Shown here: in pieces, positions 1-33,066 of the stretch | How the letters are laid out: each line of letters starts with the position of its first letter | Numbering within the stretch: the first letter of the stretch is position 1 | IMG/VR virus record: IMGVR_UViG_3300050821_006390 | Coordinates: 1-33,066 of that record | Length of the DNA: 33,066 bases | Direction: 5' to 3' (one strand) | Origin: a virus | Notes under the pieces: generated by a model | What the model saw: the letters and a program-made list of their open reading frames with translations, nothing else | What the model was told of the DNA's origin: nothing | The model's database searches: none | Program-made: the position numbers and the translations under genes

Positions 1-1
1 T

Positions 2-79
2 ATCCTCTTTGTCCTTCCCGCTATCACCGTGGCCGGCGGCGCCATCATCGTCGACCGCTTCGATCCTGATGGTCGCTGA
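2..79 (+). CDS. 3' end of a small membrane protein (partial)
   Basis: The reading frame is open from the window edge and stops at TGA 77-79. The visible 25 residues are one hydrophobic stretch (ILFVLPAITVAGGAIIV) followed by a short polar tail (DRFDPDGR), as in the end of a one-pass membrane protein. The next gene starts one base after the stop, the same tight packing seen through the whole early region. The start lies outside the window and no family can be assigned. A chance open frame is possible because so little is visible. Confidence 0.45.
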   Translation: MLFVLPAITVAGGAIIVDRFDPDGR

Positions 80-80
80 C

Positions 81-278
81 ATGAAACTCCATCCCTCCAT
101 CACCGAGGAACGCATCCTCGAAGCCGTCGAGCGCTTCGATCTCGACGATCCGGGCTTCTGCATCGCATGCGGCCACGAGCAGGGCGGCTGCGAGCCCGAC
201 ATGCGCAAGGGCGTGTGCGAGAGCTGCGGCGCGGCGGCAGTATATGGCGCCGAGGAACTGGCAGTGGAGTTCTGGTGA
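81..278 (+). CDS. Small zinc-ribbon protein
   Basis: This 65-residue protein has two CxxC knuckles, C27/C30 and C46/C49, with an extra C37 between them. The arrangement is a treble-clef or zinc-ribbon type site. The short N-terminal part (SITEERILEAVERFDL) looks helical, and the C-terminus carries a YGAEEL motif. Small proteins with this plan (GFCxACG ... CESCG ... YGAEEL) are familiar in phages and prophages of alphaproteobacteria, but I know of no proven function. ATG 81 was chosen over ATG 9 or 69 because it follows the upstream stop by one base and begins the conserved part. The stop overlaps the next start (TGATG). Zinc binding is inferred from the cysteines. Confidence 0.8.
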   Translation: MKLHPSITEERILEAVERFDLDDPGFCIACGHEQGGCEPDMRKGVCESCGAAAVYGAEELAVEFW

Positions 279-544
279 TGCCCAATATTGAACGCCCAAG
301 ATGCTGTTTCTGTGATCGGCCGTTCAACAACCAGAACGACCTGATCGTGCACCAGGGCGTATGCGCCGAGGTCAGGATCAGCGCGGTCTTCCCGCCGATC
401 GGCACGCGACAATTCGACTACTCGGCCGTCCTCGACAGCTATGACGGCGCCCAGGATGCCGGCTGGCAGCCGGTCGGATACGGGCCGACGCGCGAGGCGG
501 CGCGCGAGGATCTGGCGAATGAGATCGAGGAGCATGAAGCATGA
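278..544 (+). CDS. Small C2HC zinc-finger protein
   Basis: This 88-residue protein has an N-terminal finger with the spacing C9-x2-C12-x12-H25-x3-C29, very close to a classical C2H2 finger with Cys as the last ligand. The rest (PVGYGPTREAAREDLANEIE) is acidic and probably helical. It is likely a small nucleic-acid- or protein-binding accessory factor, but no target can be read from the sequence. The start overlaps the upstream stop by one base (TGATG) and the stop overlaps the next ATG (ATGA). A longer in-frame start at 167 would run antiparallel to the gene arrangement and through the preceding gene, so it was not used. Confidence 0.8.
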   Translation: MPNIERPRCCFCDRPFNNQNDLIVHQGVCAEVRISAVFPPIGTRQFDYSAVLDSYDGAQDAGWQPVGYGPTREAAREDLANEIEEHEA

Positions 545-804
545 CCGCCGATCCCCGCATCGTCCGCCTCGCCGGCGAGGCCGCAGAGATCGCACGCAGC
601 TGGAGCCTGTACAAGGGAGCCATGGTATGGACCGATCGCGACACCAAACAGATTGCTATTACGATCGCGACACCGGATCCAGTCACGGGTCCGGGCGGCA
701 TAGCCGTCCATGCCTTCTTCAAGCTGAGCGATCTCGACGAGCTGCTGCGCGACCTCTTAGCAGCGCGGGCCGATCTGGTGAAGCTGAACGGAGGGCAGAA
801 GTGA
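541..804 (+). CDS. Hypothetical protein, 87 aa
   Basis: An 87-residue protein starting at an ATGA overlap. It has an N-terminal helix (IVRLAGEAAEIARSW), then a probable beta hairpin containing MVWTDRDTKQIAITIATPD, and a C-terminal helix (LSDLDELLRDLLAARADL). The layout suggests a small alpha/beta fold. I do not recognise the family. Codon usage (G/C third positions) matches its neighbours and the gene sits in the same coupled string, which supports it being real. Confidence 0.75.
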   Translation: MTADPRIVRLAGEAAEIARSWSLYKGAMVWTDRDTKQIAITIATPDPVTGPGGIAVHAFFKLSDLDELLRDLLAARADLVKLNGGQK

Positions 805-923
805 TGCGCTACGTCGCCGCCTTCGTAGCCGCCGGCCTGCTCGGCCTGATCCTGGGCCTGTTCATCGCCGCGATGGACGAGCCCAGGATCGATCCATGGA
901 CACAGGAGCAAAGTCATGACTGA
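804..923 (+). CDS. 39-aa membrane microprotein
   Basis: This 39-residue protein starts at ATG 804, overlapping the upstream stop by one base. Residues 4-23 (YVAAFVAAGLLGLILGLFIA) form one strong transmembrane helix, followed by an acidic tail (MDEPRIDPWTQEQSHD). It overlaps the next gene by 8 bases. It is one of several such microproteins in the window. Function is unknown; an inner-membrane role is inferred from hydrophobicity. Confidence 0.65.
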   Translation: MRYVAAFVAAGLLGLILGLFIAAMDEPRIDPWTQEQSHD

Positions 924-1131
924 GATCACTTTCAAGGACTGCAGTGTCGACGACAAGAAACGCCTGATCATCGCCGACAATGGCGTCGCCTATCCGATCA
1001 CCAAGATGCTGAACAAGAACGGCGATTTTACCGATAATTTCCTCGATGCGCGTTCCCTGATTGTGAAATGCGCCGAAGACGACTGGCGCGTCATCGATCT
1101 TTCCTGCTTCCAGATCGAGCAGGTGCAGTGA
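916..1131 (+). CDS. Hypothetical protein, 71 aa
   Basis: A 71-residue protein beginning inside the end of the preceding microprotein gene. The sequence reads as a small beta-rich domain (ITFKDCSVDDKKRLIIADN, then VKCAEDDWRVIDLSCF). It has three cysteines without a recognisable metal-site spacing. No family is recognised. Its stop overlaps the next ATG (TGATG), consistent with one translationally coupled unit. Confidence 0.75.
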   Translation: MTEITFKDCSVDDKKRLIIADNGVAYPITKMLNKNGDFTDNFLDARSLIVKCAEDDWRVIDLSCFQIEQVQ

Positions 1132-1445
1132 TGTTCATCGTTCGCAAACATCGCCTGCGCGAGGGTCTCAACCACATCTCGTTGCCGCTCGGCGCCGAGT
1201 CGCTCTGTATTGGCGCGCTGCCGTCGGGCCTGCACCTGTGGTACCGCGGCCCGGATATGGTGCCGACACTGGAGAACCGCATCTTCGTGGTCGCTGAGGA
1301 TCATCAGCGGGTCGACGAGCCGATGGGCTACGACGTGCGCCACGTCGGCAGCCTCGTCGCGACGCACATTAGCGCGCATGTGTTTGAGCTGGTGCTGGTT
1401 GGTCGGGCCATCCAGGGCGATCAGCTGGTGGGAGAAGGACGATGA
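1131..1445 (+). CDS. Hypothetical protein, 104 aa
   Basis: A 104-residue protein starting at a TGATG junction. It is rich in predicted beta strands (MFIVRKHRL, SLCIGALPSGLHLWYRG, RIFVVAEDHQRV, HVFELVLVGR), pointing to a compact all-beta domain. Single-domain proteins of this size and plan occur in many phage early regions, but I cannot name the family with certainty. It ends at an ATGA overlap with the next gene. The longer in-frame start at 1068 would lie inside the preceding gene and is not used. Confidence 0.75.
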   Translation: MFIVRKHRLREGLNHISLPLGAESLCIGALPSGLHLWYRGPDMVPTLENRIFVVAEDHQRVDEPMGYDVRHVGSLVATHISAHVFELVLVGRAIQGDQLVGEGR

Positions 1446-1711
1446 GCCTGCGTGAATCAATCGAATGGGCACGAGCACAGGCCGATATCTGGCGCACCAA
1501 GGAAGAACCAGCGCGGCGTTATATGATGGGGCACTATACCAATCTCGCTAACGCCGCCGAGGCACATTTCAATAAAACCAGAAAAGCTGAAGCATTACGC
1601 TGGCTCGATACGGCAATGACTTACGCCGAATCCCAGCAGGATGGCGGCACAGCGACGCCAATCAGCGATCAACATCGCGCCACCATAAAAGAATTACTAG
1701 GAGAGAAGTGA
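1442..1711 (+). CDS. Hypothetical helical protein, 89 aa
   Basis: An 89-residue, mainly helical protein (SIEWARAQADIWRTKEEPAR, LANAAEAHFNKTRKAEALRW, ATIKELLGEK). The paired helices resemble a small TPR-like or helical-hairpin protein. No metal or catalytic motif is visible. The start is an ATGA overlap with the upstream gene. The base composition is slightly more A/T-rich here (for example the AAT AAA ACC AGA AAA codons near 1570), hinting at a different origin from the flanking genes. Function unknown. Confidence 0.75.
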   Translation: MSLRESIEWARAQADIWRTKEEPARRYMMGHYTNLANAAEAHFNKTRKAEALRWLDTAMTYAESQQDGGTATPISDQHRATIKELLGEK

Positions 1712-1911
1712 TGAGCCAATTAACTGGAACGTGGTTCAAGTCTCAAGCTTCAAAAATGAAAACAGTCGTCGCGTGGGCTGTTGTCCGCGTGAATGACGGC
1801 GCGATCATGTCGATTTGGGACAATGAAGCTGAGGCACAAGGGTGTGCCTGCACGGGCTATCCCGACGAATATCGCCACGTCCTGCTGACGGGGGAGTACA
1901 AGAAGCCATGA
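1711..1911 (+). CDS. Hypothetical protein, 66 aa
   Basis: A 66-residue protein starting at ATG 1711 in a TGATG junction; a GTG one codon earlier is also possible. The middle is a beta-alpha type stretch (VVAWAVVRVNDGAIMSIWDN), and the C-terminus ends EYRHVLLTGEYKKP. Two adjacent cysteines (CAC) do not form a clear metal site. The family is not recognised. Confidence 0.7.
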   Translation: MSQLTGTWFKSQASKMKTVVAWAVVRVNDGAIMSIWDNEAEAQGCACTGYPDEYRHVLLTGEYKKP

Positions 1912-2138
1912 AGAAGATTTTCAAAAGACCAGAACGGACATGGCTCGATCCCGTGGTGGAGGGACTTCTCCTTGTCCTCCTGGTGCTCTCGCTGCTGCTG
2001 CCCTGGAGCATCGCTTCGCCATGGCTGCTGATCGCATGCGTCGCCGGTCTCTACGTCGCTTGGCAATGCCTGCGCAGGGTGCTTCGCGCGCATGCCAGCC
2101 GGTGTCAGAAGCTCCACAAGGCGAAGGCCACGACATGA
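1908..2138 (+). CDS. Two-helix membrane protein, 76 aa
   Basis: This 76-residue protein starts at an ATGA overlap. A basic N-terminus (MKKIFKRPER) precedes two hydrophobic stretches at about residues 17-33 and 36-55 (SPWLLIACVAGLYVAW), then a basic tail (RRVLRAHASRCQKLHKAK). By the positive-inside rule both ends should face the cytoplasm. Its place among early genes makes a lysis holin unlikely but not excluded. It overlaps the next microgene by four bases. Confidence 0.7.
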   Translation: MKKIFKRPERTWLDPVVEGLLLVLLVLSLLLPWSIASPWLLIACVAGLYVAWQCLRRVLRAHASRCQKLHKAKATT

Positions 2139-2233
2139 TGCACGAATTCTGGGCCGCGCCATGGGACATGCTGTGGAGCATGGGCTTCGGGCTGCTGTGG
2201 GCCGGCATCCTCGTCGTGATGGAGGAACTATGA
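2135..2233 (+). CDS. 32-aa membrane microprotein
   Basis: A 32-residue protein at an ATGA overlap (ATG 2135; ATG 2138 is an alternative). The core (MLWSMGFGLLWAGILVVM) is a single Trp-rich transmembrane helix ending MEEL. It is very short, but its position exactly between two overlapping genes, with no other possible coding frame in the gap, supports it. Function unknown. Confidence 0.6.
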   Translation: MMHEFWAAPWDMLWSMGFGLLWAGILVVMEEL

Positions 2234-2448
2234 GCAAGCCCACCAGGCTGAAAACTTCCGACGTCATGAAGACGTTCCGCATCCTGCTGGCGACCTGCAT
2301 CCAGCAGCACGGCAAAAATGGCGAACTGGTCTTGACGCGTGCCGCCCTGGAGGCGGCCGGCTCGGGCGAGCTCAGGGTCATCGACCGGCCTGACGGCGCG
2401 ATCGTGCTGGAGATCAGGAAGGCCTCGCGTATGATCAGGCCGCACTGA
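2230..2448 (+). CDS. Hypothetical protein, 72 aa
   Basis: A 72-residue protein starting at an ATGA overlap. It has a helical N-terminal half (TSDVMKTFRILLATCIQQHG) followed by LTRAALEAAGSGELRVIDRP and a beta hairpin (GAIVLEIRKA). The shape resembles a small winged-helix or anti-repressor-like domain, but no signature is clear. It ends at a TGATG junction with the next microgene. Confidence 0.7.
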   Translation: MSKPTRLKTSDVMKTFRILLATCIQQHGKNGELVLTRAALEAAGSGELRVIDRPDGAIVLEIRKASRMIRPH

Positions 2449-2561
2449 TGTATTATATTCTGGAACAGATCCTGTATGCGATTGCAGGCTCAATCTGTGT
2501 TTTCGGCACGGCATATCTCATGATGGTCGTATTGATGATCCTGACCAAAGGTGATCTATGA
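2448..2561 (+). CDS. 37-aa membrane microprotein
   Basis: ATG 2448 overlaps the upstream stop, and TGA 2559-2561 overlaps the next ATG 2558, so this frame exactly fills the gap. The 37 residues contain one long hydrophobic helix (about residues 8-32, AIAGSICVFGTAYLMMVVLM) and end TKGDL. It is another member of the micro membrane protein set of the early region. Function unknown. Confidence 0.65.
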   Translation: MYYILEQILYAIAGSICVFGTAYLMMVVLMILTKGDL

Positions 2562-2902
2562 GCGGCAACGGCAAGTTCCCCGACAACATCCCGCTGATCG
2601 GCGCCAGGCCGAAGCTCAGGGTCGAGCAGATTTTCGTCGAGCCACTGCGCATGGCCGATGCCGATGGCGAGGCCGAGCTGCTGCCGCACGACGACATCAC
2701 CCTGATCGAGCTCTACAAGATCCAATTGCTGATGCTCTGGATCATCAGCCATCCGCCGATCCCGGTCGGCGATCCCGAGACCGGCGGCAAGACGCCCCTG
2801 GTGCGGCACCTGCAATGGCGGCAGTACATCGCTGACGAACAGCTCGAACGGCACTTTGCGTTTCGCATGAGGCCCGACCAGCAGACGGAGGGCTCGGCAT
2901 GA
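2558..2902 (+). CDS. Hypothetical protein, 114 aa
   Basis: A 114-residue protein at an ATGA overlap. It has a central helical segment (DDITLIELYKIQLLMLWIIS) followed by HPPIPVGDP and RHLQWRQYIADEQLERHFAF. It is partly similar in layout to the 99-residue protein at 10357-10656: both have a 'xxDITxxELxxIxxL' helix after a short beta region (DDITLIELYKIQLL here, PDITALELSLIMVL there) and a nearby aromatic-rich C-terminal half. They may therefore be distant paralogues. No function can be assigned. Confidence 0.75.
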   Translation: MSGNGKFPDNIPLIGARPKLRVEQIFVEPLRMADADGEAELLPHDDITLIELYKIQLLMLWIISHPPIPVGDPETGGKTPLVRHLQWRQYIADEQLERHFAFRMRPDQQTEGSA

Positions 2903-3393
2903 GCGAAGCATCGCAACAGAACGTCATCCAGTTTCCTACCCGCAATTCGGGAAACGGTGCGCGAGAGACGCTACTTCAAATCTTGGCTGAATGCCATGTG
3001 ATGTGGCACGGCAATCCACCGCTGGTTGATCAAATCCTGGGACGCCTTTGGATGGAGGGTTTCAAGGTTCTCCCCCTCACGGAAGCCGATCTCGACAAGA
3101 TGATCGAAGAGGATGCCCAGCCATGCGCGCAGACGAAGGAGCGGGACATCGACCATCTATTGTGGCGATTGAGACACAACGAGACAGCCAAGCACCTCTG
3201 CGGGCTGGCAGCCGACGCTATCACCCGCCTCCGGCCTAGAGGGCGGGAGGCGATCGAGGCTGCGGCGAAGGTGGCCGAGAATGGGTGCCTTGTGCCACCA
3301 GATGGCGGTAGTCCAACGGAGGGTGAGCGGCTGATGTGCGAAGACATCGCCAAAGCCATCCGCGCTCTCACCCCTCCTGAACCCGATAAATGA
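2899..3393 (+). CDS. Hypothetical protein, 164 aa
   Basis: A 164-residue protein at an ATGA overlap. The N-terminal segment ENVIQF-like (QNVIQFPTRN) is a typical opening of small phage regulatory or replication-associated proteins. The middle has LADLDKMIEEDA-like helices and REAIEAAAKVAENGCLVPP. That last part resembles the short helical ending used by many phage proteins of unknown function ('AAKVAE ... IAKAIRAL'). Several cysteines are scattered without metal-site spacing. Family not recognised. Confidence 0.75.
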   Translation: MSEASQQNVIQFPTRNSGNGARETLLQILAECHVMWHGNPPLVDQILGRLWMEGFKVLPLTEADLDKMIEEDAQPCAQTKERDIDHLLWRLRHNETAKHLCGLAADAITRLRPRGREAIEAAAKVAENGCLVPPDGGSPTEGERLMCEDIAKAIRALTPPEPDK

Positions 3394-3695
3394 CAATGAC
3401 TGCCAAAACGCACCAGATCAATATCGAAGCCGCGCTTGAGCTATGGCATCAGCATCGCAACTGGCGCACCGTGGCCGAGCTGCTGCCACCGGCCAGGAAC
3501 GGCCACCGCTGGTCACAGATGAGTATTTACCTCGCGGTGTGGCGGACCAACCGCCTGCCGCTCGAGCGCAAGCGGACAGCCGGATCGAAGCGCGATCTCG
3601 ACGATCGCATGCTGGGCGCGATCTGGACGCCGCCGCTGCCCCGCCCGCTGCGCATGATACCGGATTACCGCACCGGCACAGTGCGGCCGGCATGA
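3390..3695 (+). CDS. Probable helix-turn-helix protein, 101 aa
   Basis: A 101-residue basic protein at an ATGA overlap. Residues about 12-50 (AALELWHQHRNWRTVAELLP, then MSIYLAVWRTNRLPLERKR) look like a helix-turn-helix with a basic extension, so DNA binding is likely. The C-terminus is proline- and arginine-rich. It sits directly upstream of, and overlaps by four bases, the DNA methyltransferase gene. It could regulate that gene or assist it, but this is inference from position only. Confidence 0.7.
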   Translation: MTMTAKTHQINIEAALELWHQHRNWRTVAELLPPARNGHRWSQMSIYLAVWRTNRLPLERKRTAGSKRDLDDRMLGAIWTPPLPRPLRMIPDYRTGTVRPA

Positions 3696-4864
3696 CTGTC
3701 GACATCATCGAAGGCGACGCACTTACCGAGCTGCGCCTGCTGCCGGACGAGAGCGTGCATTGCGTCGTGACCAGCCCGCCGTATTTTGGGCTGCGAGACT
3801 ACGGCGTCGCAGGGCAGATTGGCCTTGAGCCGACGCCGGCCGAGTTCGTGGCCGTGATGGTCGAGGTTTTCCGCGAGGTGCGCCGCGTGCTGCGCAAGGA
3901 TGGGACGCTGTGGCTCAATCTGGGGGATAGCTACGCTCGCCAGGGCGGCACGCAAGGCGGCGGCAATCGTGAACTGCTGCACCTAGAGGGCAAGCAGCGG
4001 CGCATGGGCGCGCTAGTTAGTGGGCTCAAGGAAAAGGACCTCATTGGCATCCCCTGGCGCGTTGCCTTCGCCTTGCAGGCCGATGGCTGGTACCTGCGGC
4101 AGGACATCATCTGGTCCAAGCCCAACCCGATGCCGGAGAGCGTCACCGACCGCTGCACGAAGGCGCATGAATACCTGTTCCTGCTCTCCAAGAGCGCGCG
4201 GTATCACTACGACGCGGAGGCGATCAAGGAGCCAGCTGTAGCGGATCATCCGAGCGGCAATGGTTACAAACGCGACGCTCGAAAGACATATCAGAATGGT
4301 GATGGCTCGCCGCGAGGCAACGATGAACAATGGAAAGGCGTTGATGGCACCCGCAACCGCCGCTCGGTCTGGACAGTCACAACCAAGCCTTTCAAGGAGG
4401 CGCATTTCGCGACATTTCCACCCGACCTGATCGAGCCCTGCATCAAAGCAGGCTGTCCCAGGGATTGCTGCGCCAAGTGCGGCGCGCCTCTGCTGCGGCA
4501 GACTTCGCGTGGCGTCGATGCGAAACAGGTCAATGGGTCCAGTCTCGACCGCTTTGGCACCGGCGATGCAGGGGTGCACCGCAAAGTCGGCGGCCAGTAT
4601 CAGAAGTGGCTGGACGAGAATCCGAAGATCACCACCGGCTGGTTGCCATCCTGCTCCTGTGATGCGGACCTGGTGCGCGGTACGGTCCTCGATCCCTTCG
4701 CCGGCGCCGGCACCACCGGGATGGTGGCCGATCGCCTACAGCGCGACGCCATCCTGATCGAGCTCAATCCTAAGTACGCCGACATGGCTGAACGGCGCAT
4801 CATCGCCGACAAGGCTAGACGCGCGACAGTCGTTGACGCTGCGATAAGGCCGGGCGCAGGATAG
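3692..4864 (+). CDS. Beta-class DNA methyltransferase (N4-cytosine or N6-adenine)
   Basis: This 390-residue protein transfers a methyl group from S-adenosylmethionine to DNA bases. Motif IV (TSPPY, residues 27-31) lies near the N-terminus. The SAM-binding motif I (DPFAGAGTTG, 334-343) lies near the C-terminus. That order defines the beta class, and SPPY is common in N4-cytosine enzymes but also occurs in N6-adenine ones. A Cys-rich insert around residue 250 (GCPRDCCAKCGAP) with a later CSC probably binds zinc, as in related phage and bacterial enzymes. No restriction endonuclease lies beside it, so it is a solitary phage methyltransferase, likely protecting the phage genome or modulating expression. 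ATG 3692 was chosen for its ATGA overlap and because MTVDIIEGDAL is a typical start. The longer frame from 3443 overlaps the previous gene entirely. Confidence 0.93.
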   Translation: MTVDIIEGDALTELRLLPDESVHCVVTSPPYFGLRDYGVAGQIGLEPTPAEFVAVMVEVFREVRRVLRKDGTLWLNLGDSYARQGGTQGGGNRELLHLEGKQRRMGALVSGLKEKDLIGIPWRVAFALQADGWYLRQDIIWSKPNPMPESVTDRCTKAHEYLFLLSKSARYHYDAEAIKEPAVADHPSGNGYKRDARKTYQNGDGSPRGNDEQWKGVDGTRNRRSVWTVTTKPFKEAHFATFPPDLIEPCIKAGCPRDCCAKCGAPLLRQTSRGVDAKQVNGSSLDRFGTGDAGVHRKVGGQYQKWLDENPKITTGWLPSCSCDADLVRGTVLDPFAGAGTTGMVADRLQRDAILIELNPKYADMAERRIIADKARRATVVDAAIRPGAG

Positions 4865-4883
4865 CCCTCCCCTGAAACGGGTT

Positions 4884-4913
4884 GCGGCCCGCCGGGAGAC
4901 ACCGGCGGGCCGC
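4884..4913 (+). repeat. Perfect 12-bp hairpin between methyltransferase and primase genes
   Basis: The arms 4884-4895 and 4902-4913 are perfect reverse complements (gcggcccgccgg / ccggcgggccgc) around a six-base loop, gagaca. It is almost pure G+C, so very stable as RNA. No U-run follows, so it is not a textbook intrinsic terminator. It could slow transcription, protect an mRNA end, or mask the weak ribosome-binding site of the primase gene about 40 bases downstream. This 90-base gap is one of few real intergenic spaces in the first 7 kb. Confidence 0.75.
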
Positions 4914-4954
4914 GGGAGACGACAAAGAAGCGACCAAAGGGCAGGGCAGCGACA

Positions 4955-7279
4955 ATGGGCGCCGACAAATTTCTAACCACAGTTTTCGATCAGGCACAAG
5001 GGGTTGTCTTAACCTGCAACGCGAGGTTCATCACCAGGCGGTGGAAACCCGGTGACAAGATCCCTGACGATCATGTGTATTTCTGCATCTCGACGGTCAG
5101 GGATCCCAACCCGCGGCAGCTGGTCGGGCTCAGCCGTAAGGCACAAGATCTGGTTCTGACCTATGACATCGTCCTCGATGATGTGGGCACTAAAGTTTCA
5201 CGTGAAACATTGGCTGGCCTCCTGGCGCCGTCCGAGCGGATCGAAACCTCCGAAGGCAACGAGCAATGGCATTATTTCCTCGAGGAGGGCGTTGAGCCCG
5301 CTCGAGCGGCGGCTCTTGTCGAGGCGCTTGCGGCGAAGGGGCTGACCGATCCAGGCGCCAAGGGCGCCGCGCGGGTCATGCGCTTTCCCGGCTCATTGAA
5401 CAGCAAATACGATCCGCCTTTCGTGGCGCGCTCCCTGGGCGGCACCGGCGAATATCACAGCTACACCGACATCTGCCGCGGCCTGGGGGTGGTGCCCACC
5501 GACACGCCGGCGCTCAACATCAGCCTGCCGGTGCTGCCCGACGGCATGACAGATCCCGTGGTCGCCATCCTGGCCGAGGAAGGCCTGATCCTCGGGCCGC
5601 CTAATTCCTCGGGTTGGATTCCCATCACCTGCCCCCTGGAGCACGAGCACACCGGCGAGATCGATCATGGCACCGACTACAAGCCCGGCATGCCGGGGGT
5701 ATTCAAGTGCCTGCATTCGCATGGCGAGCTGCTGCCGACGTCGTGGTTCAGGGACTGGCTCAGGGAGCGCCGGCCCGATGCTGACCTGTCGCTGATCCCA
5801 GGGGAGGCGCTCAAGGCGATCGGCAGGAAGCTGGCGAGCGTGCTGGGGCCTGTTCCGGCCCAGGATGGGGCAAAGGCCCCGGCCGGGTCGGAAGACGCTG
5901 TAGGGCTCGTTGTAGGCGACCTGCATCATCATGAGCTGCGCTATGTCGCCCAGATGGGACAGTGGTTCCGCTGGGACGGCTGCCGATGGGCCGAGGATCG
6001 CACGATCGAGGTGTTCGACCTGATCAGGCCCTATGTCCGGGCGGCGGCGTTCGGGCACAAGAGCGAAGGCCAGCAGCGGGCCGCGGCGCGGGCCGCCATC
6101 GTGGCTGGCGTGGAGAAATTCGTGCGCTCGGACAGGCGCATCGCCGCCGTGGTAGGGGATTTCGATGACGAGCCGTATCTGCTCAATACGCCAGACGGCA
6201 TTGTGGATCTCATGACAGGCGAAATGAGCGGCTGCGATCCGGCCAGAATGTGCACCAAGAGCACGGCGGTGGGGCCTGCGGCGCCCGGCACGCCGGCGCT
6301 CCGGTTCACCCAATTCCTCATGGAGATCACCGGCATCGATGCCGATGCGGCCGAAAAACGCAGTTATATGCAGCGGTTAGCGGGATATGCCCTGGTTGGC
6401 GACAATCCCGAGGAGGCGTTTTTCTTCGGCGCCGGCACGGGGGCCAATGGCAAGAGCGTGTTCATGAACACGCTGCGTGGCATCATGGCGGATTATTGCG
6501 TGGTGGCATCGAGCGAGCTGTTTTTGGCTTCACGCATGGAGCGCCATCCGACGGAGCTGGCCGAACTGCGCGGGGCGAGGCTTGTGATAGCATCGGAACT
6601 CGACCAGGGACAGCGCTGGAACGAGGCCAGGATCAAGTCCCTGACAGGCGACACGCACCTCAAGGGCAGACGCATGCGGGAGGATTTCTTCGAATACAGG
6701 CGGTCGTTCAAGCCCTTCGTGGTCGGCAATTACAGGCCGAACCTGCGCAACGTCGACGAGGCGATGCGCCGGCGTATGCACCTAGTACCGTTCACGGTCA
6801 CGATCGCACGCGAGCAGCGCGAGGCAGGGCTCACGCGGGCGCTGGAACAGGAATGGCCCGCCATCCTGCGCTGGGCGATCGAGGGTTGCCTCGAGTGGCA
6901 GAGGATCGGCCTGGCGCCACCAAAATGCATCACTGCGGCGAGCGAGGAGTATATGTCCGAGCAAGATCTGATCGGGCAATGGCTGGTGGATGATTGCCAG
7001 ATCGATCGAAGCGCCGAGACGTCGTCGACTGAACTATTCATGGCGTGGCGCGACTGGGCGAACCGCAGAGAGGAATATGTGGGCACGCACAAATATTTCG
7101 TGGGGAAGCTGCAGGACAGGGGTTTCGATCTGCATCACGGGCGTGCGGGAAACGTCTTCAGGGGGCTCAAGATCAACAAACTGGGCTTCGGAACAACGGA
7201 TAAAGTAGTGCCCCTATTGAGCCGCCAGCGCCTGCGGCGGGATGACAAGGACGATGAAAACGATGGTGCCGACACATGA
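4955..7279 (+). CDS. Replicative primase-polymerase / SF3 helicase (P4 alpha / D5-like)
   Basis: This 774-residue protein is likely the phage replication initiator. The N-terminal part resembles an archaeo-eukaryotic primase (prim-pol): acidic residues in LTYDIVLDDVGTK (about 69-80), EGNEQWHYFLE (about 100-110) and the hallmark RFPGSLNSK (about 143-151). The C-terminal half is a superfamily 3 helicase of the P4/D5 type. It has Walker A GAGTGANGKS at 492-501, a Walker B-like LVIASELD near 545, and sensor sequence FVVGNYRPNLRNVDEAMRRR near 590. A single protein can thus prime and unwind, as in phage P4 alpha. The fusion removes the need for separate primase and helicase genes, and none are seen. 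It is followed by a structured non-coding stretch that may be the origin. Confidence 0.9.
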   Translation: MGADKFLTTVFDQAQGVVLTCNARFITRRWKPGDKIPDDHVYFCISTVRDPNPRQLVGLSRKAQDLVLTYDIVLDDVGTKVSRETLAGLLAPSERIETSEGNEQWHYFLEEGVEPARAAALVEALAAKGLTDPGAKGAARVMRFPGSLNSKYDPPFVARSLGGTGEYHSYTDICRGLGVVPTDTPALNISLPVLPDGMTDPVVAILAEEGLILGPPNSSGWIPITCPLEHEHTGEIDHGTDYKPGMPGVFKCLHSHGELLPTSWFRDWLRERRPDADLSLIPGEALKAIGRKLASVLGPVPAQDGAKAPAGSEDAVGLVVGDLHHHELRYVAQMGQWFRWDGCRWAEDRTIEVFDLIRPYVRAAAFGHKSEGQQRAAARAAIVAGVEKFVRSDRRIAAVVGDFDDEPYLLNTPDGIVDLMTGEMSGCDPARMCTKSTAVGPAAPGTPALRFTQFLMEITGIDADAAEKRSYMQRLAGYALVGDNPEEAFFFGAGTGANGKSVFMNTLRGIMADYCVVASSELFLASRMERHPTELAELRGARLVIASELDQGQRWNEARIKSLTGDTHLKGRRMREDFFEYRRSFKPFVVGNYRPNLRNVDEAMRRRMHLVPFTVTIAREQREAGLTRALEQEWPAILRWAIEGCLEWQRIGLAPPKCITAASEEYMSEQDLIGQWLVDDCQIDRSAETSSTELFMAWRDWANRREEYVGTHKYFVGKLQDRGFDLHHGRAGNVFRGLKINKLGFGTTDKVVPLLSRQRLRRDDKDDENDGADT

Positions 7280-7281
7280 GT

Positions 7282-7383
7282 GTGAAGGATGTGAACGGTA
7301 TGCTGTATGATACGTATACGCGCAGGCGCGCGCGCGCGCGCACATGAATACGTCCACATGCGATAACCCTTCACATCCTTCAC
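7282..7383 (+). repeat. 14-bp inverted repeat flanking an alternating (GC)8 tract; candidate replication origin
   Basis: Arm 7282-7295 (gtgaaggatgtgaa) and arm 7370-7383 (ttcacatccttcac) are perfect reverse complements, 74 bases apart. Between them lie the alternating sequence tacgtatacgcgca (7311-7324) and (GC)8 at 7326-7341 running into acatg. Such alternating purine-pyrimidine DNA tends to adopt left-handed Z form under supercoiling. Its place just after the initiator-type primase/helicase makes it a candidate origin. It could instead be a transcription attenuator. Confidence 0.6.
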
Positions 7384-7396
7384 GGCGGTAGCGAGC

Positions 7397-7402
7397 AAGG
7401 AG
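7397..7402 (+). promoter_or_regulatory. Strong ribosome-binding site for the gene at 7409
   Basis: AAGGAG lies six bases before ATG 7409. It stands out because most genes here start by stop-start overlap without a clear Shine-Dalgarno site. It therefore marks a fresh translational start after the non-coding gap. Confidence 0.7.
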
Positions 7403-7408
7403 AGGACG

Positions 7409-7624
7409 ATGAGTGGAATAACGGCCGATCCAACGACTTTGATGAACCAGGCACCGATGACCATGCAGGTGTACATGGCTGAGTGTATTCGTATCGTCGA
7501 CGGCGTTTTTGGCGCCGGGTACGCGAAAAAGAATCCGCAATTATTGAGCGCCATGGTATTGGGCTGCGCTGTCGATTACAGTGGGGGCATAGTTGCCCGT
7601 GCAATTGAGATGCTGCAAACATGA
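7409..7624 (+). CDS. Hypothetical protein, 71 aa
   Basis: A 71-residue protein with a good ribosome-binding site (AAGGAG) and the first gene after the origin-like gap. It has a Met-rich N-terminal half (TTLMNQAPMTMQVYMAECIR) and a helix ending VARAIEMLQT. The family is not recognised. It may be a small cytoplasmic helical protein. It ends at an ATGA overlap with the helix-turn-helix gene. Confidence 0.75.
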   Translation: MSGITADPTTLMNQAPMTMQVYMAECIRIVDGVFGAGYAKKNPQLLSAMVLGCAVDYSGGIVARAIEMLQT

Positions 7625-7866
7625 CCCGCCAGCAGCAGCTCGAGCATTACCTCGAGCAGCTCGATCTCACCAATGTGGCACTCGCTCGAATGGCTGGCGT
7701 GGCGCCTTCATCCGTTCAGCGCTGGACAGCTGGTACGATCGAGCCGCCTCTCATGCTGCTGCGCCTGCTGCAATGCATGCTCCTGCTCAGGCAGCAGCAG
7801 GATGATGTTTCTGACATGCTGAAAAGCTGGGAGGTCGCAGATGATCAACCGGTCGCATCCGCCTAA
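7621..7866 (+). CDS. XRE-like helix-turn-helix protein, 81 aa
   Basis: An 81-residue protein with a helix-turn-helix of the Cro/XRE type at about residues 15-45: LTNVALARMAGVAPSSVQRW followed by TAGTIEPP. The recognition helix is SSVQRWTAG. The C-terminal half is a helix rich in Leu and Gln (MLLLRQQQDD). It is likely a small DNA-binding regulator acting on phage or host promoters; no operator could be identified. It sits just before the packaging genes, so control of the late switch is possible but unproven. It overlaps the following secreted-protein gene by 26 bases. Confidence 0.8.
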   Translation: MTRQQQLEHYLEQLDLTNVALARMAGVAPSSVQRWTAGTIEPPLMLLRLLQCMLLLRQQQDDVSDMLKSWEVADDQPVASA

Positions 7867-8173
7867 GCCCCTGATCGATCGTCTGGCGTGGTTCTTTCTC
7901 GGCGTGATCGGCATCCTGCTGGTGGCTGCTATCCTTGCCAGCAGCCTGATCGTGCTGCATTCGGTCATGCATCCGGCCAGCGCCCAGGACGATCAGCATG
8001 GCTGGGTGATCGGCCTCTGCGTCGATGACCAGTTCAAGATCACGACGTGCAGGCGTATCGGTGGGGTATTGCCTGACGAGAAGCTTTGCCGCACAGTGGC
8101 GGCAAGCGTGGCCAAGGCGCTCAGTGTCGGGCGCGTGCATTGCACACGAGTACTGGTTGATAACGATGAGTAG
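7841..8173 (+). CDS. Secreted or membrane-anchored small Cys-rich protein
   Basis: A 110-residue protein with a strong hydrophobic segment at about residues 16-41 (FFLGVIGILLVAAILASSLI). A possible signal-peptidase site follows at ASA-QDD (near residue 48). The exported part has four cysteines (C60, C70, C83, C101) that could form two disulfides in the periplasm. It also has the pattern GLCVDDQFKITTC. It could be cut and secreted, or remain anchored. Superinfection exclusion or an envelope-directed role is conceivable, but no family is recognised. It overlaps terminase small subunit by eight bases. Confidence 0.7.
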   Translation: MINRSHPPKPLIDRLAWFFLGVIGILLVAAILASSLIVLHSVMHPASAQDDQHGWVIGLCVDDQFKITTCRRIGGVLPDEKLCRTVAASVAKALSVGRVHCTRVLVDNDE

Positions 8174-8666
8174 AACCAATGAGTTAGATCCGCAGGAGCG
8201 CAAGTTCGTCCAGCTCTATGTCGAGACGAACAATGGTACTCGCGCTGCGATACTTTCTGGTTATGGTCGCAACTACAATACTGCGGCTGTCAAAGCCAGC
8301 ACGCTGCTTAAACGCGTTAAGATCAAGAATGCGGTCGATCAATTGACTGCGGAAGTCATGCAAAAGCTGGACTTCACGCCCGATCGCATCATCAAGCGCT
8401 TCGCGCACTTCGCGGCGCATGAGCCCGAGAAGATCAAGGCGGCCGATGCGATCGCCGCGCTGAAGGAGCTGGCGAAGATCGCCAATCTATATCCTGCGCT
8501 GCAGACCGAGCTGAGCGGTCCTAATGGCGGCCCGCTTCAAACGGCCAGCGTCAACGTGAACCACACGATGGACATCGCCAGCCTCGAGCCTGAGCAGCGC
8601 GACCAGCTGCGCCAAGTGCTGCTGGCGATCAAGGCGAAGAGCGAGCAAGACCCAGATGGGCAGTAG
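8166..8666 (+). CDS. terS: Terminase small subunit
   Basis: A 166-residue protein of the Terminase_2 type, which recognises the packaging site on phage DNA and hands it to the large subunit. The N-terminal DNA-binding part has the family pattern LDPQERKFVQLYVETNNGTR, then AAILSGYG and AAVKASTLLKR, a helix-turn-helix. The middle (FTPDRIIKRFAHFA, AIAALKELAKIANLYP) is the helical oligomerisation region. ATG 8166 follows the upstream gene by overlap and opens with MSRTNELDPQE, a usual start; the in-frame ATG at 8025 lies inside that gene. The large subunit is 4.6 kb away rather than adjacent, which is unusual. Confidence 0.88.
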   Translation: MSRTNELDPQERKFVQLYVETNNGTRAAILSGYGRNYNTAAVKASTLLKRVKIKNAVDQLTAEVMQKLDFTPDRIIKRFAHFAAHEPEKIKAADAIAALKELAKIANLYPALQTELSGPNGGPLQTASVNVNHTMDIASLEPEQRDQLRQVLLAIKAKSEQDPDGQ

Positions 8667-8673
8667 ATGGGTT

Positions 8674-8710
8674 GCAACCTTTCGTACACCAATCGTACAC
8701 GACGCAACCT
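8674..8710 (+). repeat. Nested direct repeats, 11-bp phased
   Basis: The octamer tcgtacac occurs at 8682-8689 and 8693-8700, an 11-base period, so both copies face the same side of the helix. They are flanked by gcaacct at 8674-8680 and 8704-8710. The left one is part of the palindrome gttgcaac (8671-8678). The layout is what a multimeric DNA-binding protein would need; the neighbouring small terminase is the obvious candidate. Confidence 0.6.
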
Positions 8711-8738
8711 GATACGCTAAAGCTCAATGAATAGGGCC

Positions 8739-8788
8739 TCGATGCGGGATGTGCAGTCCCGTATGCGGTGTGAGCGCTCACTCATCGA
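8739..8788 (+). other. Potential three-way-junction fold
   Basis: An outer stem pairs 8739-8744 (tcgatg) with 8783-8788 (catcga). Inside it, 8745-8749 (cggga) pairs with 8757-8761 (tcccg) around a seven-base loop. A second inner element is the perfect palindrome gtgagcgctcac at 8770-8781. Together they could fold as a compact junction in RNA or as extruded DNA. It is not a tRNA: arm lengths, loop and anticodon features do not fit. Confidence 0.45.
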
Positions 8789-8962
8789 CGGGTGGTCGGC
8801 CCGCTTGGCACCAGGCGCGAAGGGGGCGGGAGGCCGAGCGCTGGCGGTGCGGCGGAGCCGGTACCGTGGAGCGTGCCCCAGAGCCAACACCTGCCCACAC
8901 GTAAAAAAAATAAATCGTGAAGTGATTTGCAAATTTCAAAAATTTGATAAACACTATGCTGA

Positions 8963-9490
8963 ATGGCTTATCAGCACCGCCAGAAGCGCAGGGCCTGGTT
9001 CGTCTACGGGCTGTACGATGCGCGCGACAGGTCCCGACCGTTCTACATCGGCATGACTTACGACATGGAGCAGCGCGCCCGGCAGCATCGCTACAACAAG
9101 ACCCATCTGGCGGGACCGCATGTCCGCAGGATCCTGGGCGCCGGTTCGCGCTGCGTGCTGCGCTCGCTGGCTTGTTTCAAGGATCGCGGCGACGCGTTGA
9201 TCTACGAGCGGATGACGATCGCGCGAACACCGGGACTGTTGAACCGGGCCGATGACAAGGTTCTCATGCTGGCCAAGGTTCTCAATAATGATTTTGCTTT
9301 TCAGCCGCACGATGCGGTCGAGGTAGTGCTGCCGATGCGGTTGCGTCCGCACTTCATGGATCCCGTGCACAGAACTGCGATCGACAAGCGAGCCGCCGAT
9401 CGCGCCGCGCTCAAGGAGCAGCGGCGGCTGGAACGTGCCGCCAATTTTGTCGCGCGGCGCAAAAAGAGGCTGGACAACCTATGCCGATGA
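8963..9490 (+). CDS. GIY-YIG family endonuclease
   Basis: A 175-residue protein with an N-terminal GIY-YIG nuclease domain: YGLYDA (about residues 15-20) and FYIGMT (27-32) give the two conserved beta strands. They are followed by RARQH (the catalytic Arg) and YERMTI (the catalytic Glu, about residue 83). The C-terminal third is strongly basic (ADRAALKEQRRLERAANFVA) and would hold DNA. Such free-standing nucleases are usually homing endonucleases, here placed beside the terminase small gene and the putative packaging site. A role in packaging-site cutting, as known for HNH proteins of some phages, is possible. The ATG follows an A/T-rich leader without a clear ribosome-binding site. Confidence 0.82.
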   Translation: MAYQHRQKRRAWFVYGLYDARDRSRPFYIGMTYDMEQRARQHRYNKTHLAGPHVRRILGAGSRCVLRSLACFKDRGDALIYERMTIARTPGLLNRADDKVLMLAKVLNNDFAFQPHDAVEVVLPMRLRPHFMDPVHRTAIDKRAADRAALKEQRRLERAANFVARRKKRLDNLCR

Positions 9491-9506
9491 GCGGATTGTC
9501 GTAGGC

Positions 9507-9593
9507 ATGTTTTCGATTGCAGGCGGCATCATCCTGGGGTTCGTCGGTATCTTCATGATTATTTTCTTCGTCAACACGTTGCTGGGTCGATGA
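9507..9593 (+). CDS. 28-aa membrane microprotein
   Basis: ATG 9507 to TGA 9591-9593, ending in an ATGA overlap with the next gene. The 28 residues are almost entirely one hydrophobic helix (IAGGIILGFVGIFMIIFF) ending NTLLGR. Its fit between two genes and similarity in kind to the other microproteins support it, but such a short frame could occur by chance. Function unknown. Confidence 0.5.
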   Translation: MFSIAGGIILGFVGIFMIIFFVNTLLGR

Positions 9594-9781
9594 TCACCGA
9601 GGAGCAGGCGCTCAGGCGGCTGCAGCTGGCGGCCGAGCAGCATAGCCAGAAGACGCTGGCCGAGCGGCTCGGCATCTCCAGCGCCTATCTCAACGACGTG
9701 CTGATGCGCCGCCGCGATCCCAGCAAGGTGCTGAAGCGTTTCGGGCTGAAGCGGGTGGTGCGCTACGAGGAGGCGACGTGA
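9590..9781 (+). CDS. Small helix-turn-helix protein, 63 aa
   Basis: A 63-residue protein with a clear helix-turn-helix: TLAERLGISSAYLNDVLMRR at about residues 22-41, of the Cro/XRE type, followed by a basic tail (DPSKVLKRFGLKRVVRYEE). The form, a lone helix-turn-helix ending 'LKxFGLKRVxxYE', is common among phage and prophage proteins. It probably binds DNA as a dimer; the target is unknown. Starts at an ATGA overlap. Confidence 0.8.
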   Translation: MITEEQALRRLQLAAEQHSQKTLAERLGISSAYLNDVLMRRRDPSKVLKRFGLKRVVRYEEAT

Positions 9782-9966
9782 TGGCGAGCTATTCCGGCAC
9801 GGTTGTTCATGCGACTGCGGCAGCCCTGCTGATTGAAATCGACGGCAGTAAATACTGGCTGCCTTTCAGCCAGATCGAGGTCGACAACATGGCCGACCTA
9901 CAGCCCGGCGAGGAAATCGACATCGAGATACCGGACTGGCTGGCGCGTGCGAAAGGATTGGACTGA
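9781..9966 (+). CDS. Small OB-like beta protein, 61 aa
   Basis: A 61-residue protein rich in beta strands: YSGTVVHATAAALLIEIDG, KYWLPFSQIEV, PGEEIDIEIPDWLARAKGL. The pattern (a strand, 'WLPxSQIE', then 'GxEIxIxIPxWLAxxKGL') matches small proteins often found in phage genomes and reads like a minimal OB or SH3-like barrel. ATG 9781 makes a one-base overlap with the upstream stop; GTG 9778 is an alternative. Possible nucleic-acid binding is inferred from the fold only. Confidence 0.75.
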   Translation: MASYSGTVVHATAAALLIEIDGSKYWLPFSQIEVDNMADLQPGEEIDIEIPDWLARAKGLD

Positions 9967-10367
9967 TGGAATTCAAGACGAGCCAGGGCGGCACCACGAC
10001 CCTGGTGTTCGACGAGGGCGAGATGCTGCATCTGGAATCGATTGCCCGGAGGCAGGAATGCTCGCTCGGCGATGTCATCGACTTGATCACCAAGCAGCGC
10101 CAAGCCAATCCGCTGGCCAATTTCGACGGCCTGCTGATGAAGACGTTCCCTAATATCTTTGACGCCGGTCTCGTGCCGGTTAAGGCGAAGAAACGGCTTG
10201 CGGTCGATCCGCTGGTCGACCTCGAGAACCTCATCCGCCGCCGCATCAGCGCCCAGCAGCTGCCGACCGGCCCGACATCGCAATCCCATCAGGCCGAGGC
10301 GACCTTGCTGCAGGCGCTGGCAACCTGCCTGCTGGCGCAGACCATGAGGGATCGCGATGCCGGATGA
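9966..10367 (+). CDS. Hypothetical protein, 133 aa
   Basis: A 133-residue protein at a TGATG junction. A beta hairpin (GGTTTLVFDEGEMLHLESIA) leads into helices (EATLLQALATCLLAQTMR). An NPLANFDGLLMKTFPNIFD stretch lies in the middle. No catalytic or metal motif is visible. It overlaps the next gene by 11 bases. Family not recognised. Confidence 0.7.
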   Translation: MEFKTSQGGTTTLVFDEGEMLHLESIARRQECSLGDVIDLITKQRQANPLANFDGLLMKTFPNIFDAGLVPVKAKKRLAVDPLVDLENLIRRRISAQQLPTGPTSQSHQAEATLLQALATCLLAQTMRDRDAG

Positions 10368-10656
10368 CGAGAAGCCGAACCTCGGGATCCTGAAGGATCT
10401 CACCCTCGTCGGACCGCTTCATCTTGACGACGCGCAGGGCCGCTGGCAGTTCGACCCGCAGCCCGACATCACCGCGCTCGAGCTCAGCCTGATCATGGTC
10501 CTCTTCGTGCATACTCTGAATTTGCGCAAGCGCCTGGGCTGGCGGGAATACCTGACGCGCGATCGCGATGTTGGTTTGATCGCGAAGGACGGCAGCGCGC
10601 CGCCGATCAAGCTGGTGTCGTGCAATCTCGCCCGCCACTTCAAGCCGGTGGAGTGA
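10357..10656 (+). CDS. Hypothetical protein, 99 aa
   Basis: A 99-residue protein. After a beta-type start (GILKDLTLVGPLHLDDAQGR) comes the helix DITALELSLIMVLFVHTLNL, then a basic, aromatic part (RLGWREYLTRDRDV) and the end NLARHFKPVE. It shares its central layout with the 114-residue early protein at 2558-2902 (both contain 'DITxxELxxIxxL'), so the two may be distant paralogues. Function unknown. Confidence 0.75.
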   Translation: MPDDEKPNLGILKDLTLVGPLHLDDAQGRWQFDPQPDITALELSLIMVLFVHTLNLRKRLGWREYLTRDRDVGLIAKDGSAPPIKLVSCNLARHFKPVE

Positions 10657-10659
10657 CCC

Positions 10660-10953
10660 ATGCTGAAGCAGATCAAGGACAGATACTGGTCCTGGAAACG
10701 CCGTCGTGCTGAGCAGACGCTCAATGATGCCTACCGGCGCACCGCGCCGGTAGGTCAGCCGCTGTCGGCCGATCTTGCCATCAACAACTATTATGCGAAG
10801 CTGCGCGAGAAAAAGCCGATGCAGACCCTGGCCCAGCGCGCCGCGCTCAAGGTTCAGGAGGAAACATTGGCGCGCGCCAAAGATCCCGCCCAAACCTCGC
10901 GTTATCGAGGAACGCTCCGACCACGATGGCGGCGGCAATATCGGCCACTTTAA
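10660..10953 (+). CDS. Hypothetical protein, zero-frame part of a probable frameshifted gene
   Basis: A 97-residue frame starting three bases after the upstream stop. The first ~75 residues look genuine: a basic amphipathic start (MLKQIKDRYWSWKRRRAEQT), then AINNYYAKLREKKPMQTLAQ and a helix ending EETLARAK, with G/C-rich third positions. From about nucleotide 10880 codon quality collapses (cga, gga, cca, caa, cgg) and the tail turns into an Arg-rich stretch (TLRPRWRRQYRPL). Good coding quality continues in the +1 frame instead. The true protein is therefore probably a fusion of this frame's start with the end of the frame stopping at 11011. Confidence 0.65.
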   Translation: MLKQIKDRYWSWKRRRAEQTLNDAYRRTAPVGQPLSADLAINNYYAKLREKKPMQTLAQRAALKVQEETLARAKDPAQTSRYRGTLRPRWRRQYRPL

Positions 10954-11011
10954 CGAGCCGACCGTGAAGGTCAGCTTCATGTTGCCGCCGATGAAAGGCA
11001 AAGACGAGTGA
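10775..11011 (+). CDS. +1-frame continuation of the same gene (true coding from about 10880)
   Basis: This frame is open from at least 10775, but only its last ~45 codons look coding: IPPKPRVIEERSDHDGGGN, then HFNEPTVKVSFMLPPMKGKD. G/C-rich third positions resume there and the stop (TGA 11009-11011) makes a GTGA overlap with the next gene, the normal junction here. No plausible start codon lies in the coding-quality part. An AGGAGG sequence at 10856-10861 sits shortly before the likely switch point. Either ribosomes shift +1 between about 10870 and 10900, or one base has been lost there by mutation or sequencing error. Confidence 0.55.
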   Translation: MPSTTIMRSCARKSRCRPWPSAPRSRFRRKHWRAPKIPPKPRVIEERSDHDGGGNIGHFNEPTVKVSFMLPPMKGKDE

Positions 11012-12171
11012 CCGATCCCGCCCCGCCCGACGCCATCCTGAGCCCCAACGCCGCCCTGCCGGCGCTGCAGAAGTGGTTCGGCGACCAGATGGTCGAGATC
11101 TGGAAGGCATGGCCGATCGGCGAGAAGGACAAGCCCTGGATCGTGCTCACCTGCCCGGTATGGGGTCCATACGTCGCGCCCTTCATCAACTACGTCGTGC
11201 CCACGCTTCTCTCGCCCGAGAATGTCACCGCACTGGCGCCCTGCTGGATCGTGATCTGGACCGATGCGCAGGGCTGGCCGGTCATCTGGGAGAACATGCA
11301 TCGCCTCGAGGCGCACGGCCTGAAGCTCGTGCTGAACCTCATCCCTGATTACGTCATGGCCGAGCTCGCCAAGCACGACAGCAATAAATACTGGGGCCTT
11401 TCCGTTGCCCATAACCTCGGCATGCGCGTCTCGGGCCGCATCGGTGCCGGTTTCCACATGCTTGCCCCCGACCACCTCTACGGCCCGAGATATTTCAAGA
11501 ACCTCAAGCGGCTGTCTGCCTCCTACGACATCGTGGCCCAGACCGGCGTGTCCTCGAACCGCGACACCGTCCTGCCCGAGCTGCAGCAGTACCGCCATCC
11601 GCGCGGCTGGATCGAGGTGCCCGACCGCGAACTCGGCAACCTCGCCTGGACGCATCTTCATCCGCAGACCCAGGCCTACATCATGAACAATGCCGAGCCG
11701 CCCGACCTCATGCCGGGCGCGCATTTCCTCGTCTGGCAGGGCGAGGATTATCTTGCGACGTATTGCTGCCATCAGAACGCCAGCTGGCTCTCCCCTCGCG
11801 TCTGCATCCAGGCCCCCAACTTCATCCCGGCCACCATTGACACCCGCCTGCCCTACTTCGCCGAGGATTTCTACGTGCCTCGCATTGAGGACGAGATGTG
11901 CTTCATCGAGTTCTCCGGCGCCAACAAGTTTGCCCAGAAAGGTCTCGTGAACGCCCATGCCTTCGCCGCGCGCTGTTGGGCGCAGACCGGCTTCAGCACT
12001 AAGTACCTGCCTTACTTCATGTGGCCCTCCCTGACCCCGATCCATCCGCAGAAGGGCTTCATGACCGATGGCGCGATCAGGAAACAGCATCGCGAGGTCG
12101 CCGAGGCCTTGCTGGCGGTGAAGCCGCCGGTCTGGATGGAGACCCTGCAGTCGATGATGGTGCCGACGTGA
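11008..12171 (+). CDS. Glycosyltransferase-like protein A (phage paralogue family)
   Basis: A 387-residue cytoplasmic-type protein and the first of three paralogues (others at 17470 and 18522). Shared blocks are: CPVWGPY ... VVPTLLSPEN (49-71), a strand IVIWTDAQ (81-88), GAGFHMLAPDHLYGPRYFKN in the middle, and HFLVWQGEDY ... CHQNASWLSPRVC ... IEDEMCFIEFS toward the C-terminus. A Rossmann-like start followed by TD and PDH acidic sites resembles GT-A glycosyltransferases, which move a sugar from a nucleotide donor. This is inference, since no exact family is recalled. It starts with GTG in a GTGA overlap. It lies upstream of terminase large subunit, 3.4 kb before the rest of the sugar/methyl block. 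A hydrolase or another nucleotide-sugar enzyme remains possible. Confidence 0.6.
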   Translation: MTDPAPPDAILSPNAALPALQKWFGDQMVEIWKAWPIGEKDKPWIVLTCPVWGPYVAPFINYVVPTLLSPENVTALAPCWIVIWTDAQGWPVIWENMHRLEAHGLKLVLNLIPDYVMAELAKHDSNKYWGLSVAHNLGMRVSGRIGAGFHMLAPDHLYGPRYFKNLKRLSASYDIVAQTGVSSNRDTVLPELQQYRHPRGWIEVPDRELGNLAWTHLHPQTQAYIMNNAEPPDLMPGAHFLVWQGEDYLATYCCHQNASWLSPRVCIQAPNFIPATIDTRLPYFAEDFYVPRIEDEMCFIEFSGANKFAQKGLVNAHAFAARCWAQTGFSTKYLPYFMWPSLTPIHPQKGFMTDGAIRKQHREVAEALLAVKPPVWMETLQSMMVPT

Positions 12172-12173
12172 TC

Positions 12174-12350
12174 ATGACCACTACTTGCGGCATGTGCCGC
12201 ACACAATGGATCCAGCCCTACGACGAAACCCATACCGAAAACTGCCCCATGGCGAAATTTCCGGTGCCGCGGAAGGCAATCGATTCGGCGACCGAGGAAT
12301 GTCTGCGCCGCATCGTGCGGGAGGAACTCGAACGGATCCTGAAGCCATGA
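12174..12350 (+). CDS. Small zinc-finger-like protein, 58 aa
   Basis: A 58-residue protein with CxxC at C5/C8 and a possible second pair H20/C24 (THTENC), a plausible zinc site. The rest is helical (SATEECLRRIVREELERILK). ATG 12174 begins just after the upstream stop; GTG 12168, in a GTGA overlap, would add two residues. It probably binds nucleic acid or protein; nothing more can be said. It opens a run of four tiny genes before terL. Confidence 0.65.
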   Translation: MTTTCGMCRTQWIQPYDETHTENCPMAKFPVPRKAIDSATEECLRRIVREELERILKP

Positions 12351-12526
12351 GCATTTCCACGGCCGACGCCAGGCATCTGCAGGATCTAGCGCGCGATTGG
12401 GCCTATGCCCGCCGCGAACTGGCTTCGCACGATTTCGACAAGTCGAAGACATGGGATCCTGTAATCGTGCAGAGGCTCGCCAGCGCCGAGGCAGCCTTGG
12501 CGCGTTTTGTCATGGAGCTCGAATGA
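12347..12526 (+). CDS. Hypothetical helical protein, 59 aa
   Basis: A 59-residue protein at an ATGA overlap. Two helices (ADARHLQDLARDWAYARREL and VQRLASAEAALARFVMELE) suggest a helical hairpin, perhaps a dimer. No motif is recognised. It ends in an ATGA overlap with the next gene. Confidence 0.65.
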   Translation: MSISTADARHLQDLARDWAYARRELASHDFDKSKTWDPVIVQRLASAEAALARFVMELE

Positions 12527-12705
12527 TCAGCGAGCACGAGCGCCTCGATGCCCACCTGCGCGCTCTCGAGCGCCGCGGCCCGCCCAGTGGACCGATCGTC
12601 TGTCTGCCGTTGATGCGCCTGCCGTCCGAGCCGGTCGACAAGAGCGCGGTCCTGCACATGAAGGAGCTGCTGGCGCGCACCCTGGCCTGGATGAAGGAGT
12701 GGTAG
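12523..12705 (+). CDS. Hypothetical protein, 60 aa
   Basis: A 60-residue protein at an ATGA overlap. It has a helix (SEHERLDAHLRALERR), a proline-rich turn (GPPSGPIVCLPLMRLPSEP) and a final helix (AVLHMKELLARTLAWMKEW). Family not recognised. The stop TAG is followed directly by the next ATG. Confidence 0.65.
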   Translation: MISEHERLDAHLRALERRGPPSGPIVCLPLMRLPSEPVDKSAVLHMKELLARTLAWMKEW

Positions 12706-12706
12706 A

Positions 12707-12988
12707 ATGACCGAGGAAGAGATCACCGACATCGCCGTCGCGACGAAGCAGATCAAGAACCTCTGCGACAGCATCAATGCGCTTGTCGACGAGAAGCACA
12801 AGCTCATGACTGTCAACGATCGCATGGCCCGCGAGCTCAAGGCCTGCATCGCCGAGAAGGGCGAGCTGCAGAAGCAGCTGGCGCTGAAATCAAGCTTGCT
12901 GGAAGATTACCGACATGATGCTGATGTGTGGCGTGGGGTCAATGAAGACCTGCGCAAGCAACTGGCGGAGTACCCGGAAAAAGACTAG
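12707..12988 (+). CDS. Coiled-coil protein, 93 aa
   Basis: A 93-residue, almost fully helical protein with heptad-like spacing (ATKQIKNLCDSINALVDEKH, RMARELKACIAEKGELQKQL, LEDYRHDADVWRGVNEDLRK). It is probably a dimeric or trimeric coiled coil. Placed before the terminase large gene, it could assist packaging or be a small virion component, but nothing specific shows this. It begins one base after the upstream stop. Confidence 0.75.
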   Translation: MTEEEITDIAVATKQIKNLCDSINALVDEKHKLMTVNDRMARELKACIAEKGELQKQLALKSSLLEDYRHDADVWRGVNEDLRKQLAEYPEKD

Positions 12989-13057
12989 CCTCCCGGCCAC
13001 ATGTTCTGGAAACGGAAATCGACCCGCACCCTCATCCTTGAACTGGGAGATAAGATC

Positions 13058-13312
13058 ATGGCTGTTGCAGCAGACTTCGTGGCGGTTGCCGCCACCCTTT
13101 CCGCCGAAGTGTCTCAGCTCTCGACCGACGTCAATGCCGCGGTCGCCGAGATCACCGCCCTGGTGGCCGCAGCCGGCGGCGGCGGCGTCAATCCGGCCGA
13201 TCTCGACGCGCCCTTGAAGTCGCTGCAGGACGCCGCGACCGCGCTGGCCGCGGCCGATACCGCGCTCAAGGCCGCCCCGCCGGCTCCGACCCCGGCGCCG
13301 CCCGCCGCCTGA
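13058..13312 (+). CDS. Ala-rich helical protein, 84 aa
   Basis: An 84-residue protein with a helical, Ala/Val-rich core (VAATLSAEVSQLSTDVNAAV, AEITALVAAAG), then a Gly linker and helix (LDAPLKSLQDAATALAAADT) ending in a Pro/Ala tail. Small proteins of this plan are common next to phage packaging and head genes. I chose ATG 13058 because GGGAGA precedes it by seven bases. The in-frame ATG 13001 would add a basic 19-residue N-terminus (MFWKRKSTRTLILELGDK) but has no ribosome-binding site. Function unknown. Confidence 0.7.
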   Translation: MAVAADFVAVAATLSAEVSQLSTDVNAAVAEITALVAAAGGGGVNPADLDAPLKSLQDAATALAAADTALKAAPPAPTPAPPAA

Positions 13313-13315
13313 TGC

Positions 13316-15028
13316 ATGGCGCTGCTCGCCAACATCGCGGGCAAGCCGGTCGACGTCGACTGGGCCATGCTCGAGCTCGACCGCGTCGACTATGAGCAGA
13401 GCCTGTATGAGTTTCTGAAGGCTGCTTGGCGTTTCATCGACCCGGCGCCGTTCATCGGCGGCTGGGCCATCGAGGCGATCTGTGAACATCTGGAGGCAGT
13501 ATGCGACGGAGAGATAAAACGCCTGCTGATCAACATCCCGCCTCGAATGTCAAAGTCGTCGGTGACCAGTGTGGCTTTTCCCGCCTGGGTATGGGCGCAG
13601 CGGGACGAATCGCCCACCTCTGGCCCAAGGGTCCCGTTCCTGCACGCGAGCTACGGTTACGATCTGGCGATCAGGGACAGCGTGAAGTGCCGAAGGCTGC
13701 TGCGCTCGACGTGGTACACGAAACTGTGGGGTCACCGCTTCCAGATCGTCAAGGAGCAGGACCAGAAGGCCAGGTTCCGAAACTCCGTCGATGGCGAACG
13801 CTTGATTACCGCGATCGGTTCAAGGGTGACCGGTGAAGGCGGCCAGATCATCGTCGTCGACGACCCTAACGCCGCCAACGAGGTTTTAAGTGAAGCGACC
13901 ATCAAGACGACTAACGAAGAGTGGTGGGACGGCTCGATGCCGACCCGCCTCAACGATCCACAGACCGGCGCCTTCATCGTCATCCAGCAGCGCCTGGGTG
14001 AAGAGGACCTGACCGGTCACATCCAGCGCAAGGATCTTGGCATCGGCGACTGGACCCAGCTCATCCTGCCGATGCATTACGATCCCGATCGCGCGGCCGA
14101 TCTCTATCCAAACCGGATCGGCTGGTCCGATCCGCGTACCGAGAAAGACGAACTTTTAGCGCCTGAGCGCATGCCCGAGATCGTCGTCGCCGAGATCGCG
14201 CGCAGCCTGGGCTCGTGGCGGGCCGCCGGCCAGCTCGAGCAGAGGCCCGAGCCGCAGGGCGGCGGCATCATCAAGCGCACGGACTGGCAGCTCTGGCCGC
14301 CCGAGGGCGAGAAGCGCGACAAGGCGGGCAACATTCCGCGGCCCGCCGACTATCCGCCGATCGACTATGTGCTGGCAGGGCTCGATACCGCCTACACTGA
14401 GAACACCATGAACGATCCCAGCGCCATGACGGTGTGGGGCGTCTTCTCGGGCGACCCGGTGGCGCAGGACGTCCATGTGACGCCGCAGGATACGATGAGG
14501 GTGTATGGCCGGGCGAGCCCGCGCGTCATCCTGATGGATGCCTGGAGCGAGCACCTCGATTTCCGTTCGCTGCTCTTGAAGGTGGCGCAGACCTGTCATC
14601 GCTGGAAGATCGACAAGCTCGTCATCGAGAACAAGGCGGCCGGGCATTCGATCGGCCAGGAAATCCGCCGGCTCATGACCGAAGGCACGATCCAGGATCC
14701 GGCGATGATCGACCTCTTCAAGCGGACCTACGCCATCCAGCTGATCGACCCCAAGGCGATCGACAAGGTGGCCAGGCTCTATTCGATCCAGCACATATTC
14801 GAAGACAAGCTGATCTACGCGCCCGAGCGCCCGTGGTCGGAGCTGGTGATCGACCAGTGCGCGGTTTTCCCCAACGCCAAGCACGACGATCTCACCGATA
14901 CCGTGAGCCTCTGCCTGCGCCACCTGCGCGAGATGAACATGCTGGAGCGTGGGCTGGAAATGACCGCTGCGCTCAACGAGGAATTGCGCTACAAAGGACG
15001 TCCGCCAGCCAAGTTGTATCCCAGCTGA
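13316..15028 (+). CDS. terL: Terminase large subunit
   Basis: A 570-residue packaging motor that translocates DNA into the prohead and cuts it. The N-terminal ATPase has a Walker A variant PPRMSKSS (75-82), common in this terminase group in place of the GKS type. Walker B is IIVVDD (178-183). The C-terminal RNase H-like nuclease (Terminase_6C type) starts at about residue 350. Likely metal ligands are D357 in AGLDTAY, E439 in VIENKAAG, and D525/D528 in HDDLTD. The gene is full length for the family. It starts at ATG 13316, three bases after the upstream stop, and is followed by a short gap. It is separated from the small subunit by 4.6 kb of small genes and a glycosyltransferase-like gene. 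Confidence 0.93.
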   Translation: MALLANIAGKPVDVDWAMLELDRVDYEQSLYEFLKAAWRFIDPAPFIGGWAIEAICEHLEAVCDGEIKRLLINIPPRMSKSSVTSVAFPAWVWAQRDESPTSGPRVPFLHASYGYDLAIRDSVKCRRLLRSTWYTKLWGHRFQIVKEQDQKARFRNSVDGERLITAIGSRVTGEGGQIIVVDDPNAANEVLSEATIKTTNEEWWDGSMPTRLNDPQTGAFIVIQQRLGEEDLTGHIQRKDLGIGDWTQLILPMHYDPDRAADLYPNRIGWSDPRTEKDELLAPERMPEIVVAEIARSLGSWRAAGQLEQRPEPQGGGIIKRTDWQLWPPEGEKRDKAGNIPRPADYPPIDYVLAGLDTAYTENTMNDPSAMTVWGVFSGDPVAQDVHVTPQDTMRVYGRASPRVILMDAWSEHLDFRSLLLKVAQTCHRWKIDKLVIENKAAGHSIGQEIRRLMTEGTIQDPAMIDLFKRTYAIQLIDPKAIDKVARLYSIQHIFEDKLIYAPERPWSELVIDQCAVFPNAKHDDLTDTVSLCLRHLREMNMLERGLEMTAALNEELRYKGRPPAKLYPS

Positions 15029-15057
15029 GCGGTGGGCGGCCTCTCAGCATTTCTGAC

Positions 15058-15070
15058 GGAGGCTAAATTG
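15058..15070 (+). promoter_or_regulatory. Ribosome-binding site that fixes a TTG start
   Basis: GGAGG at 15058-15062 is followed after five bases by TTG 15068-15070. The TTG begins the conserved N-terminus MCDYSL. The alternative in-frame start 36 bases upstream (GTG 15032) has no such site. Confidence 0.75.
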
Positions 15071-15475
15071 TGCGATTATTCTCTTGAAGCCTACAAATCC
15101 CAGGACGCCGAAGTCGGCGAAAAGTACAAGCTGCATCGCTTTCCGTCGGGCACCTTCGGCCTCCAGGTCGAAGGCACGGCCAATGAGTATGGCTGCGGCA
15201 CCGCGGCCTGCCTGAAGGAAGGCAGCAGGCTCCTGGTGTCCGGCATCGCCAGCACCTGCCCGGCCGGCGAGGGCATGGGACCGGTCGAGGAAGTCATCTT
15301 CGTCAAGGTCGACAAGGATGCCAACACCCGGCACCACGATGCCGTGCGCTTCAGCAATGATCGGATCGTGACGCTCCAGTCGCTGGGCGCAGGCGCAGAG
15401 ATCACGCTCCTGTCGCTGCCCGAGGAGAAGCTCGAGAAGCAGTACATGTGGACGCCTGAATTCATCGAAGCCTGA
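15068..15475 (+). CDS. 'MCDYSL' family protein with TTG start
   Basis: A 135-residue protein beginning MCDYSLEAYKSQDAEVGEKY and continuing with a beta-rich domain (HRFPSGTFGLQVEG, EEVIFVKVDKD, IVTLQSLGAGAEITLLSLP). I recognise the MCDYSL opening and the following pattern from a widespread alphaproteobacterial family of unknown function. In such proteins the Cys right after the initiator Met would be exposed if Met is removed, so it may be functional. The TTG start is supported by GGAGG five bases upstream and by the conserved start. It lies just after terL and before a terminator hairpin, so it may be the last gene of the packaging transcript. Confidence 0.75.
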   Translation: MCDYSLEAYKSQDAEVGEKYKLHRFPSGTFGLQVEGTANEYGCGTAACLKEGSRLLVSGIASTCPAGEGMGPVEEVIFVKVDKDANTRHHDAVRFSNDRIVTLQSLGAGAEITLLSLPEEKLEKQYMWTPEFIEA

Positions 15476-15483
15476 CGATTTCG

Positions 15484-15508
15484 CCCGGACCGTCATTGAC
15501 GGTCCGGG
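15484..15508 (+). terminator. Stable hairpin, likely intrinsic terminator
   Basis: Arms 15484-15494 (cccggaccgtc) and 15498-15508 (gacggtccggg) are perfect 11-bp complements around a three-base loop (att). TT then CTACGCTGTT follow, a weak U-run, so termination may be partial. It lies nine bases after the stop of the MCDYSL gene and before the methyltransferase/glycosyltransferase block, which it may set apart as a separate transcriptional unit. Confidence 0.7.
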
Positions 15509-15531
15509 TTCTACGCTGTTAAGCTGATTGG

Positions 15532-15759
15532 ATGATCACCACCCCTGCCCAGGCGACCGTCGAGCCCGGCGACATGCTGACCGGCGGCGGCGAGCGCTGG
15601 TGGACGGTGCGGGTGTGCACGCCGCCTGGCTGGCCGAAGCAGCAATCCCGCATCTACCAGGTCAGGGCATTCACCGACGCGCAGGCGGGGCAGCTCGGCC
15701 TTGATCGTTTCAGCCAGGAGATCGACGGCCGGCCGCAAGGCCAGATATGGATGGGATGA
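15532..15759 (+). CDS. Hypothetical protein, 75 aa
   Basis: A 75-residue protein, the first gene after the terminator hairpin. It opens with ITTPAQATVEPGDMLTGGGE and continues with a beta-rich domain (RWWTVRVCTPPGW, SRIYQVRAFTDAQAGQLG). It ends LGLDRFSQEIDGRPQGQIWMG. No family is recognised. It overlaps the O-methyltransferase-type gene by four bases at the start used here. Confidence 0.65.
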   Translation: MITTPAQATVEPGDMLTGGGERWWTVRVCTPPGWPKQQSRIYQVRAFTDAQAGQLGLDRFSQEIDGRPQGQIWMG

Positions 15760-16499
15760 TGAACCAGTTTCTGCCGCCGCATCAGACCGCCTATCACAAT
15801 CGTGATCGTTTACTGCCGAATCAAATATTGATGCAGCAATTTTTCAAAGGCATCGATTTCATCGGCGCTTTGGAGCGCGTCACCAATTCCGTCCTGCCGA
15901 TCAAGTCTGTGCATGAGAAGTTCGACATCCAGCTGAAGCCCGGCATGACCTACGAAACGCTGGGCTCCGATCTCTCCACCCTGCATTTCCTGCAGCTGCT
16001 GGTGCGCCTAACCAATACATACCTGATCCTGGAAGTGGGAACCTACATCGGCGTGTCGACGATGTTCTTGGCCGAGGCGGCCGGCGAATACGGTACGGTC
16101 ACAACGATCGAGGCAGGCGAGGAATTCGCTGAAATTGCTGCAGCTAATTTCATGCGCAATCATTTTCAGGATCAGCGGGAGCGCATTATCCTGAAGCAGG
16201 GCGATGCGGCGGAAATCTTGCGGCAGGGTCCGGGCAACTATTATCATTTGATTTTTCTCGATGGCGCCAAGCAGGACTATGACAAGCTGCTGCCAAAGTG
16301 TCTTACCTATTTGTGCCGCGGCGGTTTGCTCGTGGTCGACGACGTTTTCTGCCAGGGCGACACGCTCAACGAGAAGCCGACCACCGACAAGGGCCGTGGC
16401 GTGCGTGCTTTGCTGGATTTCGTCAGCCTCACGACTGATCTGTCGCCGGTGATCCTGCCGTTCGGCGACGGGCTGCTCCTGCTGCGGAAACCGACATGA
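15756..16499 (+). CDS. SAM-dependent O-methyltransferase (COG4122 / caffeoyl-CoA OMT-like)
   Basis: A 247-residue class I methyltransferase. The SAM-binding motif I is ILEVGTYIGVST (about 91-102). E119 in TTIEAG is the likely ribose-binding acid. FLDGAKQDY (about 167-175) and VVDDVF (about 193-198) are the metal/substrate region typical of the Methyltransf_3 and Methyltransf_24 families, which use Mg2+ and methylate hydroxyls. The N-terminal 60 residues are extra helical sequence that could hold the acceptor. The acceptor is unknown; with glycosyltransferase-like neighbours a sugar hydroxyl is a reasonable guess. Start 15756 gives the ATGA overlap usual here; ATG 15747 would add three residues. 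Confidence 0.85.
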   Translation: MMNQFLPPHQTAYHNRDRLLPNQILMQQFFKGIDFIGALERVTNSVLPIKSVHEKFDIQLKPGMTYETLGSDLSTLHFLQLLVRLTNTYLILEVGTYIGVSTMFLAEAAGEYGTVTTIEAGEEFAEIAAANFMRNHFQDQRERIILKQGDAAEILRQGPGNYYHLIFLDGAKQDYDKLLPKCLTYLCRGGLLVVDDVFCQGDTLNEKPTTDKGRGVRALLDFVSLTTDLSPVILPFGDGLLLLRKPT

Positions 16500-16573
16500 T
16501 CGCCAGCTTGCTGATCACTTTCGCGCTGACGATGGCGATCTGCCTGCTGCTGGGTATTCTTCATGTCGAGTAA
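16496..16573 (+). CDS. 25-aa membrane microprotein
   Basis: ATG 16496 overlaps the methyltransferase stop by four bases; TAA is at 16571-16573. The 25 residues form one hydrophobic helix (IASLLITFALTMAICLLLGI) ending LHVE. It sits between the two methyltransferase genes and overlaps the next short gene by 11 bases. It is supported by position only, so confidence is moderate. It might anchor a partner enzyme at the membrane. Confidence 0.5.
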   Translation: MIASLLITFALTMAICLLLGILHVE

Positions 16574-16703
16574 TCCAAGCGCCAACACCTGGTTCACCCT
16601 GTCGCTGATGGCGCGGCACGACGGCAATCGCCTGCAGACATGGTCGCGACGGGTCAGCGTTGACACGACGACAGGCGTCCGCTTCGGCTGGTACTGGGCT
16701 TGA
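16563..16703 (+). CDS. Hypothetical protein, 46 aa
   Basis: ATG 16563 to TGA 16701-16703, 46 residues: MSSNPSANTWFTLSLMARHD, then GNRLQTWSRRVSVDTTTGV and the end RFGWYWA. It reads like a small beta-hairpin protein with many aromatic residues. G/C-rich third positions and the one-base overlap with the next ATG (TGATG) support it. Family not recognised. Confidence 0.55.
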   Translation: MSSNPSANTWFTLSLMARHDGNRLQTWSRRVSVDTTTGVRFGWYWA

Positions 16704-17473
16704 TGGAGACGACGATGAATGATTTTGCATGGATTTCGCCTCAGCCGCCTGTGCCTGCTGCGGAGAAGGGTGCAAACCTTCGTCTAGACGAAATAGATGA
16801 TTTGATTAAGCGGGTCATCGCCGAGGTGCGGCCCTGGACCATGGTGCCGGATGAAGGCTTGGCTACCACCATCAGGCTCGCGCTCGGCGCCATCGATGCC
16901 GGCATCCCTGGCGATCTGGTCGAATGCGGCGTGTGGAAAGGCGGTTGCAGCTTCGCCATGCTTCTGGCCCAGCGCTACGCCTTCGGCGAGATCCGTCGGC
17001 CGGTCTGGATGTATGACAGCTTCCAGGGCATGGGCGCGATCAGCCCGCAGGATGGCGAGCATGCACGCTGGTGGAAGCAGCGCTCGCTTTCCGGTGCGCC
17101 GGATCCTGACAAGCAGGATTACTGTGCTGCATCGCTCGCGGAAGTTCGCAACAACGTAGCCAGGTTAGACTTCAACGAACATGTCAGGATCGTACCAGGG
17201 TGGCTGCAGGCGACGTTGTCGAACATTGTGCCCGAGAAGATCGCCGTGCTGCGCATCGATTGCGACTGGTATGAACCGGTGAAGTGCGTGCTCGAGGAGC
17301 TGGCGCCGCTGGTCTCGACTGGTGGCCCGATCATCCTCGACGACTATGGCATCTGGGAAGGCTGCACGCTTGCAACGCACGAATACCTGGCGAAGCACCA
17401 ACTGCCGTGGGCGATCAAATCGTCGCCCAATGATACCGGTGTGTGGATGATCAAGACGAAGGCAAACTGGTGA
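16703..17473 (+). CDS. TylF/MycF-type O-methyltransferase
   Basis: A 256-residue protein with the signature blocks of the macrocin-O-methyltransferase family (TylF): GDLVECGVWKGG (about 70-81), the SAM site; YDSFQGM (104-110); LRIDCDWYEPVKCVLEEL (183-200); and ILDDYGIWEG (211-220). Known members methylate hydroxyls of deoxysugars on macrolides or of polysaccharide sugars, using SAM and Mg2+. The paired Asp residues in RIDCDWYE and DDYG are the expected metal ligands. In this phage it most likely methylates a sugar, the best clue that the block acts on glycans. ATG 16703 overlaps the upstream stop. ATG 16715 has GGAG six bases before it and is a real alternative. Confidence 0.87.
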   Translation: METTMNDFAWISPQPPVPAAEKGANLRLDEIDDLIKRVIAEVRPWTMVPDEGLATTIRLALGAIDAGIPGDLVECGVWKGGCSFAMLLAQRYAFGEIRRPVWMYDSFQGMGAISPQDGEHARWWKQRSLSGAPDPDKQDYCAASLAEVRNNVARLDFNEHVRIVPGWLQATLSNIVPEKIAVLRIDCDWYEPVKCVLEELAPLVSTGGPIILDDYGIWEGCTLATHEYLAKHQLPWAIKSSPNDTGVWMIKTKANW

Positions 17474-18519
17474 GCATTCCCCATCACCCTCTGATCGATC
17501 AGTGGTACCAGGAGGAGCTGCAGCAACACCGTCATCAGCGCGAGGATGCCGGCGTCGTCATGGGCTTCCCGCTGTGGGGCGAAGCCTACGAGCAGCGTTT
17601 CCTGAACTATATGCTGCCGTCGATCCTGGCACCGGCTAACCGTGCAGCGCTTAAAGCTGCAAAATATGAAATTGTGCTTTATGTCGACAGACAAACTTTC
17701 AACACGGTGTGGACTGCGGACATAGTCGAGAACGCGCCAATTTATTTGCGCCAGATGCCTGACGCCATCGCCGACCTGCTCCATCGCAGTCCCGAGTGGA
17801 AGTACAGCCTGATGTCGGCAGTTCATAATCTCCTGATCCACCAGGCGGCGCAGAAGGGCGCCGGCTTCGGCATGGCGGTATCAGACATCGTTTACTCGAG
17901 CCGCTATTTCGAGCACCTGTTGGCGCTTGGCCGCACGCACGATGTCATCGTCCATCAGGCGCTGATCGTCAGCCAGGACAAGTTTGAAGCTGATCTTTTT
18001 GACTGGGCTAAGGTGGATGGTGCGCTATCAATTTCAGCGGTTGAACTTGGCACTGTTGGCTGGATACATGCCTCCGGCTTGATGAAGAGCTGGAACATGA
18101 ACGACATCGAAAATCTGGCTGAAGGCGTTCCCGGTACGCATTTCGTGCTGTGGCGCGGCAAGGACAGCATTCGCATGCACTGCCCGCACCTGACGCCGGT
18201 CTGGCTCAGCAACAAGGCCTGCCGTGAGGCGCCGACCGACATCGGCGATACGCTCGACGCGCGCTTCCTGGGCTCGGCTTACATGCCGACGCTCGAGGAC
18301 GACATGGCATTGATCACGATCGACAACTCGCGCGACGCGCCGGCCGATAAGGCGACTTTCGATTTGTTCAGGCACAATCTGCTGGCGCATTTCGCGGCCT
18401 GCATGCCGCAGTTCAAAGTGCCGTGCATGGTGCCGACTTTGCCGGCGACCGACGGCTTCCTGCCCGACGACGTGATCGAGCAGCGTTTTCAAAAACTCTG
18501 CGGCCTTCTAGGAGTGTGA
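17470..18519 (+). CDS. Glycosyltransferase-like protein B (phage paralogue family)
   Basis: A 349-residue member of the same family as the proteins at 11008 and 18522. Shared blocks are FPLWGEAYEQRF ... LPSILAPANRAAL (33-61), the strand IVLYVD (68-73), AVHNLLIHQ, SDIVYSSRYFEHL, HFVLWRGKDSIRMHCPH, WLSNKAC, and LEDDMALITI. It is closest to the protein immediately downstream (both have PLWGExY, LPSILAPANRxAL and WRGxDxIRMHC). This suggests a tandem duplication. The PDH of its relatives is SDI here, a change at a site that may bind metal, so substrate or activity may differ. It starts with GTG 17470 in a GTGA overlap with the TylF-type gene; upstream ATG 17443 lies inside that gene. Confidence 0.6.
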   Translation: MSIPHHPLIDQWYQEELQQHRHQREDAGVVMGFPLWGEAYEQRFLNYMLPSILAPANRAALKAAKYEIVLYVDRQTFNTVWTADIVENAPIYLRQMPDAIADLLHRSPEWKYSLMSAVHNLLIHQAAQKGAGFGMAVSDIVYSSRYFEHLLALGRTHDVIVHQALIVSQDKFEADLFDWAKVDGALSISAVELGTVGWIHASGLMKSWNMNDIENLAEGVPGTHFVLWRGKDSIRMHCPHLTPVWLSNKACREAPTDIGDTLDARFLGSAYMPTLEDDMALITIDNSRDAPADKATFDLFRHNLLAHFAACMPQFKVPCMVPTLPATDGFLPDDVIEQRFQKLCGLLGV

Positions 18520-18521
18520 GC

Positions 18522-19550
18522 ATGGATATCGTCGCCTGGTACACCAAGGAGTATCTCGCCAAGCGCTTTTATCGCGGCTCGCCGCGCCTGGTCATAGGCT
18601 GCCCGCTGTGGGGCGAGACCTACACCGAATGGTTCATGAAATACTGCCTGCCGTCGATCCTGGCGCCGGCCAATCGCAAGGCGCTCGACGATGCCGGCTG
18701 GCGACTGATCCTCTACACCGATCAGCAGATCGGCCTGCCGTCCGGCGTTCCGATCGAGATCAGGGGACTGCCCGAGGGCTACGCCGAGGCGATCGCCGAG
18801 AACGGCCACGAGAAATTCAAGATCGTCGCCGTCGTGCACAACCTCCTGGTCCATGAGGCCGGGCGTTATCCTGATGCCGGCTTCCACATGCTGCTGCCGG
18901 ATCACGTCTATTCCGAGCGATTTTTCGCCAACCTGTTGTGGTTGGCCTGGAAGCATCCGGCGATCGTGCAGACCAGCCTGACCTGCGTGGAAAGTAAAAT
19001 CGGACCGATGCTAGAGCACTATCGGCAGGCCGATGGTTCGCTGCCTGTTCCAGCTTCAATACTGGGTATGCTGGGCGAGCAAACCATGACCGATCAATGG
19101 CGTTCCTGGTCGCTCGACGGCAACGACAAGCTCAGAAAAATGCCCAACACCGATTTTATCTTCTGGCGCGGCTACGATCACATCCGCATGCATTGCGCTC
19201 ACCAGAACCTGATGTGGCTTTCCCCCAACCGCTGCCGCCATGCCGACACCAACGTCGGCGGCACGCTCGACAGCGAGCTGCCGCGCTATACCCACAACTA
19301 CTGCTTCTCGCCCCAGGTCGAGGACGACATGGGCTTTATCGCCCTGTCGGGCGGCGGCGAGCCGGCGCCGATCGTGCCTTTTGCCAAGTTCCGCAAGGAT
19401 TTCTGGGCGAACCTCGACGGGAATAAAGACTTTGAAAAGTACGTCCGCACGCCCTGCTTCCTCCCCTGTGAACCGGCCGATGGCTTTCCGAGCGGCAAAG
19501 AGCTAGACTTCAAGTTTCAGCAGGTGATGCGGAAACTTGAAGAGGTCTGA
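18522..19550 (+). CDS. Glycosyltransferase-like protein C (phage paralogue family)
   Basis: A 342-residue third paralogue. The blocks are CPLWGETYTEWF ... CLPSILAPANRKAL (28-54), the strand LILYTDQQ (62-69), VVHNLLVHEAG, FHMLLPDHVYSERFFANLLW, DFIFWRGYDHIRMHCAHQN, WLSPNRC, GGTLD and VEDDMGFIALSGGG. PDH and TD sites are kept, as in protein A. The recurring EDDM near the C-terminus and the W-R-G-x-D block are probably active-site features. Assignment to a GT-A-type fold is inference. It begins two bases after protein B's stop and ends one base into the portal gene (TGATG-type junction), so it is translated with the portal. Confidence 0.6.
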   Translation: MDIVAWYTKEYLAKRFYRGSPRLVIGCPLWGETYTEWFMKYCLPSILAPANRKALDDAGWRLILYTDQQIGLPSGVPIEIRGLPEGYAEAIAENGHEKFKIVAVVHNLLVHEAGRYPDAGFHMLLPDHVYSERFFANLLWLAWKHPAIVQTSLTCVESKIGPMLEHYRQADGSLPVPASILGMLGEQTMTDQWRSWSLDGNDKLRKMPNTDFIFWRGYDHIRMHCAHQNLMWLSPNRCRHADTNVGGTLDSELPRYTHNYCFSPQVEDDMGFIALSGGGEPAPIVPFAKFRKDFWANLDGNKDFEKYVRTPCFLPCEPADGFPSGKELDFKFQQVMRKLEEV

Positions 19551-21844
19551 TGGCACCCCCGCTCGACGCCGGCCTGGTCCCCAGTTCAGCCGAGGATGAC
19601 GGCCCGCTCGAGGTCGAGCTTCTGGACCACGAGCCGGGCGAGGATAGGCCTGTCACCGATGATGACGGCAATATCCTGCACATCGAGCATGCCGATGGCG
19701 AGATCACCGTCAGCGTCGATGGCAATCCGATCGCCCGTCTCAACGACAATCCCAACCCGCCCAAGTGGTTCGACAATCTGGTCGATCACATCGATCGGAT
19801 GCAGCTCGGCATCATCTGCAACGACCTGATCGATGGCGTGAAGCAGGACATCGAGAGCCGCACCGAATGGATGGACCAGCACGTCCAGGCCCTGAAGATG
19901 CTGGGCTGGAAGCTCGAAGTGCCGAACCAGACCAGCGATGCCGCCGACGGTGCGGTCGACGGCACGTCGACGGTGCGGCATCCGATGCTGCAGGAAGCGG
20001 TGCTGCGTTTCTGGGCCAATGCTGATGCCGAGATGCTGCCGGCCGACGGTCCGGTCAAAGTACGCGACGACGACAACAATGGCGACACGCCGCGTGATCA
20101 GCTGGCAAACGCCTACATGACCGATTTCAACCACTTTCTGACAGTGGTGGCCAAGGAATTCCAGCCTGACACATCGCGCATGCTGTTGAAGGTCGGCTTT
20201 GGCGGCGCCGGTTTCAAGAAAGTCTATTACTGCCCGCAACGCAATCGCCCGGTCTCCGAATCGGTCGACGTCGAGGATCTGATCGTCAGCAACACGGCGA
20301 CCAGTCTGGAGACGGCCCGGCGCATTACCCATCGCATCATGATGGCGCCCAACACCGTGAAGCGCATGCAGGTGCTGGGTATCTATGCCGACATGCCGCT
20401 CGGCATACCGGCCGAGGCTGACTATGATCCCCTGAAGGAGGAGAAGGCCGCGCAGCAGGGTGTCCGCATCTCGACCATGCGCGCGGAGGATCGCGACCGC
20501 GAAATCTGGGAGATCTATTGCGAGCGCAACATTGCGGGTTTCGAGCACAAGAAGGGGCTCGAGGTGCCCTACCGCATCACCATCGATTATTCGAGCAAGC
20601 AGGTGCTGGCGGTGGTGCGCAACTACGACAAGGGCACCGAGCAGCTGCCGATCCCGTTGATCCCCTTCGTGATGTACACCTTCGTGCCGAATTTCGGCTT
20701 CTGGCCGATCGGCCTGCTGCACATCATGGCCAACATGACGAACGCCAGCACGGCGGCGTGGCGTATCATGCTCGACAACGGCATGTTCGCCAATTTCCCC
20801 GGTTTCCTGATCGCCCAGGCCGGTATGCGGCAAGAGACGTCGGTCATCCGCGTGGCGCCGGGCACAGGCGCTGCGGTCAATACCAACGGCATGCCGATCA
20901 AGGATGCCGTGATGCCGCTGCCTTACAAGACCGAGGGCCAGGCAGCGCTTATGTCGCTCAACCAGGACATCGTGGGCCAGGCGCAGCGGGTCGGCATGAC
21001 GGCCGAGCTGCCGGTGTCGGAGGGCCGCGAGGACACGCCTGCCACTACCATGCTGGCGATGATCGAACAGGCGCAGAAGCAGCTGATGGCCGTGCACAAG
21101 GGCCTGCATCGATCCCAGGCCGAGGAATTCAATAAGATCGCCGATGTCTTTCGGAAGCATCCTGAGAGTTTTTGGCAGTGCAACAAACGCCCGGCCCATC
21201 CGTGGGACGAAGAGACGCTTCTGCGCGCGCTCGATGACTGCAACCTGGTGCCGCGGAGCGATCCCAACACCGCTTCGCAAATGCATCGGTTAGTCAAGGT
21301 CGCTGCGCTGAAATTCCTCGCCAGCACCAATCCGCAGCAGTGGGACAATATCGCGATCGATACCGCCGCGGTCGAGGCGATCGGCTTCAGCAATCCGACG
21401 CGCTTCTTCGCGCCGCCACAGGCGATGACCCAGCCGTCGCCCGAGGATGCCGCCAAGAATCGCGAGCTCGACATCAAGCAGGCGTTGGCGCAGGCCCAGA
21501 TGGTGAAGGCGCAGTCGAGCGCCCAGAAGGATCAGGCGACGGCCGGTATCGCCAACCAGAAGTTCCAGCTCGACAGCGTGCTGGGCGAAGGCGACATGAA
21601 GATCAAAGCAGCCAAGACGCAAGGCGAGCTGGCGCTTGATCAGCGCAAGGCTGACGATGCACGCGAGAAGGACTTGATTGCCGAGCGCGTCCAGCTGGTC
21701 GACGTCGCCCAGAACCTTGCCGTGCATCCCGAGAGCGCGGCCCTGGTCGAACCTTTGATCCGTCCGGCATTCGAGGATGTGCAGCGCCGCCAGAACGAGC
21801 ATGAGGCTAAGAAGACGGCCGGTCTTGTGCCGCCGGGTGTGTGA
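19550..21844 (+). CDS. Portal protein
   Basis: A 764-residue portal, forming the ring at one vertex of the head through which DNA is packaged and to which the tail attaches. Length and layout fit the large podovirus-type portals (P22 gp1 class). Typical features are a mixed N-terminal wing region (FLTVVAKEFQPDTSRMLLKV, FKKVYYCPQRN), clip/stem sequence around YTFVPNFGFWPIGLLHIMAN, then MSLNQDIVGQAQRVG, and a long helical C-terminus rich in Ala, Gln and Lys (ALAQAQMVKAQSSAQKDQAT) that could form the barrel. The first 60 residues are acidic and may be flexible. It starts directly at the stop of paralogue C. Confidence 0.82.
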   Translation: MAPPLDAGLVPSSAEDDGPLEVELLDHEPGEDRPVTDDDGNILHIEHADGEITVSVDGNPIARLNDNPNPPKWFDNLVDHIDRMQLGIICNDLIDGVKQDIESRTEWMDQHVQALKMLGWKLEVPNQTSDAADGAVDGTSTVRHPMLQEAVLRFWANADAEMLPADGPVKVRDDDNNGDTPRDQLANAYMTDFNHFLTVVAKEFQPDTSRMLLKVGFGGAGFKKVYYCPQRNRPVSESVDVEDLIVSNTATSLETARRITHRIMMAPNTVKRMQVLGIYADMPLGIPAEADYDPLKEEKAAQQGVRISTMRAEDRDREIWEIYCERNIAGFEHKKGLEVPYRITIDYSSKQVLAVVRNYDKGTEQLPIPLIPFVMYTFVPNFGFWPIGLLHIMANMTNASTAAWRIMLDNGMFANFPGFLIAQAGMRQETSVIRVAPGTGAAVNTNGMPIKDAVMPLPYKTEGQAALMSLNQDIVGQAQRVGMTAELPVSEGREDTPATTMLAMIEQAQKQLMAVHKGLHRSQAEEFNKIADVFRKHPESFWQCNKRPAHPWDEETLLRALDDCNLVPRSDPNTASQMHRLVKVAALKFLASTNPQQWDNIAIDTAAVEAIGFSNPTRFFAPPQAMTQPSPEDAAKNRELDIKQALAQAQMVKAQSSAQKDQATAGIANQKFQLDSVLGEGDMKIKAAKTQGELALDQRKADDAREKDLIAERVQLVDVAQNLAVHPESAALVEPLIRPAFEDVQRRQNEHEAKKTAGLVPPGV

Positions 21845-24549
21845 TGGGCGACGAACGCGAAAATTTGGCGCAGAAAGCCATCGCGCACTTTGGCACGACG
21901 CATAATCCGGCTGAATCAGGTTATATTATGCCAGGTGGGCAGCATCTTGATCTGACAGGTCGGCACTACGCTACCGGCTACACGAACAAGCGTCCTAATC
22001 CGGGGCAGCCGGACTATCTTCGCGGTACACGCTCGGTCGATCATCGCGAACTACCGGATGAGTTGTCGCCGAAAGGTGGAACGGAAGGCATGTTCGATTT
22101 CATGCATCGTTCCGGTGCTGTACGACACATGCCTGAAAGCCCCGGCATATCGGCTGTGACGATGCCGACTGATGCGCAGTTGAAGGCGGCAGTACGCGCG
22201 CATGGTCGCGGCACTTTTTACGCTGACGCAGAACATCCGCATACGATGGAGACATTGGGCTCAGAAGAATTTGAGCGACCGACCGTCGAAAAACTTCGCG
22301 CGTTTTTTAAGAAACATCACGCACGACAGCAGAAAGCTGAAGGTGGTCCTGTCGATGACCCTGACCAACCGCAGCGTCAGCTCTCGCCGGTCGGGCTCTA
22401 CAGCCATGCCGCCGACGTTGTTCAGAAATTCCCGCAGATGCGCGGAACTCCTGCTCAGTTTAAGGCGATGCTCACCAAGCAGGGCGTCAAGCCCGACGAG
22501 TTCAAATACTCCAATTACGATCAGGCTTTCGCCGGCAAGCCGATGGTGACCAAAGATGAACTGACGCAGCACTTCAATGCCAGCGTGCCGCCGGTCCGGG
22601 AGACAACGCTTACTAACACCCCGGCTCGCGAACTGGCCGCTCGTGCAGGGCGCCCATGGGAATCTTTGACCGAAGCTGAGCGCGACCGTTTCAGGGACGA
22701 ACACGAATCACACCCGTCTACCAAATTCGATCAATACACCCTCCCCGGCGGCACGAACTACCGCGAAACGCTGCTGCATCTGCCGCCCAAGTATGGCACA
22801 TGGATCAATGGTGATCCTGTCACCGCAGAAGATATCGCGACGCCACATGGACGTGATACTGCGGCGCGGGTGGCTGGCTACAGTGACGACACCTATAAGT
22901 CTGGGCACTGGGACACGCCCAACGTGCTCGCCCACCTGCGCATGTCCGATCGCGCGCTGCCGGGCGGCCAGAAGGCGCTGCACCTGGAGGAGCTGCAATC
23001 GGATTGGGCACAGGAGGGACGGAAGAAAGGATTTAAGGGCAGTTACGGTTCGAACGATCTGGCTGAAGCAACTGACCCGCACAATATGAGTGCGAGAGAT
23101 CGCGACACCCACTGGTATATTCGCTCGCCTGACAACGTGTACCGCATCGCTAAGGAGAAACATCCGACGTTAGCTGGTGCAATGGCTTACATTCGTCGAG
23201 AAAAACCGATCAATGCTAGCGGCGTGCCGGACGCGCCCTACGTCGACAGCACGCAGAAGTGGGTCGATCTCGGCCTGAAGCGAGCGTTGTACGAGGCGGC
23301 GAAGGGCGGCTACCACAAGCTGGTGATGACGCCGGGCGAGGAGCAGGCGAAGCGCTACGATCTCAGCAAACATGTCAACGGTGTTCGCTATTTCCCTGAG
23401 ACACAAAATCTTCAGGCGACGTTGCATAACGGGCGCAAAGGCATTGATGAGCACAATGTAAAACCTGAAGACGTGGAAAAATTCGTCGGCAAGGATGTCG
23501 CCAAGAAATTACTCGCTGTACCGGCAAAGCAAACCGGCATGTTTCCGTATCCGCATCATTTTCTCGGCGGTCTCGATCTCAAAGTCGGCGGCGAGGGCAT
23601 GAAGGCATTTTACGACAAGATGCTGCCGGCTGCGCTGGAGAAGCTCGCAAAGAAGCACGACCCCGAGGCGAAGGTACACCTACATGGCCAGAAGGCATCG
23701 GTCGATGCGCGACCACGCTCGTGGGGACATTTCAGCGACTGGGTGAGTAGTCATCCCGAGCATCAAGGCATGACGAGGGATCGTCAATATCAGGCGTGGA
23801 CCAGTGGTCGCAGGAGTCCGTTGGTTAAAGAATTTCTTGATAAGGATAAGGCGGAAGCCGGTCTGCACTCCCTCGATATCACGCCGAAGATGCGCGAGAG
23901 CATCCTTAAGGGCCAGCCGGCCTATGCCGGGGGCGGCAAGGTCGAAACACCGGAGGTCGCCGCACCAGAGCCTGCGGAAACGCCAAAGGCCCCGATCGTA
24001 TCGTTGGCCGATCTGAAGCGCGTCGGCGAGACCTGGGGCTATAACAGCCCGCATTTCATCAAGGCGCGCGAAGCCCATGACAAGCCGCCCGAACCGGAAC
24101 TAAAGGCCGACGGCGCCCCGGTCGAGGCCGAGAAACCCGAGGAACGTATCGTCGGCGCCCTCAAGGACTGGCTGCGAGAGGAACGCGCGACAGGTGGCGT
24201 AGTCGGGCTCGTCCCGCATATGCATGCCGGTGCTGGCAGCGGCGCCGGGCGACTCGAGAAGATGCGCCGCCAGAGCGGCGATTTGAGCCCAAATCAGAAG
24301 CTTCTGCCGCTCGATGGCGATCCGCTGATTGAAAAAGCCCTGGCATTGGCTCAGGATGCGACCGCCTACAAGAACGGTGGTGCGGTGGAGAAGGCTGCCG
24401 ACAAGCAGGAGCTGGAGAAGCTGGAGGCGACGATCGCCCGCCAGGGCGATGCCATCGACAAGCTGACCAGGCTCCTGTCGGCGCCGCAGATCGTCGAGCG
24501 TGACGAGAACAACCGCATCAAGAGGATATACCGGGAGATGCCGAAGTGA
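21844..24549 (+). CDS. Large polyvalent virion-associated protein, 901 aa
   Basis: A 901-residue modular protein. Residues about 380-600 hold a domain I know from large phage proteins: LEELQSDWAQEGRKKGF (about 381-397), WVDLGLKRALYEAAKGGYHK, VMTPGEEQAKRYDLSKHV, and GGLDLKVGGEGMKAFYDKML (from 575). It occurs in polyvalent proteins that are often carried in the virion and may be ejected with DNA; activity is unknown. Short Gly-Gly motifs (AEGGPV, YAGGGKV, ATGGVV, KNGGAV) are scattered along it. The block HAGAGSGAGRLEKM (24223-24264) recurs in the Gly/Pro-rich protein at 29112. The C-terminus is a coiled coil (KQELEKLEATIARQGDAIDK). The gene is somewhat less GC-biased in its first third. Start ATG 21844 (TGATG) was preferred to GTG 21841. 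Confidence 0.7.
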   Translation: MGDERENLAQKAIAHFGTTHNPAESGYIMPGGQHLDLTGRHYATGYTNKRPNPGQPDYLRGTRSVDHRELPDELSPKGGTEGMFDFMHRSGAVRHMPESPGISAVTMPTDAQLKAAVRAHGRGTFYADAEHPHTMETLGSEEFERPTVEKLRAFFKKHHARQQKAEGGPVDDPDQPQRQLSPVGLYSHAADVVQKFPQMRGTPAQFKAMLTKQGVKPDEFKYSNYDQAFAGKPMVTKDELTQHFNASVPPVRETTLTNTPARELAARAGRPWESLTEAERDRFRDEHESHPSTKFDQYTLPGGTNYRETLLHLPPKYGTWINGDPVTAEDIATPHGRDTAARVAGYSDDTYKSGHWDTPNVLAHLRMSDRALPGGQKALHLEELQSDWAQEGRKKGFKGSYGSNDLAEATDPHNMSARDRDTHWYIRSPDNVYRIAKEKHPTLAGAMAYIRREKPINASGVPDAPYVDSTQKWVDLGLKRALYEAAKGGYHKLVMTPGEEQAKRYDLSKHVNGVRYFPETQNLQATLHNGRKGIDEHNVKPEDVEKFVGKDVAKKLLAVPAKQTGMFPYPHHFLGGLDLKVGGEGMKAFYDKMLPAALEKLAKKHDPEAKVHLHGQKASVDARPRSWGHFSDWVSSHPEHQGMTRDRQYQAWTSGRRSPLVKEFLDKDKAEAGLHSLDITPKMRESILKGQPAYAGGGKVETPEVAAPEPAETPKAPIVSLADLKRVGETWGYNSPHFIKAREAHDKPPEPELKADGAPVEAEKPEERIVGALKDWLREERATGGVVGLVPHMHAGAGSGAGRLEKMRRQSGDLSPNQKLLPLDGDPLIEKALALAQDATAYKNGGAVEKAADKQELEKLEATIARQGDAIDKLTRLLSAPQIVERDENNRIKRIYREMPK

Positions 24550-24875
24550 GGAGCAAGCGGGACCAGCAGGGTGAATTGCTCATCGATCACACTTTCTCGC
24601 CGGGCATCACGCCGGAATGGGCTGCGGCGCATGGCGCCACGGGGCCGGTTGTCGGCGCCGGCAAGAAGTACGAAAGCGGTCTTATAAACTGCAAGCATTG
24701 CGGCAGCGATGTCCTGCTGCATCCGCAGCGCATGCGCGAGCGCGAGTGGTGCTGGACCTGCGACGCATACATCTGCGACAACTGTGGACTGCTCCGCAAA
24801 CTGGGCGATTATACGCACAAGACGGCGCGCCAGCAGATGGAAGAGGTTTTCAACCGATACCAGAGGAGTTTCTGA
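24546..24875 (+). CDS. Zinc-finger phage protein, GTG start
   Basis: A 109-residue protein with three CxxC pairs: C49/C52, C69/C72 and C77/C80 (CKHCGSD, CWTCDAYICDNCG), enough for one or two zinc sites. I recognise the plan (KRDxxG-xLxIDHxxSPG at the N-terminus, then the Cys block) from small proteins encoded beside portal and capsid genes of many phages. Their function is not established. GTG 24546 overlaps the upstream stop (GTGA) and gives the conserved start. It probably acts in assembly or as a virion component, by position. Confidence 0.8.
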   Translation: MRSKRDQQGELLIDHTFSPGITPEWAAAHGATGPVVGAGKKYESGLINCKHCGSDVLLHPQRMREREWCWTCDAYICDNCGLLRKLGDYTHKTARQQMEEVFNRYQRSF

Positions 24876-24878
24876 ACC

Positions 24879-25397
24879 ATGGGTACATCAGTCTTTGAAA
24901 CCGGCGCCCTTACGACCGGCGCGGGCACCGCCGATAACGTCTCGCTCACCACGCTCAATTTCATGGCTATCCAGGGCGGCACGGCCACGCAGGCGAGCTT
25001 CGTGGAAGAGGTCTACATGGGCGGCCAGGCCACGGCTTCGGCGCCTACCATCATGCTGCTCGGCCGCGACAGTACCGTGGGCGTCGGCATGGTGGCGCTC
25101 GTGACGCCGAATTCCTTCGGTCTGACCAATCCGTCGGGTGCCGTCGTCACGGCCATACCGGTTGCCTTCGTCACGGCCAGCGGCACGCAGCCCATCCGGT
25201 CCAATTCGGTGACGCTCGCCAAGAAGAATTTCACGTTCAATTCGTTTGGGGGCATCGTCAAAGCCTCCTACCAGAACACCCAGGATCGTTTCGGCATCAT
25301 CGGCAGCACGGCGTCGCTGGGCGAGCTTTCGCTCTCGGCTTTCACCGGCACGACGACCAGCTCGATTGGCGCACACATCATCATCGAGGTCATGTGA
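24879..25397 (+). CDS. Probable virion surface protein (beta-rich), 172 aa
   Basis: A 172-residue protein made of Thr/Ser/Ala/Gly-rich beta strands (TSVFETGALTTGAGTADNVS, LGRDSTVGVGMVALVTPNSF, VAFVTASGTQPIRSNSVTLA). It ends in LSLSAFTGTTTSSIGAHIII. The composition is typical of phage head-decoration or other exposed structural proteins. A GAGGAG site (24863-24868) lies ten bases upstream of ATG 24879, suggesting higher expression than its coupled neighbours. It immediately precedes, and overlaps by four bases, a glycosyltransferase gene, which makes its many Ser/Thr residues candidate acceptor sites (inference). Confidence 0.7.
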   Translation: MGTSVFETGALTTGAGTADNVSLTTLNFMAIQGGTATQASFVEEVYMGGQATASAPTIMLLGRDSTVGVGMVALVTPNSFGLTNPSGAVVTAIPVAFVTASGTQPIRSNSVTLAKKNFTFNSFGGIVKASYQNTQDRFGIIGSTASLGELSLSAFTGTTTSSIGAHIIIEVM

Positions 25398-26242
25398 AAA
25401 TCTCCGTCATCGTTGCGACGCGCGGTCGTTCACAGCGTGCCGCCGGCGTGATCGAGTGCGCGCGCAGCTTCCTGTGCGGTGCGCACGACGTTCAGTTCAT
25501 CGTGGCAGTTGATACCGATGATCAGAAATCTGCCGCTTATTTTTCCGAGTATCCTGGTGTAACCCTCTATATGCAGCCGAGACCGATCGGCGTCGGCGAC
25601 GTCTGGAACCGGGCCGCGAAGGCCTATCCGGCGGATTTCTACTTGGCGCTTCCCGACGATGCCTGGATCTGCACGCCATATTGGGACGCCATCATGATCC
25701 AGATCCTGCTGGTCGGGCCGCATCCCATTCCGGTGAAGCTCGGCATCGTCGGCTGGATGGACCCCCTGCAGCCGGCCATCTGCTCCATTTTCGGCATGAC
25801 GCAGAAGTGGGTCGACGTGAATGGTCACATCTTCGACCCGCGCTATCCGTTCTGGTGGGGCGACGTAGCCCTCGTCGAGACGGCGATCTTCGCCACGGCA
25901 GAGGGCATGCCGGGGACTGATCAGCTCAAGTTCGCGAGCCAGCCGGGCAACTTCAACCCGCATCTACGCGACATGGAATTGTGGTGGGCGTTTTTCGCTG
26001 CAACACGCCACGAGCGGATCGCGACGGCGCGGCGTCTCGGAATGCCTCCGGTCGATGACGACATGATGGAGCTCCTGGTCAAGGAGTGCGAAGAGCGCGA
26101 CGCGATGGGTCTTCGCCAGATACCGCAGGTTCTCGCCACGATTCATCATCCGGCGCCGCCGACGAAGGAATACCTGATCGCCAAGGCGCAGGCCGAGGAA
26201 TATTTGCGGAATGCGGGCATCGAGGCACAACGAGCTGCCTGA
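25394..26242 (+). CDS. GT2-like glycosyltransferase
   Basis: A 282-residue protein of the GT-A fold. The N-terminus ISVIVATRGR (3-11) is the classical family 2 opening. IVAVDTDD (36-43) and LALPDDAW (84-91) supply the acidic DxD-type sites that bind the nucleotide sugar through a metal. The middle has GIVGWMDP and WWGDVALVE. It should transfer a sugar from a nucleotide donor in the cytoplasm; no membrane segment is present. GTG 25394 overlaps the stop of the surface-protein gene (GTGA) and its own stop overlaps the SPRY-like gene by one base. Such coupling makes modification of a virion protein a fair guess, as does assisting host-surface change. Confidence 0.85.
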   Translation: MKISVIVATRGRSQRAAGVIECARSFLCGAHDVQFIVAVDTDDQKSAAYFSEYPGVTLYMQPRPIGVGDVWNRAAKAYPADFYLALPDDAWICTPYWDAIMIQILLVGPHPIPVKLGIVGWMDPLQPAICSIFGMTQKWVDVNGHIFDPRYPFWWGDVALVETAIFATAEGMPGTDQLKFASQPGNFNPHLRDMELWWAFFAATRHERIATARRLGMPPVDDDMMELLVKECEERDAMGLRQIPQVLATIHHPAPPTKEYLIAKAQAEEYLRNAGIEAQRAA

Positions 26243-26859
26243 TGAGCCGGATACTTTTTATCCAGCAAGCTGTCGTTACCTGGAGTGCCGTGAACAAGGA
26301 TTCACGGGTGACTTTATCCAGCGGCAATCTGGTCGCAACCTCGGACAACTCGGCCGGAACACCGGCGGAGAGCGGGCGAACGGACACCGCCATCAGTGGG
26401 AACGTCTACCTCGAGATCGTGGAAACCCAGGCTGACACGAACAGTTTTACTCAGGTTGGCTTCGGCAATTCGTCTATGGTGATTTCGGCCACACTCGGGT
26501 TCGACGCGAACCTCACCATCGGTTTTTTCCACAGCGGCGCGGTCCAGCTCAACAGCACTCAGATCGCGACGATCCAGGGCTATATTCCCGGCCAGGCGCT
26601 CGGGTTTGCCATCAATAACGGGCTTCGTCTGATCTGGATGCGGACAGCCGGCGGCAACTGGAACAACGACATAGCAGCCAATCAGAACCCGGTCGGCAAC
26701 GTTGGCGGCATAAGTTTCTCTGCCATCACAGGCGGCATCTTCCCGGCTTACACCATGGTCGGCGATCCGACTTCACCGGCAATCATTACAGCACAGTTTC
26801 GCGCAGCATCTTTTTCAAATCCCGCACCGTCCGGTTACGCAGCCTACGGCGGTCCGTAA
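26242..26859 (+). CDS. SPRY-domain-like virion protein, 205 aa
   Basis: A 205-residue protein with a SPRY/B30.2-like pattern. VTWSAVNKDSRVTLSSGN opens the domain, then GNVYLEIVE (53-61), FTQVGFGNSS, TIGFFHSGAV (92-101), PGQALGFAIN (117-125) and LRLIWMRTAGGNWNN, and FPAYTMVG. It ends QFRAASFSNPAPSGYAAY, close to the usual 'F ... P.P.GY' finish. In phages such beta sandwiches are part of tails, fibres or head decoration and probably bind proteins or sugars. It follows the GT2-like gene with a one-base overlap, so binding or carrying its product is conceivable. The first 10 residues may be a targeting or docking segment. Confidence 0.72.
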   Translation: MSRILFIQQAVVTWSAVNKDSRVTLSSGNLVATSDNSAGTPAESGRTDTAISGNVYLEIVETQADTNSFTQVGFGNSSMVISATLGFDANLTIGFFHSGAVQLNSTQIATIQGYIPGQALGFAINNGLRLIWMRTAGGNWNNDIAANQNPVGNVGGISFSAITGGIFPAYTMVGDPTSPAIITAQFRAASFSNPAPSGYAAYGGP

Positions 26860-27504
26860 ATGGCTCTCTCGTTCGTCACCGCGGCGTCTTCTGTTACGGC
26901 GACCGTGGTCATGCCGGGCGGCATGGCGGCCGGCATGATCGCCGTTCTGTTCGATGAGGCTGTCAACAATACCACGACTGTTCCGACGTCCCTGATACCG
27001 ACCAACTGGTCGCTCTCGGCATCTTTTACCGCGGCGACGTTTAACTCGAACGCTTCGGGGGTCAGGTTCAATATATCTTGGAAGATCCTGGTCGGAACCG
27101 AGAGCGGTCAGACGATCACCGGGATGACGGGCATCGGCACGGGCAACATGGACAAGGTCTGCCTGGTTTTTTCCGGTACCGCAGGGGCTTTCGGAACGCC
27201 TCTTTCGGTTCTCGGCCAAGTTGGTTCGCCGCCTGTCACGGCCCAGGTCGTGGCAGCTGTCACGCCAGCAGGGGTCATGCTGGGCTGCAATACGGATTAC
27301 TTTGGCGGCACGCATACCAAGCTGGTGATGCTTCCGGCTGCGACAGCGACCCGTAATGATAACGCCTCGATGGAGGCAGGCTACGTCCTCTATACTGCCG
27401 CTGCGGTCAACAACAGGGTCAGCACCAGCGGCACGAGCGATGGCGCACTGGTAGGTCTCTGGGTTCCGTTCACTGACGTCCTGATGGGACAGGGGATCAT
27501 GTGA
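26860..27504 (+). CDS. Beta-rich virion-type protein, 214 aa
   Basis: A 214-residue protein rich in Ala, Val and Thr with alternating beta strands (ALSFVTAASSVTATVVMPGG, MIAVLFDEAVNN, WKILVGTESGQTITGM, GVMLGCNTDYFGG). Its form, a strand-rich domain with 'WKxLxxGESGxTITGM', resembles phage fibre or surface proteins of unknown role that often follow SPRY-like genes. It starts right after the upstream TAA and ends in a GTGA overlap with the repeat-protein gene. Function inferred from composition and place only. Confidence 0.65.
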   Translation: MALSFVTAASSVTATVVMPGGMAAGMIAVLFDEAVNNTTTVPTSLIPTNWSLSASFTAATFNSNASGVRFNISWKILVGTESGQTITGMTGIGTGNMDKVCLVFSGTAGAFGTPLSVLGQVGSPPVTAQVVAAVTPAGVMLGCNTDYFGGTHTKLVMLPAATATRNDNASMEAGYVLYTAAAVNNRVSTSGTSDGALVGLWVPFTDVLMGQGIM

Positions 27505-29096
27505 GCACGATCTTCAGATTTCCGTTCGTCTCCCGCGGCGTCCTGAGACCAGACAGCCGGCCCGCGAGGGACTGGCAAGACACGCTGATCACCTTTGGGC
27601 CGACGCCGTTTGCCCAGAACGATTGGGCTTTGCCGAAAAGCCTGACGCCGAAAGCGCCCGAGTTCCTGTCGCTCAACATCGCGGCGCTTTATTCGGTCGT
27701 CGTCGTCGTTACGAATCCTTTCGTACAGACTGATTGGCCCCCGCCCAAACCACCGCTTCTGGTCGCCAAGGAGAGCCCGGTTCAACCTCCGGCGACTCTT
27801 CAGATCGGTCCGACGCCTTTCAACCTAACGGACTGGCCGCAGGCCAAGAAGGTGCCGCTTCTGGCACCCGAAACGCCTCCGCTCAACGCAGCCGTTCATA
27901 TAGGTCCTACGCCGTTTGCCGAGTACGACTGGCCGCTGGCCGTACGCACTGGACTGTTGGCGAAGGAAACGCCGCCGATCAGTCCGGTGACGCAGATCGG
28001 TCCGACGCCATTTGCGCAGCGTGACTGGCCGTTGCCGGCGCGGACGGATAGTCCGCTTCCGCGGCATCGCGACCGGATCAATGACCTTCCGCGGCAGCTC
28101 CAGCAGACGCTTCCGCAGCTGCAATACGACTGGCCGCTTCCTCGAGCGCCGCTGCCGGCTGCCAAGGAAACGCCGCCTCTCAATGCGGCGGTCCAGATCG
28201 GGCCGACGCCGTTTGGTCTGGATGACTGGCCACTGGCGGTCCGATCGCTGCCGTCAGCGCCCGAGACGCCGCCGCTCAACATCGCGGTGTTAAATACCGT
28301 TGTCGTCGTCACGCAGCCCTTCGCGCTGCTCGACTGGCCCCTGGCTGCGCGACCGCTGCCGCGCGCACCCGAGACGCCGCCGCTCAGTCCGGTCCTCCAG
28401 ATCGGGCCGACACCTTTCGCGTTCTTCGACTGGACGCTGGCCAAAACGACGCCGCTGCTGGCGAAGGAAACACCGCCTCTCAACGCTGCAGTCCAGATCG
28501 GTCCGACGCCTTTCCATGCAACTGAATGGCCGCTGGCCAGAAGCCCGCTGCCGCCGGCGAAGGAAACGCCTCCCCTCAATCAGGTGCTGCAGATCGGGCC
28601 GACGCCGTTTGCGTTGCTCGACTGGCCATTGTCCAAGCGTGCATCTCCGGCGGCACCTGAGACGCCGCCGCTCAACATCGCGGCGATCAACACGGTCGTC
28701 ATTTCCGGGCCGCCTTTCTTCCAGCTCGACTGGCCGCTCGCCAAACTGCCATTGCCGCCGGCGAAGGAAACGCCGCCTCTCAATCAGGTGCTGCAGATTG
28801 GGCCGACGCCGTTCGCGTTCTTCGATTGGGCGCTGGCCAGGCTGACGCCGCTCGTTGTCGTCGATACGCCGCCGCCGACATCGGCACCCATACCGCCTGC
28901 CACAGGCGGTCCCAATTATTTGCGCCGCCTGATCCAGAGCGAGGCGGCACGCCAGCAGAGGCTTGCCGACCAGGACCGCGGCGTGCTGCGGACGATGTTC
29001 GCCGAAGGCGGCGCGGTCCAGGCCGACAGGAAGATCGAGGAAGCACGTTTGATCGAGGAAGAGGACGAGTATATCCTGCGGCACCTGGATCCTTAG
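27501..29096 (+). CDS. Tandem-repeat 'DWPLA...IGPTPF' virion protein, 531 aa
   Basis: A 531-residue protein. About 14 imperfect units run from residue 24 to about 450. The 32-residue unit reads DWPLA, then 9-11 variable residues, then (P/K)ETPPLN, then QIGPTPF and four residues to the next DW. Three units are 36 residues long and end in a hydrophobic variant (NTVVVVTQPF-type) at positions 2, 8 and 12; unit 6 is degenerate. DWP-type repeats occur in other phage structural proteins I have seen, but the combination here is unusual. The Pro-rich units probably form an extended, rod-like surface structure. The last ~70 residues are helical (LRRLIQSEAARQQRLADQDR) and contain the motif FAEGGAVQ seen in neighbours. 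GTG start, GTGA overlap. Confidence 0.8.
   Translation: MSTIFRFPFVSRGVLRPDSRPARDWQDTLITFGPTPFAQNDWALPKSLTPKAPEFLSLNIAALYSVVVVVTNPFVQTDWPPPKPPLLVAKESPVQPPATLQIGPTPFNLTDWPQAKKVPLLAPETPPLNAAVHIGPTPFAEYDWPLAVRTGLLAKETPPISPVTQIGPTPFAQRDWPLPARTDSPLPRHRDRINDLPRQLQQTLPQLQYDWPLPRAPLPAAKETPPLNAAVQIGPTPFGLDDWPLAVRSLPSAPETPPLNIAVLNTVVVVTQPFALLDWPLAARPLPRAPETPPLSPVLQIGPTPFAFFDWTLAKTTPLLAKETPPLNAAVQIGPTPFHATEWPLARSPLPPAKETPPLNQVLQIGPTPFALLDWPLSKRASPAAPETPPLNIAAINTVVISGPPFFQLDWPLAKLPLPPAKETPPLNQVLQIGPTPFAFFDWALARLTPLVVVDTPPPTSAPIPPATGGPNYLRRLIQSEAARQQRLADQDRGVLRTMFAEGGAVQADRKIEEARLIEEEDEYILRHLDP
27550..28890 (+). repeat. Imperfect tandem repeats of 96 or 108 bp
   Basis: The coding repeats are visible in DNA as recurring cagatcgg(t/g)ccgacgcc(g/t)tt and (g)aaacgccgcctctcaa blocks. 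Unit lengths are 96 bp (32 codons) or 108 bp (36 codons), about 14 in all. Third positions differ between copies while the motif is kept, so selection acts on the protein and the array is old rather than newly expanded. Confidence 0.8.
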
Positions 29097-29111
29097 AAAG
29101 GAACCGATGGC

Positions 29112-29981
29112 ATGAGCGAAATGGCGAAGAAGGCACGCTCGGAGATGCGCGCCAAGGCAGTGCGCCTGGCGGGCGGCGGGGTCGGTTCCAACGATCCATA
29201 CAAGCCGGTCGATGCCAGCTCATGGGCGCCCCCGCCCGATGCGCTCGATGCCGGACGCAAGACCGGCGCACGGCCGATCAGGCCCCGCATCTACAAGCAC
29301 GGCGGTCATGTGCAGTTCGATCGCAATCCCGGCAAGGCGCTGCGCAAGCGCGCTTCCGGTGGACGCACCGGCACCGGACCGCTGTCGATGATCAACACGG
29401 CTGACGAGAACAAGAGCGCTTACGGCAGTTTCCACGAGGGCGGCTACAAGCGGGGCGGCATGCCGAAGGCTGGTGCATCTCTTGGCGATATCAAGAAAGA
29501 CGTGCACAAGCACGAGAGCCACATGCATGCCGGCAAGCCTAAGACCAAGTTGGCCAAGGGCGGCAAGGTCGATCCGGCGAAACACGAGAAGGGGGGCACC
29601 TATTACGGCGGCACGCGACCGGAAGGTGGCCGGATGCCTCGCGCCCACGGTGGTCGCGCTCGAGGAAAAACGAACATCAACATCGTGATCGCCCAGCCCA
29701 AGGCAGGCGGCGGCCCGATGGGCGCGCAGCAGATGCCGCCGCAGGGCGTCGTGCGTCCGCCAATGCCGCCGCCGCAGATGCAGCCGCCGGCTGGCGGTCC
29801 GCCGCCGATGCCGCCGCCGGGCATGGGCGGACCGCCTGGCATGCCGCCGGGAGTCGGGCCGATGATGCGCAAGCAGGGCGGCCGGGCCAATGCTGACGCC
29901 ATTCCGATCCGGCATGCCGGCGCCGGCAGCGGCGAGGGACGTCTGGAGCGCATGAAGATCCAGGAACGCTCGGCCCGGTAG
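29112..29981 (+). CDS. Gly/Pro/Met-rich disordered virion-type protein, 289 aa
   Basis: A 289-residue protein that looks mostly disordered. It has many short Gly-Gly motifs with basic or small flanks (KHGGHV, ASGGRT, YKRGGMP, AKGGKV, AHGGRA, KQGGRA). A Pro/Met/Gln/Gly-rich section (PPMPPPQMQPPAGGPPPMPP) and the end HAGAGSGEGRLERMKIQ follow. That last block (29913-29954) is nearly identical to one in the 901-residue protein. Lys-rich parts (KHESHMHAGKPKTKLAKGGK) could bind DNA or membranes. Such proteins are often packaged with the virion, but no role is proven. Its gene has AAAGGA ahead of ATG 29112. Position between the repeat protein and the GroES-like gene suggests a late virion gene. Confidence 0.65.
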   Translation: MSEMAKKARSEMRAKAVRLAGGGVGSNDPYKPVDASSWAPPPDALDAGRKTGARPIRPRIYKHGGHVQFDRNPGKALRKRASGGRTGTGPLSMINTADENKSAYGSFHEGGYKRGGMPKAGASLGDIKKDVHKHESHMHAGKPKTKLAKGGKVDPAKHEKGGTYYGGTRPEGGRMPRAHGGRARGKTNINIVIAQPKAGGGPMGAQQMPPQGVVRPPMPPPQMQPPAGGPPPMPPPGMGGPPGMPPGVGPMMRKQGGRANADAIPIRHAGAGSGEGRLERMKIQERSAR

Positions 29982-30024
29982 TGGCCTTGGCAACCGATCC
30001 GCTTAATGGCAGAGTGCGCGCCGT

Positions 30025-30243
30025 ATGGCTGTAGCTTCGATCGGCACGATCAGTACGTTCCACGCCAACGTCGAGACGTTGGTCGGCAAGCGTTTGGACG
30101 AGGCGATCGCAAATCAGAAGGAAACGATCTGCGCCGGCATGCTGGACCATGATCGCTACAAACAGGAAGCCGGCCGGCTGATGGGCTTGATCGAGGCGAA
30201 GAAGATCCTGGCACAAGCTGTTTCCGACGTGATGAAAGGCTGA
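30025..30243 (+). CDS. Hypothetical helical protein, 72 aa
   Basis: A 72-residue helical protein (FHANVETLVGKRLDEAIANQ, DRYKQEAGRLMGLIEAKKIL, AVSDVMKG). Its form, with 'H.RYKQEAGR..GL', resembles small phage proteins of the neck or head-tail region found near GroES-like genes; I cannot name the family. It lies 43 bases after the previous stop with no clear ribosome-binding site. It ends three bases before the co-chaperonin gene, so the two are probably co-translated. Confidence 0.75.
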   Translation: MAVASIGTISTFHANVETLVGKRLDEAIANQKETICAGMLDHDRYKQEAGRLMGLIEAKKILAQAVSDVMKG

Positions 30244-30246
30244 TCG

Positions 30247-30651
30247 ATGGCTGTCATTCAGATGCGTGGTACGGCCAATGCTGCCGCCAAAAAACTTCTT
30301 TCCGATATCGGCGATATCACGGGCATGGAAGTTCTAAATGATCGCATCCTGATTGCCATCTATCGCCACGAGGGCGTGACCGAAGGAGGCATCATTACAT
30401 CGGCCAAGACCGAGGATGAGAGCGATTACCAAGGTAAGGTCGGGTTAGTGTTGAAAATCGGGCCGCTGGTCAATGCACCAGGCAAGGATGCAGCGCGTGG
30501 CGCCAAGCTCGAAATCGGCGATTGGGTCGTGGTCAATCCGTCGAGCGGACTCAGCATGAATGCCGGCCAACATGGCAGCGGGCGTATGATCCGCATGCTG
30601 GTCGAAAAAGATATTCACATGCGGGTGCAACGCCCGGATATGGTGTGGTGA
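30247..30651 (+). CDS. GroES-like co-chaperonin
   Basis: A 134-residue Cpn10-type protein. The barrel core is recognisable as NDRILIAIYRHEG (31-43), then GGIITSAK (47-54), then YQGKVGLVLKIGP (61-73), then LEIGDWVVVNPSSG (88-101). GGII sits where GroES has the mobile loop that grips GroEL. GDWVVVNP matches the conserved GDxVxF strand. The protein is longer than host GroES (about 97 residues), by N- and C-terminal extensions. Like T4 gp31 it could serve the host GroEL to fold the phage capsid protein, which lies about 2 kb downstream. The host partner and dependence are inferred. The next gene has a GAGGA ribosome-binding site before its ATG. Confidence 0.84.
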   Translation: MAVIQMRGTANAAAKKLLSDIGDITGMEVLNDRILIAIYRHEGVTEGGIITSAKTEDESDYQGKVGLVLKIGPLVNAPGKDAARGAKLEIGDWVVVNPSSGLSMNAGQHGSGRMIRMLVEKDIHMRVQRPDMVW

Positions 30652-30658
30652 GGAAATC

Positions 30659-31579
30659 ATGGCCGAAGGCGATGTCGAAGTCGAAGTGACGGAAGAGCCG
30701 GCGGTAGAACCAAAGCCCGGAACCGAAGGTACACCGGCGCAGCCCGATGCTGTCAGCGCCGATATTGCTGACGTTACGCGGCGTCTCAATGAATCCGAAG
30801 CGGCACGCATTGCTGCTGAACAGCGCGCAACTGCCGCCGAGCAGCGCGAGCGCCAGGTCACGACCGGTGCGATCGATGACCGCAAGGCGATGATCCAGAA
30901 CGCGCTCGACACGATCGACGCTAACATCGGCACGCTCAAGAGTCAGATGCGCGACGCCATGGCGGCGGGCGATTTTGACAAGCACGCTGATTTGTATGTG
31001 CAACTCGCCGAGCAGATGGCGGCCAAGCCCGACCTGCTGCGCGGCAAGGCGGCGCTCGAGCAGCAGGTGAAGCAGCCGCCGCCCAGGACGATCGATCAGT
31101 TGAGCGACAGCGAGAAGATCGAGCTCTATACCAAGACCATGCAGCCGAGGGCGAAAGCCTGGATTCAGGCACATCCGCAGTACGTGCTCGATCCAAAGCT
31201 GAACACCCGTCTGCTGGCTCGACATTGGGCGGCGCTGGACGCCAACCATGTCGAAGGCACCGACGGTTATTTCCAGTTCATCGAATCTGGCCTGGCGCTG
31301 CCAGCCGGCAATGGTCATGACACAACGCCGAGTCCGACTGGACAAGGCGGCCCGGCTACGCAGCCTGATCCGACGGCTGCCGCGGCCCAGGTCGTGAGGC
31401 GCCGTGACGACGTGCAGCCGTCGCCGGCCGCGCCGTCGCGCGGCGGGGGCGGCGCCCGGACGATCCGGCTTACACCAGCGCAGCAGGAGGCAGCCCGTGA
31501 CTCAGGGATGACGTATCAGGAATATGCGCAATCGCTGGAGCGCGAAATCCGCGCCGGCAACATCAAGCGCGTCCATTAG
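30659..31579 (+). CDS. Probable scaffolding protein, 306 aa
   Basis: A 306-residue acidic to mixed-charge protein. The N-terminus is acidic (MAEGDVEVEVTEEPAVEPKP), followed by a long coiled coil (VTRRLNESEAARIAAEQRAT, AEQRERQVTTG, KSQMRDAMAAGDFDKHADLY). A Pro/Gly-rich linker and a basic C-terminal helix end with MTYQEYAQSLEREI. An acidic start, a helical rod and a C-terminal helix that can bind the coat are typical of phage scaffolds, and the gene lies two genes upstream of the probable major structural protein. No sequence signature makes it certain. The ribosome-binding site is GAGGA just before ATG 30659. Confidence 0.68.
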   Translation: MAEGDVEVEVTEEPAVEPKPGTEGTPAQPDAVSADIADVTRRLNESEAARIAAEQRATAAEQRERQVTTGAIDDRKAMIQNALDTIDANIGTLKSQMRDAMAAGDFDKHADLYVQLAEQMAAKPDLLRGKAALEQQVKQPPPRTIDQLSDSEKIELYTKTMQPRAKAWIQAHPQYVLDPKLNTRLLARHWAALDANHVEGTDGYFQFIESGLALPAGNGHDTTPSPTGQGGPATQPDPTAAAAQVVRRRDDVQPSPAAPSRGGGGARTIRLTPAQQEAARDSGMTYQEYAQSLEREIRAGNIKRVH

Positions 31580-31588
31580 GAGCACACC

Positions 31589-32392
31589 ATGAGCGATGAA
31601 CAGGCCGCCGCGCCAGCACCCGCACCCCGTCGTCGTCGGCGCAAGCGTCGCACCAGCCAGGCTGCTGCCCAGGCCGCGCGTCGGGAAATCAAGGCCGCCG
31701 CCGCGGCGGTCGATGCGACTGCCGTCGAGGCTGTGACCGGTCTAAAACCTGCTCAGGTGAGCGAGCTCGACAAGATCATGGCTGCAACTGGTTTGCTGGC
31801 GGATCACCTGCCGGAAGCGCCAGTGCTGGGCGAGACGCCGGAAGAAATCAAGGCCAAGCTGACCAGACAGGAGAAGAATCAGCTGTCGCTGGCAGCGGCG
31901 CTGGCGCGCGAGGCCGAACTTAAGGCTAACGACGACGGCTCCGACGATACGGGCGATGCCTTCTTTTTCGACCGCAAGGACGAACCTTACGGCTGGCACT
32001 ATGAATGGCGCGTCGATACCGTGCTGAACCTGCGCGATCCGGCCAAGTTGGTAGCGTTGCGCAAGCGCGGCTGGACGGCGGTGCCGCTCGACCGGCACCC
32101 GCACATGATGCCGTCGGACTGGACGGGCGGGAACTACATCACCCGCGGCGGCATGATCCTGATGGAGATCCCCAAGGCGACGCACGATCGTCTGCGCGAG
32201 GCCGATACGGCGAAAGCGCGTGGTGAACTGGAAAACAAGCTGGCTCAGCTCGCCGGACGCAAACCCGGTCAGTTCGAGCGCCGCGGCACTCCGGTGCGCG
32301 AATTTGGCGCTATTCAGAGCGGTAATGAGGCGCTTTATGCCGGCTCGCTCAAGGGCAACGCCATCGTCCGAGACGGCCGAACCATTCGATAG
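31589..32392 (+). CDS. Virion-associated basic protein, 267 aa
   Basis: A 267-residue protein. The N-terminus is very basic (PAPRRRRRKRRTSQ) and Ala-rich, able to bind DNA. A helical middle (LSLAAALAREAELKANDDG) leads into an alpha/beta domain (FFFDRKDEPYGWHYEWRVDT, HMMPSDWTGGNYITRGGMIL). It has AGGAG nine bases ahead of ATG 31589. A DNA-contacting head component or completion protein is possible. No family is recognised; place between scaffold and coat genes is the only clue. Confidence 0.68.
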   Translation: MSDEQAAAPAPAPRRRRRKRRTSQAAAQAARREIKAAAAAVDATAVEAVTGLKPAQVSELDKIMAATGLLADHLPEAPVLGETPEEIKAKLTRQEKNQLSLAAALAREAELKANDDGSDDTGDAFFFDRKDEPYGWHYEWRVDTVLNLRDPAKLVALRKRGWTAVPLDRHPHMMPSDWTGGNYITRGGMILMEIPKATHDRLREADTAKARGELENKLAQLAGRKPGQFERRGTPVREFGAIQSGNEALYAGSLKGNAIVRDGRTIR

Positions 32393-32527
32393 GGGTAGAC
32401 AACCACCCCCATAGTGTGACTATTCTGCAATCCGACGTTGTTCCTCCCCGATGTGAGGGACACTTTTTCGGCCCCTGACCGCCCCGAAGCGCGATGATGG
32501 AGCCCTCCGCGAGGAGCGCTGTCCGTC
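32392..32527 (+). other. Leader region before the probable coat gene
   Basis: A 136-base gap, the largest in the virion module. It has a weak hairpin (ggggt 32392-32396 / acccc 32405-32409), a T-run (tttttc, about 32465), and GAGGAG close to the coat start. A promoter would make sense for a highly expressed coat gene, but I see no convincing -35/-10 pair. Confidence 0.4.
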
Positions 32528-33066
32528 ATGGCGAACACATTCAAGCCGTTCGGCTTCCTGCAGTACCAGGGTGGTGCCGGTGGTGCTGCCACCTTCGGGA
32601 TGACCCGCAGGCGCATTAGTTCGAGCTACGCTACGGCGCTCTATGCCGGCGATCCGGTGCAGCCCGCTGTCAGCACGGCGACCGGCTACATCGTGCAAGG
32701 CTCGGCCTCGACCACGGTTCTGGCGGGCATCCTGAGCGCCGTGCAGTTCTTCAACAGCACGATCGGCCGCACGGTCTGGCAGAATTACTGGCCCGGTTCC
32801 GGTGTCGCCACAGGTGACGCTTTCGCCCTCGTGGTCGACGACCCGAACGCACGCTTCCGGGTATCGAGCGGCAACAACACCACGTTCAACATCACCGGCA
32901 CTCTGAGCACGTTCACCTCGAGCCCGCTCGGCCAGTTTGCCCAGTATTCGATGGGCACCGGCTCGGTGACCAGCGGTTACGGCCAGTCAGGCGCTTTCAT
33001 CAACACGCTCGGCACGACCGTCACTTTGCCGTTCATCGTGATCGACCTGATCACCGATCCTCCCGG
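32528..33066 (+). CDS. Probable major capsid or other abundant structural protein (5' part)
   Basis: The frame is open to the window edge; 179 residues are visible. It opens MANTFKPFGFLQYQGGAGGA, then RRRISSSYATALYAGDPVQP, TVWQNYWPGSGVATGD and FALVVDDPNARF, all in beta-rich sequence. I recognise the plan (FxPFGFxQY ... ISSxxxTALYxGDPV ... YWPGSGVATGD ... DDPNAxF) from abundant structural proteins of other phages annotated as capsid or decoration. Thr/Ser/Gly-rich strands fit a coat or coat-associated protein. It follows scaffold-type and basic head genes. A GAGGAG sequence lies about ten bases before the ATG. The C-terminus is outside the window, so the exact class is uncertain. Confidence 0.7.
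   Translation, partial: MANTFKPFGFLQYQGGAGGAATFGMTRRRISSSYATALYAGDPVQPAVSTATGYIVQGSASTTVLAGILSAVQFFNSTIGRTVWQNYWPGSGVATGDAFALVVDDPNARFRVSSGNNTTFNITGTLSTFTSSPLGQFAQYSMGTGSVTSGYGQSGAFINTLGTTVTLPFIVIDLITDPP

Follow-up and report, generated by a model that had tools for sequence, protein, structure and literature searches.

Uncatalogued glycosyltransferases and O-methyltransferases form a putative glycan cassette in the packaging region of an uncultured phage

The 33 kb record from an uncultured bacterial virus analysed here (33,066 nucleotides, hereafter the window) raises the question of why sugar- and methyl-transfer-type enzymes lie among head genes, which comprise a terminase pair, an SU10/podovirus-type portal, a GroES-like gene and further head genes, and whether these enzymes act together on one glycan. 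An earlier note placed six such genes among packaging and virion genes, and all six ORFs are indeed open and intact at the coordinates that it named, amid terL and portal. The features considered are as follows.

11008..12171, + strand: GTA, putative glycosyltransferase (GT-A fold, family uncatalogued) that starts with GTG (28-29% identity to GTB/GTC)
13316..15028, + strand: terL, terminase large subunit, context (phrog_38, E 6e-74; 41% to the terL of MW202675)
15756..16499, + strand: OMT, Methyltransf_3/COG4122-type O-methyltransferase (PF01596, E 1.3e-21)
16703..17473, + strand: TylF-type sugar O-methyltransferase, ATG at 16703 or 16715 (PF05711, E 7.7e-37)
17470..18519, + strand: GTB, paralogue of GTA and GTC (35% to GTC, E 1e-68)
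18522..19550, + strand: GTC, paralogue, the protein used for modelling (AF2 pLDDT 93.2, pTM 0.92)
19550..21844, + strand: portal, SU10/podovirus type, context (PF23899, E 5e-14; 51% to MW202675)
24879..25397, + strand: candidate acceptor, Ser/Thr-rich (25%), upstream of the GT2-like gene (from composition and a 4-nt overlap)
25394..26242, + strand: GT2-like protein, GT-A N-terminal half, LPDDAW motif (phrog_14945, E 6e-6)
26242..26859, + strand: candidate acceptor or fibre, Ser/Thr-rich (19%), downstream of the GT2-like gene (phrog_10080, E 1e-12)

The same note considered the linkage of these genes hard to explain unless they share a product. The junctions are as it described: TylF and GTB overlap by 4 nt, GTC and portal by 1 nt (TGATG), the 24879 gene and the GT2-like gene by 4 nt, and the GT2-like gene and the 26242 gene by 1 nt; the spacing between GTB and GTC is 2 nt. 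However, about 12 of 35 junctions genome-wide overlap, and stop-start overlaps, by themselves weak evidence at such a frequency, were rejected as a sign of shared function. Additionally, the terL-portal gap of MW202675, the best annotated relative, contains unrelated accessory genes, including a dUTPase-like gene, which shows that the gap is a general accessory-gene site as well; a virion target deduced from position alone was rejected for this reason. The claim from linkage was thus too strong. The gene content of MW202675 also favours an explanation in which separate accessory genes share a hotspot, some of the GTs and TylF being paired and OMT and the GT2-like protein being otherwise employed, for instance in the methylation of tRNA, cofactors or small molecules. 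Enzymes of tRNA and catechol type belong to the OMT family, and the GT2-like gene lies 6 kb off and is weakly assigned, both of which are compatible with this explanation.

The family membership of the two methyltransferases is unambiguous, and their substrates are predicted. The profile match of TylF reaches 127 bits (cut-off 23) and that of OMT 77 bits (cut-off 22). NovP and MycF, relatives of TylF, methylate antibiotic sugars; TylF of the window matches NovP/MycF with E 1e-24 and, when aligned to NovP, retains the D-x-D and DDY residues. The family match and the metal-site motifs are therefore common to these enzymes, whereas an antibiotic pathway is not seen in the window, and antibiotic biosynthesis was rejected as an explanation because no pathway genes were recognised. 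The nearest cellular relative of TylF that was found (L106, 49%) is surrounded, as judged by eye, by glycosyltransferase-, deacetylase-, epimerase- and methyltransferase-like genes. OMT is extended at its N-terminus by about 75 residues ahead of the Methyltransf_3 domain, and the protein is 55% identical over its full length to the bacterial OMT of the surface-polysaccharide locus L218.

GTA, GTB and GTC are mutual paralogues (28-35% identity, E 2e-43 to 1e-68) for which searches of the Pfam, NCBIfam and PHROG models gave no meaningful match, nor did a search of PDB sequences with the GT profile. An AlphaFold2 model of GTC was built from 15 phage sequences, and in a Foldseek comparison with the PDB the matches with E < 0.001 are almost exclusively GT-A glycosyltransferases, AvpGT among them; the best are GalNAc-T2, LARGE1, SpsA, TarP and the chondroitin polymerase K4CP (E 1.6e-4 to 1e-3, probability 0.9-1.0). 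The similarity to single PDB entries is remote, with a TM of about 0.4 and gappy alignments; among viral models, an uncharacterised phage protein was matched over its full length (E 1e-17, TM 0.72). Asp127, which sits just after a core strand, is invariant in the alignment of the 15 phage sequences and is aligned to the Asp of an NAD or SD motif in bacterial relatives, one of which weakly matches Pfam GT2 across the DxD region (E 0.0018). The classical DxD is missing from the phage members, and Asp127 may, as judged from the sequence alignment, occupy the place of the metal-binding DxD of GT-A enzymes. The model thus assigns the family to the GT-A fold, as anticipated for the three GT-like proteins, and sugar transfer is the predicted activity.

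The GT2-like gene is the least secure member of the cassette. Its match to Pfam GT2 (E 0.042, 14.2 bits) falls under the 23.3-bit cut-off, whereas the N-terminal ~90 residues of its model fold like GT2s and end with the LPDDAW motif, so the earlier assignment appears to hold only for the N-terminal half. Beyond those ~90 residues the model cannot be relied on (pLDDT 47; two input sequences), since no relatives other than that of the closely related phage contig L002 were found. Of the two flanking Ser/Thr-rich products, the 24879 protein is 96% conserved in L002 and the 26242 protein, whose PHROG match is a function-unknown family, only 40%.

The recurrence of these genes in other phages bears on whether their grouping is accidental. 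L002 has the order terL-OMT-TylF-GTB-GTC-portal, with GT2 downstream of the 24879 homologue; its contig begins inside terL, so GTA is outside its range. More widely, about a dozen IMG/VR phages whose terminases are unrelated carry the GT family among their head/packaging genes. In L085, L087, L088, L091 and L092 it occupies the terL-portal gap, in L090 it comes immediately after terL, and the terminases and portals of the window, of L085/L088 and of L086 belong to different PHROGs, which indicates that this placement recurs across unrelated packaging lineages. L084, L085 and L086, reached first via TylF, carry the GT too, with GT and TylF as neighbours in the last two; in L093, reached by the GT alone, TylF is directly upstream of a double-GT gene, and in L105 the GTs adjoin another methyltransferase. 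TylF is missing from 6 of the 11 GT-bearing records of the GT search, and none was detected in L087, L088, L091 and L092, although some records are short and its absence there means little. Of the phage loci examined, the window and L002 are the only ones in which OMT accompanies the GT, and the absence of OMT from the other GT phages is a further point for separate accessory genes. In GenBank, tblastn found no relatives of GTB, TylF or the GT2-like gene among phages, and none of the L093 protein among phages and plasmids. A survey of whether the six genes co-occur, as suggested earlier, therefore finds OMT, TylF, GTB, GTC and GT2 kept together in L002 and GT with TylF elsewhere, but not OMT beyond this pair. 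The grouping of the enzymes is more than chance, because L002 keeps it and the combination is seen again in distant phages and in bacteria.

Counterparts were also sought in bacteria. A pattern scan of bacterial genomes returned nothing; the profile searches did match, hence the scan is insensitive. By profile, the GT family is present in 20 of 385 genomes sampled from one class. The neighbours of the bacterial GT relatives include epimerases, GT2, acyltransferases and ABC-2 exporters. The GT lies with an ABC-2 permease and ATPase in the surface-polysaccharide cluster L193, and with GT2, sulphate-activation genes and TylF in L196. L218 comprises two double-GT proteins, TylF, RmlD, an SIS isomerase, a PfkB/cytidylyltransferase and GT2, whereas L233 has OMT, GT, GT2 and GT consecutively, close to an ABC-2 permease and ATPase; the surroundings of the GT-bearing loci L219-L221 are less clear.

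OMT-profile matches that span the N-terminal extension occur in six of the 385 genomes (E < 1e-49), each of which also belongs to the 20 with the GT (hypergeometric P 8.9e-9, the cut between extended and ordinary OMT having been set after the list was seen). Removal of the genome of L218, which is in the profile and is the discovery genome, gives P 1.7e-7, and inclusion of one more match, incomplete because of a contig end and lacking the GT, gives 6/7 (P 6e-8). In four of the six genomes the distance between OMT and GT is no more than about 9 kb, and in one the two are adjacent; the loci of G533 and G636 are nearly identical, so the co-occurrence events are not all independent. For TylF, the co-occurrence with the GT in bacterial genomes is weak (5 of 34, P 0.023). 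This association of extended OMT and GT argues against separate accessory genes, which we regard as an improbable explanation. Taken together, the GT-A fold, the pairing of GT with TylF or another methyltransferase in phages and the co-clustering of GT and OMT in bacterial surface-polysaccharide loci make it likely that the glycosyltransferases and the methyltransferases belong to a single glycan pathway. The joint production of a methylated glycan, as proposed earlier, is thus well supported; for its site, virion or host surface, the reading given below is what we infer.

Since the bacterial relatives belong to surface-polysaccharide clusters, it is probable that a methylated sugar chain is made or capped by the phage, in all likelihood on the virion or on the host surface, and the gene pool of the cassette would be that of alphaproteobacterial-type surface-polysaccharide loci. 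For sugar transfer, the order of the steps, the methyl target and the acceptor, we infer the following. The three soluble GT-A transferases, probably together with the GT2-like protein, would transfer sugars in the cytoplasm, drawing on host nucleotide-sugar donors and adding the sugars sequentially; sugar hydroxyls would then be O-methylated by TylF and probably by OMT too. A virion protein is the likeliest acceptor, and the Ser/Thr-rich products around the GT2-like gene, whose presence also speaks for such an acceptor, are the first candidates. A virion acceptor is suggested by the late head/packaging location and by the lack of membrane parts for a lipid-linked polysaccharide in the 33-kb window, where the annotated genes contain no strong membrane-spanning stretch and no membrane-bound enzyme. 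A phage-borne glycan cassette with such an acceptor is the best explanation of the locus as a whole and is given about an even chance; the presence of the glycan on the virion is likewise evenly balanced.

Against a virion acceptor, the bacterial relatives presumably act on a lipid-linked surface glycan. In the corresponding explanation, the cassette edits the surface polysaccharide of the host by adding or capping sugars on a lipid-linked glycan while this is still at the inner membrane and not yet exported, which would alter the phage receptor and block superinfection or the re-adsorption of progeny. The GT and OMT relatives in bacterial surface-polysaccharide loci, some with ABC-2 exporters, are consistent with this, as is L218, which combines GTs and TylF in one locus with the OMT that is 55% identical to that of the phage; the exporter could come from the host, so the phage GTs need none. 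However, the genes are in a late head region, an integrase is undetected in most of the GT-bearing phages, gtrA/gtrB-like genes were not recognised in the general annotation of the window, and a membrane-bound enzyme is likewise missing there. Editing of the host surface is therefore considered possible and rather unlikely.

A further explanation is that the GTs glycosylate modified bases of the phage DNA, as in T4-like hypermodification. Such activity has precedent among phage GTs, in work cited in PMC12619734, and a DNA methyltransferase is encoded at 3692-4864 of the window. However, the thymidylate-synthase/hydroxymethylase family PF00303 is absent from the window and from ten related records, most of which are possibly fragments; the GT relatives sit in surface-glycan loci, and the O-methylating enzymes would be left unexplained. 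DNA glycosylation is thus very improbable.

A phage-encoded glycan pathway directed at the virion would resemble known systems. In mycobacteriophages, phage-encoded GTs glycosylate proteins of the capsid and the tail tube (Freeman et al. 2023, cited by PMC11256854 and PMC12619734). The window is alike in that the glycosyltransferases are encoded by the phage; however, the GTs of mycobacteriophage Maravista are reported near the 3' end of the genome, whereas those of the window are uncatalogued and accompany TylF and OMT among the packaging genes. PBCV-1 A064R, a biochemically verified GT-GT-methyltransferase for the chlorovirus capsid glycan whose terminal sugar is methylated (PMC7019647), also combines virus-encoded sugar transferases with a methyltransferase, but as one fused protein of a eukaryotic algal virus; the window has separate genes in a tailed phage, known from sequence and model. 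No closer precedent than these two was found in the literature on phage glycan methylation. Bacterial loci such as L218 and L233 share with the window the GT family, the OMT subfamily and TylF or GT2, but hold exporters, epimerases or sugar-nucleotide genes, none of which is recognised in the 33 kb of the window.

The analysis defines a glycosyltransferase family that the searched family libraries miss and that is linked, in phages, to the O-methylation of sugars. It may be, somewhat short of an even chance, that a GT-A family common to tailed phages and bacterial surface-glycan loci puts O-methylated glycans on phage heads together with TylF and COG4122-type enzymes, from genes in the packaging region of several unrelated lineages. 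Should the methylated glycans sit on the virion, they could shield the particles of environmental phages or change adsorption. One survey classed viral 'tylF' genes under antibiotic production (PMC8940887), for which methylation of a phage or host glycan offers an alternative reading.

A FastTree phylogeny of the GTs bears on the history of the cassette. The phage GTs form a clade (0.99) with one L218 protein domain inside it; GTA groups with GTs that other phages have between terL and portal (support 0.77) and GTB and GTC with L084 (support 1.0), whereas in L093 and L105 the second domain is placed among bacterial sequences. This topology suggests exchange with bacterial loci and a build-up of copies. 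Between the window and L002, the dN and dS values are 0.31 and 1.22 for OMT, 0.22 and 0.93 for TylF, 0.13 and 0.80 for GTB (dN/dS 0.16), 0.05 and 0.63 for portal and 0.02 and 0.30 for terL. The dN/dS ratios are all under 0.3, with 0.09-0.26 for the cassette genes, which indicates purifying selection and genes kept functional. OMT, TylF and GTB differ more between the two phages than terL or portal does, so the OMT-TylF-GTB stretch is the part that diverged or was exchanged fastest.

In a survey of viruses from marine oxygen-minimum zones, tylF was one of the abundant auxiliary genes and was interpreted in terms of antibiotic production (PMC8940887). Because the window's own TylF-type methyltransferase gene (16703-17473) was found in a glycan context, an alternative reading of the survey's viral tylF, other than antibiotic production, is suggested.

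The close phage relative L002 carries inserted HNH-like (2595-3044) and GIY-YIG-like (11770-12408) endonuclease ORFs, as read by eye, one of which separates TylF from the glycosyltransferase gene GTB and the other the homologue of the Ser/Thr-rich protein (window 24879-25397) from GT2; both ORFs are missing from the window.

Two other genes of the window were assigned by domain:

3692-4864, N6/N4 DNA methylase (PF01555, E 1.9e-42)
30247-30651, GroES/Cpn10-like co-chaperonin (PF00166, E 7.8e-6)

A piece of L090, a glycosyltransferase-bearing phage, is 59% identical to the methylase. The co-chaperonin-like gene sits amid head genes, and the best annotated phage relative, MW202675, has one too. 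L093, another such glycosyltransferase-bearing phage, encodes a 940-aa head morphogenesis protein (6414-9236) within which a domain for intein splicing was recognised (PF14890, E 1.8e-10).

Window positions 27501-29096 encode a Pro-rich protein of approximately 10 degenerate repeats (unit IGPTPFAxxDWPLAxxxLPxAKETPPLN), which has a counterpart near 11498-13220 in the relative L094; between the two, both the sequence and the order of the repeats vary.

Follow-up and report, generated by a model that had tools for sequence, protein, structure and literature searches.

The stretch of viral DNA that we analyzed, hereafter the window, covers positions 1 to 33,066 of IMG/VR record IMGVR_UViG_3300050821_006390 (33,066 nucleotides) and carries an open reading frame (27501-29096, GTG start) for a 531-residue protein made up largely of tandem repeats. 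This frame with its parts, the cassette genes and the two flanking genes described below lie on the plus strand, the gene calls being greedy ORF calls made in this analysis; the repeat ORF rests in addition on purifying selection in its 3′ half. Fourteen units form the array (27570-28862), each anchored by a DW motif starting at residue 24, 41, 78, 111, 143, 175, 210, 242, 278, 310, 342, 374, 410 or 442, which gives intervals of 17, 37, 33, 32, 32, 35, 32, 36, 32, 32, 32, 36 and 32 residues. The commonest unit length is 32 residues, and unit 3 has 33. PF..DW occurs 12 times, GPTPF nine times and ETPP nine times, compared with means of 0.06, 0.0005 and 0.05 and maxima of 2, 1 and 2 in 2000 residue shuffles; the repeat motifs are not a product of chance. 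At the DNA level, TRF detected a 96-bp period at 28374-28627. The array is free of cysteine, contains 21% proline and has a net charge of −4.

The motif positions and intervals bear out the first-pass annotation in its count of about 14 units, mostly of 32 residues, and in its placing of long VVVV..PF units at positions 2 (27621-27731, 37 residues, VVVVV-type), 8 (28224-28331, 36 residues, NTVVVVTQPF type) and 12 (28620-28727, 36 residues, NTVVISGPPF type). The higher-order period that it read into these positions did not hold up: in the homologue at locus L002 the long units stand at 1, 5 and 10, which rules out a fixed supra-period. Four features had been overlooked. Unit 1 is truncated to 17 residues; unit 3 has one residue more than the common length; unit 6 (28023-28127, 35 residues, RINDLPRQLQQTLPQLQY) is a third type, neither 32-residue nor VVVV-type, and the L002 protein has a similar segment close to its N terminus; and the protein ends in a charged, non-repeat segment of about 63 residues (approximately residues 469-531; 28905-29093), in which AF2 places a helix at 472-528 (pLDDT 50-74).

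The L002 protein (571 aa, 72% identity over aligned positions) is the closest homologue found, and the two arrays differ sharply in how well their halves correspond. The 3′ halves share 84% DNA identity with a dN/dS of 0.12, comparable to the 0.07 of the portal gene in the same pair, whereas the 5′ halves are rearranged and share only 58%. Within the 3′ half, same-position units of the window and L002 are 0.82-0.92 identical in DNA; units within the window array, with the truncated unit 1 omitted, are 0.54-0.85 identical. Because same-position units are more alike across phages than units are within the array, the 3′ half is old, stable and under selection, while the 5′ half turns over. By the same comparison, the ORF is evidently a genuine coding sequence under purifying selection in its 3′ half.

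The genes that recur around arrays of this kind encode a protein of about 110 residues with three CxxC pairs, a protein of about 170 residues ending in AHIxYEPY, adhesin-like proteins and the array itself, a combination that we refer to as the cassette. In the window it begins with a 109-residue treble-CxxC protein (24546-24875; CxxC..CxxC..CxxC, zinc-ribbon/FYVE-like), followed by a 172-residue putative jelly-roll protein (24879-25397), the most constant member, and a glycosyltransferase-like protein (25394-26242; PHROG 14945, E 6e-6). A glycosyltransferase-like gene also lies within the L002 cassette (5593-7082), together with a GIY-YIG/HNH homing-endonuclease-like gene. Next comes a 204-residue protein (26245-26859; start codon uncertain) that matches the functionally unannotated family PHROG 10080; its position is like that of a tagged L002 protein (7088-7729), but it bears no tag. 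Directly upstream of the array, a 214-residue adhesin-like protein (26860-27504), for which no Pfam or PHROG match was found, ends in the C-terminal tag DVLMGQGIM (27475-27501).

The cassette is flanked on the left by a 902-residue backbone protein (21841-24549) and on the right by a 289-residue backbone protein (29112-29981). The window backbone has a terminase and an SU10-type portal (PF23899), and three phages with portals 50-51% identical to it (L003, L005 and L008, the last being MW202675) share a gene row of portal, large protein or proteins, 289-residue homologue, protein of about 72 residues and GroES-like protein. In these portal cousins the cassette is absent and the 289-residue homologue follows the large protein directly, so that the window cassette (24546-29096) falls exactly between the two as a clean insertion. 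The cassette is therefore an accessory module, acquired or lost in the history of this backbone. In the same structural region, the window carries a GroES-like co-chaperonin gene (PF00166; 30247-30651) that is conserved in the portal cousins. The window's 289-residue protein and its counterparts in L003 (15798-16931) and L005 (13782-15674) are Lys/Gly-rich proteins that start MSE..SKSARAAMRAKAKRL and contain many GG motifs, a backbone trait common to this SU10-type group.

In other phages the genes flanking the cassette encode a head-tail adaptor (L046), T7-type tail tubular proteins (L051), a major head protein (L019) or terminase (L038), and the cassette adjoins SU10-type, T7-type or siphovirus-type structural genes. 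This distribution indicates a mobile cassette that is lodged within the structural regions of phages whose backbones are unrelated. In L046 a sialyltransferase-like gene (6438-7121; PHROG 4603, E 1e-44) adjoins the head-tail adaptor and the cassette.

Searching with the window and L002 sequences led to L007, whose distant array has the PFAQxDWPLPR anchor too. The DNA pattern for PFAQxDWPxP matched 42 IMG/VR stretches, almost all of which carry long arrays; members found with this pattern are biased towards it, and match counts of viral contigs from exact patterns are lower bounds. Several contigs share a single sampling site and do not count as independent. Across 58 nonredundant arrays, anchor spacing is concentrated at 30-37 residues, a register of about 33-34, with further peaks at the multiples 60-76 and 95-110; the register is therefore kept even in units that have lost the DWP motif. 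Units mostly span 30-37 residues, with a maximum of 42, and arrays reach 28 units. Over 201 units the anchor frequencies are 93% for P, 76% for F, 74% for Q, 95% for D, 95% for W and 83% for the second P of DWPxP, with D, W and the first P after W partly fixed by the search expression. Proline, tryptophan and cysteine make up 13%, 3.8% and 0.1% of family residues, respectively. The window array shares the features that define the family, having several PFxQxDWPxP anchors spaced by 30-37 residues or multiples thereof; the jelly-roll and treble-CxxC genes lie on the same contig (24546-25397), and an LMGQxxM/L-tagged protein is encoded upstream (27475-27501). The window protein thus belongs to a large, hypervariable and previously unnamed family of Pro/Trp-rich chains in uncultured phages, which we call DWP arrays.

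Neither the 531-residue window protein nor the other family members tested matched Pfam, PHROGs, NCBIfam or PDB sequences, apart from one 13-bit NCBIfam hit of the window protein that is due to chance. No match was found among 50,697 phage records by tblastn with four arrays, three jelly rolls and one treble-CxxC protein, and literature searches for the DWP motif or such modules returned nothing relevant. A relaxed pattern run over one genome per species of about 85,000 prokaryotes gave 20 matches, with arrays only on contigs of an Ignavibacteria MAG (L059 and L069) and a Deltaproteobacteria MAG (L062); the other matches look like chance, and the array-bearing contigs are possibly phage contigs binned with the MAGs. 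Most of our regular expressions for arrays, leaders and tags were written after examples had been seen, and their counts are descriptive; the jelly-roll scan, the contig-level profile search and the DNA scan for the tag provide independent checks.

The protein of about 170 residues was predicted with high confidence to be a jelly roll (pLDDT 92, 61 sequences). Its best structural matches are unnamed Caudovirales proteins (TM 0.65), and PDB matches to small viral jelly rolls are middling (Z 6-7.4, the best being VIA at Z 7.4). The contig-level profile search detected its gene in 37 of the 41 contigs carrying a DWP array or tag, the other four being records of 5-16 kb, and the jelly-roll scan found it in at least 172 viral contigs. 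The treble-CxxC gene is present at 62 of 73 jelly-roll loci. Where at least 4.5 kb of downstream sequence was available (46 loci), 30 loci have a strict DWP array, six more have a looser Pro/Trp-rich array and ten have no recognizable array; the array is therefore not obligatory for the cassette. The two-gene unit of treble-CxxC protein and jelly roll (24546-25397 in the window) has a wider distribution than the array. A jelly-roll profile run over 193 genomes of one phylum, a weak negative, matched only the MAG already known.

The proteins encoded upstream of array genes are otherwise dissimilar and share the C-terminal tag D-V/T-L-M-G-Q-x-x-M/L, which we found in the window (27475-27501), in L002 (7700-7726) and in L019, L045, L046, L049, L110 and L153-L157; variants elsewhere include DTLMGQAVM, DTLMGQIIL, DVLMAQACL and DVLYPQVWM, among others. 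Two array-type proteins, one in L011 and a short one in L110 (9166-9543), also end in the tag. The strict expression occurs at 21 of 1166 unique ORF ends compared with 0.035 expected, a count somewhat inflated by relatedness since all of these ORFs come from cassette-bearing loci, and internally it occurs twice in 275,866 residues. The DNA pattern D[TV]LMGQxx[ML]-stop matched seven contigs among 2.9 million. Two are known cassette loci, and four of the other five adjoin the treble-CxxC gene and/or an array; in the seventh (L157) the tag lies near the edge of the stretch and the contig also encodes the jelly roll. In L156 the stretch begins inside the matching ORF, which leaves the reading frame of that ORF unconfirmed. 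The tag is specific to the DWP cassette. We rejected the possibility that it is a ribosome-binding site, as synonymous codons vary while residues rather than bases are constant, and as the array gene may overlap it or lie as much as 3.5 kb away; the tag is therefore a protein signal. At the other side of this junction, the window array protein starts with the leader (V/M)STIFRFPFVSR (27501-27536), which matches the TI(F)RxP..xR start of many stand-alone DWP arrays. A tagged protein lies upstream of 11 of 15 arrays with a TI(F)RxP leader and 9 of 23 others (Fisher p 0.052), and the apparent association of leader and tag is suggestive only.

Recognizable domains are joined to the array in other phages. 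One L110 array protein starts with LamG_3 (E 2e-10), a LamG/ConA-like domain that matches baseplate-wedge and virion-structural PHROGs. Laminin_G_3 (PF13385) exceeded its curated cut-off in this protein and in one L099 neighbor; it did not do so in the window array protein, in which profile searches recognized no fibre or receptor-binding domain. L099 encodes a stand-alone LamG protein with a tag-like end, as well as a stand-alone Gly-rich domain that L089 has as a fusion with the array (57% over 167 aa).

On this genomic evidence, the most likely role of the cassette is to equip the virus particle with additional parts for binding the host. We tentatively propose, giving it slightly less than an even chance, that the DWP array supplies the chain in a mobile accessory adhesion module on the virion surface. 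The cassette products would be located on the virion, with the jelly roll anchoring the assembly to the particle. The array would form a flexible, extended multivalent chain rather than a rigid rod, and its W/F/P motifs would offer many copies of a site that binds either partner proteins of the virion or glycans on the host surface. The tagged adhesin may dock at the leader end of the chain or on the jelly roll, and array length and adhesin bodies may change fast because they are exposed to the host. The first-pass annotation had suggested a rod or lattice, perhaps a fibre or capsid-surface adhesin, and its adhesin-related virion part fits the late structural region, the adhesin-like neighbors and the fusion of an L110 array to a LamG/ConA-like domain. 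A more specific and more doubtful proposal is that the LMGQxxM/L docking tag on interchangeable adhesins, together with the TIFRxP..xR leader of the DWP chain or with the jelly roll, makes up a non-covalent connector through which phages of different architecture could swap adhesins onto a common multivalent chain, covalent adhesin-array fusions being an alternative solution.

The array could instead be the adhesin itself, with exposed Trp, Phe and Tyr on Pro-rich spacers binding host glycans many-fold and the neighboring genes encoding other adhesins. Conserved aromatics at fixed spacing between hypervariable spacers, the great variation of array length among phages and the rearranged 5′ half in close relatives would all suit such a role; yet PFxQxDWPxP is constant across very different backbones, which is more readily expected of a motif with an internal partner than of one that binds diverse host glycans, and we consider this explanation unlikely. 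It is quite unlikely that the array is an intracellular scaffold or assembly factor that, for example, collects adhesins and is absent from the mature virion. Short-motif arrays such as the DPW/DPF repeats of endocytic adaptors are typical multivalent scaffolds, no rigid fold was predicted for the array and the treble-CxxC neighbor is no obvious virion part, but a purely intracellular factor would hardly be expected to be joined covalently, as one array is, to a LamG-type domain with matches in virion proteins.

The rod, fibre or surface lattice of regular units favored by the first-pass annotation would account for a regular register of about 33 residues across up to 28 units, and nevertheless we rate it very unlikely. 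AF2 gave the window array a pLDDT of 31, with residues 1-470 under 50 and almost no secondary structure, from a two-sequence alignment that cannot separate disorder from lack of information; in addition, unit lengths vary, a supra-period is absent and 21% of residues are proline. Least likely of all, with only a slight probability, is that the cassette products have nothing to do with particle structure and instead alter the infected host (for example, by excluding superinfection at the envelope), which would suit a moron-like accessory cassette containing a glycosyltransferase-like gene in both the window and L002 but not its place among late structural genes or the fusion of one array to a baseplate/tail-like domain.

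If the adhesion-module reading is correct, the cassette would be a so far unnamed accessory module of the virion that is fairly common in uncultured phages, given at least 172 contigs with its jelly roll. The C-terminal tag would provide a simple sequence rule for flagging adhesins in phages whose receptor-binding proteins are otherwise unrecognizable, and the cassette would represent a naturally occurring connector system that lets particles of differing architecture exchange adhesins.

Tailed phages have accessory virion adhesion modules, including Ig-like decorations such as T4 Hoc and the head fibres of phi29. Like these, the DWP cassette is accessory, fast-varying, located in the late region and found on different backbones; unlike them, it combines DWP arrays with a jelly roll and tagged adhesins, has a presumed place on the virion and showed no sequence relation to either. 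The LamG/ConA-like lectin domains of phage baseplates and tails (PF13385; PHROGs 13163, 3545 and 8510) are fused to a DWP array in L110 and occur as stand-alone cassette neighbors with a tag-like end in L099 and L031; the adhesin-like proteins of the window have no such match, and the DWP array is an additional component unrelated to these domains. Single jelly-roll proteins, including small plant and picorna-like capsids and ExsF, resemble the 172-residue cassette protein in overall fold; there is no sequence relation, however, and Z scores below 8 may reflect a common arrangement only. The DPW/DPF repeats of epsin and Eps15 are multivalent short-motif arrays and, like the DWP array, form a low-complexity chain with regularly spaced short aromatic motifs, but they are eukaryotic and unrelated in sequence, and the analogy is one of working principle only.
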